From Arcuatula senhousia (Eukaryota > Mollusca > Bivalvia > Mytilida > Mytilidae), in the NCBI GenBank assembly GCA_963971305.1, contig OZ020310.1, positions 61,205,017-61,269,016 of the forward strand: a stretch of DNA of 64,000 nucleotides, read 5' to 3'. A model generated the notes under the pieces. That model saw only the letters and a list, made by a program, of their open reading frames with translations, ran no database searches and had not been told where the DNA came from. Position numbers and translations under genes: made by a program. How positions within the stretch are numbered: position 1 is the stretch's first letter; each line of letters starts with the position of its first letter. This document shows, one piece after another, positions 1 through 64,000 of this stretch.

Positions 1-427
1 CCATGTCCGTTTCCCTCGGTAAACCCTTGTACAAACTACCAACCATTAGAGGAACCACATAGGAGTATCAAATTCACCGCCTCTAACACGTCTTTACTTC
101 TTTGTGACAAGACACGGCCGGCCGGATGGTACCGGTTCACCTCCTATGGGAAGGATGTGGATATGCCAACGTCATGTGTTGATTTTGACAGATGTGGCAC
201 CAGAGCGCCGATATGGCTAGATGGAAAACTGCCTCATTCAGTAAATGACGGGGCTGTGGCTATGAAAGCCTGTATAAACAGAGGACATGGCGCTGATCTG
301 CTTGTAAATCTTGGTTTAGGAACTAAATGCTGTCACGAACATTTAGATATATGCGTTCATAACTGTGGCGCCTACAACGTATACTACCTGGTCAGACCAC
401 CCGCCTGCTCTATGGCGTACTGTGCAG
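1..427 (+). CDS. VWDE-like: Exon 1: D8C (uromodulin-like) domain, 5' partial
   Basis: The frame is open from base 1 (codons start at 1, 4, 7...) to base 427, giving 142 codons plus one base (phase 1). The protein reads VNPCTNY..EPHRS at residues 8-20, GWYRF at 43-47, MPTSCV at 55-60, RCGTRAPIWLDG at 64-75, a CC pair at 110-111, C118, NCGAYNVYYL near 121-130, and ends PPACSMAYCA. This is the cysteine spacing of the D8C domain of uromodulin, OIT3 and VWDE, an extracellular disulfide-rich module. No acceptor is visible, so the exon probably starts before the window. The last 47 bases are the first copy of the 66-bp repeat that fills the following intron. If the donor is not used, the frame stops at TAA 433-435. 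Confidence 0.85.
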
Positions 428-2036
428 GTACGTAAGAGAAGTAAAGATACTACCTGGTCAGACCACCAGCCTGCTCTATGGTGTACTGTACAGGTACGTA
501 AGAGAAGTAAAGATACTACCTGGTCAGACCACCCGCCTGTTCTATGATGTACTGTGCAGGTACGTAAGAGAAGTAAAGATACTACCTGGTCAGACCACCC
601 GCCTGCTCTATGTCATACTGTACAGATACGTAAGAGAAGTAAAGATACTACCTGGTCAGGCCACCCGCCTGTTCTATGATGTACTGTGCAGGTACGTAAG
701 AGAAGTAAAGGTACTACCTGGTCAGGCCACCCGCCTGCTCTATGGCGTACTGTACAGGTACGTAAGAGAAGTAAAGATACTACCTAGTCAGGCCACCTGC
801 CTGCTCTACGGCGTACTGTGCAGGTACGTAAGAGAAGTAAAGATACTACCTGGTCAGGCCACCCGCCTGATCTATGGCGTACTGTACAGGTACGTAAGAG
901 AAGTAAAGGTACTACCTGGTCAGGCCACCCGCCTGCTCTATGGCGTACTGTACAGGTATGTAAGAGAAGTAAAGATACTACCTGGTCAGGCCACCCGCCT
1001 GCTCTATGGCGTACTGTGCAGGTACGTAAGAGAAGTAAAGATACTACCTGGTCAGACCACCCGCCTGCTCTATGGCGTACTGTACAGGTACGTAAGAGAA
1101 GTAAAGGTACTACCTGGTCAGGCCACCCGCCTGCTCTATGGCGTACTGTGCAGGTACGTAAGAGAAGTAAAGATATTACCTGGTCAGAGCAGCCGCCTGC
1201 TCTATGGTGTACTGTGCAGGAACGTAAGAGAAGTAAAGATACTACCTGGTCAGGCCACCCGCCTGCTATATAACGTACTGTACAGGTACGTAAGAGAAGT
1301 AAAGATACTACCTGGTCAGACCACCCGCCTGCTCTATGGCGTACTGTACAGGTACGTAAGAGAAGGAAAGATACTACCTGGTCAGGCCACCCGCCTGCTC
1401 TATGGCGTACTGTACAGGTACTTAAGATAAGTAAAGATACTACCTGGTCAGGCCACCTGCCTGCTCTATGGCGAACTGTGCAGGTACGTAAGAGAAGTAA
1501 AGATACTACCTGGTCAGGCCATCTGCCTGCTGTATGGCGTACTGTGCAGGTACGTAAGATAAGTAAAGATACTATCTGGTCAGGCCATCTGCCTGCTGTA
1601 TGGCGTACTGTGCAGGTACGTAAGATAAGTAAAGATACTATCTGGTCAGGCCACCCGCCTGCTCTATGGCGTACTGTACAGGTACGTAAGAGAAGGAAAG
1701 ATACTACCTGGTCAGGCCACCCGCCTGCTCTATGGCGTACTGTACAGGTACTTAAGATAAGTAAAGATACTACCTGGTCAGGCCACCTGCCTGCTCTATG
1801 GCGAACTGTGCAGGTACGTAAGAGAAGTAAAGATACTACCTGGTCAGGCCATCTGCCTGCTGTATGGCGTACTGTGCAGGTACGTAAGATAAGTAAAGAT
1901 ACTATCTGGTCAGGCCATCTGCCTGCTGTATGGCGTACTGTGCAGGTACGTAAGATAAGTAAAGATACTATCTGGTCAGGCCACCCGCCTGCTCTATGGC
2001 GTACTATGCAGGTACGTAAGAGAAGTAAAGATACTA
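381..2036 (+). repeat. 66-bp satellite array, part I (about 25 units)
   Basis: Tandem units begin in the third base of codon 127 of exon 1 and run without spacer to 2036. The unit is 47 bases of exon end plus 19 bases of intron: ATACTACCTGGTCAG, CCACCCGCCTGCTC, TATGGCGTACTGTGCAG, then GTACGTAAGAGAAGTAAAG. Common variants are cagA/Gcc, ggCg/ggTg, and tgtA/Gcag. A 5-unit (330-bp) higher-order duplication is marked by two GGTACTTAAGATAAG variants 330 bp apart (about 1417 and 1747). The part ends at a TA where the transposon at 2037 inserted. Confidence 0.95.
425..433 (+). other. Authentic 5' splice site of intron 1
   Basis: CAG|GTACGT with the exon ending at 427; it pairs with U1 snRNA at 8 of 9 positions of the CAGGTAAGT consensus. 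A second GT lies 4 nt downstream (GTAAGA). Phase 1 matches the phase of the exon at 56289, and skipping the site leads to a stop at 433-435. The same donor recurs in almost every following repeat unit. Confidence 0.8.
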
Positions 2037-2805
2037 CAGTGAAAACTGTCCAAACCGAACCCTGACTAAACCGAATTTCACATCAAACCGAACAAATTTT
2101 CAAGTCCCAAAGATTTTTTTATTAAATATAAAGTAATTTAACCTGTTAAAACAGAACACTGTCTATTCCGAATACCGAACTAATTTTTATTCCCTATATT
2201 TAATAATTCATGTTATAATACCTTGTCTGTACCGAACTTATCATAGATAATCAAGGATTTACTTTCTGGTTTTGTACTAGCAATTACATGTATGTTTTTA
2301 CAAGAAATTATATAGAGTGATCCAAGCTGTCAAAATGATTAAGATATGGGCATTTATTATAAAAACATGCATTTATATGAATGTTTTGATAACAATAAGT
2401 TTCACAAGCCTGAATTTCTTTAATGGTTTGATTGTCATCAAAACATAGGTTAATAACTGATCCAATTAATGAGAAAATATTTTCATCGTTAAAAACATAG
2501 ATATTGATTATACATATTAAGATCTATGTTAAAAAATAAAAAAAGTGAATCACTAGCTACATTATAAGAATAACTAAGAAGAATTCAATTTTGTTACGAA
2601 AAGAATCTTTTTACTTTAATACATGTATATATATTAATTGAATTGCATTTTCAAACTCAATGATAGCCTTTCATTTAAGTTTCATATCTTTTATTCATCT
2701 ATGGTCCATTTCCGGTTATAACTTAACCCTGACAAAACCGAACACCTGCTGAAACCGAACAAATCCTTAAGTCCCATTGCTGTTCGGTTTGGACAGGTTT
2801 CACTG
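2037..2805. mobile_element. 769-bp TA-flanked inverted-repeat transposon in the array
   Basis: The ends are CAGTGAAAACTGTCCAAACC and the reverse complement of GGTTTGGACAGGTTTCACTG, so the inverted repeats match at 19 of the first 20 bases. It is flanked by TA on both sides (2035-2036 and 2806-2807). Removing the element and one TA restores a normal unit reading gatacTActtggtcag, a variant also present near 6897. Subterminal direct repeats rich in AACCGAAC occur at about 2060-2110 and 2726-2777. The core is AT-rich and has no transposase-like ORF, so it is non-autonomous. TA duplication and CAG ends point to Tc1/mariner or pogo-like mobilisation, which is inference. Confidence 0.85.
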
Positions 2806-5800
2806 TACTTGGTCAGACAACCCGCCTGCTCTATGGCATACTGTGAAGGTACGTAAGAGAAGTAAAGATACTACCTGGTCAGACCACCCGCCTGCTCTAT
2901 GGTGTACTGTACAGGTACGTAAGAGAAGTTAAGATACTACCTGGTCAGGCCACCCTCCTGCTCTATGGCATACTGTGCAGGTACGTAAGAGAAGTAAAGA
3001 TACTACCTGGTCAGACCACCCGCCTGCTCTATGGTGTACTGTGCAGGTACGTAAGAGAAGTAAAGATACTACCTGGTCAGACCACCCGCCTGCTCTATGG
3101 TGTACTGTGCAGGTACGTAAGAGAAGTAAAGATACTACCTGGTCAGGCCACCCGCCTGCTCCATGGCGTACTGTACAGGTACGTAAGAGAAGTAAAGATA
3201 CTACCTGGTCAGACCACCCGCCTGCTCTATGGCGTACTGTATAGGTACGTAAGAGAAGTAAAGATACTACCTGGTCAGGCCACCCGCCTGCTTTATGGTG
3301 TACTGTACAGGTACGTAAGAGAAGTAAAGATACTACCTGGTCAGGCCACCCGCCTGCTTTATGGTGTACTGTACAGGTACGTAAGAGAAGTAAAGATACT
3401 ACCTGGTCAGACCACCCACCTGCTTTATGGCGTACTGTACAGGTACGTAAGGGAAGTAAAGATACTACCTGGTCAGACCACCCGCCTGCTCTATGACGTA
3501 CTGTACAGGTACGTAAGAGAAGTAAAGATACTACCTGGTCAGGCCACCCGCCTGCTCTATGGCGTACTGTGCAGGTACGTAAGAGAACTAAAGATACTAC
3601 CTGGTCAGGCCACCCGCCTGCTCTATGGTGTACTGTACAGGTACGTAAGAGAAGTAAAGATACTGCCTGGTCAGACCACCCGCCTGCTCTATGGCGTACT
3701 GTACAGGTACGTAAGAGAAGTAAAGATACTACCTGGTCAGGCCACCCGCCTGATCTATGGCGTACTGTACAGGTACGTAAGAGAAGTAAAGATACTACCT
3801 GGTCAGACCACCTGCCTGCTCTATGACGTACTGTACAGGTACGTAAGAGAAGTAAAGATACTACCTGGTCAGACCAACCGCCTGCTCTATGGCGTACTGT
3901 ACAGGTACGTAAGAGAAGTAAAGATACTACCTGGTCAGACCACCCGCCTGCTCTATGGCGTACTGTACAGGTACGTAAGAGAAGTAAAGATACTACCTGG
4001 TCAGACCACCCACCTGCTCTATGGCGTACTGTACAGGTACGTAAGAGAAGTAAAGATACTACCTGGTCAGACAACCCGCCTGCTCTAAGACGTACTGTGC
4101 AGGTACGTAAGAGAAGTAAAGATACTACCTGGTCAGACAACCCGCCTGCTCTATGGCGTATTGTGAAGGTACGTAAGAGTAGTAAAGATACTACCTGGTC
4201 AGTCCACCCGCCTGCTCTATGGTGTACTGTACAGGTACGTAAGAGTAGTAAAGATACTACCTGGTCAGGCCACCCGCCTGCTCTATGGTGTACTGTACAG
4301 GTACGTAAGAGAAGTAAAGATACTACCTGGTCAGACAACCCGCCTGATCTATGGCGTACTGTACAGGTACGTAAGAGAAGTAAAGATTCTACCTGGTCAG
4401 GCCACCCGCCTGCTCTTTAGCGTACTGTACAGGTACGTAAGAGAAGTAAAGATACTACCTGGTCAGACCACCCGCCTGATCTATGGCGTACTGTACAGGT
4501 ACGTAAGAGAAGTAAAGATACTACCTGGTCAGGCCACCCTCCTGCTCTATGGCGTACTGTACAGGTACGTAAGAGAAGTAAAGATACTACCTGGTCAGAC
4601 CACCCGCCTGCTCTATGGCATACTGTACAGGTACGTAAGAGAAGTAAAGATACTACCTGGTCAGACCACCCGCCTGCTCTATGGCATACTGTACAGGTAC
4701 GTAAGAGAAGTAAAGATACTATCTGGTCAGGCCACCCGCCTGCTCTATGGCGTACTGTACAGGTACGTAAGAGAAGTAAAGATACTACCTGGTCAGGCCA
4801 CCCGCCTGCTCTATTGCGTATTGTGAAGGTACGTAAGAGCAGTAAATAAAATACTACCTGGTAAGGCCACCCGCCTGATCTATGGCGTACTGTACAGGTA
4901 AGTAAGAGAAGTAAAGATACTACCTGGTCAGGCCACCCGCCTGCTCTATGGCGTACTGTACAGGTACGTAAGAGAAGTAAAGATACTACCTGGTCAGGCC
5001 ACCCGCCTGCTCTATGGCGTACTGTACAGGTATGTAAGAGAAGTAAAGATACTACCTGGTCAGACCACCCGCCTGCTCTATGGCGTACTGTACAGGTACG
5101 TAAGAGAAGTAAAGATACTACCTGGTCAGACCACCCGCCTGCTCTATGGCGTACTGTACAGATACGTAAGAGAAGTAAAGATACTACCTGGTCAGGCCAC
5201 CCGCCTGCTCTATGGCGTACTGTACAGGTACGTAAGAGAAGTAAAGATACTACCTGGTCAGGCCACCCGCCTGCTCTATGGCGTACTGTACAGGTATGTA
5301 AGAGAAGTAAAGATTCTCTCTGGTCAGACCACCCGCCTGCTCTATGGCGTACTGTACAGGTACGTAAGAGAAGTAAAGATACTACCTGGTCAGACCACCC
5401 GCCTGCTCTATGGCGTACTGTACAGGTACGTAAGAGAAGTAAAGATACTATCTGGTCAGGCCACCCGCCTGCTCTATGGCGTATTGTGAAGGTACGTAAG
5501 AGTAGTAAAGATACTACCTGGTCAGACCACCCGCCTGCTCTATGGCGTACTGTACAGGTACGTAAGAGAAGTAAAGATACTACCTGGTCAGGCCACCCGC
5601 CTGCTCTATGGCGTATTGTGAAGGTACGTAAGAGTAGTAAAGATACTACCTGGTCAGGCCACCCGCCTGATCTATGGCGTACTGTACAGGTACGTAAGAG
5701 AAGTAAAGATACTACCTGGTCAGGCCACCCGCCTGCTCTATGGCGTACTGTACAGGTACGTAAGAGAAGTAAAGATACTACCTGGTCAGGCCACCCGCCT

Positions 5801-6540
5801 GCTCTATGGCGTACTGTACAGGTATGCAAGAGAAGTAAATATACTACCTGGTCAGGCCACCCGCCTGATCTATGGCGTACTATGCAGGTACGTAAGAGAA
5901 GTAAATATACTACCTGGTCAGACCACCTGCCTGCTTTATGGCGTACTGTACAGGTACGTAAGAGAAGTAAAGTTACTACCTGGTCAGGCCACCCCCTGCT
6001 CTTTGGTGTACTGTGCAGGTAAGTAAGAGAAGTAAAGATTCTACCTGGTCAGACCACCCGCCTGCTCTATGGCGTACTGTACAGGTACGTAAGAGAAGTA
6101 AAGATACTACCTGGTCAGACCACCCGCCTGCTCTATGGCGTACTGTACAGGTACGTAAGAAAAGTAAAGATACTATCTGGTCAGGCCACCCGCTTGCTCT
6201 ATGGCGTACTGTACAGGTACGTAAGAGAAGTAAAGATACTACCTGGTCAGACCAACCGCCTGCTCTATGGCGTACTGTACAGGTACGTAAGAGAAGTAAA
6301 GATACTACCTGGTCAGGCCACCCGCCTGATCTATGGCGTACTGTACAGGTACGTAAGAGAAGTTAAGATACTACCTGGTCAGGCCACCCGCCTGCTCTAT
6401 AACGTACTGTACAGGTATGTAAGAGAAGTAAAGATACTACCTGGTCAGGCCACCCGCCTGCTCTATGGCGTACTGTACAGGTACGTAAGAGAAGTAAAGA
6501 TACTACCTGGTCAGACCACCCGCCTGCTCTATGGCGTATT

Positions 6541-9457
6541 GTGAAGGTACGTAAGAGTAGTAAAGATACTACCTGGTCAGGCCACCCGCCTGCTCTATGG
6601 CGTATTGTGAAGGTACGTAAGAGAAGTAAAGATACTACCTGGTCAGGCCACCCGCCTGCTCTATGGCGTACTGTACAGGTGCGTAAGAGAAGTAAAGATA
6701 CTACCTGGTCAGACCACCCGCCTGCTCTATGGCGAACTGTGCAGGTACGTAAGAGAAGTAAAGATACTACCTGGTCAGACCACCCGCCTGCTCTATGGCG
6801 TATTGTACAGGTACGTAAGAGTAGTAAAGATACTACCTGGTCAGGCCACCCGCCTGCTCTATGGCGTACTGTACAGGTACGTAAGAGAAGTAAAGATACT
6901 ACTTGGTCAGACCACCCACCTGCTCTATGGTGTACTGTACAGGTACTGGTGTACTGTACAGGTACGTAAGAGAAGTAAAGATACTACCTGGTCAGACCAC
7001 CCGCCTGCTCTATGGTGTACTGTACAGGTATGTAAGAGAAGTAAAGATACTACCTGGTCAGGCCACCCGCCTGCTCTATGGCATACTGTGCAGGTACGTA
7101 AGAGTAGTAAAGATTCTACCTGGTCAGGCCACCCGCCTGCTCTATGGCGTACTGTACAGGTACGTAAGAGAAGTAAAGATACTACCTGGTCAGGCCACCC
7201 GCCTGCTCTATGGCGTACTGTACAGGTACGTAAGAGAAGTAAAGATACTACCTGGTCAGGCCACCCGCCTGCTCTATGGCGTATTGTGAAGGTACGTAAG
7301 AGTAGTAAAGATACTACCTGGTCAGGCCACCCGCCTGATCTATGGCGTACTGTACAGGTACGTAATAGAAGTAAAGATACTACCTGGTCAGGCCACCCGC
7401 CTGCTCTATGGCGTACTGTACAGGTACGTAAGAGAAGTAAAGATACTACCTGGTCAGGCCACCCGCCTGCTCTATGGCGTACTGTACAGGTATGTAAGAG
7501 AAGTAAAGATTCTACCTGGTCAGGCCACCCGCCTGCTCTATGGCGTACTGTACAGGTATGTAAGAGAAGTAAAGATTCTACCTGGTCAGACCACCCGCCT
7601 GCTCTATGGCGTACTGTACAGGTACGTAAGAGAAGTAAAGATTCTACCTGGTCAGACCACCCGCCTGCTCTATGGCGTACTGTACAGGTACGTAAGAGAA
7701 GTAAAGATACTACCTGGTCAGACCACCCGCCTGCTCTATGGCGTACTGTACAGGTACGTAAGAAAAGTAAAGATACTATCTGGTCAGGCCACCCGCCTGC
7801 TCTATGGCGTACTGTACAGGTACGTAAGAGAAGTAAAGATACTACCTGGTCAGACCAACCGCCTGCTCTATGGCGTACTGTACAGGTACGTAAGAGAAGT
7901 AAAGATACTACCTGGTCAGGCCACCCGCCTGATCTATGGCGTACTGTACAGGTACGTAAGAGAAGTTAAGATACTACCTGGTCAGGCCACCCGCCTGCTC
8001 TATAACGTACTGTACAGGTATGTAAGAGAAGTAAAGATACTACCTGGTCAGGCCACCCGCCTGCTCTATGGCGTACTGTACAGGTACGTAAGAGAAGTAA
8101 AGATACTACCTGGTCAGACCACCCGCCTGCTCTATGGCGTATTGTGAAGGTACGTAAGAGTAGTAAAGATACTACCTGGTCAGGCCACCCGCCTGCTCTA
8201 TGGCGTATTGTGAAGGTACGTAAGAGAAGTAAAGATACTACCTGGTCAGGCCACCCGCCTGCTCTATGGCGTACTGTACAGGTGCGTAAGAGAAGTAAAG
8301 ATACTACCTGGTCAGACCACCCGCCTGCTCTACGGCGAACTGTGCAGGTACGTAAGAGAAGTAAAGATACTACCTGGTCAGACCACCCGCCTGCTCTATG
8401 GCGTATTGTACAGGTACGTAAGAGTAGTAAAGATACTACCTGGTCAGGCCACCCGCCTGCTCTATGGCGTACTGTACAGGTACGTAAGAGAAGTAAAGAT
8501 ACTACCTGGTCAGACCACCCACCTGCTCTATGGTGTACTGTACAGGTACGTAAGAGAAGTAAAGATACTACCTTGTCAGACCACCCGCCTGCTCTATGGT
8601 GTACTGTACAGGTATGTAAGAGAAGTAAAGATACTACCTGGTCAGGCCACCCGCCTGCTCTATGGCATACTGTGCAGGTACGTAAGAGTAGTAAAGATTC
8701 TACCTGGTCAGGCCACCCGCCTGCTCTATGGCGTACTGTACAGGTACGTAAGAGAAGTAAAGATACTACCTGGTCAGGCCACCCGCCTGCTCTATGGCGT
8801 ACTGTACAGGTACGTAAGAGAAGTAAAGATACTACCTGGCCAGGCCACCCGCCTGCTCTATGGCGTATTGTGAAGGTACGTAAGAGTAGTAAAGATACTA
8901 CCTGGTCAGGCCACCCGCCTGATCTATGGCGTACTGTACAGGTACGTAAGAGAAGTAAAGATACTACCTGGTCAGGCCACCCGCCTGCTCTATGGCGTAC
9001 TGTACAGGTACGTAAGAGAAGTAAAGATACTACCTGGTCAGGCCACCCGCCTGCTCTATGGCGTACTGTACAGGTATGTAAGAGAAGTAAAGATTCTACC
9101 TGGTCAGGCCACCCGCCTGCTCTATGGCGTACTGTACAGGTATGTAAGAGAAGTAAAGATTCTACCTGGTCAGACCACCCGCCTGCTCTATGGCGTACTG
9201 TACAGGTACGTAAGAGAAGTAAAGGTACTATCTGGTCAGGCCACCCGCCTGCTCTATGGCGTACTGTACAGGTATGTAAGAGAAGTAAAGATTCTACCTG
9301 GTCAGGCCACCCGCCTGCTCTATGGCGTACTGTGCAGGTACGTAAGAAAACTAAAGATACTACCTGGTCAGGCCACCCGCCTGCTCTATGGCATACTGTA
9401 CAGGTACGTAAGAGAAGTAAAGATACTACCTGGTCAGACCACCCGCCTGCTCTATAA
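6541..9457 (+). repeat. Higher-order duplication, about 24 units
   Basis: The block starting at 6541 recurs at 8144 (shift 1603 bp, that is 24 units plus 19). The extra 19 bases are a partial-unit duplication in the first copy only (6928-6965). The order of variants (GTATTGTGAAGG units, AGAGTAG units, CAGGTGCGTAAG unit) is the same in both blocks. Confidence 0.8.
6928..6965 (+). repeat. 19-bp partial-unit tandem duplication
   Basis: TGGTGTACTGTACAGGTAC occurs twice head to tail (6928-6946 and 6947-6965), breaking the 66-bp phase. The equivalent place in the 8.1-9.4 kb block has a single copy, so the change arose in one block only, after the block duplication or by loss in the other. Confidence 0.85.
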
Positions 9458-10859
9458 CGTACTGTACAGGTACGTAAGAGAAGTAAAGATACTACCTGGT
9501 CAGGCCACCCGCCTGATCTATGGCGTACTATGCAGGTACGTAAGAGAAGTAAATATACTACCTGGTCAGACCACCTGCCTGCTTTACGGCGTACTGTGCA
9601 GGTACGTAAGAGAAGTAAAGATACTACCTGGTCATACCACCCGCCTGTTCTATGGTGTACTGTGCAGGAACGTAAGAGAAGTAAAGATACTATCTGGTCA
9701 GGCCACCCGCCTGCTCTATGGCGTATTGTGAAGGTACGTAAGAGAAGTAAAGATACTACCTGGTCAGTCCACCCGCCTGCTATATGGCGTACTGTGAAGG
9801 TACGTAAGAGAAGTAAAGATCCTACCTGGTCAGGCCACCCGCCTGCTCTATGGCATACTGTACAGGTACGTAAGAGAAGCAAAGATATTACCTGGTCAGT
9901 CTACCCGCCTGCTCTATGGCGTACTGTACAGGTATGTAAGAGAAGTAAAGATACTACCTGGTCAGGCCACCCGCCTGCTCTATGGCGTACTCTGCAGGTA
10001 CGTAAGAGAAGTAAAGATACTTCCTGGTCAGACCACCCGCCTGCTCTATGGCGTACTGTGCAGGTACGTAAGAGAAGTAAAGATCCTACCTGGTCAGGCC
10101 ACCCGCCTGCTCTATGGCGTACTGTACAGGTACGTAAGAGAAGTAAAGATACTACCTGGTCAGACAACCCGCCTGCTCTATGGCGTACTGTACAGGTACG
10201 TAAGAGAAGTAAAGATACTACCTGGTCAATCCACCCGCCTGCTCTATGGCGAACTGTGCAGGTACGTAAGAGAAGTAAAGATACTACCTGGTCAGGCCAC
10301 CCGCCTGCTCTATGGCATACTGTACAGGTACGTAAGAGAAGTAAAGATAATACCTGGTCAGGCCACCTGCTTGCTCTATCGCGTACTGTACAGGTACGTA
10401 AGAGAAGTAAAGATACTACCTGGTCAGGCCACCCGCCTGCTCTATGGCGAACTGTGCAGGTACGTAAGAGAAGTAAAGATACTACCTGGTCAGGCCACCC
10501 GCCTGCTCTATGGCGTACTGTACAGATACGTAAGAGAAGTAAAGAAACTACCTGGTCAGGCCATCCGCCTGCTCTATGACGTACTGTACAGGTACGTAAG
10601 AGAAGTAAAGATTTAACCTGGTCAGGCCACCCGCCTGCTCTATAGCGTACTGTACAGGTACGTAAGAGAAGTAAAGAAACTACCTGGTCAGACCACCTGC
10701 CTGCTCTATAACGTACTGTACAGGTACGTAAGAGAAGTAAAGATACTACCTGGTTAGGCCACCCGCCTGCTCTATAACGTACTGTACAGATACGTAAGAG
10801 AAGTAAAGAAACTACCTGGTCAGACCACCCGCCTGCTCTATAACGTACTGTACAGGTAC

Positions 10860-13800
10860 GTAAGAGAAGTAAAGGTACTACCTGGTCAAACCACCCGCCT
10901 GCTCTATGTCGTACTGTGCAGGTACGTAAGAGAAGTAAAGATACTACCCGGTCAAACCACTCGTCTGCTCTATGGCGTACTGTGCAGGTACGTAAGAGAA
11001 GTAAAGATACTACCCGGTCAAACCACCCATCTGCTCTATGGCGTACTGTACAGGTACGTAAGAGAAGTAAAGGTACTACCTGTTCAGGCCACCCGCCTGC
11101 TCTATGGCGTACTGTGCAGGTACATAAGAGAAATAAAGATACTACCTGGTCAGGCCACCCGCCTGCTCTATAACGTACTGTACATGTACGTTAGAGAAGT
11201 AAAGATACTACCTGGTCAGGCCACCCGCCTGCATTATGACGTACTGTACAGGTACGTAAGAGAAGTAAAGGTTCTAACTGGTCAGGCCACCCGCCTGCTC
11301 TATGGCGTACTGTACAGGTACGTAAGAGAAGTAAAGATACTACCTGGTTAGACCACCCGCCTGCTCTATGACGTACTGTGCAGGTACGTAAGAGAAGTAA
11401 AGATACTACCTGGTCAGACCACCCACCTGCTCTATGGCGTACTGTACAGGTACGTAAAAGAAGTAAAGATACTACCTGGTCAGACCAACCGCCTGCTCTA
11501 TGGCGTACTGTACTGGTACGTAAGAGAAGTAAAGATACTACCTGGCCAGGCCACCCACCTGCTCTATGGCGTACTGTACAGATACGTAAGAGAAGTAAAG
11601 ATACTACCTGGTCAGACCTCCCACCTGCTCTATGGCGTACTGTACAGATACGTAAGAGAAGTAAAGATACTACCTGGTCAGGCCATCAGCCTGCTCTATG
11701 GCGAACTGTGCAGGTACGTAAGAGAAGTAAAGATACTACCTGGTCAGGCCACCCGCCTGCTCTATGGCATACTGTACAGGTACGTAAGAGAAGTAAAGAT
11801 ACTACCTGGTCAGGCCACCTGCCTGCTCTATCGCGTACTGTACAGGTACGTAAGAGAAGTAAAGATACTACCTGGTCAGGCCACCCGCCTGCTCTATGGC
11901 GAACTGTGCAGGTACGTAAGAGAAGTAAAGATACTACCTGGTCAGGCCACCCGCCTGCTCTATGGTGTACTGTACAGATACGTAAGAGAAGTAAAGAAAC
12001 TACCTGGTCAGGCCATCCGCCTGCTCTATGACATACTGTACAGGTACGTAAGAGAGGTAAAGATTTAACCTGGTCAGGCCACCCGCCTGCTCAATAGCGT
12101 ACTGTACAGGTACGTAAGAGAAGTAAAGGTACTACCTGGTCAAACCACCCGCCTGCTCTATGGCGTACTGTACAGATACGTAAGAGAAGTAAAGATACTA
12201 CATGGTTAGGCCACCCGCCTGCTCTATAACGTACTGTACAGATACGTAAGAGAAGTAAAGAAACTACCTGGTCAGACCACCCGCCTGCTCTATAACGTAC
12301 TGTACAGGTACATAAGAGAAGTAAAGGTACTACCTGGTCAAACCACCCGCCTGCTCTATGTCGTACTGTGCAGGTACGTAAGAGAAGTAAAGATACTACC
12401 CGGTCAAACCACCCGTCTGCTCTATGGCGTACTGTGCAGGTACGTAAGAGAAGTAAAGATACTACCCGGTCAAACCACCCGTCTGCTCTATGGCGTACTG
12501 TACAGGTACGTAAGAGAAGTAAAGGTACTACCTGTTCAGGCCACCCGCCTGCTCTATGACGTACTGTGCAGGTACGTAAGAGAAGTAAAGATACTACCTG
12601 GTCAGGCCACCCGCCTGCTCTATAACGTACTGTACATGTACGTAAGAGAAGTAAAGATACTACCTGGTCAGGCCACCCGTCTGCTCTATGACGTACTGTA
12701 CAGGTACGTAAGAGAAGTAAAGGTTCTACCTGGTCAGGCCACCTGCCTGCTCTATGGCGTACTGTACAGGTAAGTAAGAGAAGAAAAGATACTACCTGGT
12801 CAGGCCAACCGCCTGCTCTATGGCGTACTGTACAGGTACGTAAGAGAAGTAAAGATACTACCTGGTCAGGTCACCCGCCTTCTGTATGGCGTACTGTACA
12901 GGAACGTAAGAGAGGTAAAGATACTACCTGGTCAGGCTACCCGCCTGCTCTATGGCGTACTGTGCAGGTACGTAAGAGAAGTAAAGATACTAACTGGTCA
13001 GACCACCAGCCTGCTCTATGGCGTACTGTGCAGGTACGTAAAAGAAGTAAAGATACTACCTGGTCAGGCCACCCGTCTGTTCTATGGCGTACTGTACAGG
13101 TACGTAAGAGAAGTAAAGATAATACCTGGTCAGGCCACCCGCCTGCTCTATGCTGTACTGTGAAGGTACGTAAGAGAAGTAAAGATACTACCTGGTCAGG
13201 CCACCCGCCTGCTCTATGGCATACTGTACAGGTATGTAAGAGAAGTAAAGATAGTACCTGGTCAGGCCACCCGCCTGCTCTATCGCGTACTGTACAGGTA
13301 CGTAAGAGAAGTAAAGATACTACCTGGTCACGCCACCCGCCTGCTCTATGGCGTACTGTACAGGTATGTAAGAGAAGTAAAGATACTACCTGGTCAGGCC
13401 ACCCGCCTGCTCTTTGGCGTACTGTGCAGGTACGTAAGAGAAGTAAAGATACTACCTGGTCAGGCCACCCGCCTGCTCTTTGGCGAACTGTGCAGGTACG
13501 TAAGAGAAGTAAAGATACTACATGGTTAGGCCACCGGCCTGCTCTATAACGTACTGTACAGATACGTAAGAGAAGTAAAGAAACTACCTGGTCAGACCAC
13601 CCGCCTGCTCTATAACGTACTGTACAGGTACGTAAGAGAAGTAAAGGTACTACCTGGTCAAACCACCCGCCTGCTCTATGTCGTACTGTGCAGGTACGTA
13701 AGAGAAGTAAAGATACTACCCGGTCAAACCACCCGTCTGCTCTATGGCGTACTGTGCAGGTACGTAAGAGAAGTAAAGATACTACCCGGTCAAACCACCC

Positions 13801-14000
13801 GTCTGCTCTATGGCGTACTGTACAGGTACGTAAGAGAAGTAAAGGTACTACCTGTTCAGGCCACCCGCCTGCTCTATGGCGTACTGTGCAGGTACGTAAG
13901 AGAAGTAAAGATACTACCTGGTCAGGCCACCCGCCTGCTCTATAACGTACTGTACATGTACGTAAGAGAAGTAAAGATACTACCTGGTCAGGCCACCCGC
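10860..14000 (+). repeat. Higher-order blocks marked by CCCGGTCAAACCAC units
   Basis: A run with CTATGTCGTACTGTGCAGG followed by units reading CCCGGTCAAACCAC is seen from about 10873, 12325 and 13645. The spacings are 1452 bp (22 units) and 1320 bp (20 units). The unit order following each run is largely the same. Confidence 0.75.
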
Positions 14001-16879
14001 CTGCTCTATGACGTACTGTACAGGTACGTAAGAGAAGTAAAGGTTCTACCTGGTCAGGCCACCTGCCTGCTCTATGGCGTACTGTGCAGGTAAGTAAGAG
14101 AAGAAAAGATACTACCTGGTCAGGCCAACCGCCTGCTCTATGGCGTACTGTACAGGTACGTAAGAGAAGTAAAGATACTACCTGGTCAGGCCACCCGCCT
14201 TCTGTATGGCGTACTGTACAGGAACGTAAGAGAGGTAAAGATACTACCTGGTCAGGCTACCCGCCTGCTCTATGGCGTACTGTGCAGGTACGTAAGAGAA
14301 GTAAAGATACTAACTGGTCAGACCACCCGCCTGCTCTATGGCATACTGTGCAGGTACGTAAGAGAAGTAAAGATACTACCTGGTCAGGTCACCCGTCTGT
14401 TCTATGGCGTACTGTACAGGTACGTAAGAGAAGTAAAGATACTACCTGGTCAGGCCACCCGCCTGCTCTATGCTGTACTGTGAAGGTACGTAAGAGAAGT
14501 AAAGATACTACATGGTCAGGCCACCCGCCTGCTCTATGGCATACTGTATAGGTATGTAAGAGAAGTAAAGATAGTTCCTGGTCAGGCCACCCGCCTTCTC
14601 TATAGCGTACTGTACAGGTACGTAAGAGAAGTAAAGATACTACCTGGTCACGCCACCCGCCTGCTCTATGGCGTACTGTACAGGTATGTAAGAGAAGTAA
14701 AGATACTACCTGGTCAGGCCACCCGCCTGCTCTATGGCGTACTGTGCAGGTACGTAAGAGAAGTAAAGATACTACCTGGTCAGGCCACCCGCCTGCTCTT
14801 TGGCGTACTGTGCAGGTACGTAAGAGAAGTAAAGATACTACCTGGTCAGGCCACCCGCCTGCTCTATGGCGTACTGTACAGGTACGTAAGAAAAATAAAG
14901 GTACTACCTGGTCAGGCCACCCGCCTGCTCTATGGCGTACTGTGCAGGTATGTAAGAGAAGAAAAGATACTACCTGGTCAGGCCACCCGCCTGCTATATA
15001 ACGTACTGTACAGGTACGTAAGAGAAGTAAAGATACTACCTGGTCAGGCTACCCGCCTGCTCTATGGTGTACTGTGCAGGTACGTAAGAGAAGTAAAGAT
15101 ACTACCTGGTCAGACCACCCGCCTGCTCTATGGCGTACTGTACAGGTACGTAAGAGAAGTAAAGATACTACCTGGTCAGGCCACCCGCCTGCTCTATGGT
15201 GTACTGTACAGGTACGTAAAAGAAGTAAAGATACTACCTGGTCAGACCACCCGCCTGCTCAATGGCGTACTGTACAGGTACGTAAGAGAAGTAAAGATAT
15301 TACCTGGTCAGACCACCCGCCTGCTCTATGGCGTACTGTGCAGGTACGTAAGAGAAGTAAAGATACTACCTGGTCAGACCACCCGCCTGCTCTATGGCGT
15401 ACTGTACAGGTACGTAAGAGAAGTAAAGATATTACCTGGTCAGGCCACCCGCCTGCTCTATGGCGTACTGTGCAGGTACGTAAGAGAAGTAAAGTTACTA
15501 CCTGGTCAGACCACCCGCCTGCTCTATGGCGTACTGTGCAGGTACGTAAGAGAAGTAAAGATACTACCTGGTCCGACCACCCGCCTGCTCTATGGCGTAC
15601 TGTGCAGGTACGTAAGAGAAGTAAAGTTACTACCTGGTCCGACCACCCGCCTGCTCTATGGCGTACTGTGCAGGTACGTAAGAGAAGTAAAGTTACTACC
15701 TGGTCGTACCACCGGCCTGCTCTATGGCGTACTGTACAGGTACGTAAGAGAAGTAAAGATACTACCTGGTCAGACCACCCGCCTGCTCTATGGTGTACTG
15801 TGCAGGTACGTAAGAGAAGTAAAGATACTACATGGTCAGACCACCCGCCTGCTCAATGGCGTACTGTACAGGTAGGTAAGAGAAGTAAAGATACTACCTG
15901 GTCAGGCCACCCGCCTGCTCTATGGTGTACTTTACAGGTATGTAAGAGAAGTAAAGATACCACATGGTTAGACCATCCACCTGCTCTATGGTGTACTGTA
16001 CAGGTACGTAAGAGAAGTAAAGATACTACCTGGTCAGACCAACCGCCTGCTCTATGGTGTACTGTGCAGGTACGTAAGAGAAATTAAAGATACTACCTTG
16101 TCAGACCACCCGCCTGCTCTATGGCGTACTGTACAGGTACGTAAAAGAAGTAAAGATACTTCCTGGTCAGACCACCCGCCTGCTCTATGGCGTACTGTAC
16201 AGGTACGTAAGAGAAGTAAAGATACTACCTGGTTAGGCCACCCGCCTGCTCTATGGTGTACTGTACAGGTAAGTAGGAGAAGTTAAGATACTACCTGGTC
16301 AGACCACCCGCCTGCTCTATGGCGTACAGTACAGGTACGTAAGAGAAGTAAAGGTACTACCTGGTCAGGCCACCCGCCTGCTCTATGGCGTACTGTGCAG
16401 GTACGTAAGAGAAGTAAAGATACTACCTGGTCAGGCCACCCGCCTGCTCTATGGCGTACTGTGCAGGTACGTAAGAGAAGTAAAGGTACTTCCTGGTTAG
16501 GCCACCCGCCTGCTCTATGGCGTACTGTACAGGTACGTAAGAGAAGTAAAGATACTACCTGGTTAGGCCACCCGCCTGCTCTATGGTGTACTGTACAGGT
16601 AAGTAAGAGAAGTTAAGATACTACCTGGTCAGACCACCCGCCTGCTCTATGGCGTACAGTACAGGTACGTAAGAGAAGTAAAGGTACTACCTGGTCAGGC
16701 CACCCGCCTGCTCTATGGCGTACTGTGCAGGTACGTAAAAGAAGTAAAGGTACTACCTGGTCAGGCCACCCGCCTGCTCTATGGCGTACTGTGCAGGTAC
16801 GTAAGAGAAGTAAAGGTACTTCCTGGTTAGGCCACCCGCCTGCTCAATGATGTACTGTACAGGTACGTAGGAGAAGTAA

Positions 16880-19800
16880 AGATACTACCTGGTCAGACCA
16901 TCCGCCTGCTCTATGGTGTACTGTGTAGGTACGTAAGAGAAGTAAAGATACTACCTGGTCAGGCTACCCGCCTGCTCTATGGTGTACTGTACAGGTACGT
17001 AAGAGAAGTAAAGATACTACCTGGTCAGACCACCCGCCTGCTCTATGGTGTACTGTGCAGGTACGTAAGAGAAGTAAAGATACTACCTGGTCAGGACACC
17101 CGCCTGCTCTTTGACGTACTGTGCAGGTACGTAAGAGAAGTAAAGATACTACCTGGTTAGACCGACCGCCTGCTCTATGGCGTACTGTGCAGGTACGTAA
17201 GAGAAGTAAAGATACTACCTGGTTAGACCGACCGCCTGCTCTATGGCGTACTGTGCAGGTACGTAAGAGAAGTAAAGATACTACCTGGTTAGACCGACGC
17301 CCTGCTCTATGGCGTACTGTGCAGGTACGTAAGAGAAGTAAAGATACTACCTGGTCAGACCACCCGCCTGCTCTATGGTGTACTGTACAGGTACGTAAGA
17401 GAAGTAAAGATACTACCTGGTCAGGCCACCCGCCTTCTGTATGGCGTACTGTACAGGAACGTAAGAGAGGTAAAGATACTACCTGGTCAGGCTACCCGCC
17501 TGCTCTATGGCGTAATGTGCAGGTACGTAAGAGAAGTAAAGATATTACCTGGTCAGACCACCCGCCTGCTCTATGGCGTACTGTGCAGGTACGTAAGAGA
17601 AGTAAAGATACTACATGGTCAGGCCACCCGTCTGTTCTATGGAGTACTGTACAGGTACGTAAGAGAAGTAAAGATACTACCTAGTCAGGCCACCCGCCTG
17701 CTCTATGGTGTACTGTGAAGGTACGTAAGAGAAATAAAGATACTACCTGGTCAGGCCACCCGCCTGCTCTATAGCGTACTGTACAGGTACGTAAGAGAAG
17801 TAAAGATACTACCTGGTCAGGCCACCCGCCTGTTCTATGGCGTACTGTACAGGTATGTAAGAGAAGTAAAGATACTACCTGGTCAGGCCACCCGCCTGCT
17901 CTATGGCGTACTGTGCAGGTACGTAAGAGAAGTAAAGATACTACCTGGTCAGGCCACCCGCCTGCTCTTTGGCGTACTGTGCAGGTACGTAAGAGAAGTA
18001 AAGATACTACCTGGTCAGGCCACCAGCCTGCTCTATGGCGTACTGTTCAGGTACGTAAGAGAAGTAAAGGTACTACCTGGTCAGGCCACCCGCCTGCTCT
18101 ATGGCGTACTGTGCAGGTACGTAAGAGAAGAAAAGATACTACCTGGTCAGGCTACCCGCCTGCTCTATGGTGTACTGTGCAGGTACGTAAGGGAAGTAAA
18201 GATACTACCTGGTCAGACCACCCGCCTGCTTTATGGCGTACTGTACAGGTACGTAAGAGAAGTAAAGATACTACCTGGTCAGGCCACCCTCCTGCTCTAT
18301 GGTGTACTGTACAGGTACGTAAGAGAAATAAAGATACTACCTGGTCAGACCACCCGCCTGCTCTATGGCTTACTGTGCAGGTACGTAAGAGAAGTAAAGA
18401 TACTACCTGCTCAGACCACCCGCCTGCTCAATGGCGTACTGTACAGGTACGTAAGAGAAGTAAAGATATTACCTGGTCAGACCACCCGCCTGCTCTATGG
18501 CGTACTGTGCAGGTACGTAAGAGAAGAAAAGATACTACCTGGTCAGACCACCCGCCTGCTCTATGGCGTACTGTACAGGTACGTAAGAGAAGTAAAGATA
18601 CTACCTGGTCAGGCCACCCGCCTGCTCTATGGCGTAATGTGCAGGTACGTAAGAGAAGTAAAGATACTACCTGGTCAGGCCACCCGCCTGCTCTATGACG
18701 TACTGTGCAGGTACGTAAGAGAAGTAAAGATACTACCTGGTCAGACCACCCGCCTGCTCTATGACGTACTGTGCAGGTACGTAAGAGAAGTAAAGTTACT
18801 ACCTGGTCAGACCACCCGCCTGCTCTATGGCGTACTGTGCAGGTAAGTAAGAGAAGTAAAGTTACTACCTGGTCAGACCATCCGCCTGCTCTATGGCGTA
18901 CTGTGCAGGTACGTAGGAGAAGTAAAGATACTACCTTGTCAGACCACCCGCCTGCTCTATGGCGTACTGTGCAGGTAAGTAAGAGAAGTAAAGTTACTAC
19001 CTGGTCAGACCACCCGCCTGCTCTATGGCGTACTGTGCAGGTACGTAAGAGAAGTAAAGTTACTACCTGGTCCGACCACCCAACTGCTCTATGGCGTACT
19101 GTGCAGGTACGTAAGAGAAGTAAAGATACTACCTGGCCAGGCCACCCGCCTGCTCTATAACGTACTGTACAGGAACGTAAGAGAAGTAAAGATACTACCT
19201 GGTCAGACCATCCGCCTGCTCTATGGTGTACTGTGTAGGTACGTAAGAGAAGTAAAGATACTACCTGGTCAGGCTACCCGCCTGCTCTATGGTGTACTGT
19301 ACAGGTACGTAAGAGAAGTAAAGATACTACCTGGTCAGACCACCCGCCTGCTCTATGGTGTACTGTGCAGGTACGTAAGAGAAGTAAAGATACTACCTGA
19401 TCAGGACACCCGCCTGCTCTTTGACGTACTGTGCAGGTACGTAAGAGAAGTAAAGATACTACCTGGTTAGACCGACCGCCTGCTCTATGGCGTACTGTGC
19501 AGGTACGTAAGAGAAGTAAAGATACTACCTGGTTAGACCGACCGCCTGTTCTATGGCGTACTGTGCAGGTACGTAAGAGAAGTAAAGATACTACCTGGTT
19601 AGACCGACGCCCTGCTCTATGGCGTACTGTGCAGGTACGTAAGAGAAGTAAAGATACTACCTGGTCAGACCACCCGCCTGCTTCATGGTGTACTGTACAG
19701 GTACGTAAGAGAAGTAAAGATACTACCTGGTCAGGCCACCCGCCTTCTGTATGGCGCACTGTACAGGAACGTAAGAGAGGTAAAGATACTACCTGGTCAG

Positions 19801-21600
19801 GCTACCCGCCTGCTCTATGGCGTAATGTGCAGGTACGTAAGAGAAGTAAAGATATTACCTGGTCAGACCACCCGCCTGCTCTATGGCCTACTGTGCAGGT
19901 ACGTAAGAGAAGTAAAGATACTACATGGTCAGGCCACCCGTCTGTTCTATGGAATACTGTACAGGTACGTAAGAGAAGTAAAGATACTACCTAGTCAGGC
20001 CACCCGCCTGCTCTATGGTGTACTGTGAAGGTACGTAAGAGAAATAAAGATACTACCTGGTCAGGCCACCCGCCTGCTCTATAGCGTACTGTACAGGTAC
20101 GTAAGAGAAGTAAAGATACTACCTGGTCAGGCCACCCGCCTGCTCTATGGCGTACTGTACAGGTATGTAAGAGAAGTAAAGATACTACCTGGTCAGGCCA
20201 CCCGCCTGCTCTATGGCGTACTGTGCAGGTACGTAAGAGAAGTAAAGATACTACCTGGTCAGGCCACCCGCCTGCTCTATGGCGTACTGTGCAGGTACGT
20301 AAGAGAAGTAAAGATACTACCTGGTCAGGCCACCAGCCTGCTCTATGGCGTACTGTTCAGGTACGTAAGAGAAGTAAAGGTACTACCTGGTCAGGCCACC
20401 CGCCTGCTCTATGGCGTACTGTGCAGGTACGTAAGAGAAGAAAAGATACTACCTGGTCAGGCCACCCGCCTGCTATATAACGTTCTGTACAGGTACGTAA
20501 GAGAAGTATAGATACTACCTGGTCAGGCTACCCGCCTGCTCTATGGTGTACTGTGCAGGTACGTAAGAGAAGTAAAGATACTACCTGGTCAGACCACCCG
20601 CCTGCTTTATGGCGTACTGTACAGGTACGTAAGAGAAGTAAAGATACTACCTGGTCAGGCCACCCGCCTGCTCTATGGTGTACTGTACACGTGTGTAAGA
20701 GAAGTAAAGATACTACCTGGTCAGACCACCCGCCTGCTCTATGGCTTACTGTGCAGGTACGTAAGAGAAGTAAAGATACTACCTGCTCAGACCACCCGCC
20801 TGCTCAATGGCGTACTGTACAGGTACGTAAGAGAAGTAAAGATATTACCTGGTCAGACCACCCGCCTGCTCTATGGCGTACTGTGCAGGTACGTAAGAGA
20901 AGAAAAGATACTACCTGGTCAGACCACCCGCCTGCTCTATGGCGTACTGTACAGGTACGTAAGAGAAGTAAAGATACTACCTGGTCAGGCCACCCGCCTG
21001 CTCTATGGCGTAATGTGCAGGTACGTAAGAGAAGTAAAGATACTACCTTGTCAGGCCACCCGCCTGCTCTATGACGTACTGTGCAGGTACGTAAGAGAAG
21101 TAAAGATACTACCTGGTCAGACCACCCGCCTGCTCAATGACGTACTGTGCAGGTACGTAAGAGAAGTAAAGTTACTACCTGGTCAGACCACCCGCCTGCT
21201 CTATGGCGTACTGTGCAGGTAAGTAAGAGAAGTAAAGTTACTACCTGGTCAGACCATCCGCCTGCTCTATGGCGTACTGTGCAGGTACGTAGGAGAAGTA
21301 AAGATACTACCTTGTCAGACCACCCGCCTGCTCTATGGCGTACTGTGCAGGTAAGTAAGAGAAGTAAAGTTACTACCTGGTCAGACCACCCGCCTGCTCT
21401 ATGGCGTACTGTGCAGGTACGTAAGAGAAGTAAAGTTACTACCTGGTCCGACCACCCAACTGCTCTATGGCGTACTGTGCAGGTACGTAAGAGAAGTAAA
21501 GTTACTACCTGGTCCGACCACCCGCCTGCTCTATGGCGTACTGTGCAGGTACGTAAGAGAAGTAAAGTTACTACCTGGTCCGACCATCCGCCTGCTCTAT
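16880..21600 (+). repeat. Higher-order duplication of 35-36 units
   Basis: A marker ATCCGCCTGCTCTATGGTG with GTGTAGG recurs 2310 bp apart (16899 and 19209). Three consecutive units with GGTTAGACCGAC recur at about 17155 and 19465. From 18771/21147 onward the shift is 2376 bp, because one extra unit lies near 20481 in the second copy. Confidence 0.8.
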
Positions 21601-21879
21601 GGCGTACTGTGCAGGTACGTAAGAGAAGTAAAGATACTACCTGGTCAGACCACCCGCCTGCTCTATGGTGTACTGTGCAGGTACGTAAGAGAAGTAAAGA
21701 TACTACCTGGTCAGGCCACCCGCCTGCTCAATGGCGTACTGTACAGGTAGGTAAGAGAAGTTAAGATACTACCTGGTCAGACCACCCGCCTGCTCTATGG
21801 TGTACTTTACAGGTACGTAAGAGAAGTAAAGATACTACCTGGTTAGACCATCCACCTGCTCTATGGTGTACTGTGCAGG

Positions 21880-24390
21880 TACGTAAGAGAAGTAAAGATA
21901 CTACCTGGTCAGGCCACCTGCCTGCTCTATGGTGTACTGTACAGGTACGTAAGAGAAGTAAAGATACTACCTGGTCAGACCAACCGCCTGCTCTATTGTG
22001 TACTGTGCAGGTACGTAAGAGAAGTAAAGATACTACCTGGTCAGACCACCCGCCTGCTCTATGGCGTACTGTACAGGTACGTAAGAGAAGTAAAGATACT
22101 ACCTGGTCAGACCACCCGCCTGCTCTATGGCGAACTGTGCAGGTACGTAAGAGAAGTAAAGATACTACCTGGTCAGGCCACCCGCCTGCTCAATGGCGTA
22201 CTGTACAGATACGTAAGAGAAGTTAAGATACTACCTGGTCAGGCCACCCGCCTGCTCTAAGGTGTACTGTGCAGGTACGTAAGAGAAGTTAAGATACTTC
22301 CTGGTTAGACCACCCGCCTGCTCTATGGCGTACTGTACAGGTACGTAAGATAAGTAAAGATACTACCTGGTCAGACCACCCGCCTGCTCTATGGCGTACT
22401 GTACAGGTATGTAAGAGAAGTTAAGATACTACCTGGTCAGGCCACCCGCCTGCTCTATGGCGTACTGTACAGGTACGTAAGAGAAGTAAAGATACTACCT
22501 GGTTAGACCACCCGCCTGCTCTATGACGTACTGTGCAGGTACGTAATAGAAGTAAAGATACTACCTGGTCAGACCACCCACCTGCTCTATGGCGTACTGT
22601 ACAGGTACGTAAAAGAAGTAAAGATACTACCTGGTCAGACCAACCGCCTGCTCTATGGTGTACTGTACTGGTACGTAAGAGAAGTAAAGATACTACCTGG
22701 CCAGGCCACCCGCCTGCTCTATGGCGTACTGTACAGATACGTAAGAGAAGTAAAGATACTACCTGGTCAGACCTCCCACCTGCTCTATGGCGTACTGTAC
22801 AGATACGTAAGAGAAGTAAAGATACTACCTGGTCAGGCCATCAGCCTGCTCTATGGCGAACTGTGCAGGTACGTAAGAGAAGTAAAGATACTACCTGGTC
22901 ACGCAACCAGCCTGCTCTATGGCGTACTGTGCAGGTACGTAAGAGAAGTAAAGATACTACCTGGTCAGGCCACCCGCCTGCTCTATGGCGAACTGTGCAG
23001 GTACGTAAGAGAAGTAAAGATACTACCTAGTCAGACCACCCGCCTGCTCTATGGCGTACTGTGCAGGTACGTATGAGAAGTAAAGATACTACCTGGTCAG
23101 ACCACCCACCTGCTCAATGGCGTACTGTGCAGGTACGTAAGAGAAGTAAAGATAGTACCTGGTCAGGCCACCTGCCTGCTCTATGGTGTACTGTACAGGT
23201 ACGTAAGAGAAGTAAAGATACTACCTGGTCAGACCAACCGCCTGCTCTATTGTGTACTGTGCAGGTACGTAAGAGAAGTAAAGATACTACCTGGTCAGAC
23301 CACCCGCCTGCTCAATGGCGTACTGTACAGGTACGTAAGAGAAGTAAAGATACTACCTGGTCAGACCACCCGCCTGCTCTATGGCGAACTGTGCAGGTAC
23401 GTAAGAGAAGTAAAGATACTACCTGGTCAGGCCACCCGCCTGCTCAATGGCGTACTGTACAGATACGTAAGAGAAGTTAAGATACTACCTGGTCAGGCCA
23501 CCCGCCTGCTCTAAGGTGTACTGTGCAGGTACGTAAGAGAAGTTAAGATACTTCCTGGTTAGACCACCCGCCTGCTCTATGGCGTACTGTACAGGTACGT
23601 AAGATAAGTAAAGATACTACCTGGTCAGACCACCCGCCTGCTCTATGGCGTACTGTACAGGTATGTAAGAGAAGTTAAGATACTACCTGGTCAGGCCACC
23701 CGCCTGCTCTATGGCGTACTGTACAGGTACGTAAGAGAAGTAAAGATACTACCTGGTTAGACCACCCGCCTGCTCTATGACGTACTGTGCAGGTACGTAA
23801 GAGAAGTAAAGATACTACCTGGTCAGACCACCCACCTGCTCTATGGCGTACTGTACAGGTACGTAAAAGAAGTAAAGATACTACCTGGTCAGACCAACCG
23901 CCTGCTCTATGGCGTACTGTACTGGTACGTAAGAGAAGTAAAGATACTACCTGGCCAGGCCACCCGCCTGCTCTATGGCGTACTGTACAGATACGTAAGA
24001 GAAGTAAAGATACTACCTGGTCAGACCTCCCACCTGCTCTATGGCGTACTGTACAGATACGTAAGAGAAGTAAAGATACTACCTGGTCAGGCCATCAGCC
24101 TGCTCTATGGCGAACTGTGCAGGTACGTAAGAGAAGTAAAGATACTACCTGGTCACGCAACCAGCCTGCTCTATGGCGTACTGTGCAGGTACGTAAGAGA
24201 AGTAAAGATACTACCTGGTCAGGCCACCCGCCTGCTCTATGGCGAACTGTGCAGGTACGTAAGTGAAGTAAAGATACTACCTAGTCAGACCACCCGCCTG
24301 CTCTATGGCGTACTGTGCAGGTACGTATGAGAAGTAAAGATACTACCTGGTCAGACCACCCACCTGCTCAATGGCGTACTGTGCAGGTAC
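21880..24390 (+). repeat. Higher-order duplication of 19 units (1254 bp)
   Basis: The unit series containing GTACTGGTACG, CTGGCCAGGCC, CAGACCTCCCACC and CACGCAACCAGCC occurs from 22533 and again from 23787, exactly 1254 bp apart. A later copy pair (31839 and 33093) has the same spacing. Confidence 0.85.
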
Positions 24391-24639
24391 GTAAAAGAAG
24401 TAAAGATAGTACCTGGTCAGACCACCCGCCTGCTCAATGGCATTCTGTGCAGGTACGTAAGAGAAGAAAAGGTACTACCTGGTCAGGCCACCCGCCTGCT
24501 CTATGGTGTACTGTACAGGTACGTAAGAGAAGTAAAGATACTACCTGGTCAGGCCACCCGCCTGCTCTATGGCGTACTGTGCAGGTAGGTAAGAGAAGTA
24601 AAGATACTACCTGGTCAGACCACCCGCCTGCTCTATGAC

Positions 24640-27600
24640 TTACTGTACAGGTACGTAAGAGAAGTAAAGATACTACCTGGTCAGGCCACCCGACTGCTCT
24701 ATGGTGTATTGTGAAGGTACGTAAGAGAAGTAAAGATACTACCTGGTCAGGCCACCCGCCTGCTCTATGGCATACTGTGCAGGTACGTAAGAGAAGTAAA
24801 GGTATTACCTGGTTAGACCATCCACCTGCTCTATGGTGTACTGTGAAGGTACGTAAGAGAAGAAAAGATACTACCTGGTCAGGCCATCAGCCTGCTCTAT
24901 GGCATACTGTGCAGGTACGTAAGAGAAGTAAAGGTACTACCTGGTCAGGCCACCCGCCTGCTCTATGGTGTACTGTACAGGTACGTAAGAGAAGTAAAGA
25001 TACTACCTGGTCAGACCACCCGCCTGTTCTATGGCGTACTGTACAGGTACGTAAGAGAAGTAAAGATACTACCTGGTCAGACCACCCGCCTGCTCTATGA
25101 CGTACTGTGCAGGTACGTAAGAGAAGTAAAGATACTACCTGGTCAGGCCACCCGCCTGCTCTATGGCGTACTGTGCAGGTACGTAAGAGAAGTAAATATA
25201 CTACCTGGTCAGACCACCCGACTGCTCTATGACGTAATGTACAGGTACGTAAGAGAATTAAAGGTACTACCTGGTCAGGCCACCCGCCTGCTCTATGGAA
25301 TACTGTACAGGTACGTAAGAGAAGTAAATATACTACCTGGTCAGACCACCCGCCTGCTCTATGACGTACTGTACAGGTACGTAAGAGAAGTAAAGAGACT
25401 ACCTGGTCAGACCACCCGCCTGCTCTATGGCGTACTGTACAGGTACGTAAGAGAAGTAAAGATACTGCCTGGTCAGGCCACCCGCCTGCTCTATGGTGTA
25501 CTGTGAAGGTACGTAAGAGAAGTAAAGATACTACCTGGTCAGGCCACCCGCCTGCTCTATAGTGTACTGTACAGGTACGTAAGAGAAGTAAAGATACTAC
25601 CTGGTAAGACCACCCGCCTGCTCTATGGCGAACTGTGCAGGTACGTAAGAGAAGTAAAGATACTACCTGGTCAGGCCACCCGCCTGATCTATGGCGTACC
25701 GTGCAGGTACGTAAGAGAAGTAAAGATACTACCTGGTAAGACCACCCGCCTGCTCTATGGCGAACTGTGCAGGTACGTAAGAGAAGTAAAGATACTACCT
25801 GGTCAGACCACCCGCCTGCTCTATGGTGTACTGTACAGGTACGTAAGATAAGTAAAGATACTACCTGGTCAGGCCACCCGCCTGCTCTATGGCGTACTGT
25901 GCAGGTACGTAAGAGAAGTAAAGATACTACCTGGTCAGACCACCCGCCTGCTCTATGACGTACTGTACAGGTACGTAAGAGAAGTAAAGATACTACCTGG
26001 TCAGGCCACCCGACTGCTCTATGGTGTATTGTGAAGGTACGTAAGAGAAGTAAAGATACTACCTGGTCAGGCCACCCGCCTGCTCTATGGCATACTGTGC
26101 AGGTACGTAAGAGAAGTAAAGGTACTACCTGGTTAGACCATCCACCTGCTCTATGGTGTACTGTGAAGGTACGTAAGAGAAGAAAAGATACTACCTGGTC
26201 AGGCCATCAGCCTGCTCTATGGCATACTGTGCAGGTACGTAAGAGAAGTAAAGGTACTACCTGGTCAGGCCACCCGCCTGCTCTATGGTGTACTGTACAG
26301 GTACGTAAGAGAAGTAAAGATACTACCTGGTCAGACCACCCGCCTGTTCTATGGCGTACTGTACAGGTACGTAAGAGAAGTAAAGATACTACCTGGTCAG
26401 ACCACCCGCCTGCTCTATGACGTACTGTGCAGGTACGTAAGAGAAGTAGAGATACTACCTGGTCAGGCCACCCGCCTGCTCTATGGCGTACTGTGCAGGT
26501 ACGTAAGAGAAGTAAATATACTACCTGGTCAGACCACCCGCCTGCTCTATGACGTAATGTACAGGTACGTAAGAGAATTAAAGGTACTACCTGGTCAGGC
26601 CACCCGCCTGCTCTATGGAATACTGTACAGGTACGTAAGAGAAGTAAATATACTACCTGGTCAGACCACCCGCCTGCTCTATGACGTACTGTACAGGTAC
26701 GTAAGAGAAGTAAAGATACTACCTGGTCAGACCACCCGCCTGCTCTATGGCGTACTGTACAGGTACGTAAGAGAAGTAAAGATACTGCCTGGTCAGGCCA
26801 CCCGCCTGCTCTATGGTGTACTGTGAAGGTACGTAAGAGAAGTAAAGATACTACCTGGTCAGGCCACCCGCCTGCTCTATAGTGTACTGTACAGGTACGT
26901 AAGACAAGTAAAGATACTACCTGGTCAGGCCACCCGCCTGCTCTATGGCGTACTGTGCAGGTACGTAAGAGAAGTAAAGATACTACCTGGTCAGGCCACC
27001 GGCCTGCTCTATGGCGTACTGTGCAGGTACGTAAGAGAAGTAAAGATACTACCTGGTCAGGCCACCCGCCTGCTCTATGGCGTACTGTGCAGGTACGTAA
27101 GAGAAGAAAAGATACTACCTGGTCAGGCCACCCGCCTGCTATATAACGTTCTGTACAGGTACGTAAGAGAAGTATAGATACTACCTGGTCAGATCACCCG
27201 CCTGCTCTATAGTGTACTGTGCAGGTACGTAAGAGAAGTAAAGATACTACCTGGTCAGGCCACCCGCTTGCTCTATGGCGTACTGTACAGGTACGTAAGA
27301 GAAGTAAAGATACTACCTGGTCAGGCCACCCGCCTGCTCTATGGCGTACTGTACAGGTATGTAAGAGAAGTAAAGATACTACCTGGTCAGGCCACCCGCC
27401 TGCTCTATGGCGTACTGTGCAGGTACGTAAGAGAAGTAAAGATACTACCTGGTCAGGCCACCCGCCTGCTCTATGGCGTACTGTGCAGGTACGTAAGAGA
27501 AGTAAAGATACTACCTGGTCAGGCCACCCGCCTGCTCTATGGCGTACTGTTCAGGTACGTAAGAGAAGTAAAGGTACTACCTGGTCAGGCCACCCGCCTG

Positions 27601-30320
27601 CTCTATGGCGTACTGTGCAGGTACGTAAGAGAAGAAAAGATACTACCTGGTCAGGCCACCCGCCTGCTATAGAACGTTCTGTACAGGTACGTAAGAGAAG
27701 TATAGATACTACCTGGTCAGGCTACCCGCCTGCTCTATAGTGTACTGTGCAGGTACGTAAGAGAAGTAAATATACTACCTGGTCAGACCACCCGCCTGCT
27801 CTATGACGTAATGTACAGGTACGTAAGAGAATTAAAGGTACTACCTGGTCAGGCCACCCGCCTGCTCTATGGAATACTGTACAGGTACGTAAGAGAAGTA
27901 AATATACTACCTGGTCAGACCACCCGCCTGCTCTATGACGTACTGTACAGGTACGTAAGAGAAGTAAAGATACTACCTGGTCAGACCACCCGCCTGCTCT
28001 ATGGCGTACTGTACAGGTACGTAAGAGAAGTAAAGATACTGCCTGGTCAGGCCACCCGCCTGCTCTATGGTGTACTGTGAAGGTACGTAAGAGAAGTAAA
28101 GATACTACCTGGTCAGGCCACCCGCCTGCTCTATAGTGTACTGTACAGGTACGTAAGAGAAGTAAAGATACTACCTGGTAAGACCACCCGCCTGCTCTAT
28201 GGCGAACTGTGCAGGTACGTAAGAGAAGTAAAGATACTACCTGGTCAGGCCACCCGCCTGATCTATGGCGTACCGTGCAGGTACGTAAGAGAAGTAAAGA
28301 TACTACCTGGTCAGACCACCCGCCTGCTCAATGGCATTCTGTGCAGGTACGTAAGAGAAGAAAAGGTACTACCTGGTCAGGCCACCCGCCTGCTCTATGG
28401 TGTACTGTACAGGTACGTAAGAGAAGTAAAGATACTACCTGGTCAGGCCACCCGCCTGCTCTATGGCGTACTGTGCAGGTACGTAAGAGAAGTAAAGATA
28501 CTACCTGGTCAGACCACCCGCCTGCTCTATGACGTACTGTACAGGTACGTAAGAGAAGTAAAGATACTACCTGGTCAGGCCACCCGACTGCTCTATGGTG
28601 TATTGTGAAGGTACGTAAGAGAAGTAAAGATACTACCTGTTCAGGCCACCCGCCTGCTCTATGGCATACTGTGCAGGTACGTAAGAGAAGTAAAGGTACT
28701 ACCTGGTTAGACCATCCACCTGCTCTATGGTGTACTGTGAAGGTACGTAAGAGAAGAAAAGATACTACCTGGTCAGGCCATCAGCCTGCTCTATGGCATA
28801 CTGTGCAGGTACGTAAGAGAAGTAAAGGTACTACCTGGTCAGGCCACCCGCCTGCTCTATGGTGTACTGTACAGGTACGTAAGAGAAGTAAAGATACTAC
28901 CTGGTCAGACCACCCGCCTGTTCTATGGCGTACTGTACAGGTACGTAAGAGAAGTAAAGATACTACCTGGTCAGACCACCCGCCTGCTCTATGACGTACT
29001 GTGCAGGTACGTAAGAGAAGTAAAGATACTACCTGGTCAGGCCACCCGCCTGCTCTATGGCGTACTGTGCAGGTACGTAAGAGAAGTAAATATACTACCT
29101 GGTCAGACCACCCGCCTGCTCTATGACGTAATGTACAGGTACGTAAGAGAATTAAAGGTACTACCTGGTCAGGCCACCCGCCTGCTCTATGGAATACTGT
29201 ACAGGTACGTAAGAGAAGTAAATATACTACCTGGTCAGACCACCCGCCTGCTCTATGACGTACTGTACAGGTACGTAAGAGAAGTAAAGATACTACCTGG
29301 TCAGGCCATCAGCCTGCTCTATGGCGTACTGTACAGGTACGTAAGAGAAGTAAAGATACTGCCTGGTCAGGCCACCCGCCTGCTCTATGGTGTACTGTGA
29401 AGGTACGTAAGAGAAGTAAAGATACTACCTGGTCAGGCCACCCGCCTGCTCTATAGTGTACTGTACAGGTACGTAAGACAAGTAAAGATACTACCTGGTC
29501 AGGCCACCCGCCTGCTCTATGGCGTACTGTGCAGGTACGTAAGAGTAGTAAAGATACTACCTGGTCAGGCCACCGGCCTGCTCTATGGCGTACTGTGCAG
29601 GTACGTAAGAGAAGTAAAGATACTACCTGGTCAGGCCACCCGCCTGCTCTATGGCGTACTGTGCAGGTACGTAAGAGAAGAAAAGATACTACCTGGTCAG
29701 GCCACCCGCCTGCTATATAACGTTCTGTACAGGTACGTAAGAGAAGTATAGATACTACCTGGTCAGATCACCCGCCTGCTCTATAGTGTACTGTGCAGGT
29801 ACGTAAGAGAAGTAAAGATACTACCTGGTCAGGCCACCCGCCTGCTCTATGGCGTACTGTACAGGTACGTAAGAGAAGTAAAGATACTACCTGGTCAGGC
29901 CACCCGCCTGCTCTATGGCGTACTGTACAGGTATGTAAGAGAAGTAAAGATACTACCTGGTCAGGCCACCCGCCTGCTCTATGGCGTACTGTGCAGGTAC
30001 GTAAGAGAAGTAAAGATACTACCTGGTCAGGCCACCCGCCTGCTCTATGGCGTACTGTGCAGGTACGTAAGAGAAGTAAAGATACTACCTGGTCAGGCCA
30101 CCCGCCTGCTCTATGGCGTACTGTTCAGGTACGTAAGAGAAGTAAAGGTACTACCTGGTCAGGCCACCCGCCTGCTCTATGGCGTACTGCGCAGGTACGT
30201 AAGAGAAGAAAAGATACTACCTGGTCAGGCCACCCGCCTGCTATAGAACGTTCTGTACAGGTACGTAAGAGAAGTATAGATACTACCTGGTCAGGCTACC
30301 CGCCTGCTCTATAGTGTACT
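24640..30320 (+). repeat. Nested 20-, 19- and 39-unit higher-order blocks
   Basis: The marker GACGTAATGTACAGG followed by AGAGAATTAAAGG recurs at about 25231, 26551, 27805 and 29125, with spacings of 1320, 1254 and 1320 bp. A larger block recurs at 2574 bp (39 units; 26031 to 28605 and 27219 to 29793). Blocks of blocks imply repeated unequal exchange or replication-based amplification. Confidence 0.8.
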
Positions 30321-30379
30321 GTGCAGGTACGTAAGAGAAGTAAAGATACTACCTGGTCAGACCACCCGCCTGCTCTATG

Positions 30380-33300
30380 GCGTACTGTACAGGTACGTAA
30401 GAGAAGTAAAGTTACTACCTGGTCAGACCACCTGCCTGCTCTATGGCGTACTGTGCAGGTAAGTAAGAAAAGTAAAGTTACTACCTGGTCAGACCACCCG
30501 CCTGCTCTATGGCGTACTGTGAAGGTACGTAAGAGAAGTAAAGATACTACCTTGTCAGACCACCCGCCTGCTCTATGGCGTACTGTGCAGGTAAGTAAGA
30601 GAAGTAAAGTTACTACCTGGTCAGACCACCCGCCTGCTCTATGGCGTACTGTGCAGGTACGTAAGAGAAGTAAAGTTACTACCTGGTCCGACCACCCGAC
30701 TGCTCTATGGCGTACTGTGCAGGTACGTAAGAGAAGTAAAGTTACTACCTGGTCCGACCACCCGCCTGCTCTATGGCGTACTGTGCAGGTACGTAAGAGA
30801 AGTAAAGTTACTACCTGGTCCGACCACCCGCCTGCTCTATGGCGTACTGTGCAGGTACGTAAGAGAAGTAAAGATACTACCTGGTCAGACCACCCGCCTG
30901 CTCTATGGTGTACTGTGCAGGTACGTAAGAGAAGTAAAGATACTACCTGGTCAGGCCACCCGCCTGCTCAATGGCGTACTGTACAGGTAGGTAAGAGAAG
31001 TTAAGATACTACCTGGTCAGACCACCCGCCTGCTCTATGGTGTACTTTACAGGTACGTAAGAGAAGTAAAGATACTACCTGGTTAGACCATCCACCTGCT
31101 CTATGGTGTACTGTGCAGGTACGTAAGAGAAGTAAAGATACTACCTGGTCAGGCCACCTGCCTGCTCTATGGTGTACTGTACAGGTACGTAAGAGAAGTA
31201 AAGATACTACCTGGTCAGACCAACCGCCTGCTCTATGGTGTACTGTGCAGGTACGTAAGAGAAGTAAAGATACTACCTGGTCAGACCACCCGCCTGCTCT
31301 ATGGCGTACTGTACAGGTTTGTAAGAGAAGTAAAGATACTACCTGGTCAGACCACCCGTCTGCTCTATGGCGAACTGTGCAGGTACGTAAAAGAAGTAAA
31401 GATACTACCTGGTCAGGCCACCCGCCTGCTCTATGGCGTACTGTACAGATACGTAAGAGAAGTTAAGATACTACCTGGTCAGGCCACCCGCCTGCTCTGA
31501 GGTGTACTGTGCAGGTACGTAAGAGAAGTTAAGATACTACCTGGTTAGACCACCCGCCTGCTCTATGGCGTACTGTACAGGTACGTAAGAGAAGTAAAGA
31601 TACTATCTGGTCAGACCACCCGCCTGCTCTATGGCGTACTGTGCAGGTACGTAAGAGAAGTAAAGATACTACCTGGTCAGACCACCCGCCTGCTCTATGG
31701 CGTACTGTACAGGTATGTAAGAGAAGTTAAGATACTACCTGGTCAGGCCACCCGCCTGCTCTATGGCGTACTGTACAGGTACGTAAGAGAAGTAAAGATA
31801 CTACCTGGTTAGACCACCCGCCTGCTCTATGACGTACTGTGCAGGTATGTAAGAGAAGTAAAGATACTACCTGGTCAGACCACCCACCTGCTCTATGGCG
31901 TACTGTACAGGTACGTAAAAGAAGTAAAGATACTACCTGGGTAGACCAACCGCCTGCTCTATGGCGTACTGTACTGGTACGTAAGAGAAGTAAAGATACT
32001 ACCTGGCCAGGCCACCCGCCTGCTCTATGGCGTACTGTACAGATACGTAAGAGAAGTAAAGATACTACCTGGTCAGACCTCCCACCTGCTCTATGGCGTA
32101 CTGTACAGATACGTAAGAGAAGTAAAGATACTACCTGGTCAGGCCATCAGCCTGCTCTATGGCGAACTGTGCAGGTACGTAAGAGAAGTAAAGATACTAC
32201 CTGGTCACGCAACCAGCCTGCTCTATGGCGTACTGTGCAGGTACGTAAGAGAAGTAAAGATACTACCTGGTCAGGCCACCTGCCTGCTCTATGGCGAACT
32301 GTGCAGGTACGTAAGAGAAGTAAAGATACTACCTGGTCAGACCACCCGCCTGCTCTATGGTGTAATTTACAGGTACGTAAGAGAAGTAAAGATACTACCT
32401 GGTTAGACCATCCACCTGCTCTATGGTGTACTGTGCAGGTACGTAAGAGAAGTAAAGATACTACCTGGTCAGGCCACCTGCCTGCTCTATGGTGTACTGT
32501 ACAGGTACGTAAGAGAAGTAAAGATACTACCTGGTCAGACCAACCGCCTGCTCTATGGTGTACTGTGCAGGTACGTAAGAGAAGTAAAGATACTACCTGG
32601 TCAGACCACCCGCCTGCTCTATGGCGTACTGTACAGGTACGTAAGAGAAGTAAAGATACTACCTGGTCAGACCACCCGCCTGCTCTATGGCGAACTGTGC
32701 AGGTACGTAAGAGAAGTAAAGATACTACCTGGTCAGGCCACCCGCCTGCTCTATGGTGTACTGTACAGATACGTAAGAGAAGTTAAGATACTACCTGGTC
32801 AGGCCACCCGCCTGCTCTAAGGTGTACTGTGCAGGTACGTAAGAGAAGTTAAGATACTACCTGGTTAGACCACCCGCCTGCTCTATGGTGTACTGTGAAG
32901 GTACGTAAGAGAAGAAAAGATACTACCTGGTCAGACCACCCGCCTGCTCTATGGCGTACTGTACAGGTATGTAAGAGAAGTTAAGATACTAACTGGTCAG
33001 GCCACCCGCCTGCTCTATGGCGTACTGTACAGGTACGTAAGAGAAGTAAAGATACTACTTGGTTAGACCACCCGCCTGCTCTATGACGTACTGTGCAGGT
33101 ACGTAAGAGAAGTAAAGATACTACCTGGTCAGACCACCCACCTGCTCTATGGCGTACTGTACAGGTACGTAAAAGAAGTAAAGATACTACCTGGTCAGAC
33201 CAACCGCCTGCTCTCTGGCGTACTGTACTGGTACGTAAGAGAAGTAAAGATACTACCTGGCCAGGCCACTCGCCTGCTCTATGGCGTACTGTACAGATAC

Positions 33301-33650
33301 GTAAGAGAAGTAAAGATACTACCTGGTCAGACCTCCCACCTGCTCTATGGCGTACTGTACAGATACGTAAGAGAAGTAAAGATACTACCTGGTCAGGCCA
33401 TCAGCCTGCTCTATGGCGAACTGTGCAGGTACGTAAGAGAAGTAAAGATACTACCTGGTCACGCAACCAGCCTGCTCTATGGCGTACTGTGCAGGTACGT
33501 AAGAGAAGTAAAGATACTACCTGGTCAGGCCACCTGCCTGCTCTATGGCGAACTGTGCAGGTACGTAAGAGAAGTAAAGATACTACCTAGTCAGACCACC
33601 CGCCTGCTCTATGGCGTACTGTGCAGGTACGTATGAGAAGTTAAGATACT
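30380..33650 (+). repeat. Copy of the 21.1-24.4 kb segment, 140-141 units away
   Basis: Unit order from about 30387 to 33650 follows that of 21147-24340: a run of GTAAAGTTAC units, CCACCCAACTG/CCACCCGACTG, GGTAGGTAAG, then the 19-unit series twice. The shift is 9240 bp (140 units) at 21764/31004 and 22226/31466, and 9306 bp (141 units) at 22533/31839 and 23787/33093. Confidence 0.75.
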
Positions 33651-34082
33651 ACCTGGTCAGACCACCCACCTGCTCAATGGCGTACTGTGCAGGTACGTAA
33701 AAGAAGTAAAGATACTACCTGGTCAGACCACCCACCTGCTCTATGGCGTACTGTACAGGTACGTAAAAGAAGTAAAGATACTACCTGGTCAGACCACCCA
33801 CCTGCTCTATGGCGTACTGTACAGGTACGTAAAAGAAGTAAAGATACTACCTGGTCAGACCACCCACCTGCTCTATGGCGTACTGTATAGGTACGTAAAA
33901 GAAGTAAAGATACTACCTGGTCAGGCCACCCGCCTGCTCTAAGGTGTACTGTGCAGGTACGTAAGAGAAGTTAAGATACTACCTGGTCAGACCACCCACC
34001 TGCTCTATGGCGTACTGTACAGGTACGTAAAAGAAGTAAAGATACTACCTGGTCAGGCCACCCGCCTGCTCTAAGGTGTACT

Positions 34083-35700
34083 GTGCAGGTACGTAAGAGT
34101 AGTAAAGATACTACCTGGTCAGGCCACCCGCCTGCTCTATGACGTACTATACAGGTAGTAAGAGAAGTAAAGATACTACCTGGTCAGGCCACCCGCCTGC
34201 TCTATGACGTACTGTACAGGTAGTAAGAGAAGTAAAGATACTACCTGGTCACGCAACCAGCCTGCTCTATGGCGTACTGTGCAGGTACGTAAGAGAAGTA
34301 AAGATACTACCTGGTCAGGCCACCTGCCTGCTCTATGGCGAACTGTGCAGGTACGTAAGAGAAGTAAAGATACTACCTAGTCAGACCACCCGCCTGCTCT
34401 ATGGCGTACTGTGCAGGTACGTATGAGAAGTAAAGATACTACCTGGTCAGACCACCCACCTGCTCAATGGCGTACTGTGCAGGTACGTAAAAGAAGTAAA
34501 GATACTACCTGGTCAGACCACCCACCTGCTCTATGGCGTACTGTACAGGTACGTAAAAGAAGTAAAGATACTACCTGGTCAGACCACCCACCTGCTCTAT
34601 GGCGTACTGTACAGGTACGTAAAAGAAGTAAAGATACTACCTGGTCAGACCACCCACCTGCTCTATGGCGTACTGTACAGGTACGTAAAAGAAGTAAAGA
34701 TACTACCTGGTCAGGCCACCCGCCTGCTCTAAGGTGTACTGTGCAGGTACGTAAGAGAAGTTAAGATTCTACCTGGTCAGACCACCCACCTGCTCTATGG
34801 CGTACTGTACAGGTACGTAAAAGAAGTAAAGATACTACCTGGTCAGGCCACCCGCCTGCTCTAAGGTGTACTGTGCAGGTACGTAAGAGTAGTAAAGATA
34901 CTACCTGGTCAGGCCACCCGCCTGCTCTATGACGTACTGTACAGGTAGTAAGAGAAGTAAAGATACTACCTGGTCAGGCCACCCGCCTGCTCTATGACGT
35001 ACTGTACAGGTAGTAAGAGAAGTAAAGATACTACCTGGTCAGACAACCCGCCTGCTCTATGGCGTACTGTACAGGTACGTAAGAGAAGTAAAGGTACTAC
35101 CTGGTCAGGCCACCCGCCTGCTCTATGACGTACTGTACAGGTACGTAAGAGAAGTAAATATACTACCTGGTCAGGCCACCCGCCTGCTCTATAGCGTACT
35201 GTACAGGTATGTAAGAGAAGTAAAGATACTACCTGGTCAGGCCACCCGCCTGCTCTATGGTGTACTGTACAGGTACGTAAGAGAAGTAAATATACTACCT
35301 GGTCAGGCCACCTGCCTGCTCTATAGCGTACTGTACAGGTATGTAAGAGAAGTAAAGATACTACCTGGTCAGGCCACCCGCCTGCTCTATGGCGTACTGT
35401 ACAGGTAGTAAAAGAAGTAAACATACTACCTGGTCAGGCCACCCGCCTGCTCTATGACGTACTGTACAGGTACGTAAGAGAAGTAAATATACTACCTGGT
35501 AAGGCCACCCGCCTGCTCTATAGCGTACTGTACAGGTATGTAAGAGAAGTAAAGATACTACCTGGTCAGGCCACCCGCCTGCTCTATGACGTACTGTACA
35601 GGTACGTAAGAGAAGTAAATATACTACCTGGTCAGGCCACCCGCCTGCTCTATGGCGTACTGTACAGGTAGTAAGAGAAGTAAAGATACTACCTGGTCAG
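34083..35700 (+). repeat. 65-bp unit variants (donor CAG|GTAGTAAG)
   Basis: Six units lack the C of GTACGTAAG and read GGTAGTAAG or GGTAGTAAA: near 34155, 34220, 34945, 35010, 35406 and 35669. The first two pairs are 790 bp apart and belong to a 12-unit block duplication. The single-base loss shifts the pseudo-reading frames and weakens the donor. Confidence 0.8.
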
Positions 35701-38700
35701 GCCACCCGCCTGCTCTATGACGTACTGCACAGGTACGTAAGAGAAGTAAATATACTACCTGGTCAGGCCACCCGCCTGCTCTATAGCGTACTGTACAGGT
35801 ATGTAAGAGAAGTAAAGATACTACCTGGTCAGGCCACCCGCCTGCTCTATGGCGTACTGTGCAGGTACGTAAGAGAAGTAAAGATACTACCTGGTCAGGC
35901 CACCCGCCTGCTCTATGACGTACTGTACAGGTACGTAAGAGAAGTAAATATACTACCTGGTCAGGCCACCCGCCAGCTCTATAGCGTACTGTACAGGTAT
36001 GTAAGAGAAGTAAAGATACTACCTGGTCAGGCCACCCGCCTGCTCTATGGTGTACTGTACAGGTACGTAAGAGAAGTAAATATACTACCTGGTCAGGCCA
36101 CCCGCCTGCTCTATAGCGTACTGTACAGGTATGTAAGAGAAGTAAAGATACTACCTGGTCAGGTCACCCGCCTGCTCTATAGCGTACTGTACAGGTATGT
36201 AAGAGAAGTAAAGATACTACCTGGTCAGGCCACCCGCCTGCTCTATAGCGTACTGTACAGGTATGTAAGAGAAGTAAAGATACTACCTGGTCAGACCACC
36301 CGCCTGCTCTATGACGTACTGTACAGGTACGTAAGAGAAGTAAAGATACTACCTGGTCAGGCCACCCGCCTGCTCTATGGTGTACTGTACAGGTACGTAA
36401 GAGAAGTAAAGATACTACCTGGTCAGTCCACCCGCCTGCTCTATGGCGTACTGTACAGGTACGTAAGAGAAGTAAAGATACTACCTGGTCAGACCACCCG
36501 CCTGCTCTATGACGTACTGTACCGGTACGTAAGAGAAGTAAAGATTCTACCTGGTCAGGCCACCCGCCTGCTCTATAGCGTACTGTACAGGTACGTAAGA
36601 GTAGTAAAGATACTACCTGGTCAGACCACCCGCCTGCTCTATGGCGTACTGTACAGATACGTAAGAGAAGTAAAGATACTACCTGGTCAGGCCACCCGCC
36701 TGCTCTATGACGTACTGTACAGGTACGTAAGAGAAGTAAAGATACTACCTGGTCAGGCCACCCGCCTGCTCTATGACGTACTGTACAGGTAGGTAAGAGA
36801 AGTAAAGATACTACCTGGTCAGACCACCCGCCTGATCTATGGCGTACTGTACAGGTAAGTAAGAGAAGTAAAGATACTACCTGGTCAGACCACCCGCCTG
36901 CTCTATGGTGTACTGTACAGGTACGTAAGAGAAGTAAAGATACTACCTGGTCAGGCCACCCGCCTGCTCTATGGTGTACTGTACAGGTATGTAAGAGAAG
37001 TAAAGATACTACCTGGTCAGACCACCCCCCTGCTCTATGGTGTACTGTACAGATACGTAAGAGAAGTAAAAATACTACCTGGTCAGGCCACCTGTCTGCT
37101 CTATGGCGTACTGTGCAGGTACGTAAGAGAAGTAAAGATACTACCTGGTCAGGCCACCTGCCTGCTCTATGGTGTACTGTACAGGTAAGTAAGAGAAGTA
37201 AAGATTTAACCTGGTCAGACCACCCGCCTGCTTTATGGTGTACTGTACAGGTACGTAAGAAAAGTAAAGATACTACCTGGTCAGACCACCCGCCTGCTCT
37301 ATGGTGTACTGTACAGATACGTAAGAGAAGTAAAGATACTACCTGGTCAGACCACCCGCCTGCTCTATGGTGTACTGTACAGATACGTAAGAGAAGTAAA
37401 GGTACTACCTGGTCAGACCACCTGCCTGCTTTATGGTGTACTGTACAGGTACGTAAGAAAAGTAAAGGTACTACCTGGTCAGACCACCCGCCTGCTCTAT
37501 GGTGTAATGTACAGGTATGTAAGAGAAGTAAAGATACTACCTGGTCAGACCACCCGCCTGCTCTATGGTGTACTGTACAGATACGTAAGAGAAGTAAAGA
37601 TACTACCTGATCAGACCACCCGCCTGCTCTATGGTGTACTGTACAGGTATGTAAAAGAAGTTAAGATACTACCTGGTCAGGCCACCCGCCTGCTCTATGG
37701 TGTACTGTACAGATACGTAAGAGAAGTAAAGATACTACCTGATCAGACCACCCGCCTGCTCTATGGTGTACTGTACAGGTACGTAAGAGAAGTAAAGGTA
37801 CTACCTGGTCAGGCCACCCGCCTGTTCTATGGTGTACTGTACAGGTATGTAAGAGAAGTAAAGATACTTCCTTGTCAAGCCACCCGCCTGCTCTATGGCG
37901 TACTGTACAGGAACGTAAGAGAAGTAAAGATACTACCTGGTCAGACCACCCGCCTGCTCTATGGTGTACTGTACAGGTATGTAAGAGAAGTAAAGGTACT
38001 ACCTGGTCAGGCCACCCGCCTGCTCTATGGTGTACTGTACAGGTACGTAAGAGAAGTAAAGATACTACCTGGTCAGACCACCCGCCTGCTCTATGGTGTA
38101 CTGTACAGGTATGTAAGAGAAGTAAAGGTACTACCTGGTCAGGCCACCCGCCTGCTCTATGGTGTACTGTACAGGTATGTAAGAGAAGTAAAGATACTAT
38201 CTGGTCAGACCACCCGCCTGCTCTATGGCGTACTGTACAGGTACGTAAGAGAAGTAAAGATACTACCTGGTCAGACCACCCGCCTGCTCTATGGTGTACT
38301 GTACAGGTATGTAAGAGAAGTAAAGATACTACCTGGTTAGACCACCCGCCTGCTCTATGGTGTACTGTACAGATACGTAGGAGAAGGAAAGGTACTACCT
38401 GGTCAGGCCACCCGCCTGCTCTATGGTGTACTGTACAGGTATGTAAGAGAAGTAAAGATACTACCTGGTCAGGCCACCCCCTGCTCTTTGGTGTACTGTG
38501 CAGGTACGTAAGAGAAGTAAAGATACTACCTGGTCAGATCACCCGCCTGCTCTATGACGTACTGTACAGGTACGTAAGAAAAGTAAAGGTACTACCTGGT
38601 CAGATCACCCGCCTGCTCTATGACGTACTGTACAGGTACGTAAGAAAAGTAAAGGTACTACCTGGTCAGACCACCCGCCTGCTCTATGGCGTACTGTACA

Positions 38701-39679
38701 GGTATGTAAGAGAAGTAAAGATACTACCTGGTCAGACCACCAGCCTGCTCTATGGTGTACTGTACAGGTACGTAAGAGAAGTAAAGATACTACCTGGTCA
38801 GGCCACCCGCCTGCTCTATGGCGTACTGTACAGGTACGTAAGAGAAGTAAAGATACTACCTGGTCAGGCCACCCGCCTGCTCTATGGTGTACTGTACAGG
38901 TATGTAAGAGAAGTAAAGATACTACCTGGTCAGGCCACCCGCCTGCTCTATAGCGTACTGTACAGGTACGTAAGAGAAGTAAAGGTAGTACCTGGTCAGG
39001 CCACCCGCCTGCTCTATGGTGTACTGTACAGGTATGTAAGAGAAGTAAAGATTCTACCTGGTCAGGCCACCCGCCTGCTCTATGACGTACTGTACAGGTA
39101 CGTAAGAGAAGTAAAGGTACTACCTGGTCAGACCACCCGCCTGCTCTATAACGTACTGTGCAGGTACGTAAGAGTAGTAAAGATACTACCTGGTCAGACC
39201 ACCCGCCTGCTCTATGGCGTACTGTACAGGTATGTAAGAGAAGTAAAGATACTACCTGGTCAGACCACCCGCCTGCTCTATGGCGTACTGTACAGCTACG
39301 TAAGAGAAGTAAAGATACTACCTGGTCAGGCCAGCCGCCTGCTCTATGGTGTACTGTGCAGGAACGTAAGAGAAGTAAAGATACTACCTGGTCAGACCAC
39401 CAGCCTGCTCTATGGTGTACTGTACAGGTACGTAAGAGAAGTAAAGATACTACCTGGTCAGACCACCAGCCTGCTCTATGGTGTACTGTACAGGTACGTA
39501 AGAGAAGTAAAGATACTACCTGGTCAGGTCACCCGCCTGCTCTATGGTGTACTGTACAGGTACGTAAGAGAAGTAAAGATACTACCTGGTCAGGCCACCC
39601 GCCTGCTCTATGACGTACTGTACAGATACGTAAGAGAAGTAAAGATACTACTTGGTCAGACCACCCGCCTGCTCTATGA

Positions 39680-42600
39680 CGTACTGTGCAGGTATGTAAG
39701 AAAATTAAAGATACTACCTGGTCAGGCCCCCCGCCTGCTCTATGGTGTACTGTACAGGTACGTAAGAGAAGTAAAGATACTATCTGGTCAGACCACCAGC
39801 CTGCTCTTTGGTGTACTGTACAGGTACGTAAGAGAAGTGAAGATACTACCTGGTCAGACCACCCGCCTGCTCTATGACGTACTGTACAGATACGTAAGAG
39901 AAGTAAAGATACTATCTGGTCAGACCACCAGCCTGCTCTTTGGTGTACTGTACAGGTACGTAAGAGAAGTAAAGATACTACCTGGTCAGACCACCTGTCT
40001 GCTCTATAACGTACTGTACAAGTATGTAAGAAAAATAAAGATACTACCTGGACAGGCCACCCGCCTGCTCTATCGCGTACTGTGTAGGTACGTAAGAAAA
40101 GTAAAGATACTACCTGGTCCGACCACCCCCTGCTCTATAACGTAGTGTACAGGTACGTAAGAGAAGTAAAGATACTACCTAGTCAGACCACCCGTCTGCT
40201 CTATGGTGTACTGTACAGGTACGTAAGAGAAGTAAAGATACTACCTGGTCAGGCCACCCGCCTGCTCTATAACGTACTGTACAGATACGTAAGAGAAGTA
40301 AAGATACTACCTGGACAGGCAACCTGTCTGCTCTATAACGTACTGTACAGGTACGTAAGAGAAGTAAAGATACTATCTGGTCAGACCACCCGCCTGCTCT
40401 ATGGTGTACTGTACAGGTACGTAAGAGAAGTAAAGATACTACCTGGTCAGGCCACCCGCCTGCTCTATGGTGTACTGTACAGGTACGTAAGAGAAGTAAA
40501 GATACTACCTGGTCAGACCACCCACCTGCTCTATGTCATACTGTACAGATACGTAAGAGAAGTAAAGATACTACCTGGTCAGGCCACTCGCCTTCTCTAT
40601 GGTGTACTGTACAGGTACGTAAGAGAAGTAAAGATACTACCTGGTCAGGCCACCCGCCTGCTCTATGGTGTACTGTACAGATACGTAAGAGAAGTAAAGA
40701 TACTACCTGGTCAGGCCACCCGCCTGCTCTATAACGTACTGTACAGATACGTAAGAGAAGTAAAGATACTACCTGATCAGTCCACCTGCCTGCTCTATAA
40801 CGTACTGTGCAGGTACGTAAGAGAAGTAAAGATACTACCTGGTCGGGCCACCCGCCTGCTCTATGACGTACTGAGCAGGTACGTAAGAGAAGTAAAGATA
40901 CTACCTGGTCAGGCCACCTGCCTGTTCTATGGCGTACTGTGCAGGTACGTAAGAGAAGTAAAGATACTACCTGGTCAGGCCACCTGCCTGCTCTATGGCG
41001 TACTGTACAGGTACGTAAGAGAAGTAAAGATACTACCTGGTCAGACCACCAGCCTGCTCTATGGTGTACTGTACAGGTATGTAAGAGAAGTAAAGATACT
41101 ACCTGGTCAGGCCACCCGCCTGCTCTATGGTGTACTGTACAGGTACGTAAGAGAAGTAAAGATACTACCTGGTCAGGCCACCCGCCTGCTCTATGACGTA
41201 CTGTACAGATACGTAAGAGAAGTAAAGATACTACCTGGTCAGACCACCCGCCTGCTCTATGGTGTACTGTACAGGTACGTAAGAGAAGTAAAGATACTAC
41301 CTGGTCAGACCACCAGCCTGCTCTATGGTGTACTGTACAGGTACGTAAGAGAAGTAAAGATACTACCTGGTCAGACCACCAGCCTGCTCTATGGTGTACT
41401 GTACAGGTACGTAAGAGAAGTAAAGATACTATCTGGTCAGACCACCCGCCTGCTCTATGACGTACTGTGCAGGTATGTAAGAGAAGTAAAGATACTACCT
41501 GGTCAGGCCCCCCGCCTGCTCTATGGTGTACTGTACAGATACGTAAGAGAAGTAAAGATACTATCTGGTCAGACCACCAGCCTGCTCTTTGGTGTACTGT
41601 ACAGGTACGTAAGAGAAGTAAAGATACTACCTGGTCAGACCACCCGCCTGCTCTATAACGTACTGTACAGGTACGTAAGAGAAGTAAAGATACTACCTGG
41701 TCAGGCCACCTGTCTGCTCTATAACGTACTGTACAGGTACGTAAGAGAAGTAAAGATACTACCTGGTCAGACCACCCGCCTGCTCTATAACGTACTGTGC
41801 AGGTACGTAAGAGAAGTAAAGATACTACCTGGACAGGCCACCTGTCTGCTCTATAACGTACTGTACAGGTACGTAAGAGAAGTAAAGATACTATCTGGTC
41901 AGACGACCCGCCTGCTCTATGGTGTACTGTACAGGTACGTAAGAGAAGTAAAGATACTACCTGGTCAGACCACCCGCCTGCTCTATAGTGTACTGTACAG
42001 ATACATAAGAGAAGTAAAGATACTATCTGGTCAGACCACCAGCCTGCTCTTTGGTGTACTGTACAGGTACGTAAGAGAAGTAAAGATACTACCTGGTCAG
42101 ACCACCCGCCTGCTCTATAACGTACTGTGCAGGTTCGTAAGAGTAGTAAAGATACTACCTGGTCAAGCCACCCGCCTGCTCTATGACATACTGTACAGAT
42201 ACGTAAGAGAAGTAAAGATACTATCTGGTCAGACCACCAGCCTGCTCTTTGGTGTACTATACAGGTATGTAAGAAAAGTAAAGATACTATCTGGTGAGGC
42301 CGTCAGCCTGCTCTATAACGTACTGTACAGGTACGTAAGAGAAGTAAAGGTACTACCTGGTCAGACCACCTGTCTGCTCTATAACGTACTGTACAAGTAT
42401 GTAAGAAAAATAAAGATACTACCTGGACAGGCCACCCGCCTGCTCTATCACGTACTGTGTAGGTACGTAAGAAAAGTAAAGATACTACCTGGTCCGACCA
42501 CCCCCCTGCTCTATAACGTAGTGTACAGGTACGTAAGAGATGTAAAGATACTACCTAGTCAGACCAACCGCCTGCTCTATTGTGTACTGTACAGGTACGT

Positions 42601-45600
42601 AAGAGAAGTAAAGATACTACCTGGTCAGGCCACCCGCCTGCTCTATAACGTACTGTACAGATACGTAAGAGAAGTAAAGATACTACCTGGACAGGCCACC
42701 TGTCTGCTCCATAACGTACTGTACAGGTACGTAAGAGAAGTAAAGATACTTTCTGGTCAGACCACCCGCCTGCTCTATGGTGTACTGTACAGGTACGTAA
42801 GAGAAGTAAAGATACTACCTGGTCAGGCCACCCGCCTGCTCTATGGTGTACTGTACAGGTACGTAAGAGAAGTAAAGATACTACCTGGTCAGACCATCCA
42901 CCTGCTCTATGTCATACTGTACAGATACGTAAGAGAAGTGAAGGTACTACCTGGTAAGGCCACTCGCCTTCTCTATGGTGTACTGTACAGGTACGTAAGA
43001 GAAGTAAAGATACTACCTGGTCAGGCCACCCGCCTGCTCTATGGTGTACTGTACAGATACGTAAGAGAAGTAAAGATACTACCTGATCAGGCCACCCGCC
43101 TGCTCTATAACGTACTGTACAGATACGTAAGAGAAGTAAAGATACTACCTGATCAGGCAACCTGCCTGCTCTATGGCGTACTGTGCAGGTACGTAAAAGA
43201 AGTAAAGATACTACCTGGTCAGGCCATCTGTCTGCTCTATGGCGTACTGTGCAGGTACGTAAGAGAAGTAAAGATACTACCTGGTCAGGCCACCCGCCTG
43301 CTCTATGACGTACTGTGAAGGTACGTAAGAGAAGTAAAGATACTACCTGGTCAAGCCACCCGCCTGCTCTATGACGTACTGTGCAGATACGTAAGAGAAG
43401 TAAAGATACTACCTGGTCAGGCCCCCCGCCTGCTCTATAACGTACTGTGCAGGTACGTAAGAGAAGTAAAGATACTACCTGCTCAGACCACCCGCCTGCT
43501 CTATGGTGTACTGTACAGGTACGTAAGAGAAGTAAAGATACTACCTGGTCAGGCCAGGCGCCTGCTCTATGGCGTTCTGTATAGGTAGGTAAGAGAAGTA
43601 AAGATACTACCTGGTCAGACCACCCGCCTGCTCTATGGCGAACTGTGCAGGTACGTAAGAGAAGTAAAGATACTACCTGGTCAGGCCACCCGCCTGCTCT
43701 ATGGTGTACTGTACAGGTACGTAAGAGAAGTAAAGATACTACCTGGTCAGGCCCCCCGCCTGCTCTATAACGTACTGTGCAGGTACGTAAGAGAAGTAAA
43801 GATACTACCTGGTCAGACCACCTGCCTGCTCTATGGTGTACTGTACAGGTACGTAAGAGAAGTAAAGATACTACCTGGTCAGGCCACCCGCCTGCTCTAT
43901 GACGTACTGTGCAGGTACGTAAGAGAAGTAAAGATTAAACCTGGTCAGGCCACCCGCCTGCTCTATAACGTACTGTGCAGGTACGTAAGAGAAGTAAAGA
44001 TACTACCTGGTCAGGCCACCCGCCTGCTCTATGCCGTACTGTGCAGGTACGTAAGAGAAGTAATGATACTACATGGTCAGGCTACCCGCCTGCTCTATGG
44101 CGTACTGTGCAGATTCGTAAGAGAAGTAAAGATACTACCTGGTCAGGCCACCCGCCTGCTCTATGGTGTACTGTACAGGTACGTAAGAGAAGTAAAGATA
44201 CTACCTGGTCAGGCCCCCCGCCTGCTCTATAACGTACTGTACAGGTACGTAAGAGAAGTAAAGATACTACCTGGTCAGGCCCCCGCCTGCTCTATAACGT
44301 ACTGTGCAGGTGCGTAAGAGAAGTAAAGATACTACCTGGTCAGACCACCCGCCTGCTCTATGGTGTACTGTACAGGTACGTAAGAGAAGTAAAGAAACTA
44401 CCTGGTCAGGCCACCCGCCTGCTCTATGGTGTACTGTACAGGTACGTAAGAGAAGTAAAGATACTACCTGGTCAGGCCACCAGCCTGCTCAATGGCGTAC
44501 TGTACAGGTAGGTAAGAGAAGTAAAGATACTACCTGGTCAGACCAACCGCCTGCTCTATGGCGAACTGTGCAGGTACGTAAGAGAAGTAAAGATACTACC
44601 TGGTCAGGCCACCCGCCTGCTCTATGGTGTACTGTACAGGTACGTAAGAGAAGTAAAGATACTACCTGGTCAGGCCACCCGCCTGCTCTATGGCGTACTG
44701 TACAGGTAGGTAAGAGAAGTAAAGATACTACCTGGTCAGACCACCCGCCTGCTCTATGGCGAACTGTGCAGGTACGTAAGAGAAGTAAAGATACTACCTG
44801 GTCAGGCCACCCGCCTGCTCTATGGTGTACTGTACAGGTACGTAAGAGAAGTAAAGATACTACCTGGTCAGGCCCCCCGCCTGTTCTATAACGTACTGTG
44901 CAGGTACGTAAGAGATGTAAAGATACTACCTGGTCAGGCCACCCGCCTGCTCTATGGTGTACTGTACAGATACGTAAGAGAAGTAAAGATACTACCTGGT
45001 CAGGCCACCTGCCTGCTCTATGTCGTACTGTACAGGTACGTAAGAGAAGTAAAGATACTACCTGGTCAGACCACCAGCCTGCTCTATGGTGTACTGTACA
45101 GGTACGTAAGAGAAGTAAAGATACTACCTGGTCAGACCACCAGCCTCCTCTATGGTGTACTGTACAGGTACGTAAGAGAAGTAAAGATACTACCTGGTCA
45201 GGCCACCCGCCTGCTTTATGGTGTACTGTACAGGTACGTAAGAGAAGTAAAGATACTACCTGGTCAGACCACCAGCCTGCTCTATGGTGTACTGTACAGG
45301 TACGTAAGAGAAGTAAAGATACTACCTGGTCAGGCCAGCCGCCTGCTCTATGGTGTACTGTGCAGGAACGTAAGAGAAGTAAAGATACTACCTGGTCAGA
45401 CCACCAGCCTGCTCTATGGTGTACTGTACATGTACGTAAGAGAAGTAAAGATACTACCTGGTCAGACCACCAGCCTGCTCTATGGTGTACTGTACAGGTA
45501 CGTAAGAGAAGTAAAGATACTACCTGGTCAGGCCACCCGCCTGCTCTATGGTGTACTGTACAGGTACGTAAGAGAAGTAAAGATACTACCTGGTCAGGCC

Positions 45601-48600
45601 ACCCGCCTGCTCTATGACGTACTGTACAGATACGTAAGAGAAGTAAAGATACTATCTGTTCAGACCACCCGCCTGCTCTTTGACGTATTGTGCAGGTATG
45701 TAAGAGAAGTAAAGATACTACCTGGTCAGGCCCCCCGCCTGCTCTATGGTGTACTGTACAGATACGTAAGAGAAGTAAAGATACTATCTGGTCAGACCAC
45801 CAGCCTGCTCTTTGGTGTACTGTACAGGTACGTAAGAGAAGTAATGATACTACCTGGTCAGACCACCCGCCTGCTCTATAACGTACTGTGCAGGTACGTA
45901 AGAGTAGAAAAGATACTAACTGGTCAAGCCACCAGCCTACTCTATGGTGTACTGTACAGATACGTAAGAGAAGTAAAGATACTACCTGGTCAAGCCACCC
46001 GCCTGCTCTATGACGTACTGTACAGATACGTAAGAGAAGTAAAGATACTATCTGGTCAGACCACCAGCCTGCTCTTTGGTGTACTGTACAGGTATGTAAG
46101 AAAAGTAAAGATACTATCTGGTGAGGCCGTCAGCCTGCTCTATAACGTACTGTACAGGTACGTAAGAGAAGTAAAGGTACTACCTGGTCAGACCACCTGT
46201 CTGCTCTATAACGTACTGTACAAGTATGTAAGAAAAATAAAGATACTACCTGGACAGGCCACCCGCCTGCTCTATCGCGTACTGTGTAGGTACGTAAGAA
46301 AAGTAAAGATACTACCTGGTCCGACCACCCCCTGCTCTATAACGTATATACAGGTACGTAAGAGAAGTAAAGATACTACCTAGTCAGACCACCCGCCTGC
46401 TCTATGGTGTACTGTACAGGTACGTAAGAGAGGTAAAGATACTACCTGGTCAGGCCACCCGCATGCTCTATAACGTACTGTACAGATACGTAAGAGAAGT
46501 AAAGATACTACCTGGACAGGCCACCTGTCTGCTCTATAATGTACTGTACAGGTACGTAAGAGAAGTAAAGATACTATCTGGTCAGACCATCCGCCTGCTC
46601 TATGGTGTACTGTTAAGGTACGTAAGAGAAGTAAAGATACTACCTGGTCAGGCCACCCGCCTGCTCTATGGTGTACTGTACAGGTACGTAAGAGAAGTAA
46701 AGATACTACCTGGTAAGACCACCCACCTGCTCTATGTCATACTGTGCAGGTAGGTAAGAGATGTAAAGATACTACCTGGTCAGGCCACCCGCCTGCTCTA
46801 TGGTGTACTGTACAGATACGTAAGAGAAGTAAAGATACTACCTGGTCAGGCCACCCGCCTGCTCCATGTCGTACTGTACAGGTACGTAAGAGAAGTAAAG
46901 ATACTACCTGGTCAGACCACCAGCCTGCTCTATGGTGTACTGTACAGGTACGTAAGAGAAATAAAGATACTACCTGGTCAGACCACCAGCCTCCTCTATG
47001 GTGTACTGTACAGGTACGTAAGAGAAGTAAAGATACTACCTGGTCAGGCCACCCGCCTGCTCTATGGTGTACTGTACAGGTACGTAAGAGAAGTAAAGAT
47101 ACTACCTGGTCAGACCACCAGCCTGCTCTATGGTGTACTGTACAGGTACGTAAGAGAAGTAAAGATACTAACTGGTCAGGCCAGCCGCCTGCTCTATGGT
47201 GTACTGTGCAGGAACGTAAGAGAAGTAAAGATACTATCTGTTCAGACCACCCGCCTGCTCTATGACGTATTGTGCAGGTATGTAAGAGAAGTAAAGATAC
47301 TACCTGGTCAGGCCCCCCGCCTGCTCTATGGTGTACTGTACAGATACGTAAGAGAAGTAAAGATACTATCTGGTCAGACCACCAGCCTGCTCTTTGGTGT
47401 ACTGTACAGGTACGTAAGAGAAGTAAAGATACTACCTGGTCAGACCACCCGCCTGCTCTATGGTGTACTGTGCAGGTACGTAAGAGTAGAAAAGATACTA
47501 CCTGGTCAAGCCACCCGCCTGCTCTATGACGTACTGTACAGATACGTAAGAGAAGTAAAGATACTACCTGGTCAGACCACCCGCCTGCTCTATAACGTAC
47601 TGTGCAGGTACGTAAGAGTAGAAAAGATACTACCTGGTCAGACCACCCGCCTGCTCTATAACGTACTGTGCAGGTACGTAAGAGTAGTAAAGATACTACC
47701 TGGTCAAGCCACCCGCCTGCTCTATGACGTACTGTACAGATACGTAAGAGAAGTAAAGATACTATCTGGTCAGACCACCAGCCTGCTCTTTGGTGTACTG
47801 TACAGGTATGTAAGAAAAGTAAAGATACTATCTGGTGAGGCCGTCAGCCTGCTCTATAACGTACTGTACAGGTACGTAAGAGAAGTAAAGGTACTACCTG
47901 GTCAGACCACCTGTCTGCTCTATAACGTACTGTACAAGTATGTAAGAAAAATAAAGATACTACCTGGACAGGCCACCCGCCTGCTCTATCGCGTACTGTG
48001 TAGGTACGTAAGAAAAGTAAAGATACTACCTGGTCCGACCACCCCCCTGCTCTATAACGTAGTGTACAGGTACGTAAGAGAAGTAAAGATACTACCTAGT
48101 CAGACCACCCGCCTGCTCTATGGTGTACTGTACAGGTGCGTAAGAGAAGTAAAGATACTACCTGGTCAGGCCACCCGCCTGCTCTATAACGTACTGTACA
48201 GATACGTAAGAGAAGTAAAGATACTACCTGGACAGGCCACCTGTCTGCTCTATAACGTACTGTACAGGTACGTAAGAGAAGTAAAGATACTATCTGGTCA
48301 GACCACCCGCCTGCTCTATGGTGTACTGTACAGGTACGTAAGAGAAGTAAAGATACTACCTGGTCAGGCCACCCGCCTGCTCTTTGGTGTACTGTACAGG
48401 TACGTAAGAGAAGTAAAGATACTACCTGGTAAGACCACCCACCTGCTCTATGTCATACTGTACAGATACGTAAGAGAAGTAAAGATACTACCTGGTCAGG
48501 CCACTCGCCTGCTCTATGGTGTACTGTACAGGTACGTAAGAGAAGTAAAGATACTACCTGGTCAGGCCAGCCGCCTGCTCTATGGTGTACTGTACAGATA

Positions 48601-49980
48601 CGTAAGAGAAGTAAAGATACTACCTGGTCAGGCCAGCCGCCTGCTCTATAACGTACTGTACAGATACGTAAGAGAAGTAAAGATACTACCTGATCAGGCC
48701 ACCTGCCTGCTCTATGGCGTACTGTGCAGGTACGTAAGAGAAGTAAAGATACTACCTGGTCAGGCCACCTGCCTGTTCTATGGCGTACTGTGCAGGTACG
48801 TAAGAGAAGTAAAAATACTACCTGGTCAGGCCACCCGCCTGCTCTATGACGTACTGTGAAGGTACGTAAGAGAAGTAAAGATACTAGCTACCTGGTCAAG
48901 CCACCCGCCTGCTCTATGACGTACTGTGCAGATACGTAAGAGAAGTAAAGATACTACCTGGTCAGGCCAGCCGCCTGCTCTATGGTGTACTGTGCAGGAA
49001 CATTAGAGAAGTGAAGATACTTCCTGGTCAGACCACCAGCCTGCTCTATGGTGTACTGTACAGGTACGTAAGAGAAGTAAAGATACTACCTGGTCAGACC
49101 ACCAGCCTGCTCTATGGTGTACTGTACAGGTACGTAAGAGAAGTAAAGATACTACCTGGTCAGGCCACCCGCCTGCTCTATGGTGTACTGTACAGGTACG
49201 TAAGAGAAGTAAAGATACTACCTGGTAAGACCACCCACCTGCTCTATGTCATACTGTGCAGGTACGTAAGAGATGTAAAGATACTACCTGGTCAGGCCAC
49301 CCGCCTGCTCTATGGTGTACTGTACAGATACGTAAGAGAAGTAAAGATACTACCTGGTCAGGCCACCCGCCTGCTCTATGTCGTACTGTACAGGTACGTA
49401 AGAGAAGTAAAGATACTACCTGGTCAGACCACCAGCCTGCTCTATGGTGTACTGTACAGGTACGTAAGAGAAGTAAAGATACTACCTGGTCAGACGACCA
49501 GCCTCCTCTATGGTGTACTGTACAGGTACGTAAGAGAAGTAAAGATACTACCTGGTCAGGCCACCCGCCTGCTCTATGGTGTACTGTACAGGTACGTAAG
49601 AGAAGTAAAGATACTACCTGGTCAGACCACCAGCCTGCTCTATGGTGTACTGTACAGGTACGTAAGAGAAGTAAAGATACTACCTGGTCAGGCCAGCCGC
49701 CTGCTCTATGGTGTACTGTGCAGGAACGTAAGAGAAGTAAAGATACTATCTGTTCAGACCACCCGCCTGCTCTATGACGTATTGTGCAGGTATGTAAGAG
49801 AAGTAAAGATACTATCTGGTCAGGCCCCCCGCCTGCTCTATGGTGTACTGTACAGATACGTAAGAGAAGTAAAGATACTATCTGGTCAGACCACCAGCCT
49901 GCTCTTTGGTGTGCTGTACAGGTACGTAAGAGAAGTAAAGATACTACCTGGTCAGACCACCCGCCTGCTCTATAACGTAC
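39680..49980 (+). repeat. Blocks marked by CAGGCCCCCCGCC units
   Basis: A marker of a GCAGGTATGTAAG unit followed by one with CAGGCCCCCCGCC recurs at about 39686, 41467, 45690, 47272 and 49784. Spacings from the second on are 4223, 1582 and 2512 bp, within a few bases of 64, 24 and 38 units. Companion markers TCTGGTGAGGCCGTCAGC and CTGTACAAGTATGTAAG recur near 42290, 46120 and 47830. A 6-nt insertion (TAGCTACC context) lies near 48886. Confidence 0.75.
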
Positions 49981-50047
49981 TGTGCAGGTACGTAAGAGTA
50001 GAAAAGATACTATCTGGTCAGGCCACCTGCCTGCTCTATGGTGTACT

Positions 50048-51500
50048 ATACAGGTACGTAAGAGAAGTAAAGATACTACCTGGTCAGGCCACCCGCCTGC
50101 TCTATGGCGTACTGTGCAGGTACGTAAAAGTAGTAAAGATACTATCTGGTCAGGCCACCCGCCTGCTCTATGGCGTACTGTGCAGGTACGTAAGAGTAGT
50201 AAAGATACTACCCGGTCAGACCACCAGCCTGCTCTATGGTGTACTGTACAGGTACGTAAGAGAAGTAAAGATACTACCTGGTCAGACCACCCGCCTGCTT
50301 TATAACGTACTGCACAGGTACGTAAGAGTAGTAAAGATACTATCTGGTCAGGCCACCCGCCTGCTCTATGCCGTACTGTGAAGGTAAGTAAGAGAAGTAA
50401 AGATACTACCTGGTCAAGCCACCCGCCTGCTCTATGACGTACTGTACAGATACGTAAGAGAAGTAAAGATACTACCTGGTCAGACCACCTGCCTGCTCTA
50501 TGGCGAACTGTGCAGGTACGTAAGAGAAGTAAAGATACTACCTGGTCAGGCCACCCGCCTGCTCTATAACGTACTGTGCAGGTACGTAAGAGTAGTAAAG
50601 ATACTTCCTGGTCAGGCCACCCGCCTGCTCTATAACGTACTGTGCAGGTACGTAAGAGTAGTAAAGATACTTCCTGGTCAGGCCACCCGCCTGCTCTATA
50701 ACGTACTGTGCAGGTACGTAAGAGAAGTAAAGATACTACCTGGTCAGGCCACCCGCCTGCTCTATAACGTACTGTGCAGGTACGTAAGAGTAGTAAAGAT
50801 ACTACCTGGTCAGGCCACCCGCCTGCTCTATGGCGTACTGTGCAGGTACGTAAAAGTAGTAAAGATACTATCTGGTCAGGCCACCCGCCTGCTCTATGGC
50901 GTACTGTGCAGGTACGTAAGAGTAGTAAAGATACTACCCGGTCAGACCACCAGCCTGCTCTATGGTGTACTGTACAGGTACGTAAGAGAAGTAAAGATAC
51001 TACCTGGTCAGACCACCCGCCTGCTCTATAACGTACTGCACAGGTACGTAAGAGTAGTAAAGATACTATCTGGTCAGGCCACCCGCCTGCTCTATGCCGT
51101 ACTGTGAAGGTAAGTAAGAGAAGTAAAGATACTACCTGGTCAAGCCACCCGCCTGCTCTATGACGTACTGTACAGATACGTAAGAGAAGTAAAGATACTA
51201 CCTGGTCAGACCACCTGCCTGCTCTATGGCGAACTGTGCAGGTACGTAAGAGAAGTAAAGATACTACCTGGTCAGGCCACCCGCCTGCTGTATATCGTAC
51301 TGTGCAGGTACGTAAGAGTAGTAAAGATACTATCTGGTCAGGCCACCCGCCTGCTCTATGCCGTACTGTGAAGGTAAGTAAGAGAAGTAAAGATACTACC
51401 TGGTCAAGCCACCCGCCTGCTCTATGACGTACTGTACTGATACGTAAGAGAAGTAAATATACTATCTGGTCAGATCACCAGCCTGCTCTTTGGTGTACTG
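50048..51500 (+). repeat. Higher-order duplication of 11 units (726 bp)
   Basis: GGTACGTAAAAGTAGTAAAG occurs at about 50119 and 50845, and TATGCCGTACTGTGAAGG at about 50367 and 51093, both 726 bp apart. The second marker returns a third time 264 bp (4 units) later, near 51357. Near 52165 one unit carries a 12-nt insertion duplicating part of AAGTAAATAT. Confidence 0.8.
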
Positions 51501-53780
51501 TACAGGTACGTAAGAGAAGTAAAGATACTACCTGGTCAGGCCACCCGCCTGCTCTATAACGTACTGTGCAGGTACGTAAGAGTAGTAAAGATACTTCCTG
51601 GTCAGGCCACCCGCCTGCTCTATGACGTACTGTACAGATACGTAAGAGAAGTAAAGATACTATCTGGTCAGACCACCAGCCTGCTCTTTGGTGTACTGTG
51701 CAGGTACCTTAGAGAAGTAAAGATACTACCTGGTCAGACCACCCGCCTGCTCTATAACGTACTGTGCAGGTACGTAAGAGAAGTAAAGATACTATCTGGT
51801 CAGACCACCCGCCTGCTCTATGGTGTACTGTACAGGTACGTAAGATAAGTAAAGATACTACCTGGTCAGGCCACCCGCCTGCTCTATGACATACTGTGCA
51901 GGTATGTAAGAGAAGTAAAGATACTACCTGGTCAGGCCACCCGCCTGCTCTATGGCGTACTGTGCAGGTACGTAAGAGAAGTAAAGATACTATCTGGTCA
52001 GACCATCCGCCTGCTCTATGGCGTACTGTGAAGGTACGTAAGATAAGTAAAGATACTACCTGGTCAGGCCACCCGCCTGCTCTATGACGTACTGTGCAGG
52101 TATGTAAGAGAAGTAAAGATACTAGCTGGTCAGGCCACCCGCCTGCTCTATGACGTACTGTGCAGGTATGTAAGAGAAGTAAATATAAGTAAAGATACTA
52201 CCTGGTCAGGCCACTCGCCTGCTCTATAACGTACTGTGCAGGTAGGTAAGAGTAGTAAAGATACTACCTGGTCAGGCCACCTGCCTGCTCTATGGCGTAC
52301 TGTGCAGGTACGTAAGAGAAGTAAAGATACTACCTTGTCAGGCCACCTGCATGCTCTATGGTGTACTGTGCAGGTACGTAAGAGAAGTAAAGATACTACC
52401 TGGTCAGGCCACCCGCCTGCTCTATGGTGTACTGTACAGGTACGTAAGAGAAGTAAAGATACTACCTGGTCAGACCAGCCGCCTGCTCTATGGTGTACTG
52501 TGCAGGTACGTAAGAGAAGTAAAGATACTACCTGGTCAGGCCACCCGCCTGCTCTATGTCATACTGTACAGATACGTAAGAGAAGTAAAGATACTACCTG
52601 GTCAGACCACCCGCCTGCTCTATGGTGTACTGTACAGGTACGTAAGAGAAGTAAAGATACTACCCGGTCAGACCACCCACCTGCTCTATGGTGTACTGTA
52701 CAGGTACGTAAGATAAGTAAAGATACTACCTGGTTAGACCACCCGCCTGCTCTATGGTGTACTGTACAGGTACGTAAGAGAAGTAAAGATACTATCTGGT
52801 CAGGCCACCCGCCTTTTCTATGGCGTACTGTGCAGGTACGTAAGAGAAGTAAAGATACTACCTGGTCAGACCACCCGCCTGCTCTATGGTGTACTGTACA
52901 GGTAAGTAAGAGAAGTAAAGATACTACCTGGTCAGGCCACCAGCCTGCTCTATGGCGTACTGTACAGGTACGTAAGAGAAGTAAAGATACTACCTGGTCA
53001 GACCACCCGCCTGTTCTATGGCGTACTGTACAGGTAAGTAAGAGAAGTAAAGATACTACCTGGTCAGGCCACCAGCCTGCTCTATGGCGTACTGTACAGG
53101 TAAGTAAATGAAGTAAAGATACTACCTGGTCAGACCACCCGCCTGTTCTATGGCGTACTGTACAGGTACGTAAGAGAAGTAAAGATACTACCTGGTCAGA
53201 CCACCCGCCTGATCTATGGCGTACTGTACAGGTACTTAAGAGAAGTAAAGATACTACCTGGTCAGACCACCCGCCTGCTCTATGGTGTACTGTGCAGGTA
53301 CGTAAGAGAAGTAAAGGTACTACCTGGTCAGACCACCCGCCTGCTCTATGGTGTACTGTACAGGTAAGTAAGAGAAGTAAAGATACTACCTGGTCAGGCC
53401 ACCAGCCTGTTCTATGGCGTACTGTACAGGTACGTAAGAGAAGTAAAGATACAACCTGGTCAGACCACCCGCCTGCTCTATGGCATACTGTGCAGGTACG
53501 TAAGAGAAGTAAAGATATTACCTGGTCAGGCCACCCGCCTGCTCTATGGCGTACTGTGAAGGTACGTAAGAAAAGTAAAGATACTACCTGGTCAGACCAC
53601 CCGCCTGATCTATGGCGTACTGTACATGTAAGTAAGAGAAGTAAAGATACGACCTGGTCAGACCACCCGCCTGCTCTATGGCGTACTGTACAGGTACGTA
53701 AGAGAAGTGAAGATACTACCTGGTCAGACCACCCGCCTGTTCTATGGCGTACTGTGCAGGTACGTAAGAGAAGTAAAGAT

Positions 53781-54987
53781 TAAAGTGACTTGGTCATGAG
53801 ACTGAACACCTGTTTCGTGCTTGTATACCTAGTAATGAAATATGTTTGCTATATATTGTTTTACTCATAAGGGCTAAAATTTGACTACACCTATAAAGAA
53901 ATAAACGAACGGAACTAAAAACTATAAAACGCTGATGATGTTAAGAGAAGGTCATTGAGGTATTTAGTTTCCCTGTCATGGACTGGAAAATGGAAGGATG
54001 GCTAAAAGGTTAAGTCAGGCAAGTTATTCTCAAAAGGAAAGTTGGGGCTTCTATTTATATAAATAGTAAGAAAAGTGGACCAACACGCAAATATTGTCTC
54101 GACCCAATTTTGTTGATAATCGTAAAAAAGATTTGACTGTAGGCAACGCGACGGGTGTGCTATAGCAAGCAGGAACTGCTTACTCTTTCGGAACACCTGA
54201 GTTCACTCTCATTTCGACTGCAGTTCGCGTTGTTGATTGATATGCAGTTATTTTTGTGTTTCCATGTTTTTGTCCTGTTCTTGTTGGTGTTTACTGGTTT
54301 TGTCTCTGCCCTTTTGGTCTTTTGACATTCGGATACCCCATTGGTTCCTCTGCGTCTTACATGTAGAGTTATTTAAGGATTTAGTGAACCTATATATTTT
54401 TCCCGGGTTGGGAAACATTCTTTATGCTAAATCCCTCTCCAGTTTGCAGTTTGCGAGAATGACTGCATATAAAATTCAAAAATAAACCGTAGCAGGACCT
54501 AGATATATCAATGTCTTATCTATTTCTATTCATATTTTTATGATTAAGTCCATTATGTTTTAGTTCTGCTTTTTTCCGTTTTTGAGCAAAGTCGATTTTA
54601 GGTTAATATCAATTACACTCTTGCACGTGGCCTAAAACTCATTGATGGAACATTTAATTATAATTTAACCAAATGTGTTCACCAACATGTCAGTTGAAAG
54701 GTGCAATAGGGATATTTTGTATTTATTCAAAATACAATTTGAACGCCAAAAAAACTGTACTGAAAAAACTGTACTATCTTCAACAAAATCAATGTGTGAA
54801 TATAGAAAGGTGTGTCCATATAGATCTAGGTCCTACTTGCTTTATTTGCCCTGATAATATTCCGTTTGTGCTGTACATATACTAAAATTTTCTTCAAACA
54901 ATTTCAAACTGTCCCGATGAACCTTAAATCATCTTACTTTTTGCTTTATAGATGTTCAGCATTTTTAAAGATCTTTATTTATATATA
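53781..54987 (+). other. Intron 1 after the array; unique AT-rich DNA
   Basis: The array stops after AAGTAAAGAT and ordinary intron sequence begins with TAAAGTGACTTGGTCATGAG. Apart from the interspersed element at 54156-54353, I see no exon, RNA gene or recognisable repeat. Small ORFs here (for example 54002-54196 on -, 54673-54885 on +) have no family features or gene context. Confidence 0.6.
54156..54353 (+). repeat. Interspersed about 200-bp element, copy 1
   Basis: It begins TGTGCTATAGCAAGCAGGAA and ends near TTGGTTCCTCTGCG. It is clearly related along its whole length to the reverse complement of 59251-59450, with shared anchors CGGAACACCTGAGTTCACTC, GCGTTGTTGATT, GTTCTTGTTG and TTTTGACATTCGGAT. 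It has no ORF of note. The family resembles an abundant bivalve interspersed repeat (from memory); the class (SINE-like or MITE) is open because no inverted termini are visible. Confidence 0.75.
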
Positions 54988-56234
54988 CTCACTCAAAAAA
55001 GAAACGCAACATGCAAACATTTTGAAATAACATCGCATTCAAAAATTGAGTTTTATATCATCAGTTGTTGCAATATCATTATGAAATTTTACTTGGCAAT
55101 TGTAAAGGGACCATTGTTTTTTTAATTGCTAAAATTTTTACAAAGTGTCGACAAATAGAGTGCGCATGCCAATCAGAATTGTGTCATGCAGTCTGTTTGC
55201 AAGACAGTACTCTAACCGCCATCCCCATATTCAAAAAGAACGTTCCGCACAAGATTTCAATATCAGATTCTTTTAGCCCAAAAGTTTGTGCCTTCTTTCC
55301 GTGGTTTTTGATTGCGCAATTAGGCGTTGGCGCATGCGCAGATCAAATTTAATCAGTAGATGCACGATTTTTCATAAGATCAAAATTTTCAGAAGGTTTT
55401 TAAAAAGCAAAAATGTCTTGTGTTTTACGTTGCTTATGATATTGGTAAGGATTCTCATGTACCCATTTGACTCTTGATGCACTACACTCCGCCTAATTTT
55501 TCAAAATCTCTGAACCGTCCTTCTCATACTGTTTGCCATTTTTTATAATGTTTTGCAGAAGCTTACTTTGTAAAAAATGGTATTTTAGTTCACGACAATT
55601 TTTTTGGTGCTGATATCACTTTGGATGAATAATCAAAGGAGAATTCCCTTGTTCAAAACTCCTTCAACCGAAATGTCGTGTGCGGGGGAAATTCACGCCT
55701 CATGTTGAGCCTGATGTTTACCACTTAAGACGGGATTATCATTATGATAATGATGGTATCAAAGAAAGGACGATTTTTGCATGGTTATGGAACCAAAAAA
55801 GTAACGGTTTCAAATATTGGTTACCAGAATTACTAGATGTAAGCTAACACTATCAATTTCTATGATTTTTCAAAGTTGAATAGGCACAAGCGCTAGCGCC
55901 ACCCGATGTTTTTAAAAACGTAGGGTATGGGAGCAAAGGCTTCAATGTGTGTGAAAATGGGAGCTAGAAGATCCTATGCAGCGTTTTTTTTAGAAACCGA
56001 GAGAACACAAGTGAAGTCGTAATTTTAGCATTTTGTCGGTATTACTACAGTTGGCGCTGTGCCTTTGTTGGCCGGTAAATTTTAATTTTGTTTATATCAC
56101 ACGTAAGATTAATCATTTCTAAATGATTCTGCAAAATTTCATATTCGTATGACAATTTTTAGTTGAAATTCAATAGTTTTTATTTCAATGGTATTTTAAA
56201 TATCTTTATATGTTGCGTTACTTTTTTGAGAGAG
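54988..56234. mobile_element. 1.25-kb TA-flanked inverted-repeat element
   Basis: The left end is CTCACTCAAAAAAGAAACGC and the right end, read in reverse complement, is CTCTCTCAAAAAAGTAACGC. Twenty-two of the first 24 bases agree, and weaker similarity runs about 100 bp inward (shared ATGAAATTT). TA flanks both ends (54986-54987 and 56235-56236). The interior encodes only short unrelated ORFs and no transposase, so it is a non-autonomous, probably Tc1/mariner-type element (inference from TA duplication). Its right end lies 54 bp before the exon at 56289. Confidence 0.8.
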
Positions 56235-56288
56235 TATATTTTATGTGAGATATTTGAATGAATCTACAAAAAATGTACATGTTTTTAG

Positions 56289-56339
56289 GTGATCAACAAG
56301 TCTGCCCCTATGGTAAAGTTGGTCCTTCATGCAGTAAAG
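56289..56339 (+). CDS. VWDE-like: Exon 2: CPYG..GPSC cysteine link
   Basis: A 51-nt micro-exon between GTTTTTAG and GTATGT. Entering in phase 1 it reads G-DQQVCPYGKVGPSCSK and leaves in phase 1. The entry phase fits the exon-1 donor at 427 across the 55.9-kb intron, giving YCA-GDQQVCPYG, a typical continuation after a D8C domain. The exit phase fits the exon at 58360. The two cysteines and CPxGxxGPxC pattern resemble the start of an EGF/laminin-type fold, but the segment is too short to assign. The polypyrimidine tract is short and a transposon end lies just upstream. Exon length, both splice sites and both phases support the call. Confidence 0.8.
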
Positions 56340-56494
56340 GTATGTTATTACCATTAAATGCTTTATTCAAGAAAAGTAACTCCTTTAGTCAATTTATTTA
56401 AATATGTATTAAGCTGCGCAGAAACGCCTCGTTAAAATGAAACCCAAACTTGTATGACAACAAATACATATGTACATGTATTAAAAGGGAATTC

Positions 56495-56699
56495 TAGGGG
56501 CGGATCCAGGATTGTAGGTAAGGTGGGCTATAAAGGTTGTTTTTAGCCAAGCTACGGGAGCGAGACGCACCCTTTTTGGGGGGGGGGGTTGGAGGGGGCG
56601 CGGATGGAGTTGATTTTTCGTGGATTTTGTGCAAAAGCATATTTTTTTTCAGTTTAAGGGCGCGTATGCCCGTTACACCTTTCCCTAGATCCGCTCCTG
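56495..56699. mobile_element. 205-bp short inverted-repeat element
   Basis: Left end TAGGGGCGGATCCAGG; right end in reverse complement CAGGAGCGGATCTAGG (13 of 16 match). The GGGGCGGATCC type of end is seen in hAT-like MITEs of many animals (from memory). No convincing 8-bp target duplication could be found, so limits are approximate. The inside has an 11-12 base G run at about 56578. Confidence 0.6.
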
Positions 56700-57222
56700 A
56701 AGTTTTTACCTTTTTGTATAAACCTGAGATAAATCAGTCATAAAATTTTCAAATTATACATCTTTGTACAGCGATGGCAAATACTATTCATATTCTTTGT
56801 TTTCAATTATTGGAATGTACAGAATTTACTATTTCTTTTTTCTCCGACACCGTAATCGGATTTTAAACAAATGTTATAGAAATAAGTCTCATACGACTAT
56901 GAACCTTGTTGTTTTTGTGTTACTATCGAGTTAACCCTAGTAGAGTAATAGAAGAAAATGAGATGTGGAATAAGTGTACGCGACACAACCTACATTATAA
57001 ACGTATATTTTAAATATCCACAATGGAAAACAGCCAGCAGCCTTCAATGTGACCAACAGTCGCTGCTCGCTGTTTTTCAATTGGCCCCTGGATTGAAAAT
57101 AAAATACATATGATTCAAGCCCAATCCCAAAGTGCATTGAAAGACCCTCTTCTTGACAAAAAACAATTAACAAAAATTCGACTAAATACAAACATAAGCT
57201 TTGATAAAGATTCCTGGCTTAG

Positions 57223-57290
57223 GACAGGCACATTAAAATGTGGCGGGGTTAAACTAGTTTTTTGGCGCCAACCTTCCCCCTAATGATAAT
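57223..57290 (+). repeat. Fragment of the foldback-element arm family
   Basis: ACAGGCACATTAAAATGTGG, GGGGTTAAACTAG, GGCGCCAACCTTCCCCC are the diverged counterpart of the left arm at 63395-63459 (ACAGGCATTTTAAAAG.., GGTTTAAACCAGG, GGCGCCCCTAACCTCCCTC). I see no partner arm nearby. Confidence 0.5.
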
Positions 57291-58359
57291 CAATAACAAA
57301 GCACAAACTAACACACAGTAAAAATCAAATCGATAGAAGTTCAATTCAACAAGAGAGTATCTGAGACAAAAGGACAACAGGTAATTAACGGGACGTAAGG
57401 ATACTCTCTTGAGAACACTCGAAGTTACTGACAGCTAGCTAAGAAGCATCCATCGACTGATGTAAAAAAATCAAGTATGTCGATTTTAAATCCGACACAA
57501 CACGTCAAACACTTGATTTGATGATGCATCATCACACAAAACCGACACACTTGACCGCTGCAATGCTCAAAAATGACATAAGTATAAAAAGGCAATTAAC
57601 ATTTTAAAGTAAGTATCAAATTATCAATATTTCTATAAATAGCTTGGTAGGGTCATGCGCACTTTATTTGTCAACTGAACAAGTTATTCTTGCATTGGGT
57701 TAACTGGTGTACATTTTGTCAATAGAACGGGAAACGCTAGTATTTTTATGCTTTTACTCACAATTTCTTTTGAAATGCCTGTTATCGAGTCAAATTTAAA
57801 TTGTATATATTGATAATATGCAGAAAATCGGTATCTTTGTTAGAAACTATTATAAGCAAAGTAGGTTAGTCTTGTACATTTCCATAGTACATCTATAAAG
57901 CTGATTATCTGCAGATGATTTTAGAACAAAATTAGAGTCATAAAAGAGCTGATTGTTGTCTTTGTCCAATATTCTTAAACTGCTGTGTCATCGATCTTAC
58001 GCTTTGTTTACAAATTGTCTTCTTTTGCCGAATTAGGCCCATAGATACTCGACTTTGGCATGTATGGGTAGAATCGGGTTTATAATTTGGAAACTGAGCA
58101 CGCGAGTTCACATGCGTTTCTGGTAAAAGCGTTTTTTTTTTATAATAATATTAACAGTTAAATCTTTCAATCACATTGAAAGTAAGGTGTGTATAAAGAA
58201 CCCAGATTAAACCTACTTACAGTCTTTTGAATTTTGTCTAGTCAATTTTGAAACTTTTGCAATCTGTATTTTGCAGTATATCATATCACCTTAATCTTAT
58301 AATTTTGGTTATTTTATCAAAACCTTTTAAATGGTTTAACTTAAAAACTGTTTTTGTAG

Positions 58360-58607
58360 ATTTATACCCAAAGATGTCGAGCCAGCCAATCCTCGAACAT
58401 CGCTGTGATAATGGCGCTTCTAAATTCCGATGCAAGATACCATATGATCAAACTGACCAATCTGCGAAGTTCAGAGTCACGTGGTTGGTCGATGGGAAAC
58501 CTTTGGTTAATCCAATGGCCAATCAAAATCTAACTTCAGTGCTTACAAATGGTGATAGGACGGTGGAAATACCTGTTTCAAGCCTTATTGGAAATATAGG
58601 GAAACGT
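58360..58607 (+). CDS. VWDE-like: Exon 3: extracellular beta-sandwich-like segment
   Basis: 248 nt between TTTTTGTAG and GTATGT; enters phase 1, leaves phase 0. It reads D-LYPKMSSQPILEHRC.., with RCDNGASKFRCKIPYD at about residues 14-29 of the exon, then AKFRVTWLVDGKPL and a sequon NLT, ending SSLIGNIGKR. The C..FxC..AxFxVTW pattern matches the segment after D8C in VWDE proteins, where the next exon continues GxRxxCAV. The frame read on beyond the donor meets a stop at 58614-58616, which supports the donor at 58608. Extracellular, presumably a disulfide-bonded sandwich domain; function unknown. Confidence 0.82.
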
Positions 58608-58849
58608 GTATGTTAGAGGAAAATATTTAAATTAACCATATAGGCCTTTTAGATAAAACAATCAAAATTAATCAATTTCTACTTCTAACATGTCTTATCC
58701 ATCAGGAATTCTAACTTTATAAATGCATGAATGTATTTCGTTTGTTTGTTTGCAAGCAATTTGATGTGTTGTGTGTAAATCAAAATACAGAGATTTTAAA
58801 ATTCTAACAAATTCATTTATAAAGTTTTGTTTAAATTTTCTTTCTACAG

Positions 58850-58930
58850 GTTCAATGTGCTGTGACGTCATTTTACCAGTCTATAGAAAGTGATGCATTA
58901 AAGAGTAACGGCGTTGCTACTAGTATAACG
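58850..58930 (+). CDS. VWDE-like: Exon 4: 27-residue continuation of the sandwich segment
   Basis: 81 nt between TTTCTTTCTACAG and GTAAGA, phase 0 at both ends. It reads VQCAVTSFYQSIESDALKSN, then GVATSIT. Joined to exon 3 it gives GKRVQCAVTSFY, the counterpart of the GDRxxCxxxxFF stretch of VWDE. The strong pyrimidine tract and consensus donor make this one of the clearest exons. Confidence 0.82.
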
Positions 58931-59143
58931 GTAAGATATTAGTGATCTATTGATGTAAGACAGAACATTTTGTTTTATTCCAACCAAGAGGTAACACGAA
59001 AGTATGTCTCGACTGCCAACACCATCAAAACAATAATCTTTCTTACTTCCACTATTTTTTTCGTAAATTTATAAGGCTTTTCAGTTTCCAGGATCAAAAG
59101 GTGTTTATAGAACTAAAACATTGCTTTTAAATAGTCAATAAAA

Positions 59144-59690
59144 ATAAGTCACTTCAAAAGGTCAAAAGATTAGGATGCACTGGGCTAAGCTATTACTATA
59201 GCATACAAATATCAAGTTCCATCAACCTAGGACCTATAGTACTTGAGATAAGCAGAGGCACCAAAGGGGCATTCGAGTGTCAAAAGTCCGAAAAGGCAAC
59301 GACAAAACCGGTAAACATGAACAAGAACAGCACAAGTAAACACAAAACATAAAAACAACCGAACAGAAATCAACAACGCAAACTCAAGTCGTAACAAGAG
59401 TGAACTCGGGTGCTCCGGAAGAGTAAGCGGTTCCTGCCTGCTATAGCACATTGAGATATAGAGATCCTCATAAAACCTTAACATTGCTAATACATGCATT
59501 GACAATTGTTAAAGTCACTCAACCGGCAAATCAAGGTCAAGGTCAAAAGATGGGGACCCAACTGTGCTAGGCTATTACTAGAGCATATGCATACCAAGTT
59601 TCATCAACCTAGCACCTATAGTTCTTGAGATATGGAGGTGCTCATAAAACCTTAACATAAAAGTTAACGCTGCCGCCGTCGCCGCCGGTT
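59144..59690. repeat. Tandem dimer of a dispersed repeat, GCC-rich tail
   Basis: Unit 1 (59144-59510, interrupted by the nested element) and unit 2 (59511-59690) share GTCACT, GGTCAAAAGAT, GCTATTACTA, AAGTT[C/T]CATCAACCTAG, ACCTATAGT and CTCATAAAACCTTAACAT. Unit 2 ends in GCTGCCGCCGTCGCCGCCGG. Such tails are typical of a common molluscan repeat (from memory). Confidence 0.75.
59251..59450 (-). mobile_element. 200-bp nested element with 8-bp target duplication
   Basis: The host repeat is split within CTATAGTACTTGAGATA, and TTGAGATA occurs on both sides (59243-59250 and 59451-59458). The intact second unit of the host (CTATAGTTCTTGAGATATGG) shows the empty site. The insert read on the - strand runs TGTGCTATAGCAGGCAGGAA to GGTGCCTCTGCT and is related to 54156-54353 and to 60294-60457. 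It encodes nothing obvious. Confidence 0.85.
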
Positions 59691-60061
59691 AATTAACACC
59701 TATGTACCGCTCTATTCGCAAGATAAAAACAGCGGGGTTACAGCATATCTTTTTAATATGCAAGGGTGCCCATTTTAACCACTTGGAGCATGCACATGTT
59801 CTAGGTATTTTGCATCAGATCCTTAGCGGACGTTCTTTAACTACACATGCTACAAGCTCTCTTGTAAATGTGATAGATATTTTACGTATTTTACCTAACG
59901 GTATAATCTTGGTGTTGAGTCTTTATTACTACTTTGAGTAAGATAGATAGTAAGAGAGTCAGTTGTAATACAGTTGTGCACCGTTTTGACGTTCAGCTTT
60001 ATATCTTCAAAGTTTTTTTTAACTAAGAATGTATATTAACACAGGTAGTTTCTACATTCAG

Positions 60062-60209
60062 GCGAATCCCCCTTCCATCACAGTGTCAGAGAGTGGACGT
60101 CCACAGAATGTAAAATTGTCGACTTCGATCCCTTTCTGTTCACCTATAGGATCCACTCCTTCATGTTCTTTCGGAGTTGAAATAAAAGCCAGTGACAATT
60201 ACAAACATG
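60062..60209 (+). CDS. VWDE-like: Exon 5: SxPFC segment
   Basis: 148 nt between CTACATTCAG and GTAATA; enters phase 0, leaves phase 1. It reads ANPPSITVSESGRPQNVKLS, then TSIPFCSPIGSTPSCSFGVEIKASDNYKH. The VS(E)SG..xxxxLxSTxPFxC pattern matches the next VWDE segment. The nearer AG at 60043 would not keep the frame from exon 4, which selects this start. Extracellular; two or three cysteines likely pair within the segment. Confidence 0.8.
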
Positions 60210-60293
60210 GTAATATATTAAGTAAAGATCAAAGGTCAATACACAGATCGCTTCTCTATATCAACTTCAACCTTATTTCTGCTATTTTTTTTC

Positions 60294-60457
60294 TCATCTC
60301 ACTCTCTTTACGACTTCAATTCGTGTTGCTGAGTCTTTTCTATTGTTTTTGTCGTACGCGTGTTTGTTTCTTTGTGTTGTATCGTTCGTGCTAACTGACT
60401 TTGTTTTCCCTTTTCCTTTTTTTGGCATTCGAATGTCCTATTTGGTACCCCTCTGCT
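60294..60457 (+). repeat. Interspersed about 200-bp element, copy 3 (5' truncated)
   Basis: CTCATCTCACTCTCTTTACG, TTCGTGTTGCTGAGTC, TTTGGCATTCGAATGTCC and TTTGGTACCCCTCTGC align in order with the 3' part of the elements at 54156 and (reversed) 59251. The first part is missing or too diverged to see. It lies 85 bp after the exon-5 donor. Confidence 0.65.
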
Positions 60458-60893
60458 TTTTTTAGTAACACAAGTACTTAACACAAGAGGGACCTGGGAC
60501 AGGCTGTGCCAAAGTGACCGATTTCTGTCGCTCGCTACACGTTGCACGAGACATAAACACCATAACATGACAAAAAAAGCCAAACTGCAATATTTGCTTG
60601 CTAGAGAAGCGAAGGTCAGTTATGTACAGAGTTTGCCTTATTGCACGAGACTCAATATATGCTCCTTCAAATAGAGTTCTTCTCTGTTTGGATTTTCGCG
60701 ATCGGGAGTTGCGCTGAAATATGGCGGGAAAATACGCTGAAAAATAGCGGGAAAATACTATCGCATGGTGCCTAATTTATCTTGCCCCATCGACCTGTGG
60801 ATTTTATTTTGTTATCTTCATGATCTTTGCGAGCTTTAAGAGCAATGTCATCTCATATTACAATTGTAATATATCTTTATTATTTATCCGTAG
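60458..60893 (+). other. Rest of intron 5
   Basis: No exon or known repeat. It holds two GCGGGAAA octamers (60724-60731 and 60747-60754) within a short imperfect direct repeat GGCGGGAAAATACGCTGAAA / AGCGGGAAAATAC. The acceptor is TTATCCGTAG ending at 60893. Confidence 0.5.
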
Positions 60894-61108
60894 ATACATC
60901 CACGAGTGCATGTACATACCAATTTAAATACAACAGTCGAACACACCAATGCGAGGCCATTGTTCCTGTTATAGCCACACGCGACTTTGTACGAGACGGG
61001 AATAAAGTTCACCAGCTTGCTTTCAGACCTATTGCTCTATCTACAACTTTTGGTCCCAACATAAACGACAGCATTGCTTACTTCAACCATACGATTAGTC
61101 CAATACAG
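60894..61108 (+). CDS. VWDE-like: Exon 6: ATRDFVRDG segment
   Basis: 215 nt between TTATCCGTAG and GTACAT; enters phase 1, leaves phase 0. It reads D-TSTSACTYQFKYNSRTHQC, then EAIVPVIATRDFVRDG, NKVHQLAFRPIALST, and NDSIAYFNHTISPIQ. The [AV]TRDFxRDGxxxxxLxFRPI pattern is a hallmark of the stretch just before the VWD domain in VWDE proteins. Two sequons (NDS, NHT). The 5' splice junction recreates GAT (D) from the split codon. Confidence 0.83.
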
Positions 61109-61534
61109 GTACATATTACTTTATCTTAAGGACGGACTATTGACCTTGTTTTTCGTTTTTGTTTTGATAAGAAATTTTAGCATTATTTTATAAAGCAGAA
61201 ACCCTTCTTGAGAATATTTGCACCAATAATCATTTTCAAATATTTAAAAAAAAACGCAAAACCCACCCCCTCGAAAGTTACATGTAAATGGTCAGTCCCT
61301 TAATTATGATTTTGAAATAGAGAGAATGGTCGTTGATAATAAGCCGATACTAAAATAGCACCGACAGCCCTATATAATTCATGCACGTCATGACCAAAAC
61401 ACACATTTTTTGTAGAATATTCTCTTAAGTACCTGTCTTTCTAAGAATCATGCAGGTTTAATGATAATGGTGATTTATGGTAAAAAAAAAATAGCACATG
61501 GGTTTCTTCACATTTTCTGAATTAAGATATAGTG

Positions 61535-61998
61535 CATCTTCGCCAGCCGAGGGTTGCGATCCGCTATCTCTCATCTTCACCCTTGGCAGATCTAGAAGGC
61601 TTTTTTTGTAATCTCAACATTCTAATTATCTCCCTTGAAACAATATCTATTGGAACAAGTTAAAAATTTTATTTTCATTCAGATAGTTGCAAAAACATAA
61701 GATAATTCATTACTTTCACTTCATATATTTATTCAAAGATAAAATTAAGGTAGTTTTAGTAAGATTTGATAAAAACTACTATTTTTTTTGGCAAAAATAA
61801 TAATTATCCATCACCTTTGTAAACCCATATTTTTGTTAATAAATGGTGTAAAAATGAAAATAAAGCAATTTGATTGGATGCAGCAAACTTTCACTGCAGC
61901 CAATCGAATTAGAGAATGTGTCACCACAAAATCTTGGCTATATCTGCCACGGGTGAAGATGAGAGATAGCAGATCGTAACCCTTGGCTAGCGAAGATG
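61535..61998. mobile_element. 464-bp MULE-like MITE, 9-bp target duplication
   Basis: The termini are inverted repeats of 57 bp with 5 mismatches: CATCTTCGCCAGCC at the left and, reversed, CATCTTCGCTAGCC at the right, continuing to TATCTCTCATCTTCACCC and GGCAGAT. GATATAGTG flanks both ends (61526-61534 and 61999-62007). A 9-bp duplication with long inverted repeats is characteristic of Mutator-like elements. The AT-rich inside has no transposase; the short ORF at 61788-61979 runs into the right terminus. Confidence 0.88.
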
Positions 61999-62343
61999 GA
62001 TATAGTGTTATTATTGAAAATCAAATCTGTTTTCCACAAAGGTCTTGGTCATTGGAGAAATCAGATTTCGGATTTGAAATAAAATACATAGCAAGAAAAG
62101 AGCTATCTCCCTTGTTTACAGTATTTATAATGCAATCTAGGTAAATTTTATCTTTTATGAGCAGCATTAGAAAAAAAAATGGATGTTATTTTTGTTAATA
62201 GGTGACCATTCTGTTTTAGAAACCATGTTTGAACACATGTTTTATTTTTTACCATGAATCACCCAATGCAACATTTTTCGAAGGACTTGTGCCTAAATAC
62301 AGCAACGTTCACCAGGTGTTCCAAACTGTGCCTGCAAATACAC

Positions 62344-62455
62344 ATTTAACATCACATCACCAGAGATTAGTTCCACTTTCTCGCCGTGTTCTGTGGTATA
62401 TTTAACATCATATCACCAGAGATCAGTTCCACTTTCTCGCTGTGTTTTGTGGTAT
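62344..62455 (+). repeat. 56-bp tandem duplication abutting the exon-7 acceptor
   Basis: Two copies (62344-62399 and 62400-62455) starting ATTTAACATCA and ending GTGTT[C/T]TGTGGTAT, with four or so differences. The acceptor ATTTTTGTAG follows directly, so a possible branch-point region has been doubled. Confidence 0.85.
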
Positions 62456-62465
62456 ATTTTTGTAG

Positions 62466-62542
62466 GTAACAACTATAGATAAAAAGAGTGAACACTGTAC
62501 ATCAAACAACGACCCACACATTAGTACCTTATCCCACCAATC
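62466..62542 (+). CDS. VWDE-like: Exon 7: start of VWD domain
   Basis: 77 nt between ATTTTTGTAG and GTGAGT; enters phase 0, leaves phase 2. It reads VTTIDKKSEHCTSNNDPHIS, then TLSHQ. C..xNDPHIxT is the opening of the von Willebrand factor D domain. In relatives the following residues are usually FDG; here LSH is seen, an unusual change or a sign that the boundary or the copy is not fully canonical. The remainder of the domain must lie beyond base 64000; I found no matching exon in 62543-64000. Confidence 0.75.
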
Positions 62543-63267
62543 GTGAGTATGATTTTGTACAAAAGTGTTGTATGTAACGTTCTATTTCATTGGACGACAT
62601 AAATAAAATGGGACAAACATTTGTATTAGAGCCGGTCTTTCAAATTCCGTTTCTAGCCCCTGCGTAATGAAATACGGCTTCTTTCTCCAGGGAATTCGCT
62701 CCGAATTCATAAGGTCAGCAAACTTCTGGCGGGTGTGTATATTAGCTGGACAACTCATAGTGGGATATATCCATTGCGACAATTTGGTGTCCTGCGCCAC
62801 GACTTAATTGCGCCAATATATCATTTCTGCCAACATATTTTTTGAAAGGGTGAGCTAATTTGCGCCAATATTTTATAAATTGAAATGAGCCACTCCTATT
62901 CAATTTCACGAAAATGCATAAAGGTAAAGTAAATAATGTTGAGGGCTGCTCTCAAAATATGCCTTTCTTAGTTTCTAACTTTCGAACATTTGTTTCAAGG
63001 ATAGGTTCCAAAGACCATCCGATAACTGTATAAATCGTTGATGAACATGTTTTCACCTATATCTCCATCAAATTTCACGATTTCACCATTCTTTTTCACA
63101 AAAAAACTTGATTAAGTTAGTGGTCTTCGATAGAAATAATGGGCTTTCCTTTGTTAGACTTACTTCTTAATGTAATATTCATCATCAATTAGCACCCGGA
63201 CGAAAACTGTCTTAACAAGACCTCAGTGAGCAGCTTTTTGGGGGCTTTTTATAGATATTTGTAAATA
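62543..63267 (+). other. Intron 7, first part
   Basis: No exon of the gene could be seen. Two short motifs TTGCGCCAATAT recur at about 62808 and 62850. A 72-codon open stretch on the - strand (62582-62800) has mixed amino acid use that looks protein-like, but it matches no family I know and has no splice or promoter context. Confidence 0.4.
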
Positions 63268-63977
63268 AAGGTTACCGTACATCCGTAATAACAAAATTAC
63301 AGAACTTGGAGAATCAATCTCAGATGTTCATAAGACGAGACAAAACAAGGAATACATACCGGAAAAATTGAAGATCGCAATGGTCCTGACTTGTTACAGG
63401 CATTTTAAAAGAAATGGTGGTTTAAACCAGGTTTTAAGGCGCCCCTAACCTCCCTCTTCCATCGCGATCTTTGGGTCTGGTAGTTAGACAAAACACAACG
63501 GATTTGTGATAACATATTAGGGATGCTAAGGTGATCGTCTCAGTACATCAACCAGCCAAACACTAATCAAAGCAAGAACTAATCATTTCGTCTAACATGA
63601 TATTGAATTTTCCTATCAGTACCTTACTAAATTTGACTTATGATGTAGTAGTTATATTTGTAATAGTATCATCTGCTTATTACATGTATAAGTTCTTTTA
63701 TTTAGAAAATATATATCATGGGTTAAGCAAATTTTACAGTGTCACACTTTTCTATGTAACTAGACATACTATGGACTTGAAGATCACATTGGAAGAGGGA
63801 GGTTTGGCGCCATAAAACCTGGTTTAACCCACCATTTCGTTTGAAATGCCTGTACCAAGTCAGGACCATTGCGATCCACCAGTTCTCCGGTGTGACTGAT
63901 TCGTTTTTGTCATTTTCTCTGGACTATGAGATTGATCATTCAAGTTCGGTAGTTTTGTTATTACCTTTATTAGAAAA
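63268..63977. mobile_element. Foldback element, arms about 190 bp
   Basis: The left arm (about 63268-63459) and right arm (about 63789-63977) are inverted copies. Best matched parts are ATCGCAATGGTCCTGACTTG, ACAGGCATTT, GAAATGGTGG, TTAAACCAGGTTTTA, GGCGCC and CCTCCCTCTTCC; outer parts share AATAACAAAA and ATCAATCTCA. The loop (63460-63788) contains a 72-codon ORF rich in hydrophobic residues without known features. Limits are uncertain since the right end nears the window edge. The arm sequence resembles a very common mussel repeat (from memory). Confidence 0.75.
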
Positions 63978-64000
63978 TCTTATGAAATTGTTGAATTGAT

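Follow-up and report, generated by a model that had tools for sequence, protein, structure and literature searches.

A 66-bp array copied from an exon end: an extreme case of exon stuttering in a bivalve intron

How does the end of a coding exon, complete with its splice donor, come to be repeated some eight hundred times in the intron that follows it? The locus that raises this question lies in a window of 64,000 nucleotides of Arcuatula senhousia DNA (C8:61205017-61269016), some 0.55 Mb short of the end of a 61.8-Mb contig in an assembly of 1.036 Gb and 1803 contigs. Positions below are window coordinates unless otherwise stated.

The D8C exon and its host gene

Bases 1-427 (forward strand) are open throughout in frame 1 and encode a D8C domain (Pfam PF23283 D8C_UMOD, 2.8e-13, 50.3 bits, cut-off 27) that also matches GP2 and uromodulin chains in the PDB, the best at 2.4e-15. 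An acceptor-like TTTGCAG is located 8 bases 5' of the window start. The exon ends in phase 1 as ...TACTGTGCAG|GTACGTAAG, with the donor CAG|GTACGTAAG, and its tail, YYLVRPPACSMAYC, is part of the conserved domain, being aligned to GP2. In two C9 paralogues, with identities of 55 and 54%, the D8C exon ends alike, in ...TGTGCAG|GT, and no array lies over either boundary. Pfam, PDB homology and the two paralogues thus agree that the first 427 bases are exonic, as the first-pass annotation required. An unrelated AT-rich repeat occurs in one of the paralogues, some 1.5 kb past its D8C boundary.

On its domain matches (D8C, a sub-threshold Ig_VWDE match and EGF-like matches) the host gene is a predicted VWDE-like gene. 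Six more exons are predicted on the forward strand between 56289 and 62542, with splice signals present and a continuous frame. These are a 51-bp exon of phase 1-1 at 56289-56339; an Ig-like exon at 58360-58607, which has paralogue homology and an Ig_VWDE match below the Pfam cut-off (20 vs 28.1 bits); exons at 58850-58930 and 60062-60209; an exon kept in the C9 paralogues at 60894-61108; and an exon at 62466-62542, which we take to be the start of the VWD region. Given the predicted next exon at 56289-56339, the intron after the D8C exon would measure about 55.9 kb. Homology to the two C9 paralogues extends the gene to +94.9 kb, the last, EGF-like stretch being matched in one of the two, and a further exon (e12) at +98.4 kb is predicted from an open frame and splice signals only.

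Structure of the array

The repeated unit consists of the last 47 bases of the D8C exon and the first 19 of its intron, repeated head to tail between 381 and 53780; unit alignment confirms this composition, which had been proposed from the letters alone. The seed unit (381-446, forward strand) comprises exon bases 381-427 and intron bases 428-446. It is followed on the same strand by a first intronic stretch of array (447-2036), by the main array of about 772 units (2806-53778), and by the exit (53779-53780), an AT that unit alignment and junction comparison show to be common to the exon edge and the intron (2-bp microhomology). Tandem Repeats Finder accordingly reports two 66-bp arrays, 381-2037 and 2806-53780. 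Wrap-around alignment of 381-53780 divides it into 799 segments, 797 of them near-complete units if the right part of one insertion-split unit is included; the remaining two are the 7-base left part of the split unit and the 2-base exit. No deletion is found in 785 of the 799 segments, and insertions occur in six. The interruption at 2037-2805, recognized by flank comparison, is an element of 769 bp that ends in inverted repeats (about 24 bp) and is flanked by a TA target duplication. Its flanks rejoin as one 66-bp unit in register, so the element was inserted after the array existed. The earlier figure of about 800 units between 381 and 53780 therefore holds as a count; as a description of one unbroken array it does not.

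Later units are on average 94.5% identical to the exon unit, from which each has 1 to 10 differences; none is identical to it. The exon unit itself differs from the majority unit at two columns, 16 and 44. Mean divergence of the units from the majority unit is 5.0%, and pairs of units differ at 5.5 of 66 bases. Neighbouring units are slightly closer to one another (5.02 differences at lag 1 vs 5.51 over all pairs), and 36 runs of 5-19 consecutive units reappear at a constant spacing, each unit showing no more than one difference from its counterpart, the pattern expected from block duplication by unequal exchange. With 797 units and block duplications, the homogenised tandem monomers form a long array that qualifies as satellite DNA. 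The GC content of the array is 0.47-0.50. As to individual units, an internal tandem duplication of 19 bp spans the donor of the one at 6896-6980, so that two donors fall within 85 bp. Unit column 36 (the C of a CpG) is T in 217/797 units and column 35 (G) is A in 149/797; these variants may reflect methylation-driven decay or array lineages.

Origin of the array

The junctions read AAAG-AT-ACTACC between units, ACGT-AT-ACTACC at the exon edge and AAAG-AT-TAAAG at the exit. The array is thus entered and left in the identical unit phase, with the 2-bp AT in common, as predicted for repeated local tandem duplication of one segment. Is the unit found anywhere else? Its core pattern is matched 327 times in forward and not once in reverse orientation across the 1.04-Gb assembly; the window alone accounts for 327 and 0, and a backwards-read control of the pattern has no match in the genome. 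Chance is excluded by these counts, and because 327/327 exact core matches are inside the window we conclude that the array was born at this locus. The search used an IUPAC pattern with no mismatches, which diverged copies elsewhere could escape; a broader DNA search gave 203 matches and, among the matches listed, all were inside the window. The direction, from exon to satellite, follows from the conserved domain tail and from the array-free boundary in the two C9 paralogues. On this comparison the exon-intron boundary is old and the array the newcomer. The first-pass annotation had proposed a boundary-seeded array amplified in place beside an exon with an intact frame, and had named the same satellite at unrelated loci as a finding that would count against this; phase, the locus-exclusive core and the paralogue boundary all bear the proposal out.

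Copying of an exon part and its splice site through the adjacent intron has been described on chicken dot chromosomes under the name exon stuttering (Hron et al. 2026, PMC12954441). We are highly confident that local exon stuttering is the best explanation of the 66-bp array. As to how it might have proceeded, we infer a tandem duplication, joined at the 2-bp AT microhomology, of a 66-bp segment that crosses the 3' border of the D8C exon. Replication slippage or unequal exchange, acting also on blocks of as many as about 19 units, would then have expanded the segment into an intronic array of 53 kb. The upstream copy would have remained the working exon end and donor, and the other units would evolve without clear constraint. 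Such an array could be tolerated because the first donor would still be able to pair with the next exon; selection would be expected against mis-splicing, not in favour of the array. The birthplace of a satellite can here be read at one locus, from its seed, its phase, the microhomology of its junctions and its growth by block duplication.

Other arrays along the same gene

Counting arrays with a period of at least 20 and a length of at least 150 bp, 77,021 bases are covered in the 114 kb from the D8C exon onward, compared with 7,560 of 129,503 bases (5.8%) in 13 other stretches (two immediately upstream, four at C9 paralogues, one on C15 and six placed arbitrarily). What is new at this locus is that two further large arrays are found at downstream exon ends of the same gene.

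The first of these, an 82-bp x 69 array (73740-79433, that is L038 9740 to L039 5433), starts 105 bases past exon e10, which ends at 73634, and its unit carries CAGGTAAGA. Compared in register with the e10 end and donor, the unit scores 31 (shuffle maximum 30, 500 shuffles), and the real array scores 38 against the e10 end (shuffle maximum 32, 300 shuffles). An isolated copy of the e10 end just past the array (about L039 5593-5628) scores 40, with a shuffle maximum of 29 (300 shuffles). In raw score the e10/82-bp pair, at 30, is the top of 76 exon-end/array pairs (which exclude D8C with its own array); the next scores 26. A z value is a poor guide by itself, since the start of e7 and the 37-bp unit, which are not neighbours, give z 6.0 (raw score 24) vs 6.1 for e10 and the 82-bp unit; the case for the 82-bp array is made on raw scores, the real array and the isolated copy, and not on z. 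The 82-bp array is probably an older instance of exon stuttering, seeded by the e10 end.

The second array has a 46-bp unit in about 249 copies (98506-110069, in L046/L047), the first of which begins at the donor of a predicted exon ending at 98490. Against the donor region from -20 to +41 the array scores 56 (maximum 30 in 500 shuffles), and against -20 to +15 it scores 25 (shuffle maximum 24); the exon part alone scores 17 and is not significant (shuffle maximum 27). This array was probably seeded by the donor and the 5' part of the intron. Its unit has an acceptor-like TATTTAG before the donor, at the 84th to 95th percentile of background AGs. Arrays of 37 bp and 56 bp in other introns of the gene (L038 5888-9314 and 4405-5198) matched no known exon end. 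Exact core patterns of the 82-bp, 46-bp and 37-bp arrays are confined to the locus (25/25, 56/56 and 9/9 matches, respectively). Further along, L048 1374-3362 contains frames with CCHC zinc-knuckle-like residues, common to the surroundings of a C9 paralogue, that look like mobile-element remnants.

Are 5' splice sites, then, recurrent seeds of satellites? With arrays of 66 bp x 797, 82 bp x 69 and 46 bp x ~249 at exon ends, donors might be preferred seeds, through RNA-DNA hybrids or pausing at the donor, so that arrays would recur at exon ends. In the 114-kb stretch three of the eight arrays of at least 400 bp adjoin exon ends, and the chance of at least 3/8 is 0.0004 to 0.005 (12 exon ends, 60-150 bp window); without the original 66-bp array the chance of at least 2/7 is 0.007 to 0.04. 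At none of 10 exon starts does a comparable raw score go with an adjoining array. These arrays were, however, counted post hoc in a single gene stretch, and five of the eight are away from known exon ends. The 82-bp array is only probably exon-derived and the exon part of the 46-bp array is not significant alone; counting the 46-bp array alone, the chance of at least 1/7 is 0.13 to 0.30. When exon ends were compared with the next 2 kb, e10 and e12 both scored 32, their shuffle maxima being 30 and 26, and e5, which has no array of this kind, reached 34 (z 3.4), the same value as its best shuffle; such a score at e5 shows the exon-end scan to be noisy. Finally, an array over the match end (period at least 15, at least 2.5 copies) was found at 0/27 other D8C-matching loci, a survey in which most loci match the first half of the domain only and so have a different exon end. 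At one of these loci (L028) a short 18-bp array lies about 80 bp downstream. We consider recurrent seeding by donors possible but unlikely. If true, it would link the formation of arrays to events at donors, either transcription or splicing, and would take exon stuttering outside the vertebrates and outside GC-rich chromosomes. The locus sharpens the question of why exon ends, and perhaps donors especially, should be seeds of arrays.

Exon starts were also considered as array seeds, by pairing 10 starts (e11 left out) with 7 array units. Among the 70 pairs raw scores were at most 27 and no high scorer had an array beside its exon start, so this candidate was rejected.

Constraint on the units and splicing

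The donor GT is intact in 716/797 units and AG|GT in 700/797 (699/796 after the first). The statement that nearly all units keep the splice site amounts to these counts, and the donors show no clear extra conservation. The two columns of the GT are 91.5% (G) and 98.4% conserved, and columns outside the donor region average 94.7%; the donor region from -3 to +6, at 96.3%, is slightly higher than the 94.7% elsewhere. Exon-derived columns (94.1%) are less conserved than intron-derived ones (97.2%). Selection keeping the donor in the units is not supported, the G of GT being below the mean column. Stops are present in the exon-derived part of 45 units. Among possible changes, 28/32 synonymous, 74/94 non-synonymous and 8/9 stop changes do occur, with 838 instances over the 32 synonymous, 1510 over the 94 non-synonymous and 46 over the 9 stop changes. 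The synonymous excess looks like weak constraint; we tentatively attribute it to transition bias and to a small number of widespread variants. Read most simply, the copies are passengers, in which the splice site has been retained through homogenisation of the array.

What does the gene do with so many donors? An in-frame TAA stands three codons beyond the exon end, within the intron part of the first unit, and a transcript spliced directly from any later donor would therefore encode a truncated protein. From the reading frame we infer that use of the first donor is the likely state. The roughly 700 decoy donors that are tolerated offer a natural test of donor choice by the splicing machinery. 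Alternatively, CAG|GTACGT in each unit might serve as a joint acceptor and donor, the giant intron being removed stepwise by recursive splicing with the same junction recreated at each step. Splicing to any of the 699 of 796 later units with AG|GT would indeed regenerate both junction and frame, and such a route is possible in principle. The acceptor, however, appears weak. Scored with a profile of 10 acceptors from the same stretch of the gene, the unit CAG reaches -0.6, at the 73rd percentile of 1219 background AGs; leave-one-out scores of the real acceptors range from -0.6 to 15.2. We regard recursive splicing as very unlikely.

Could the copy number have been inflated by the assembly? The exact length of the array is that given by the assembly. 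The units, however, differ from the majority and from one another to the extent given above, and contain indels and an inserted element; misassembly could change the length, not produce this structure, and as an explanation of the array it is highly improbable. That an older dispersed satellite landed beside the exon or was captured by it is scarcely credible, given a unit that encodes a conserved domain end, an entry and exit in phase, and a core without exact copies in the rest of the assembly.

Comparison with known systems

The present array, for which local exon stuttering is the reading we prefer, has points in common with three described systems. In Drosophila Y genes satellite DNA occurs in gigantic introns (PMC6508621), as a satellite array does in the present gene; the opening of that paper's abstract mentions no exon-boundary origin. 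The AGGT model of intron gain (Ma et al. 2016, PMC4974935) invokes tandem duplication across an intron-exon boundary, and, as presented there, shares with our case a first step that duplicates across a splice boundary and so brings ready splice signals. In that model one duplication yields a new intron, whereas here the copies lie inside an old intron and have reached satellite scale.

The closest parallel is exon stuttering itself. In the parts of the chicken report that bear on our case (PMC12954441) the phenomenon covers 236 introns of 115 genes, with 190/236 introns on GC-rich dot chromosomes; exon parts of 20-187 bp (median 36) are present in 1-44 copies as imperfect tandems spanning 112-23,555 bp, and intron length varies widely between individuals. 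The same report gives it as not found in other vertebrates except gerbil, and our search through titles, abstract openings and passages of open-licence PMC papers found no invertebrate case. The array was first taken to have no described counterpart, a view that this publication overturns. As in chicken, tandem copies of an exon edge with its splice site are strictly local and the exon itself is unchanged; the source spans an exon border, and the exon part of 47 bp is within the chicken range. On the strict criterion drawn from that account the 66-bp array belongs to exon stuttering; association with GC-rich dot chromosomes, which lies outside this criterion, is not seen here. The array is thus an extreme case of exon stuttering: real and striking, not undescribed. 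It differs from the reported chicken cases in scale and regularity (797 regular copies over 53.4 kb), in GC context (a 61.8-Mb contig of a genome whose GC content is 32-36% in the 13 stretches sampled, against GC-rich dot chromosomes) and in phylum. These differences suggest that exon stuttering is also possible on a large chromosome of an AT-rich genome, where it can reach a far larger size.
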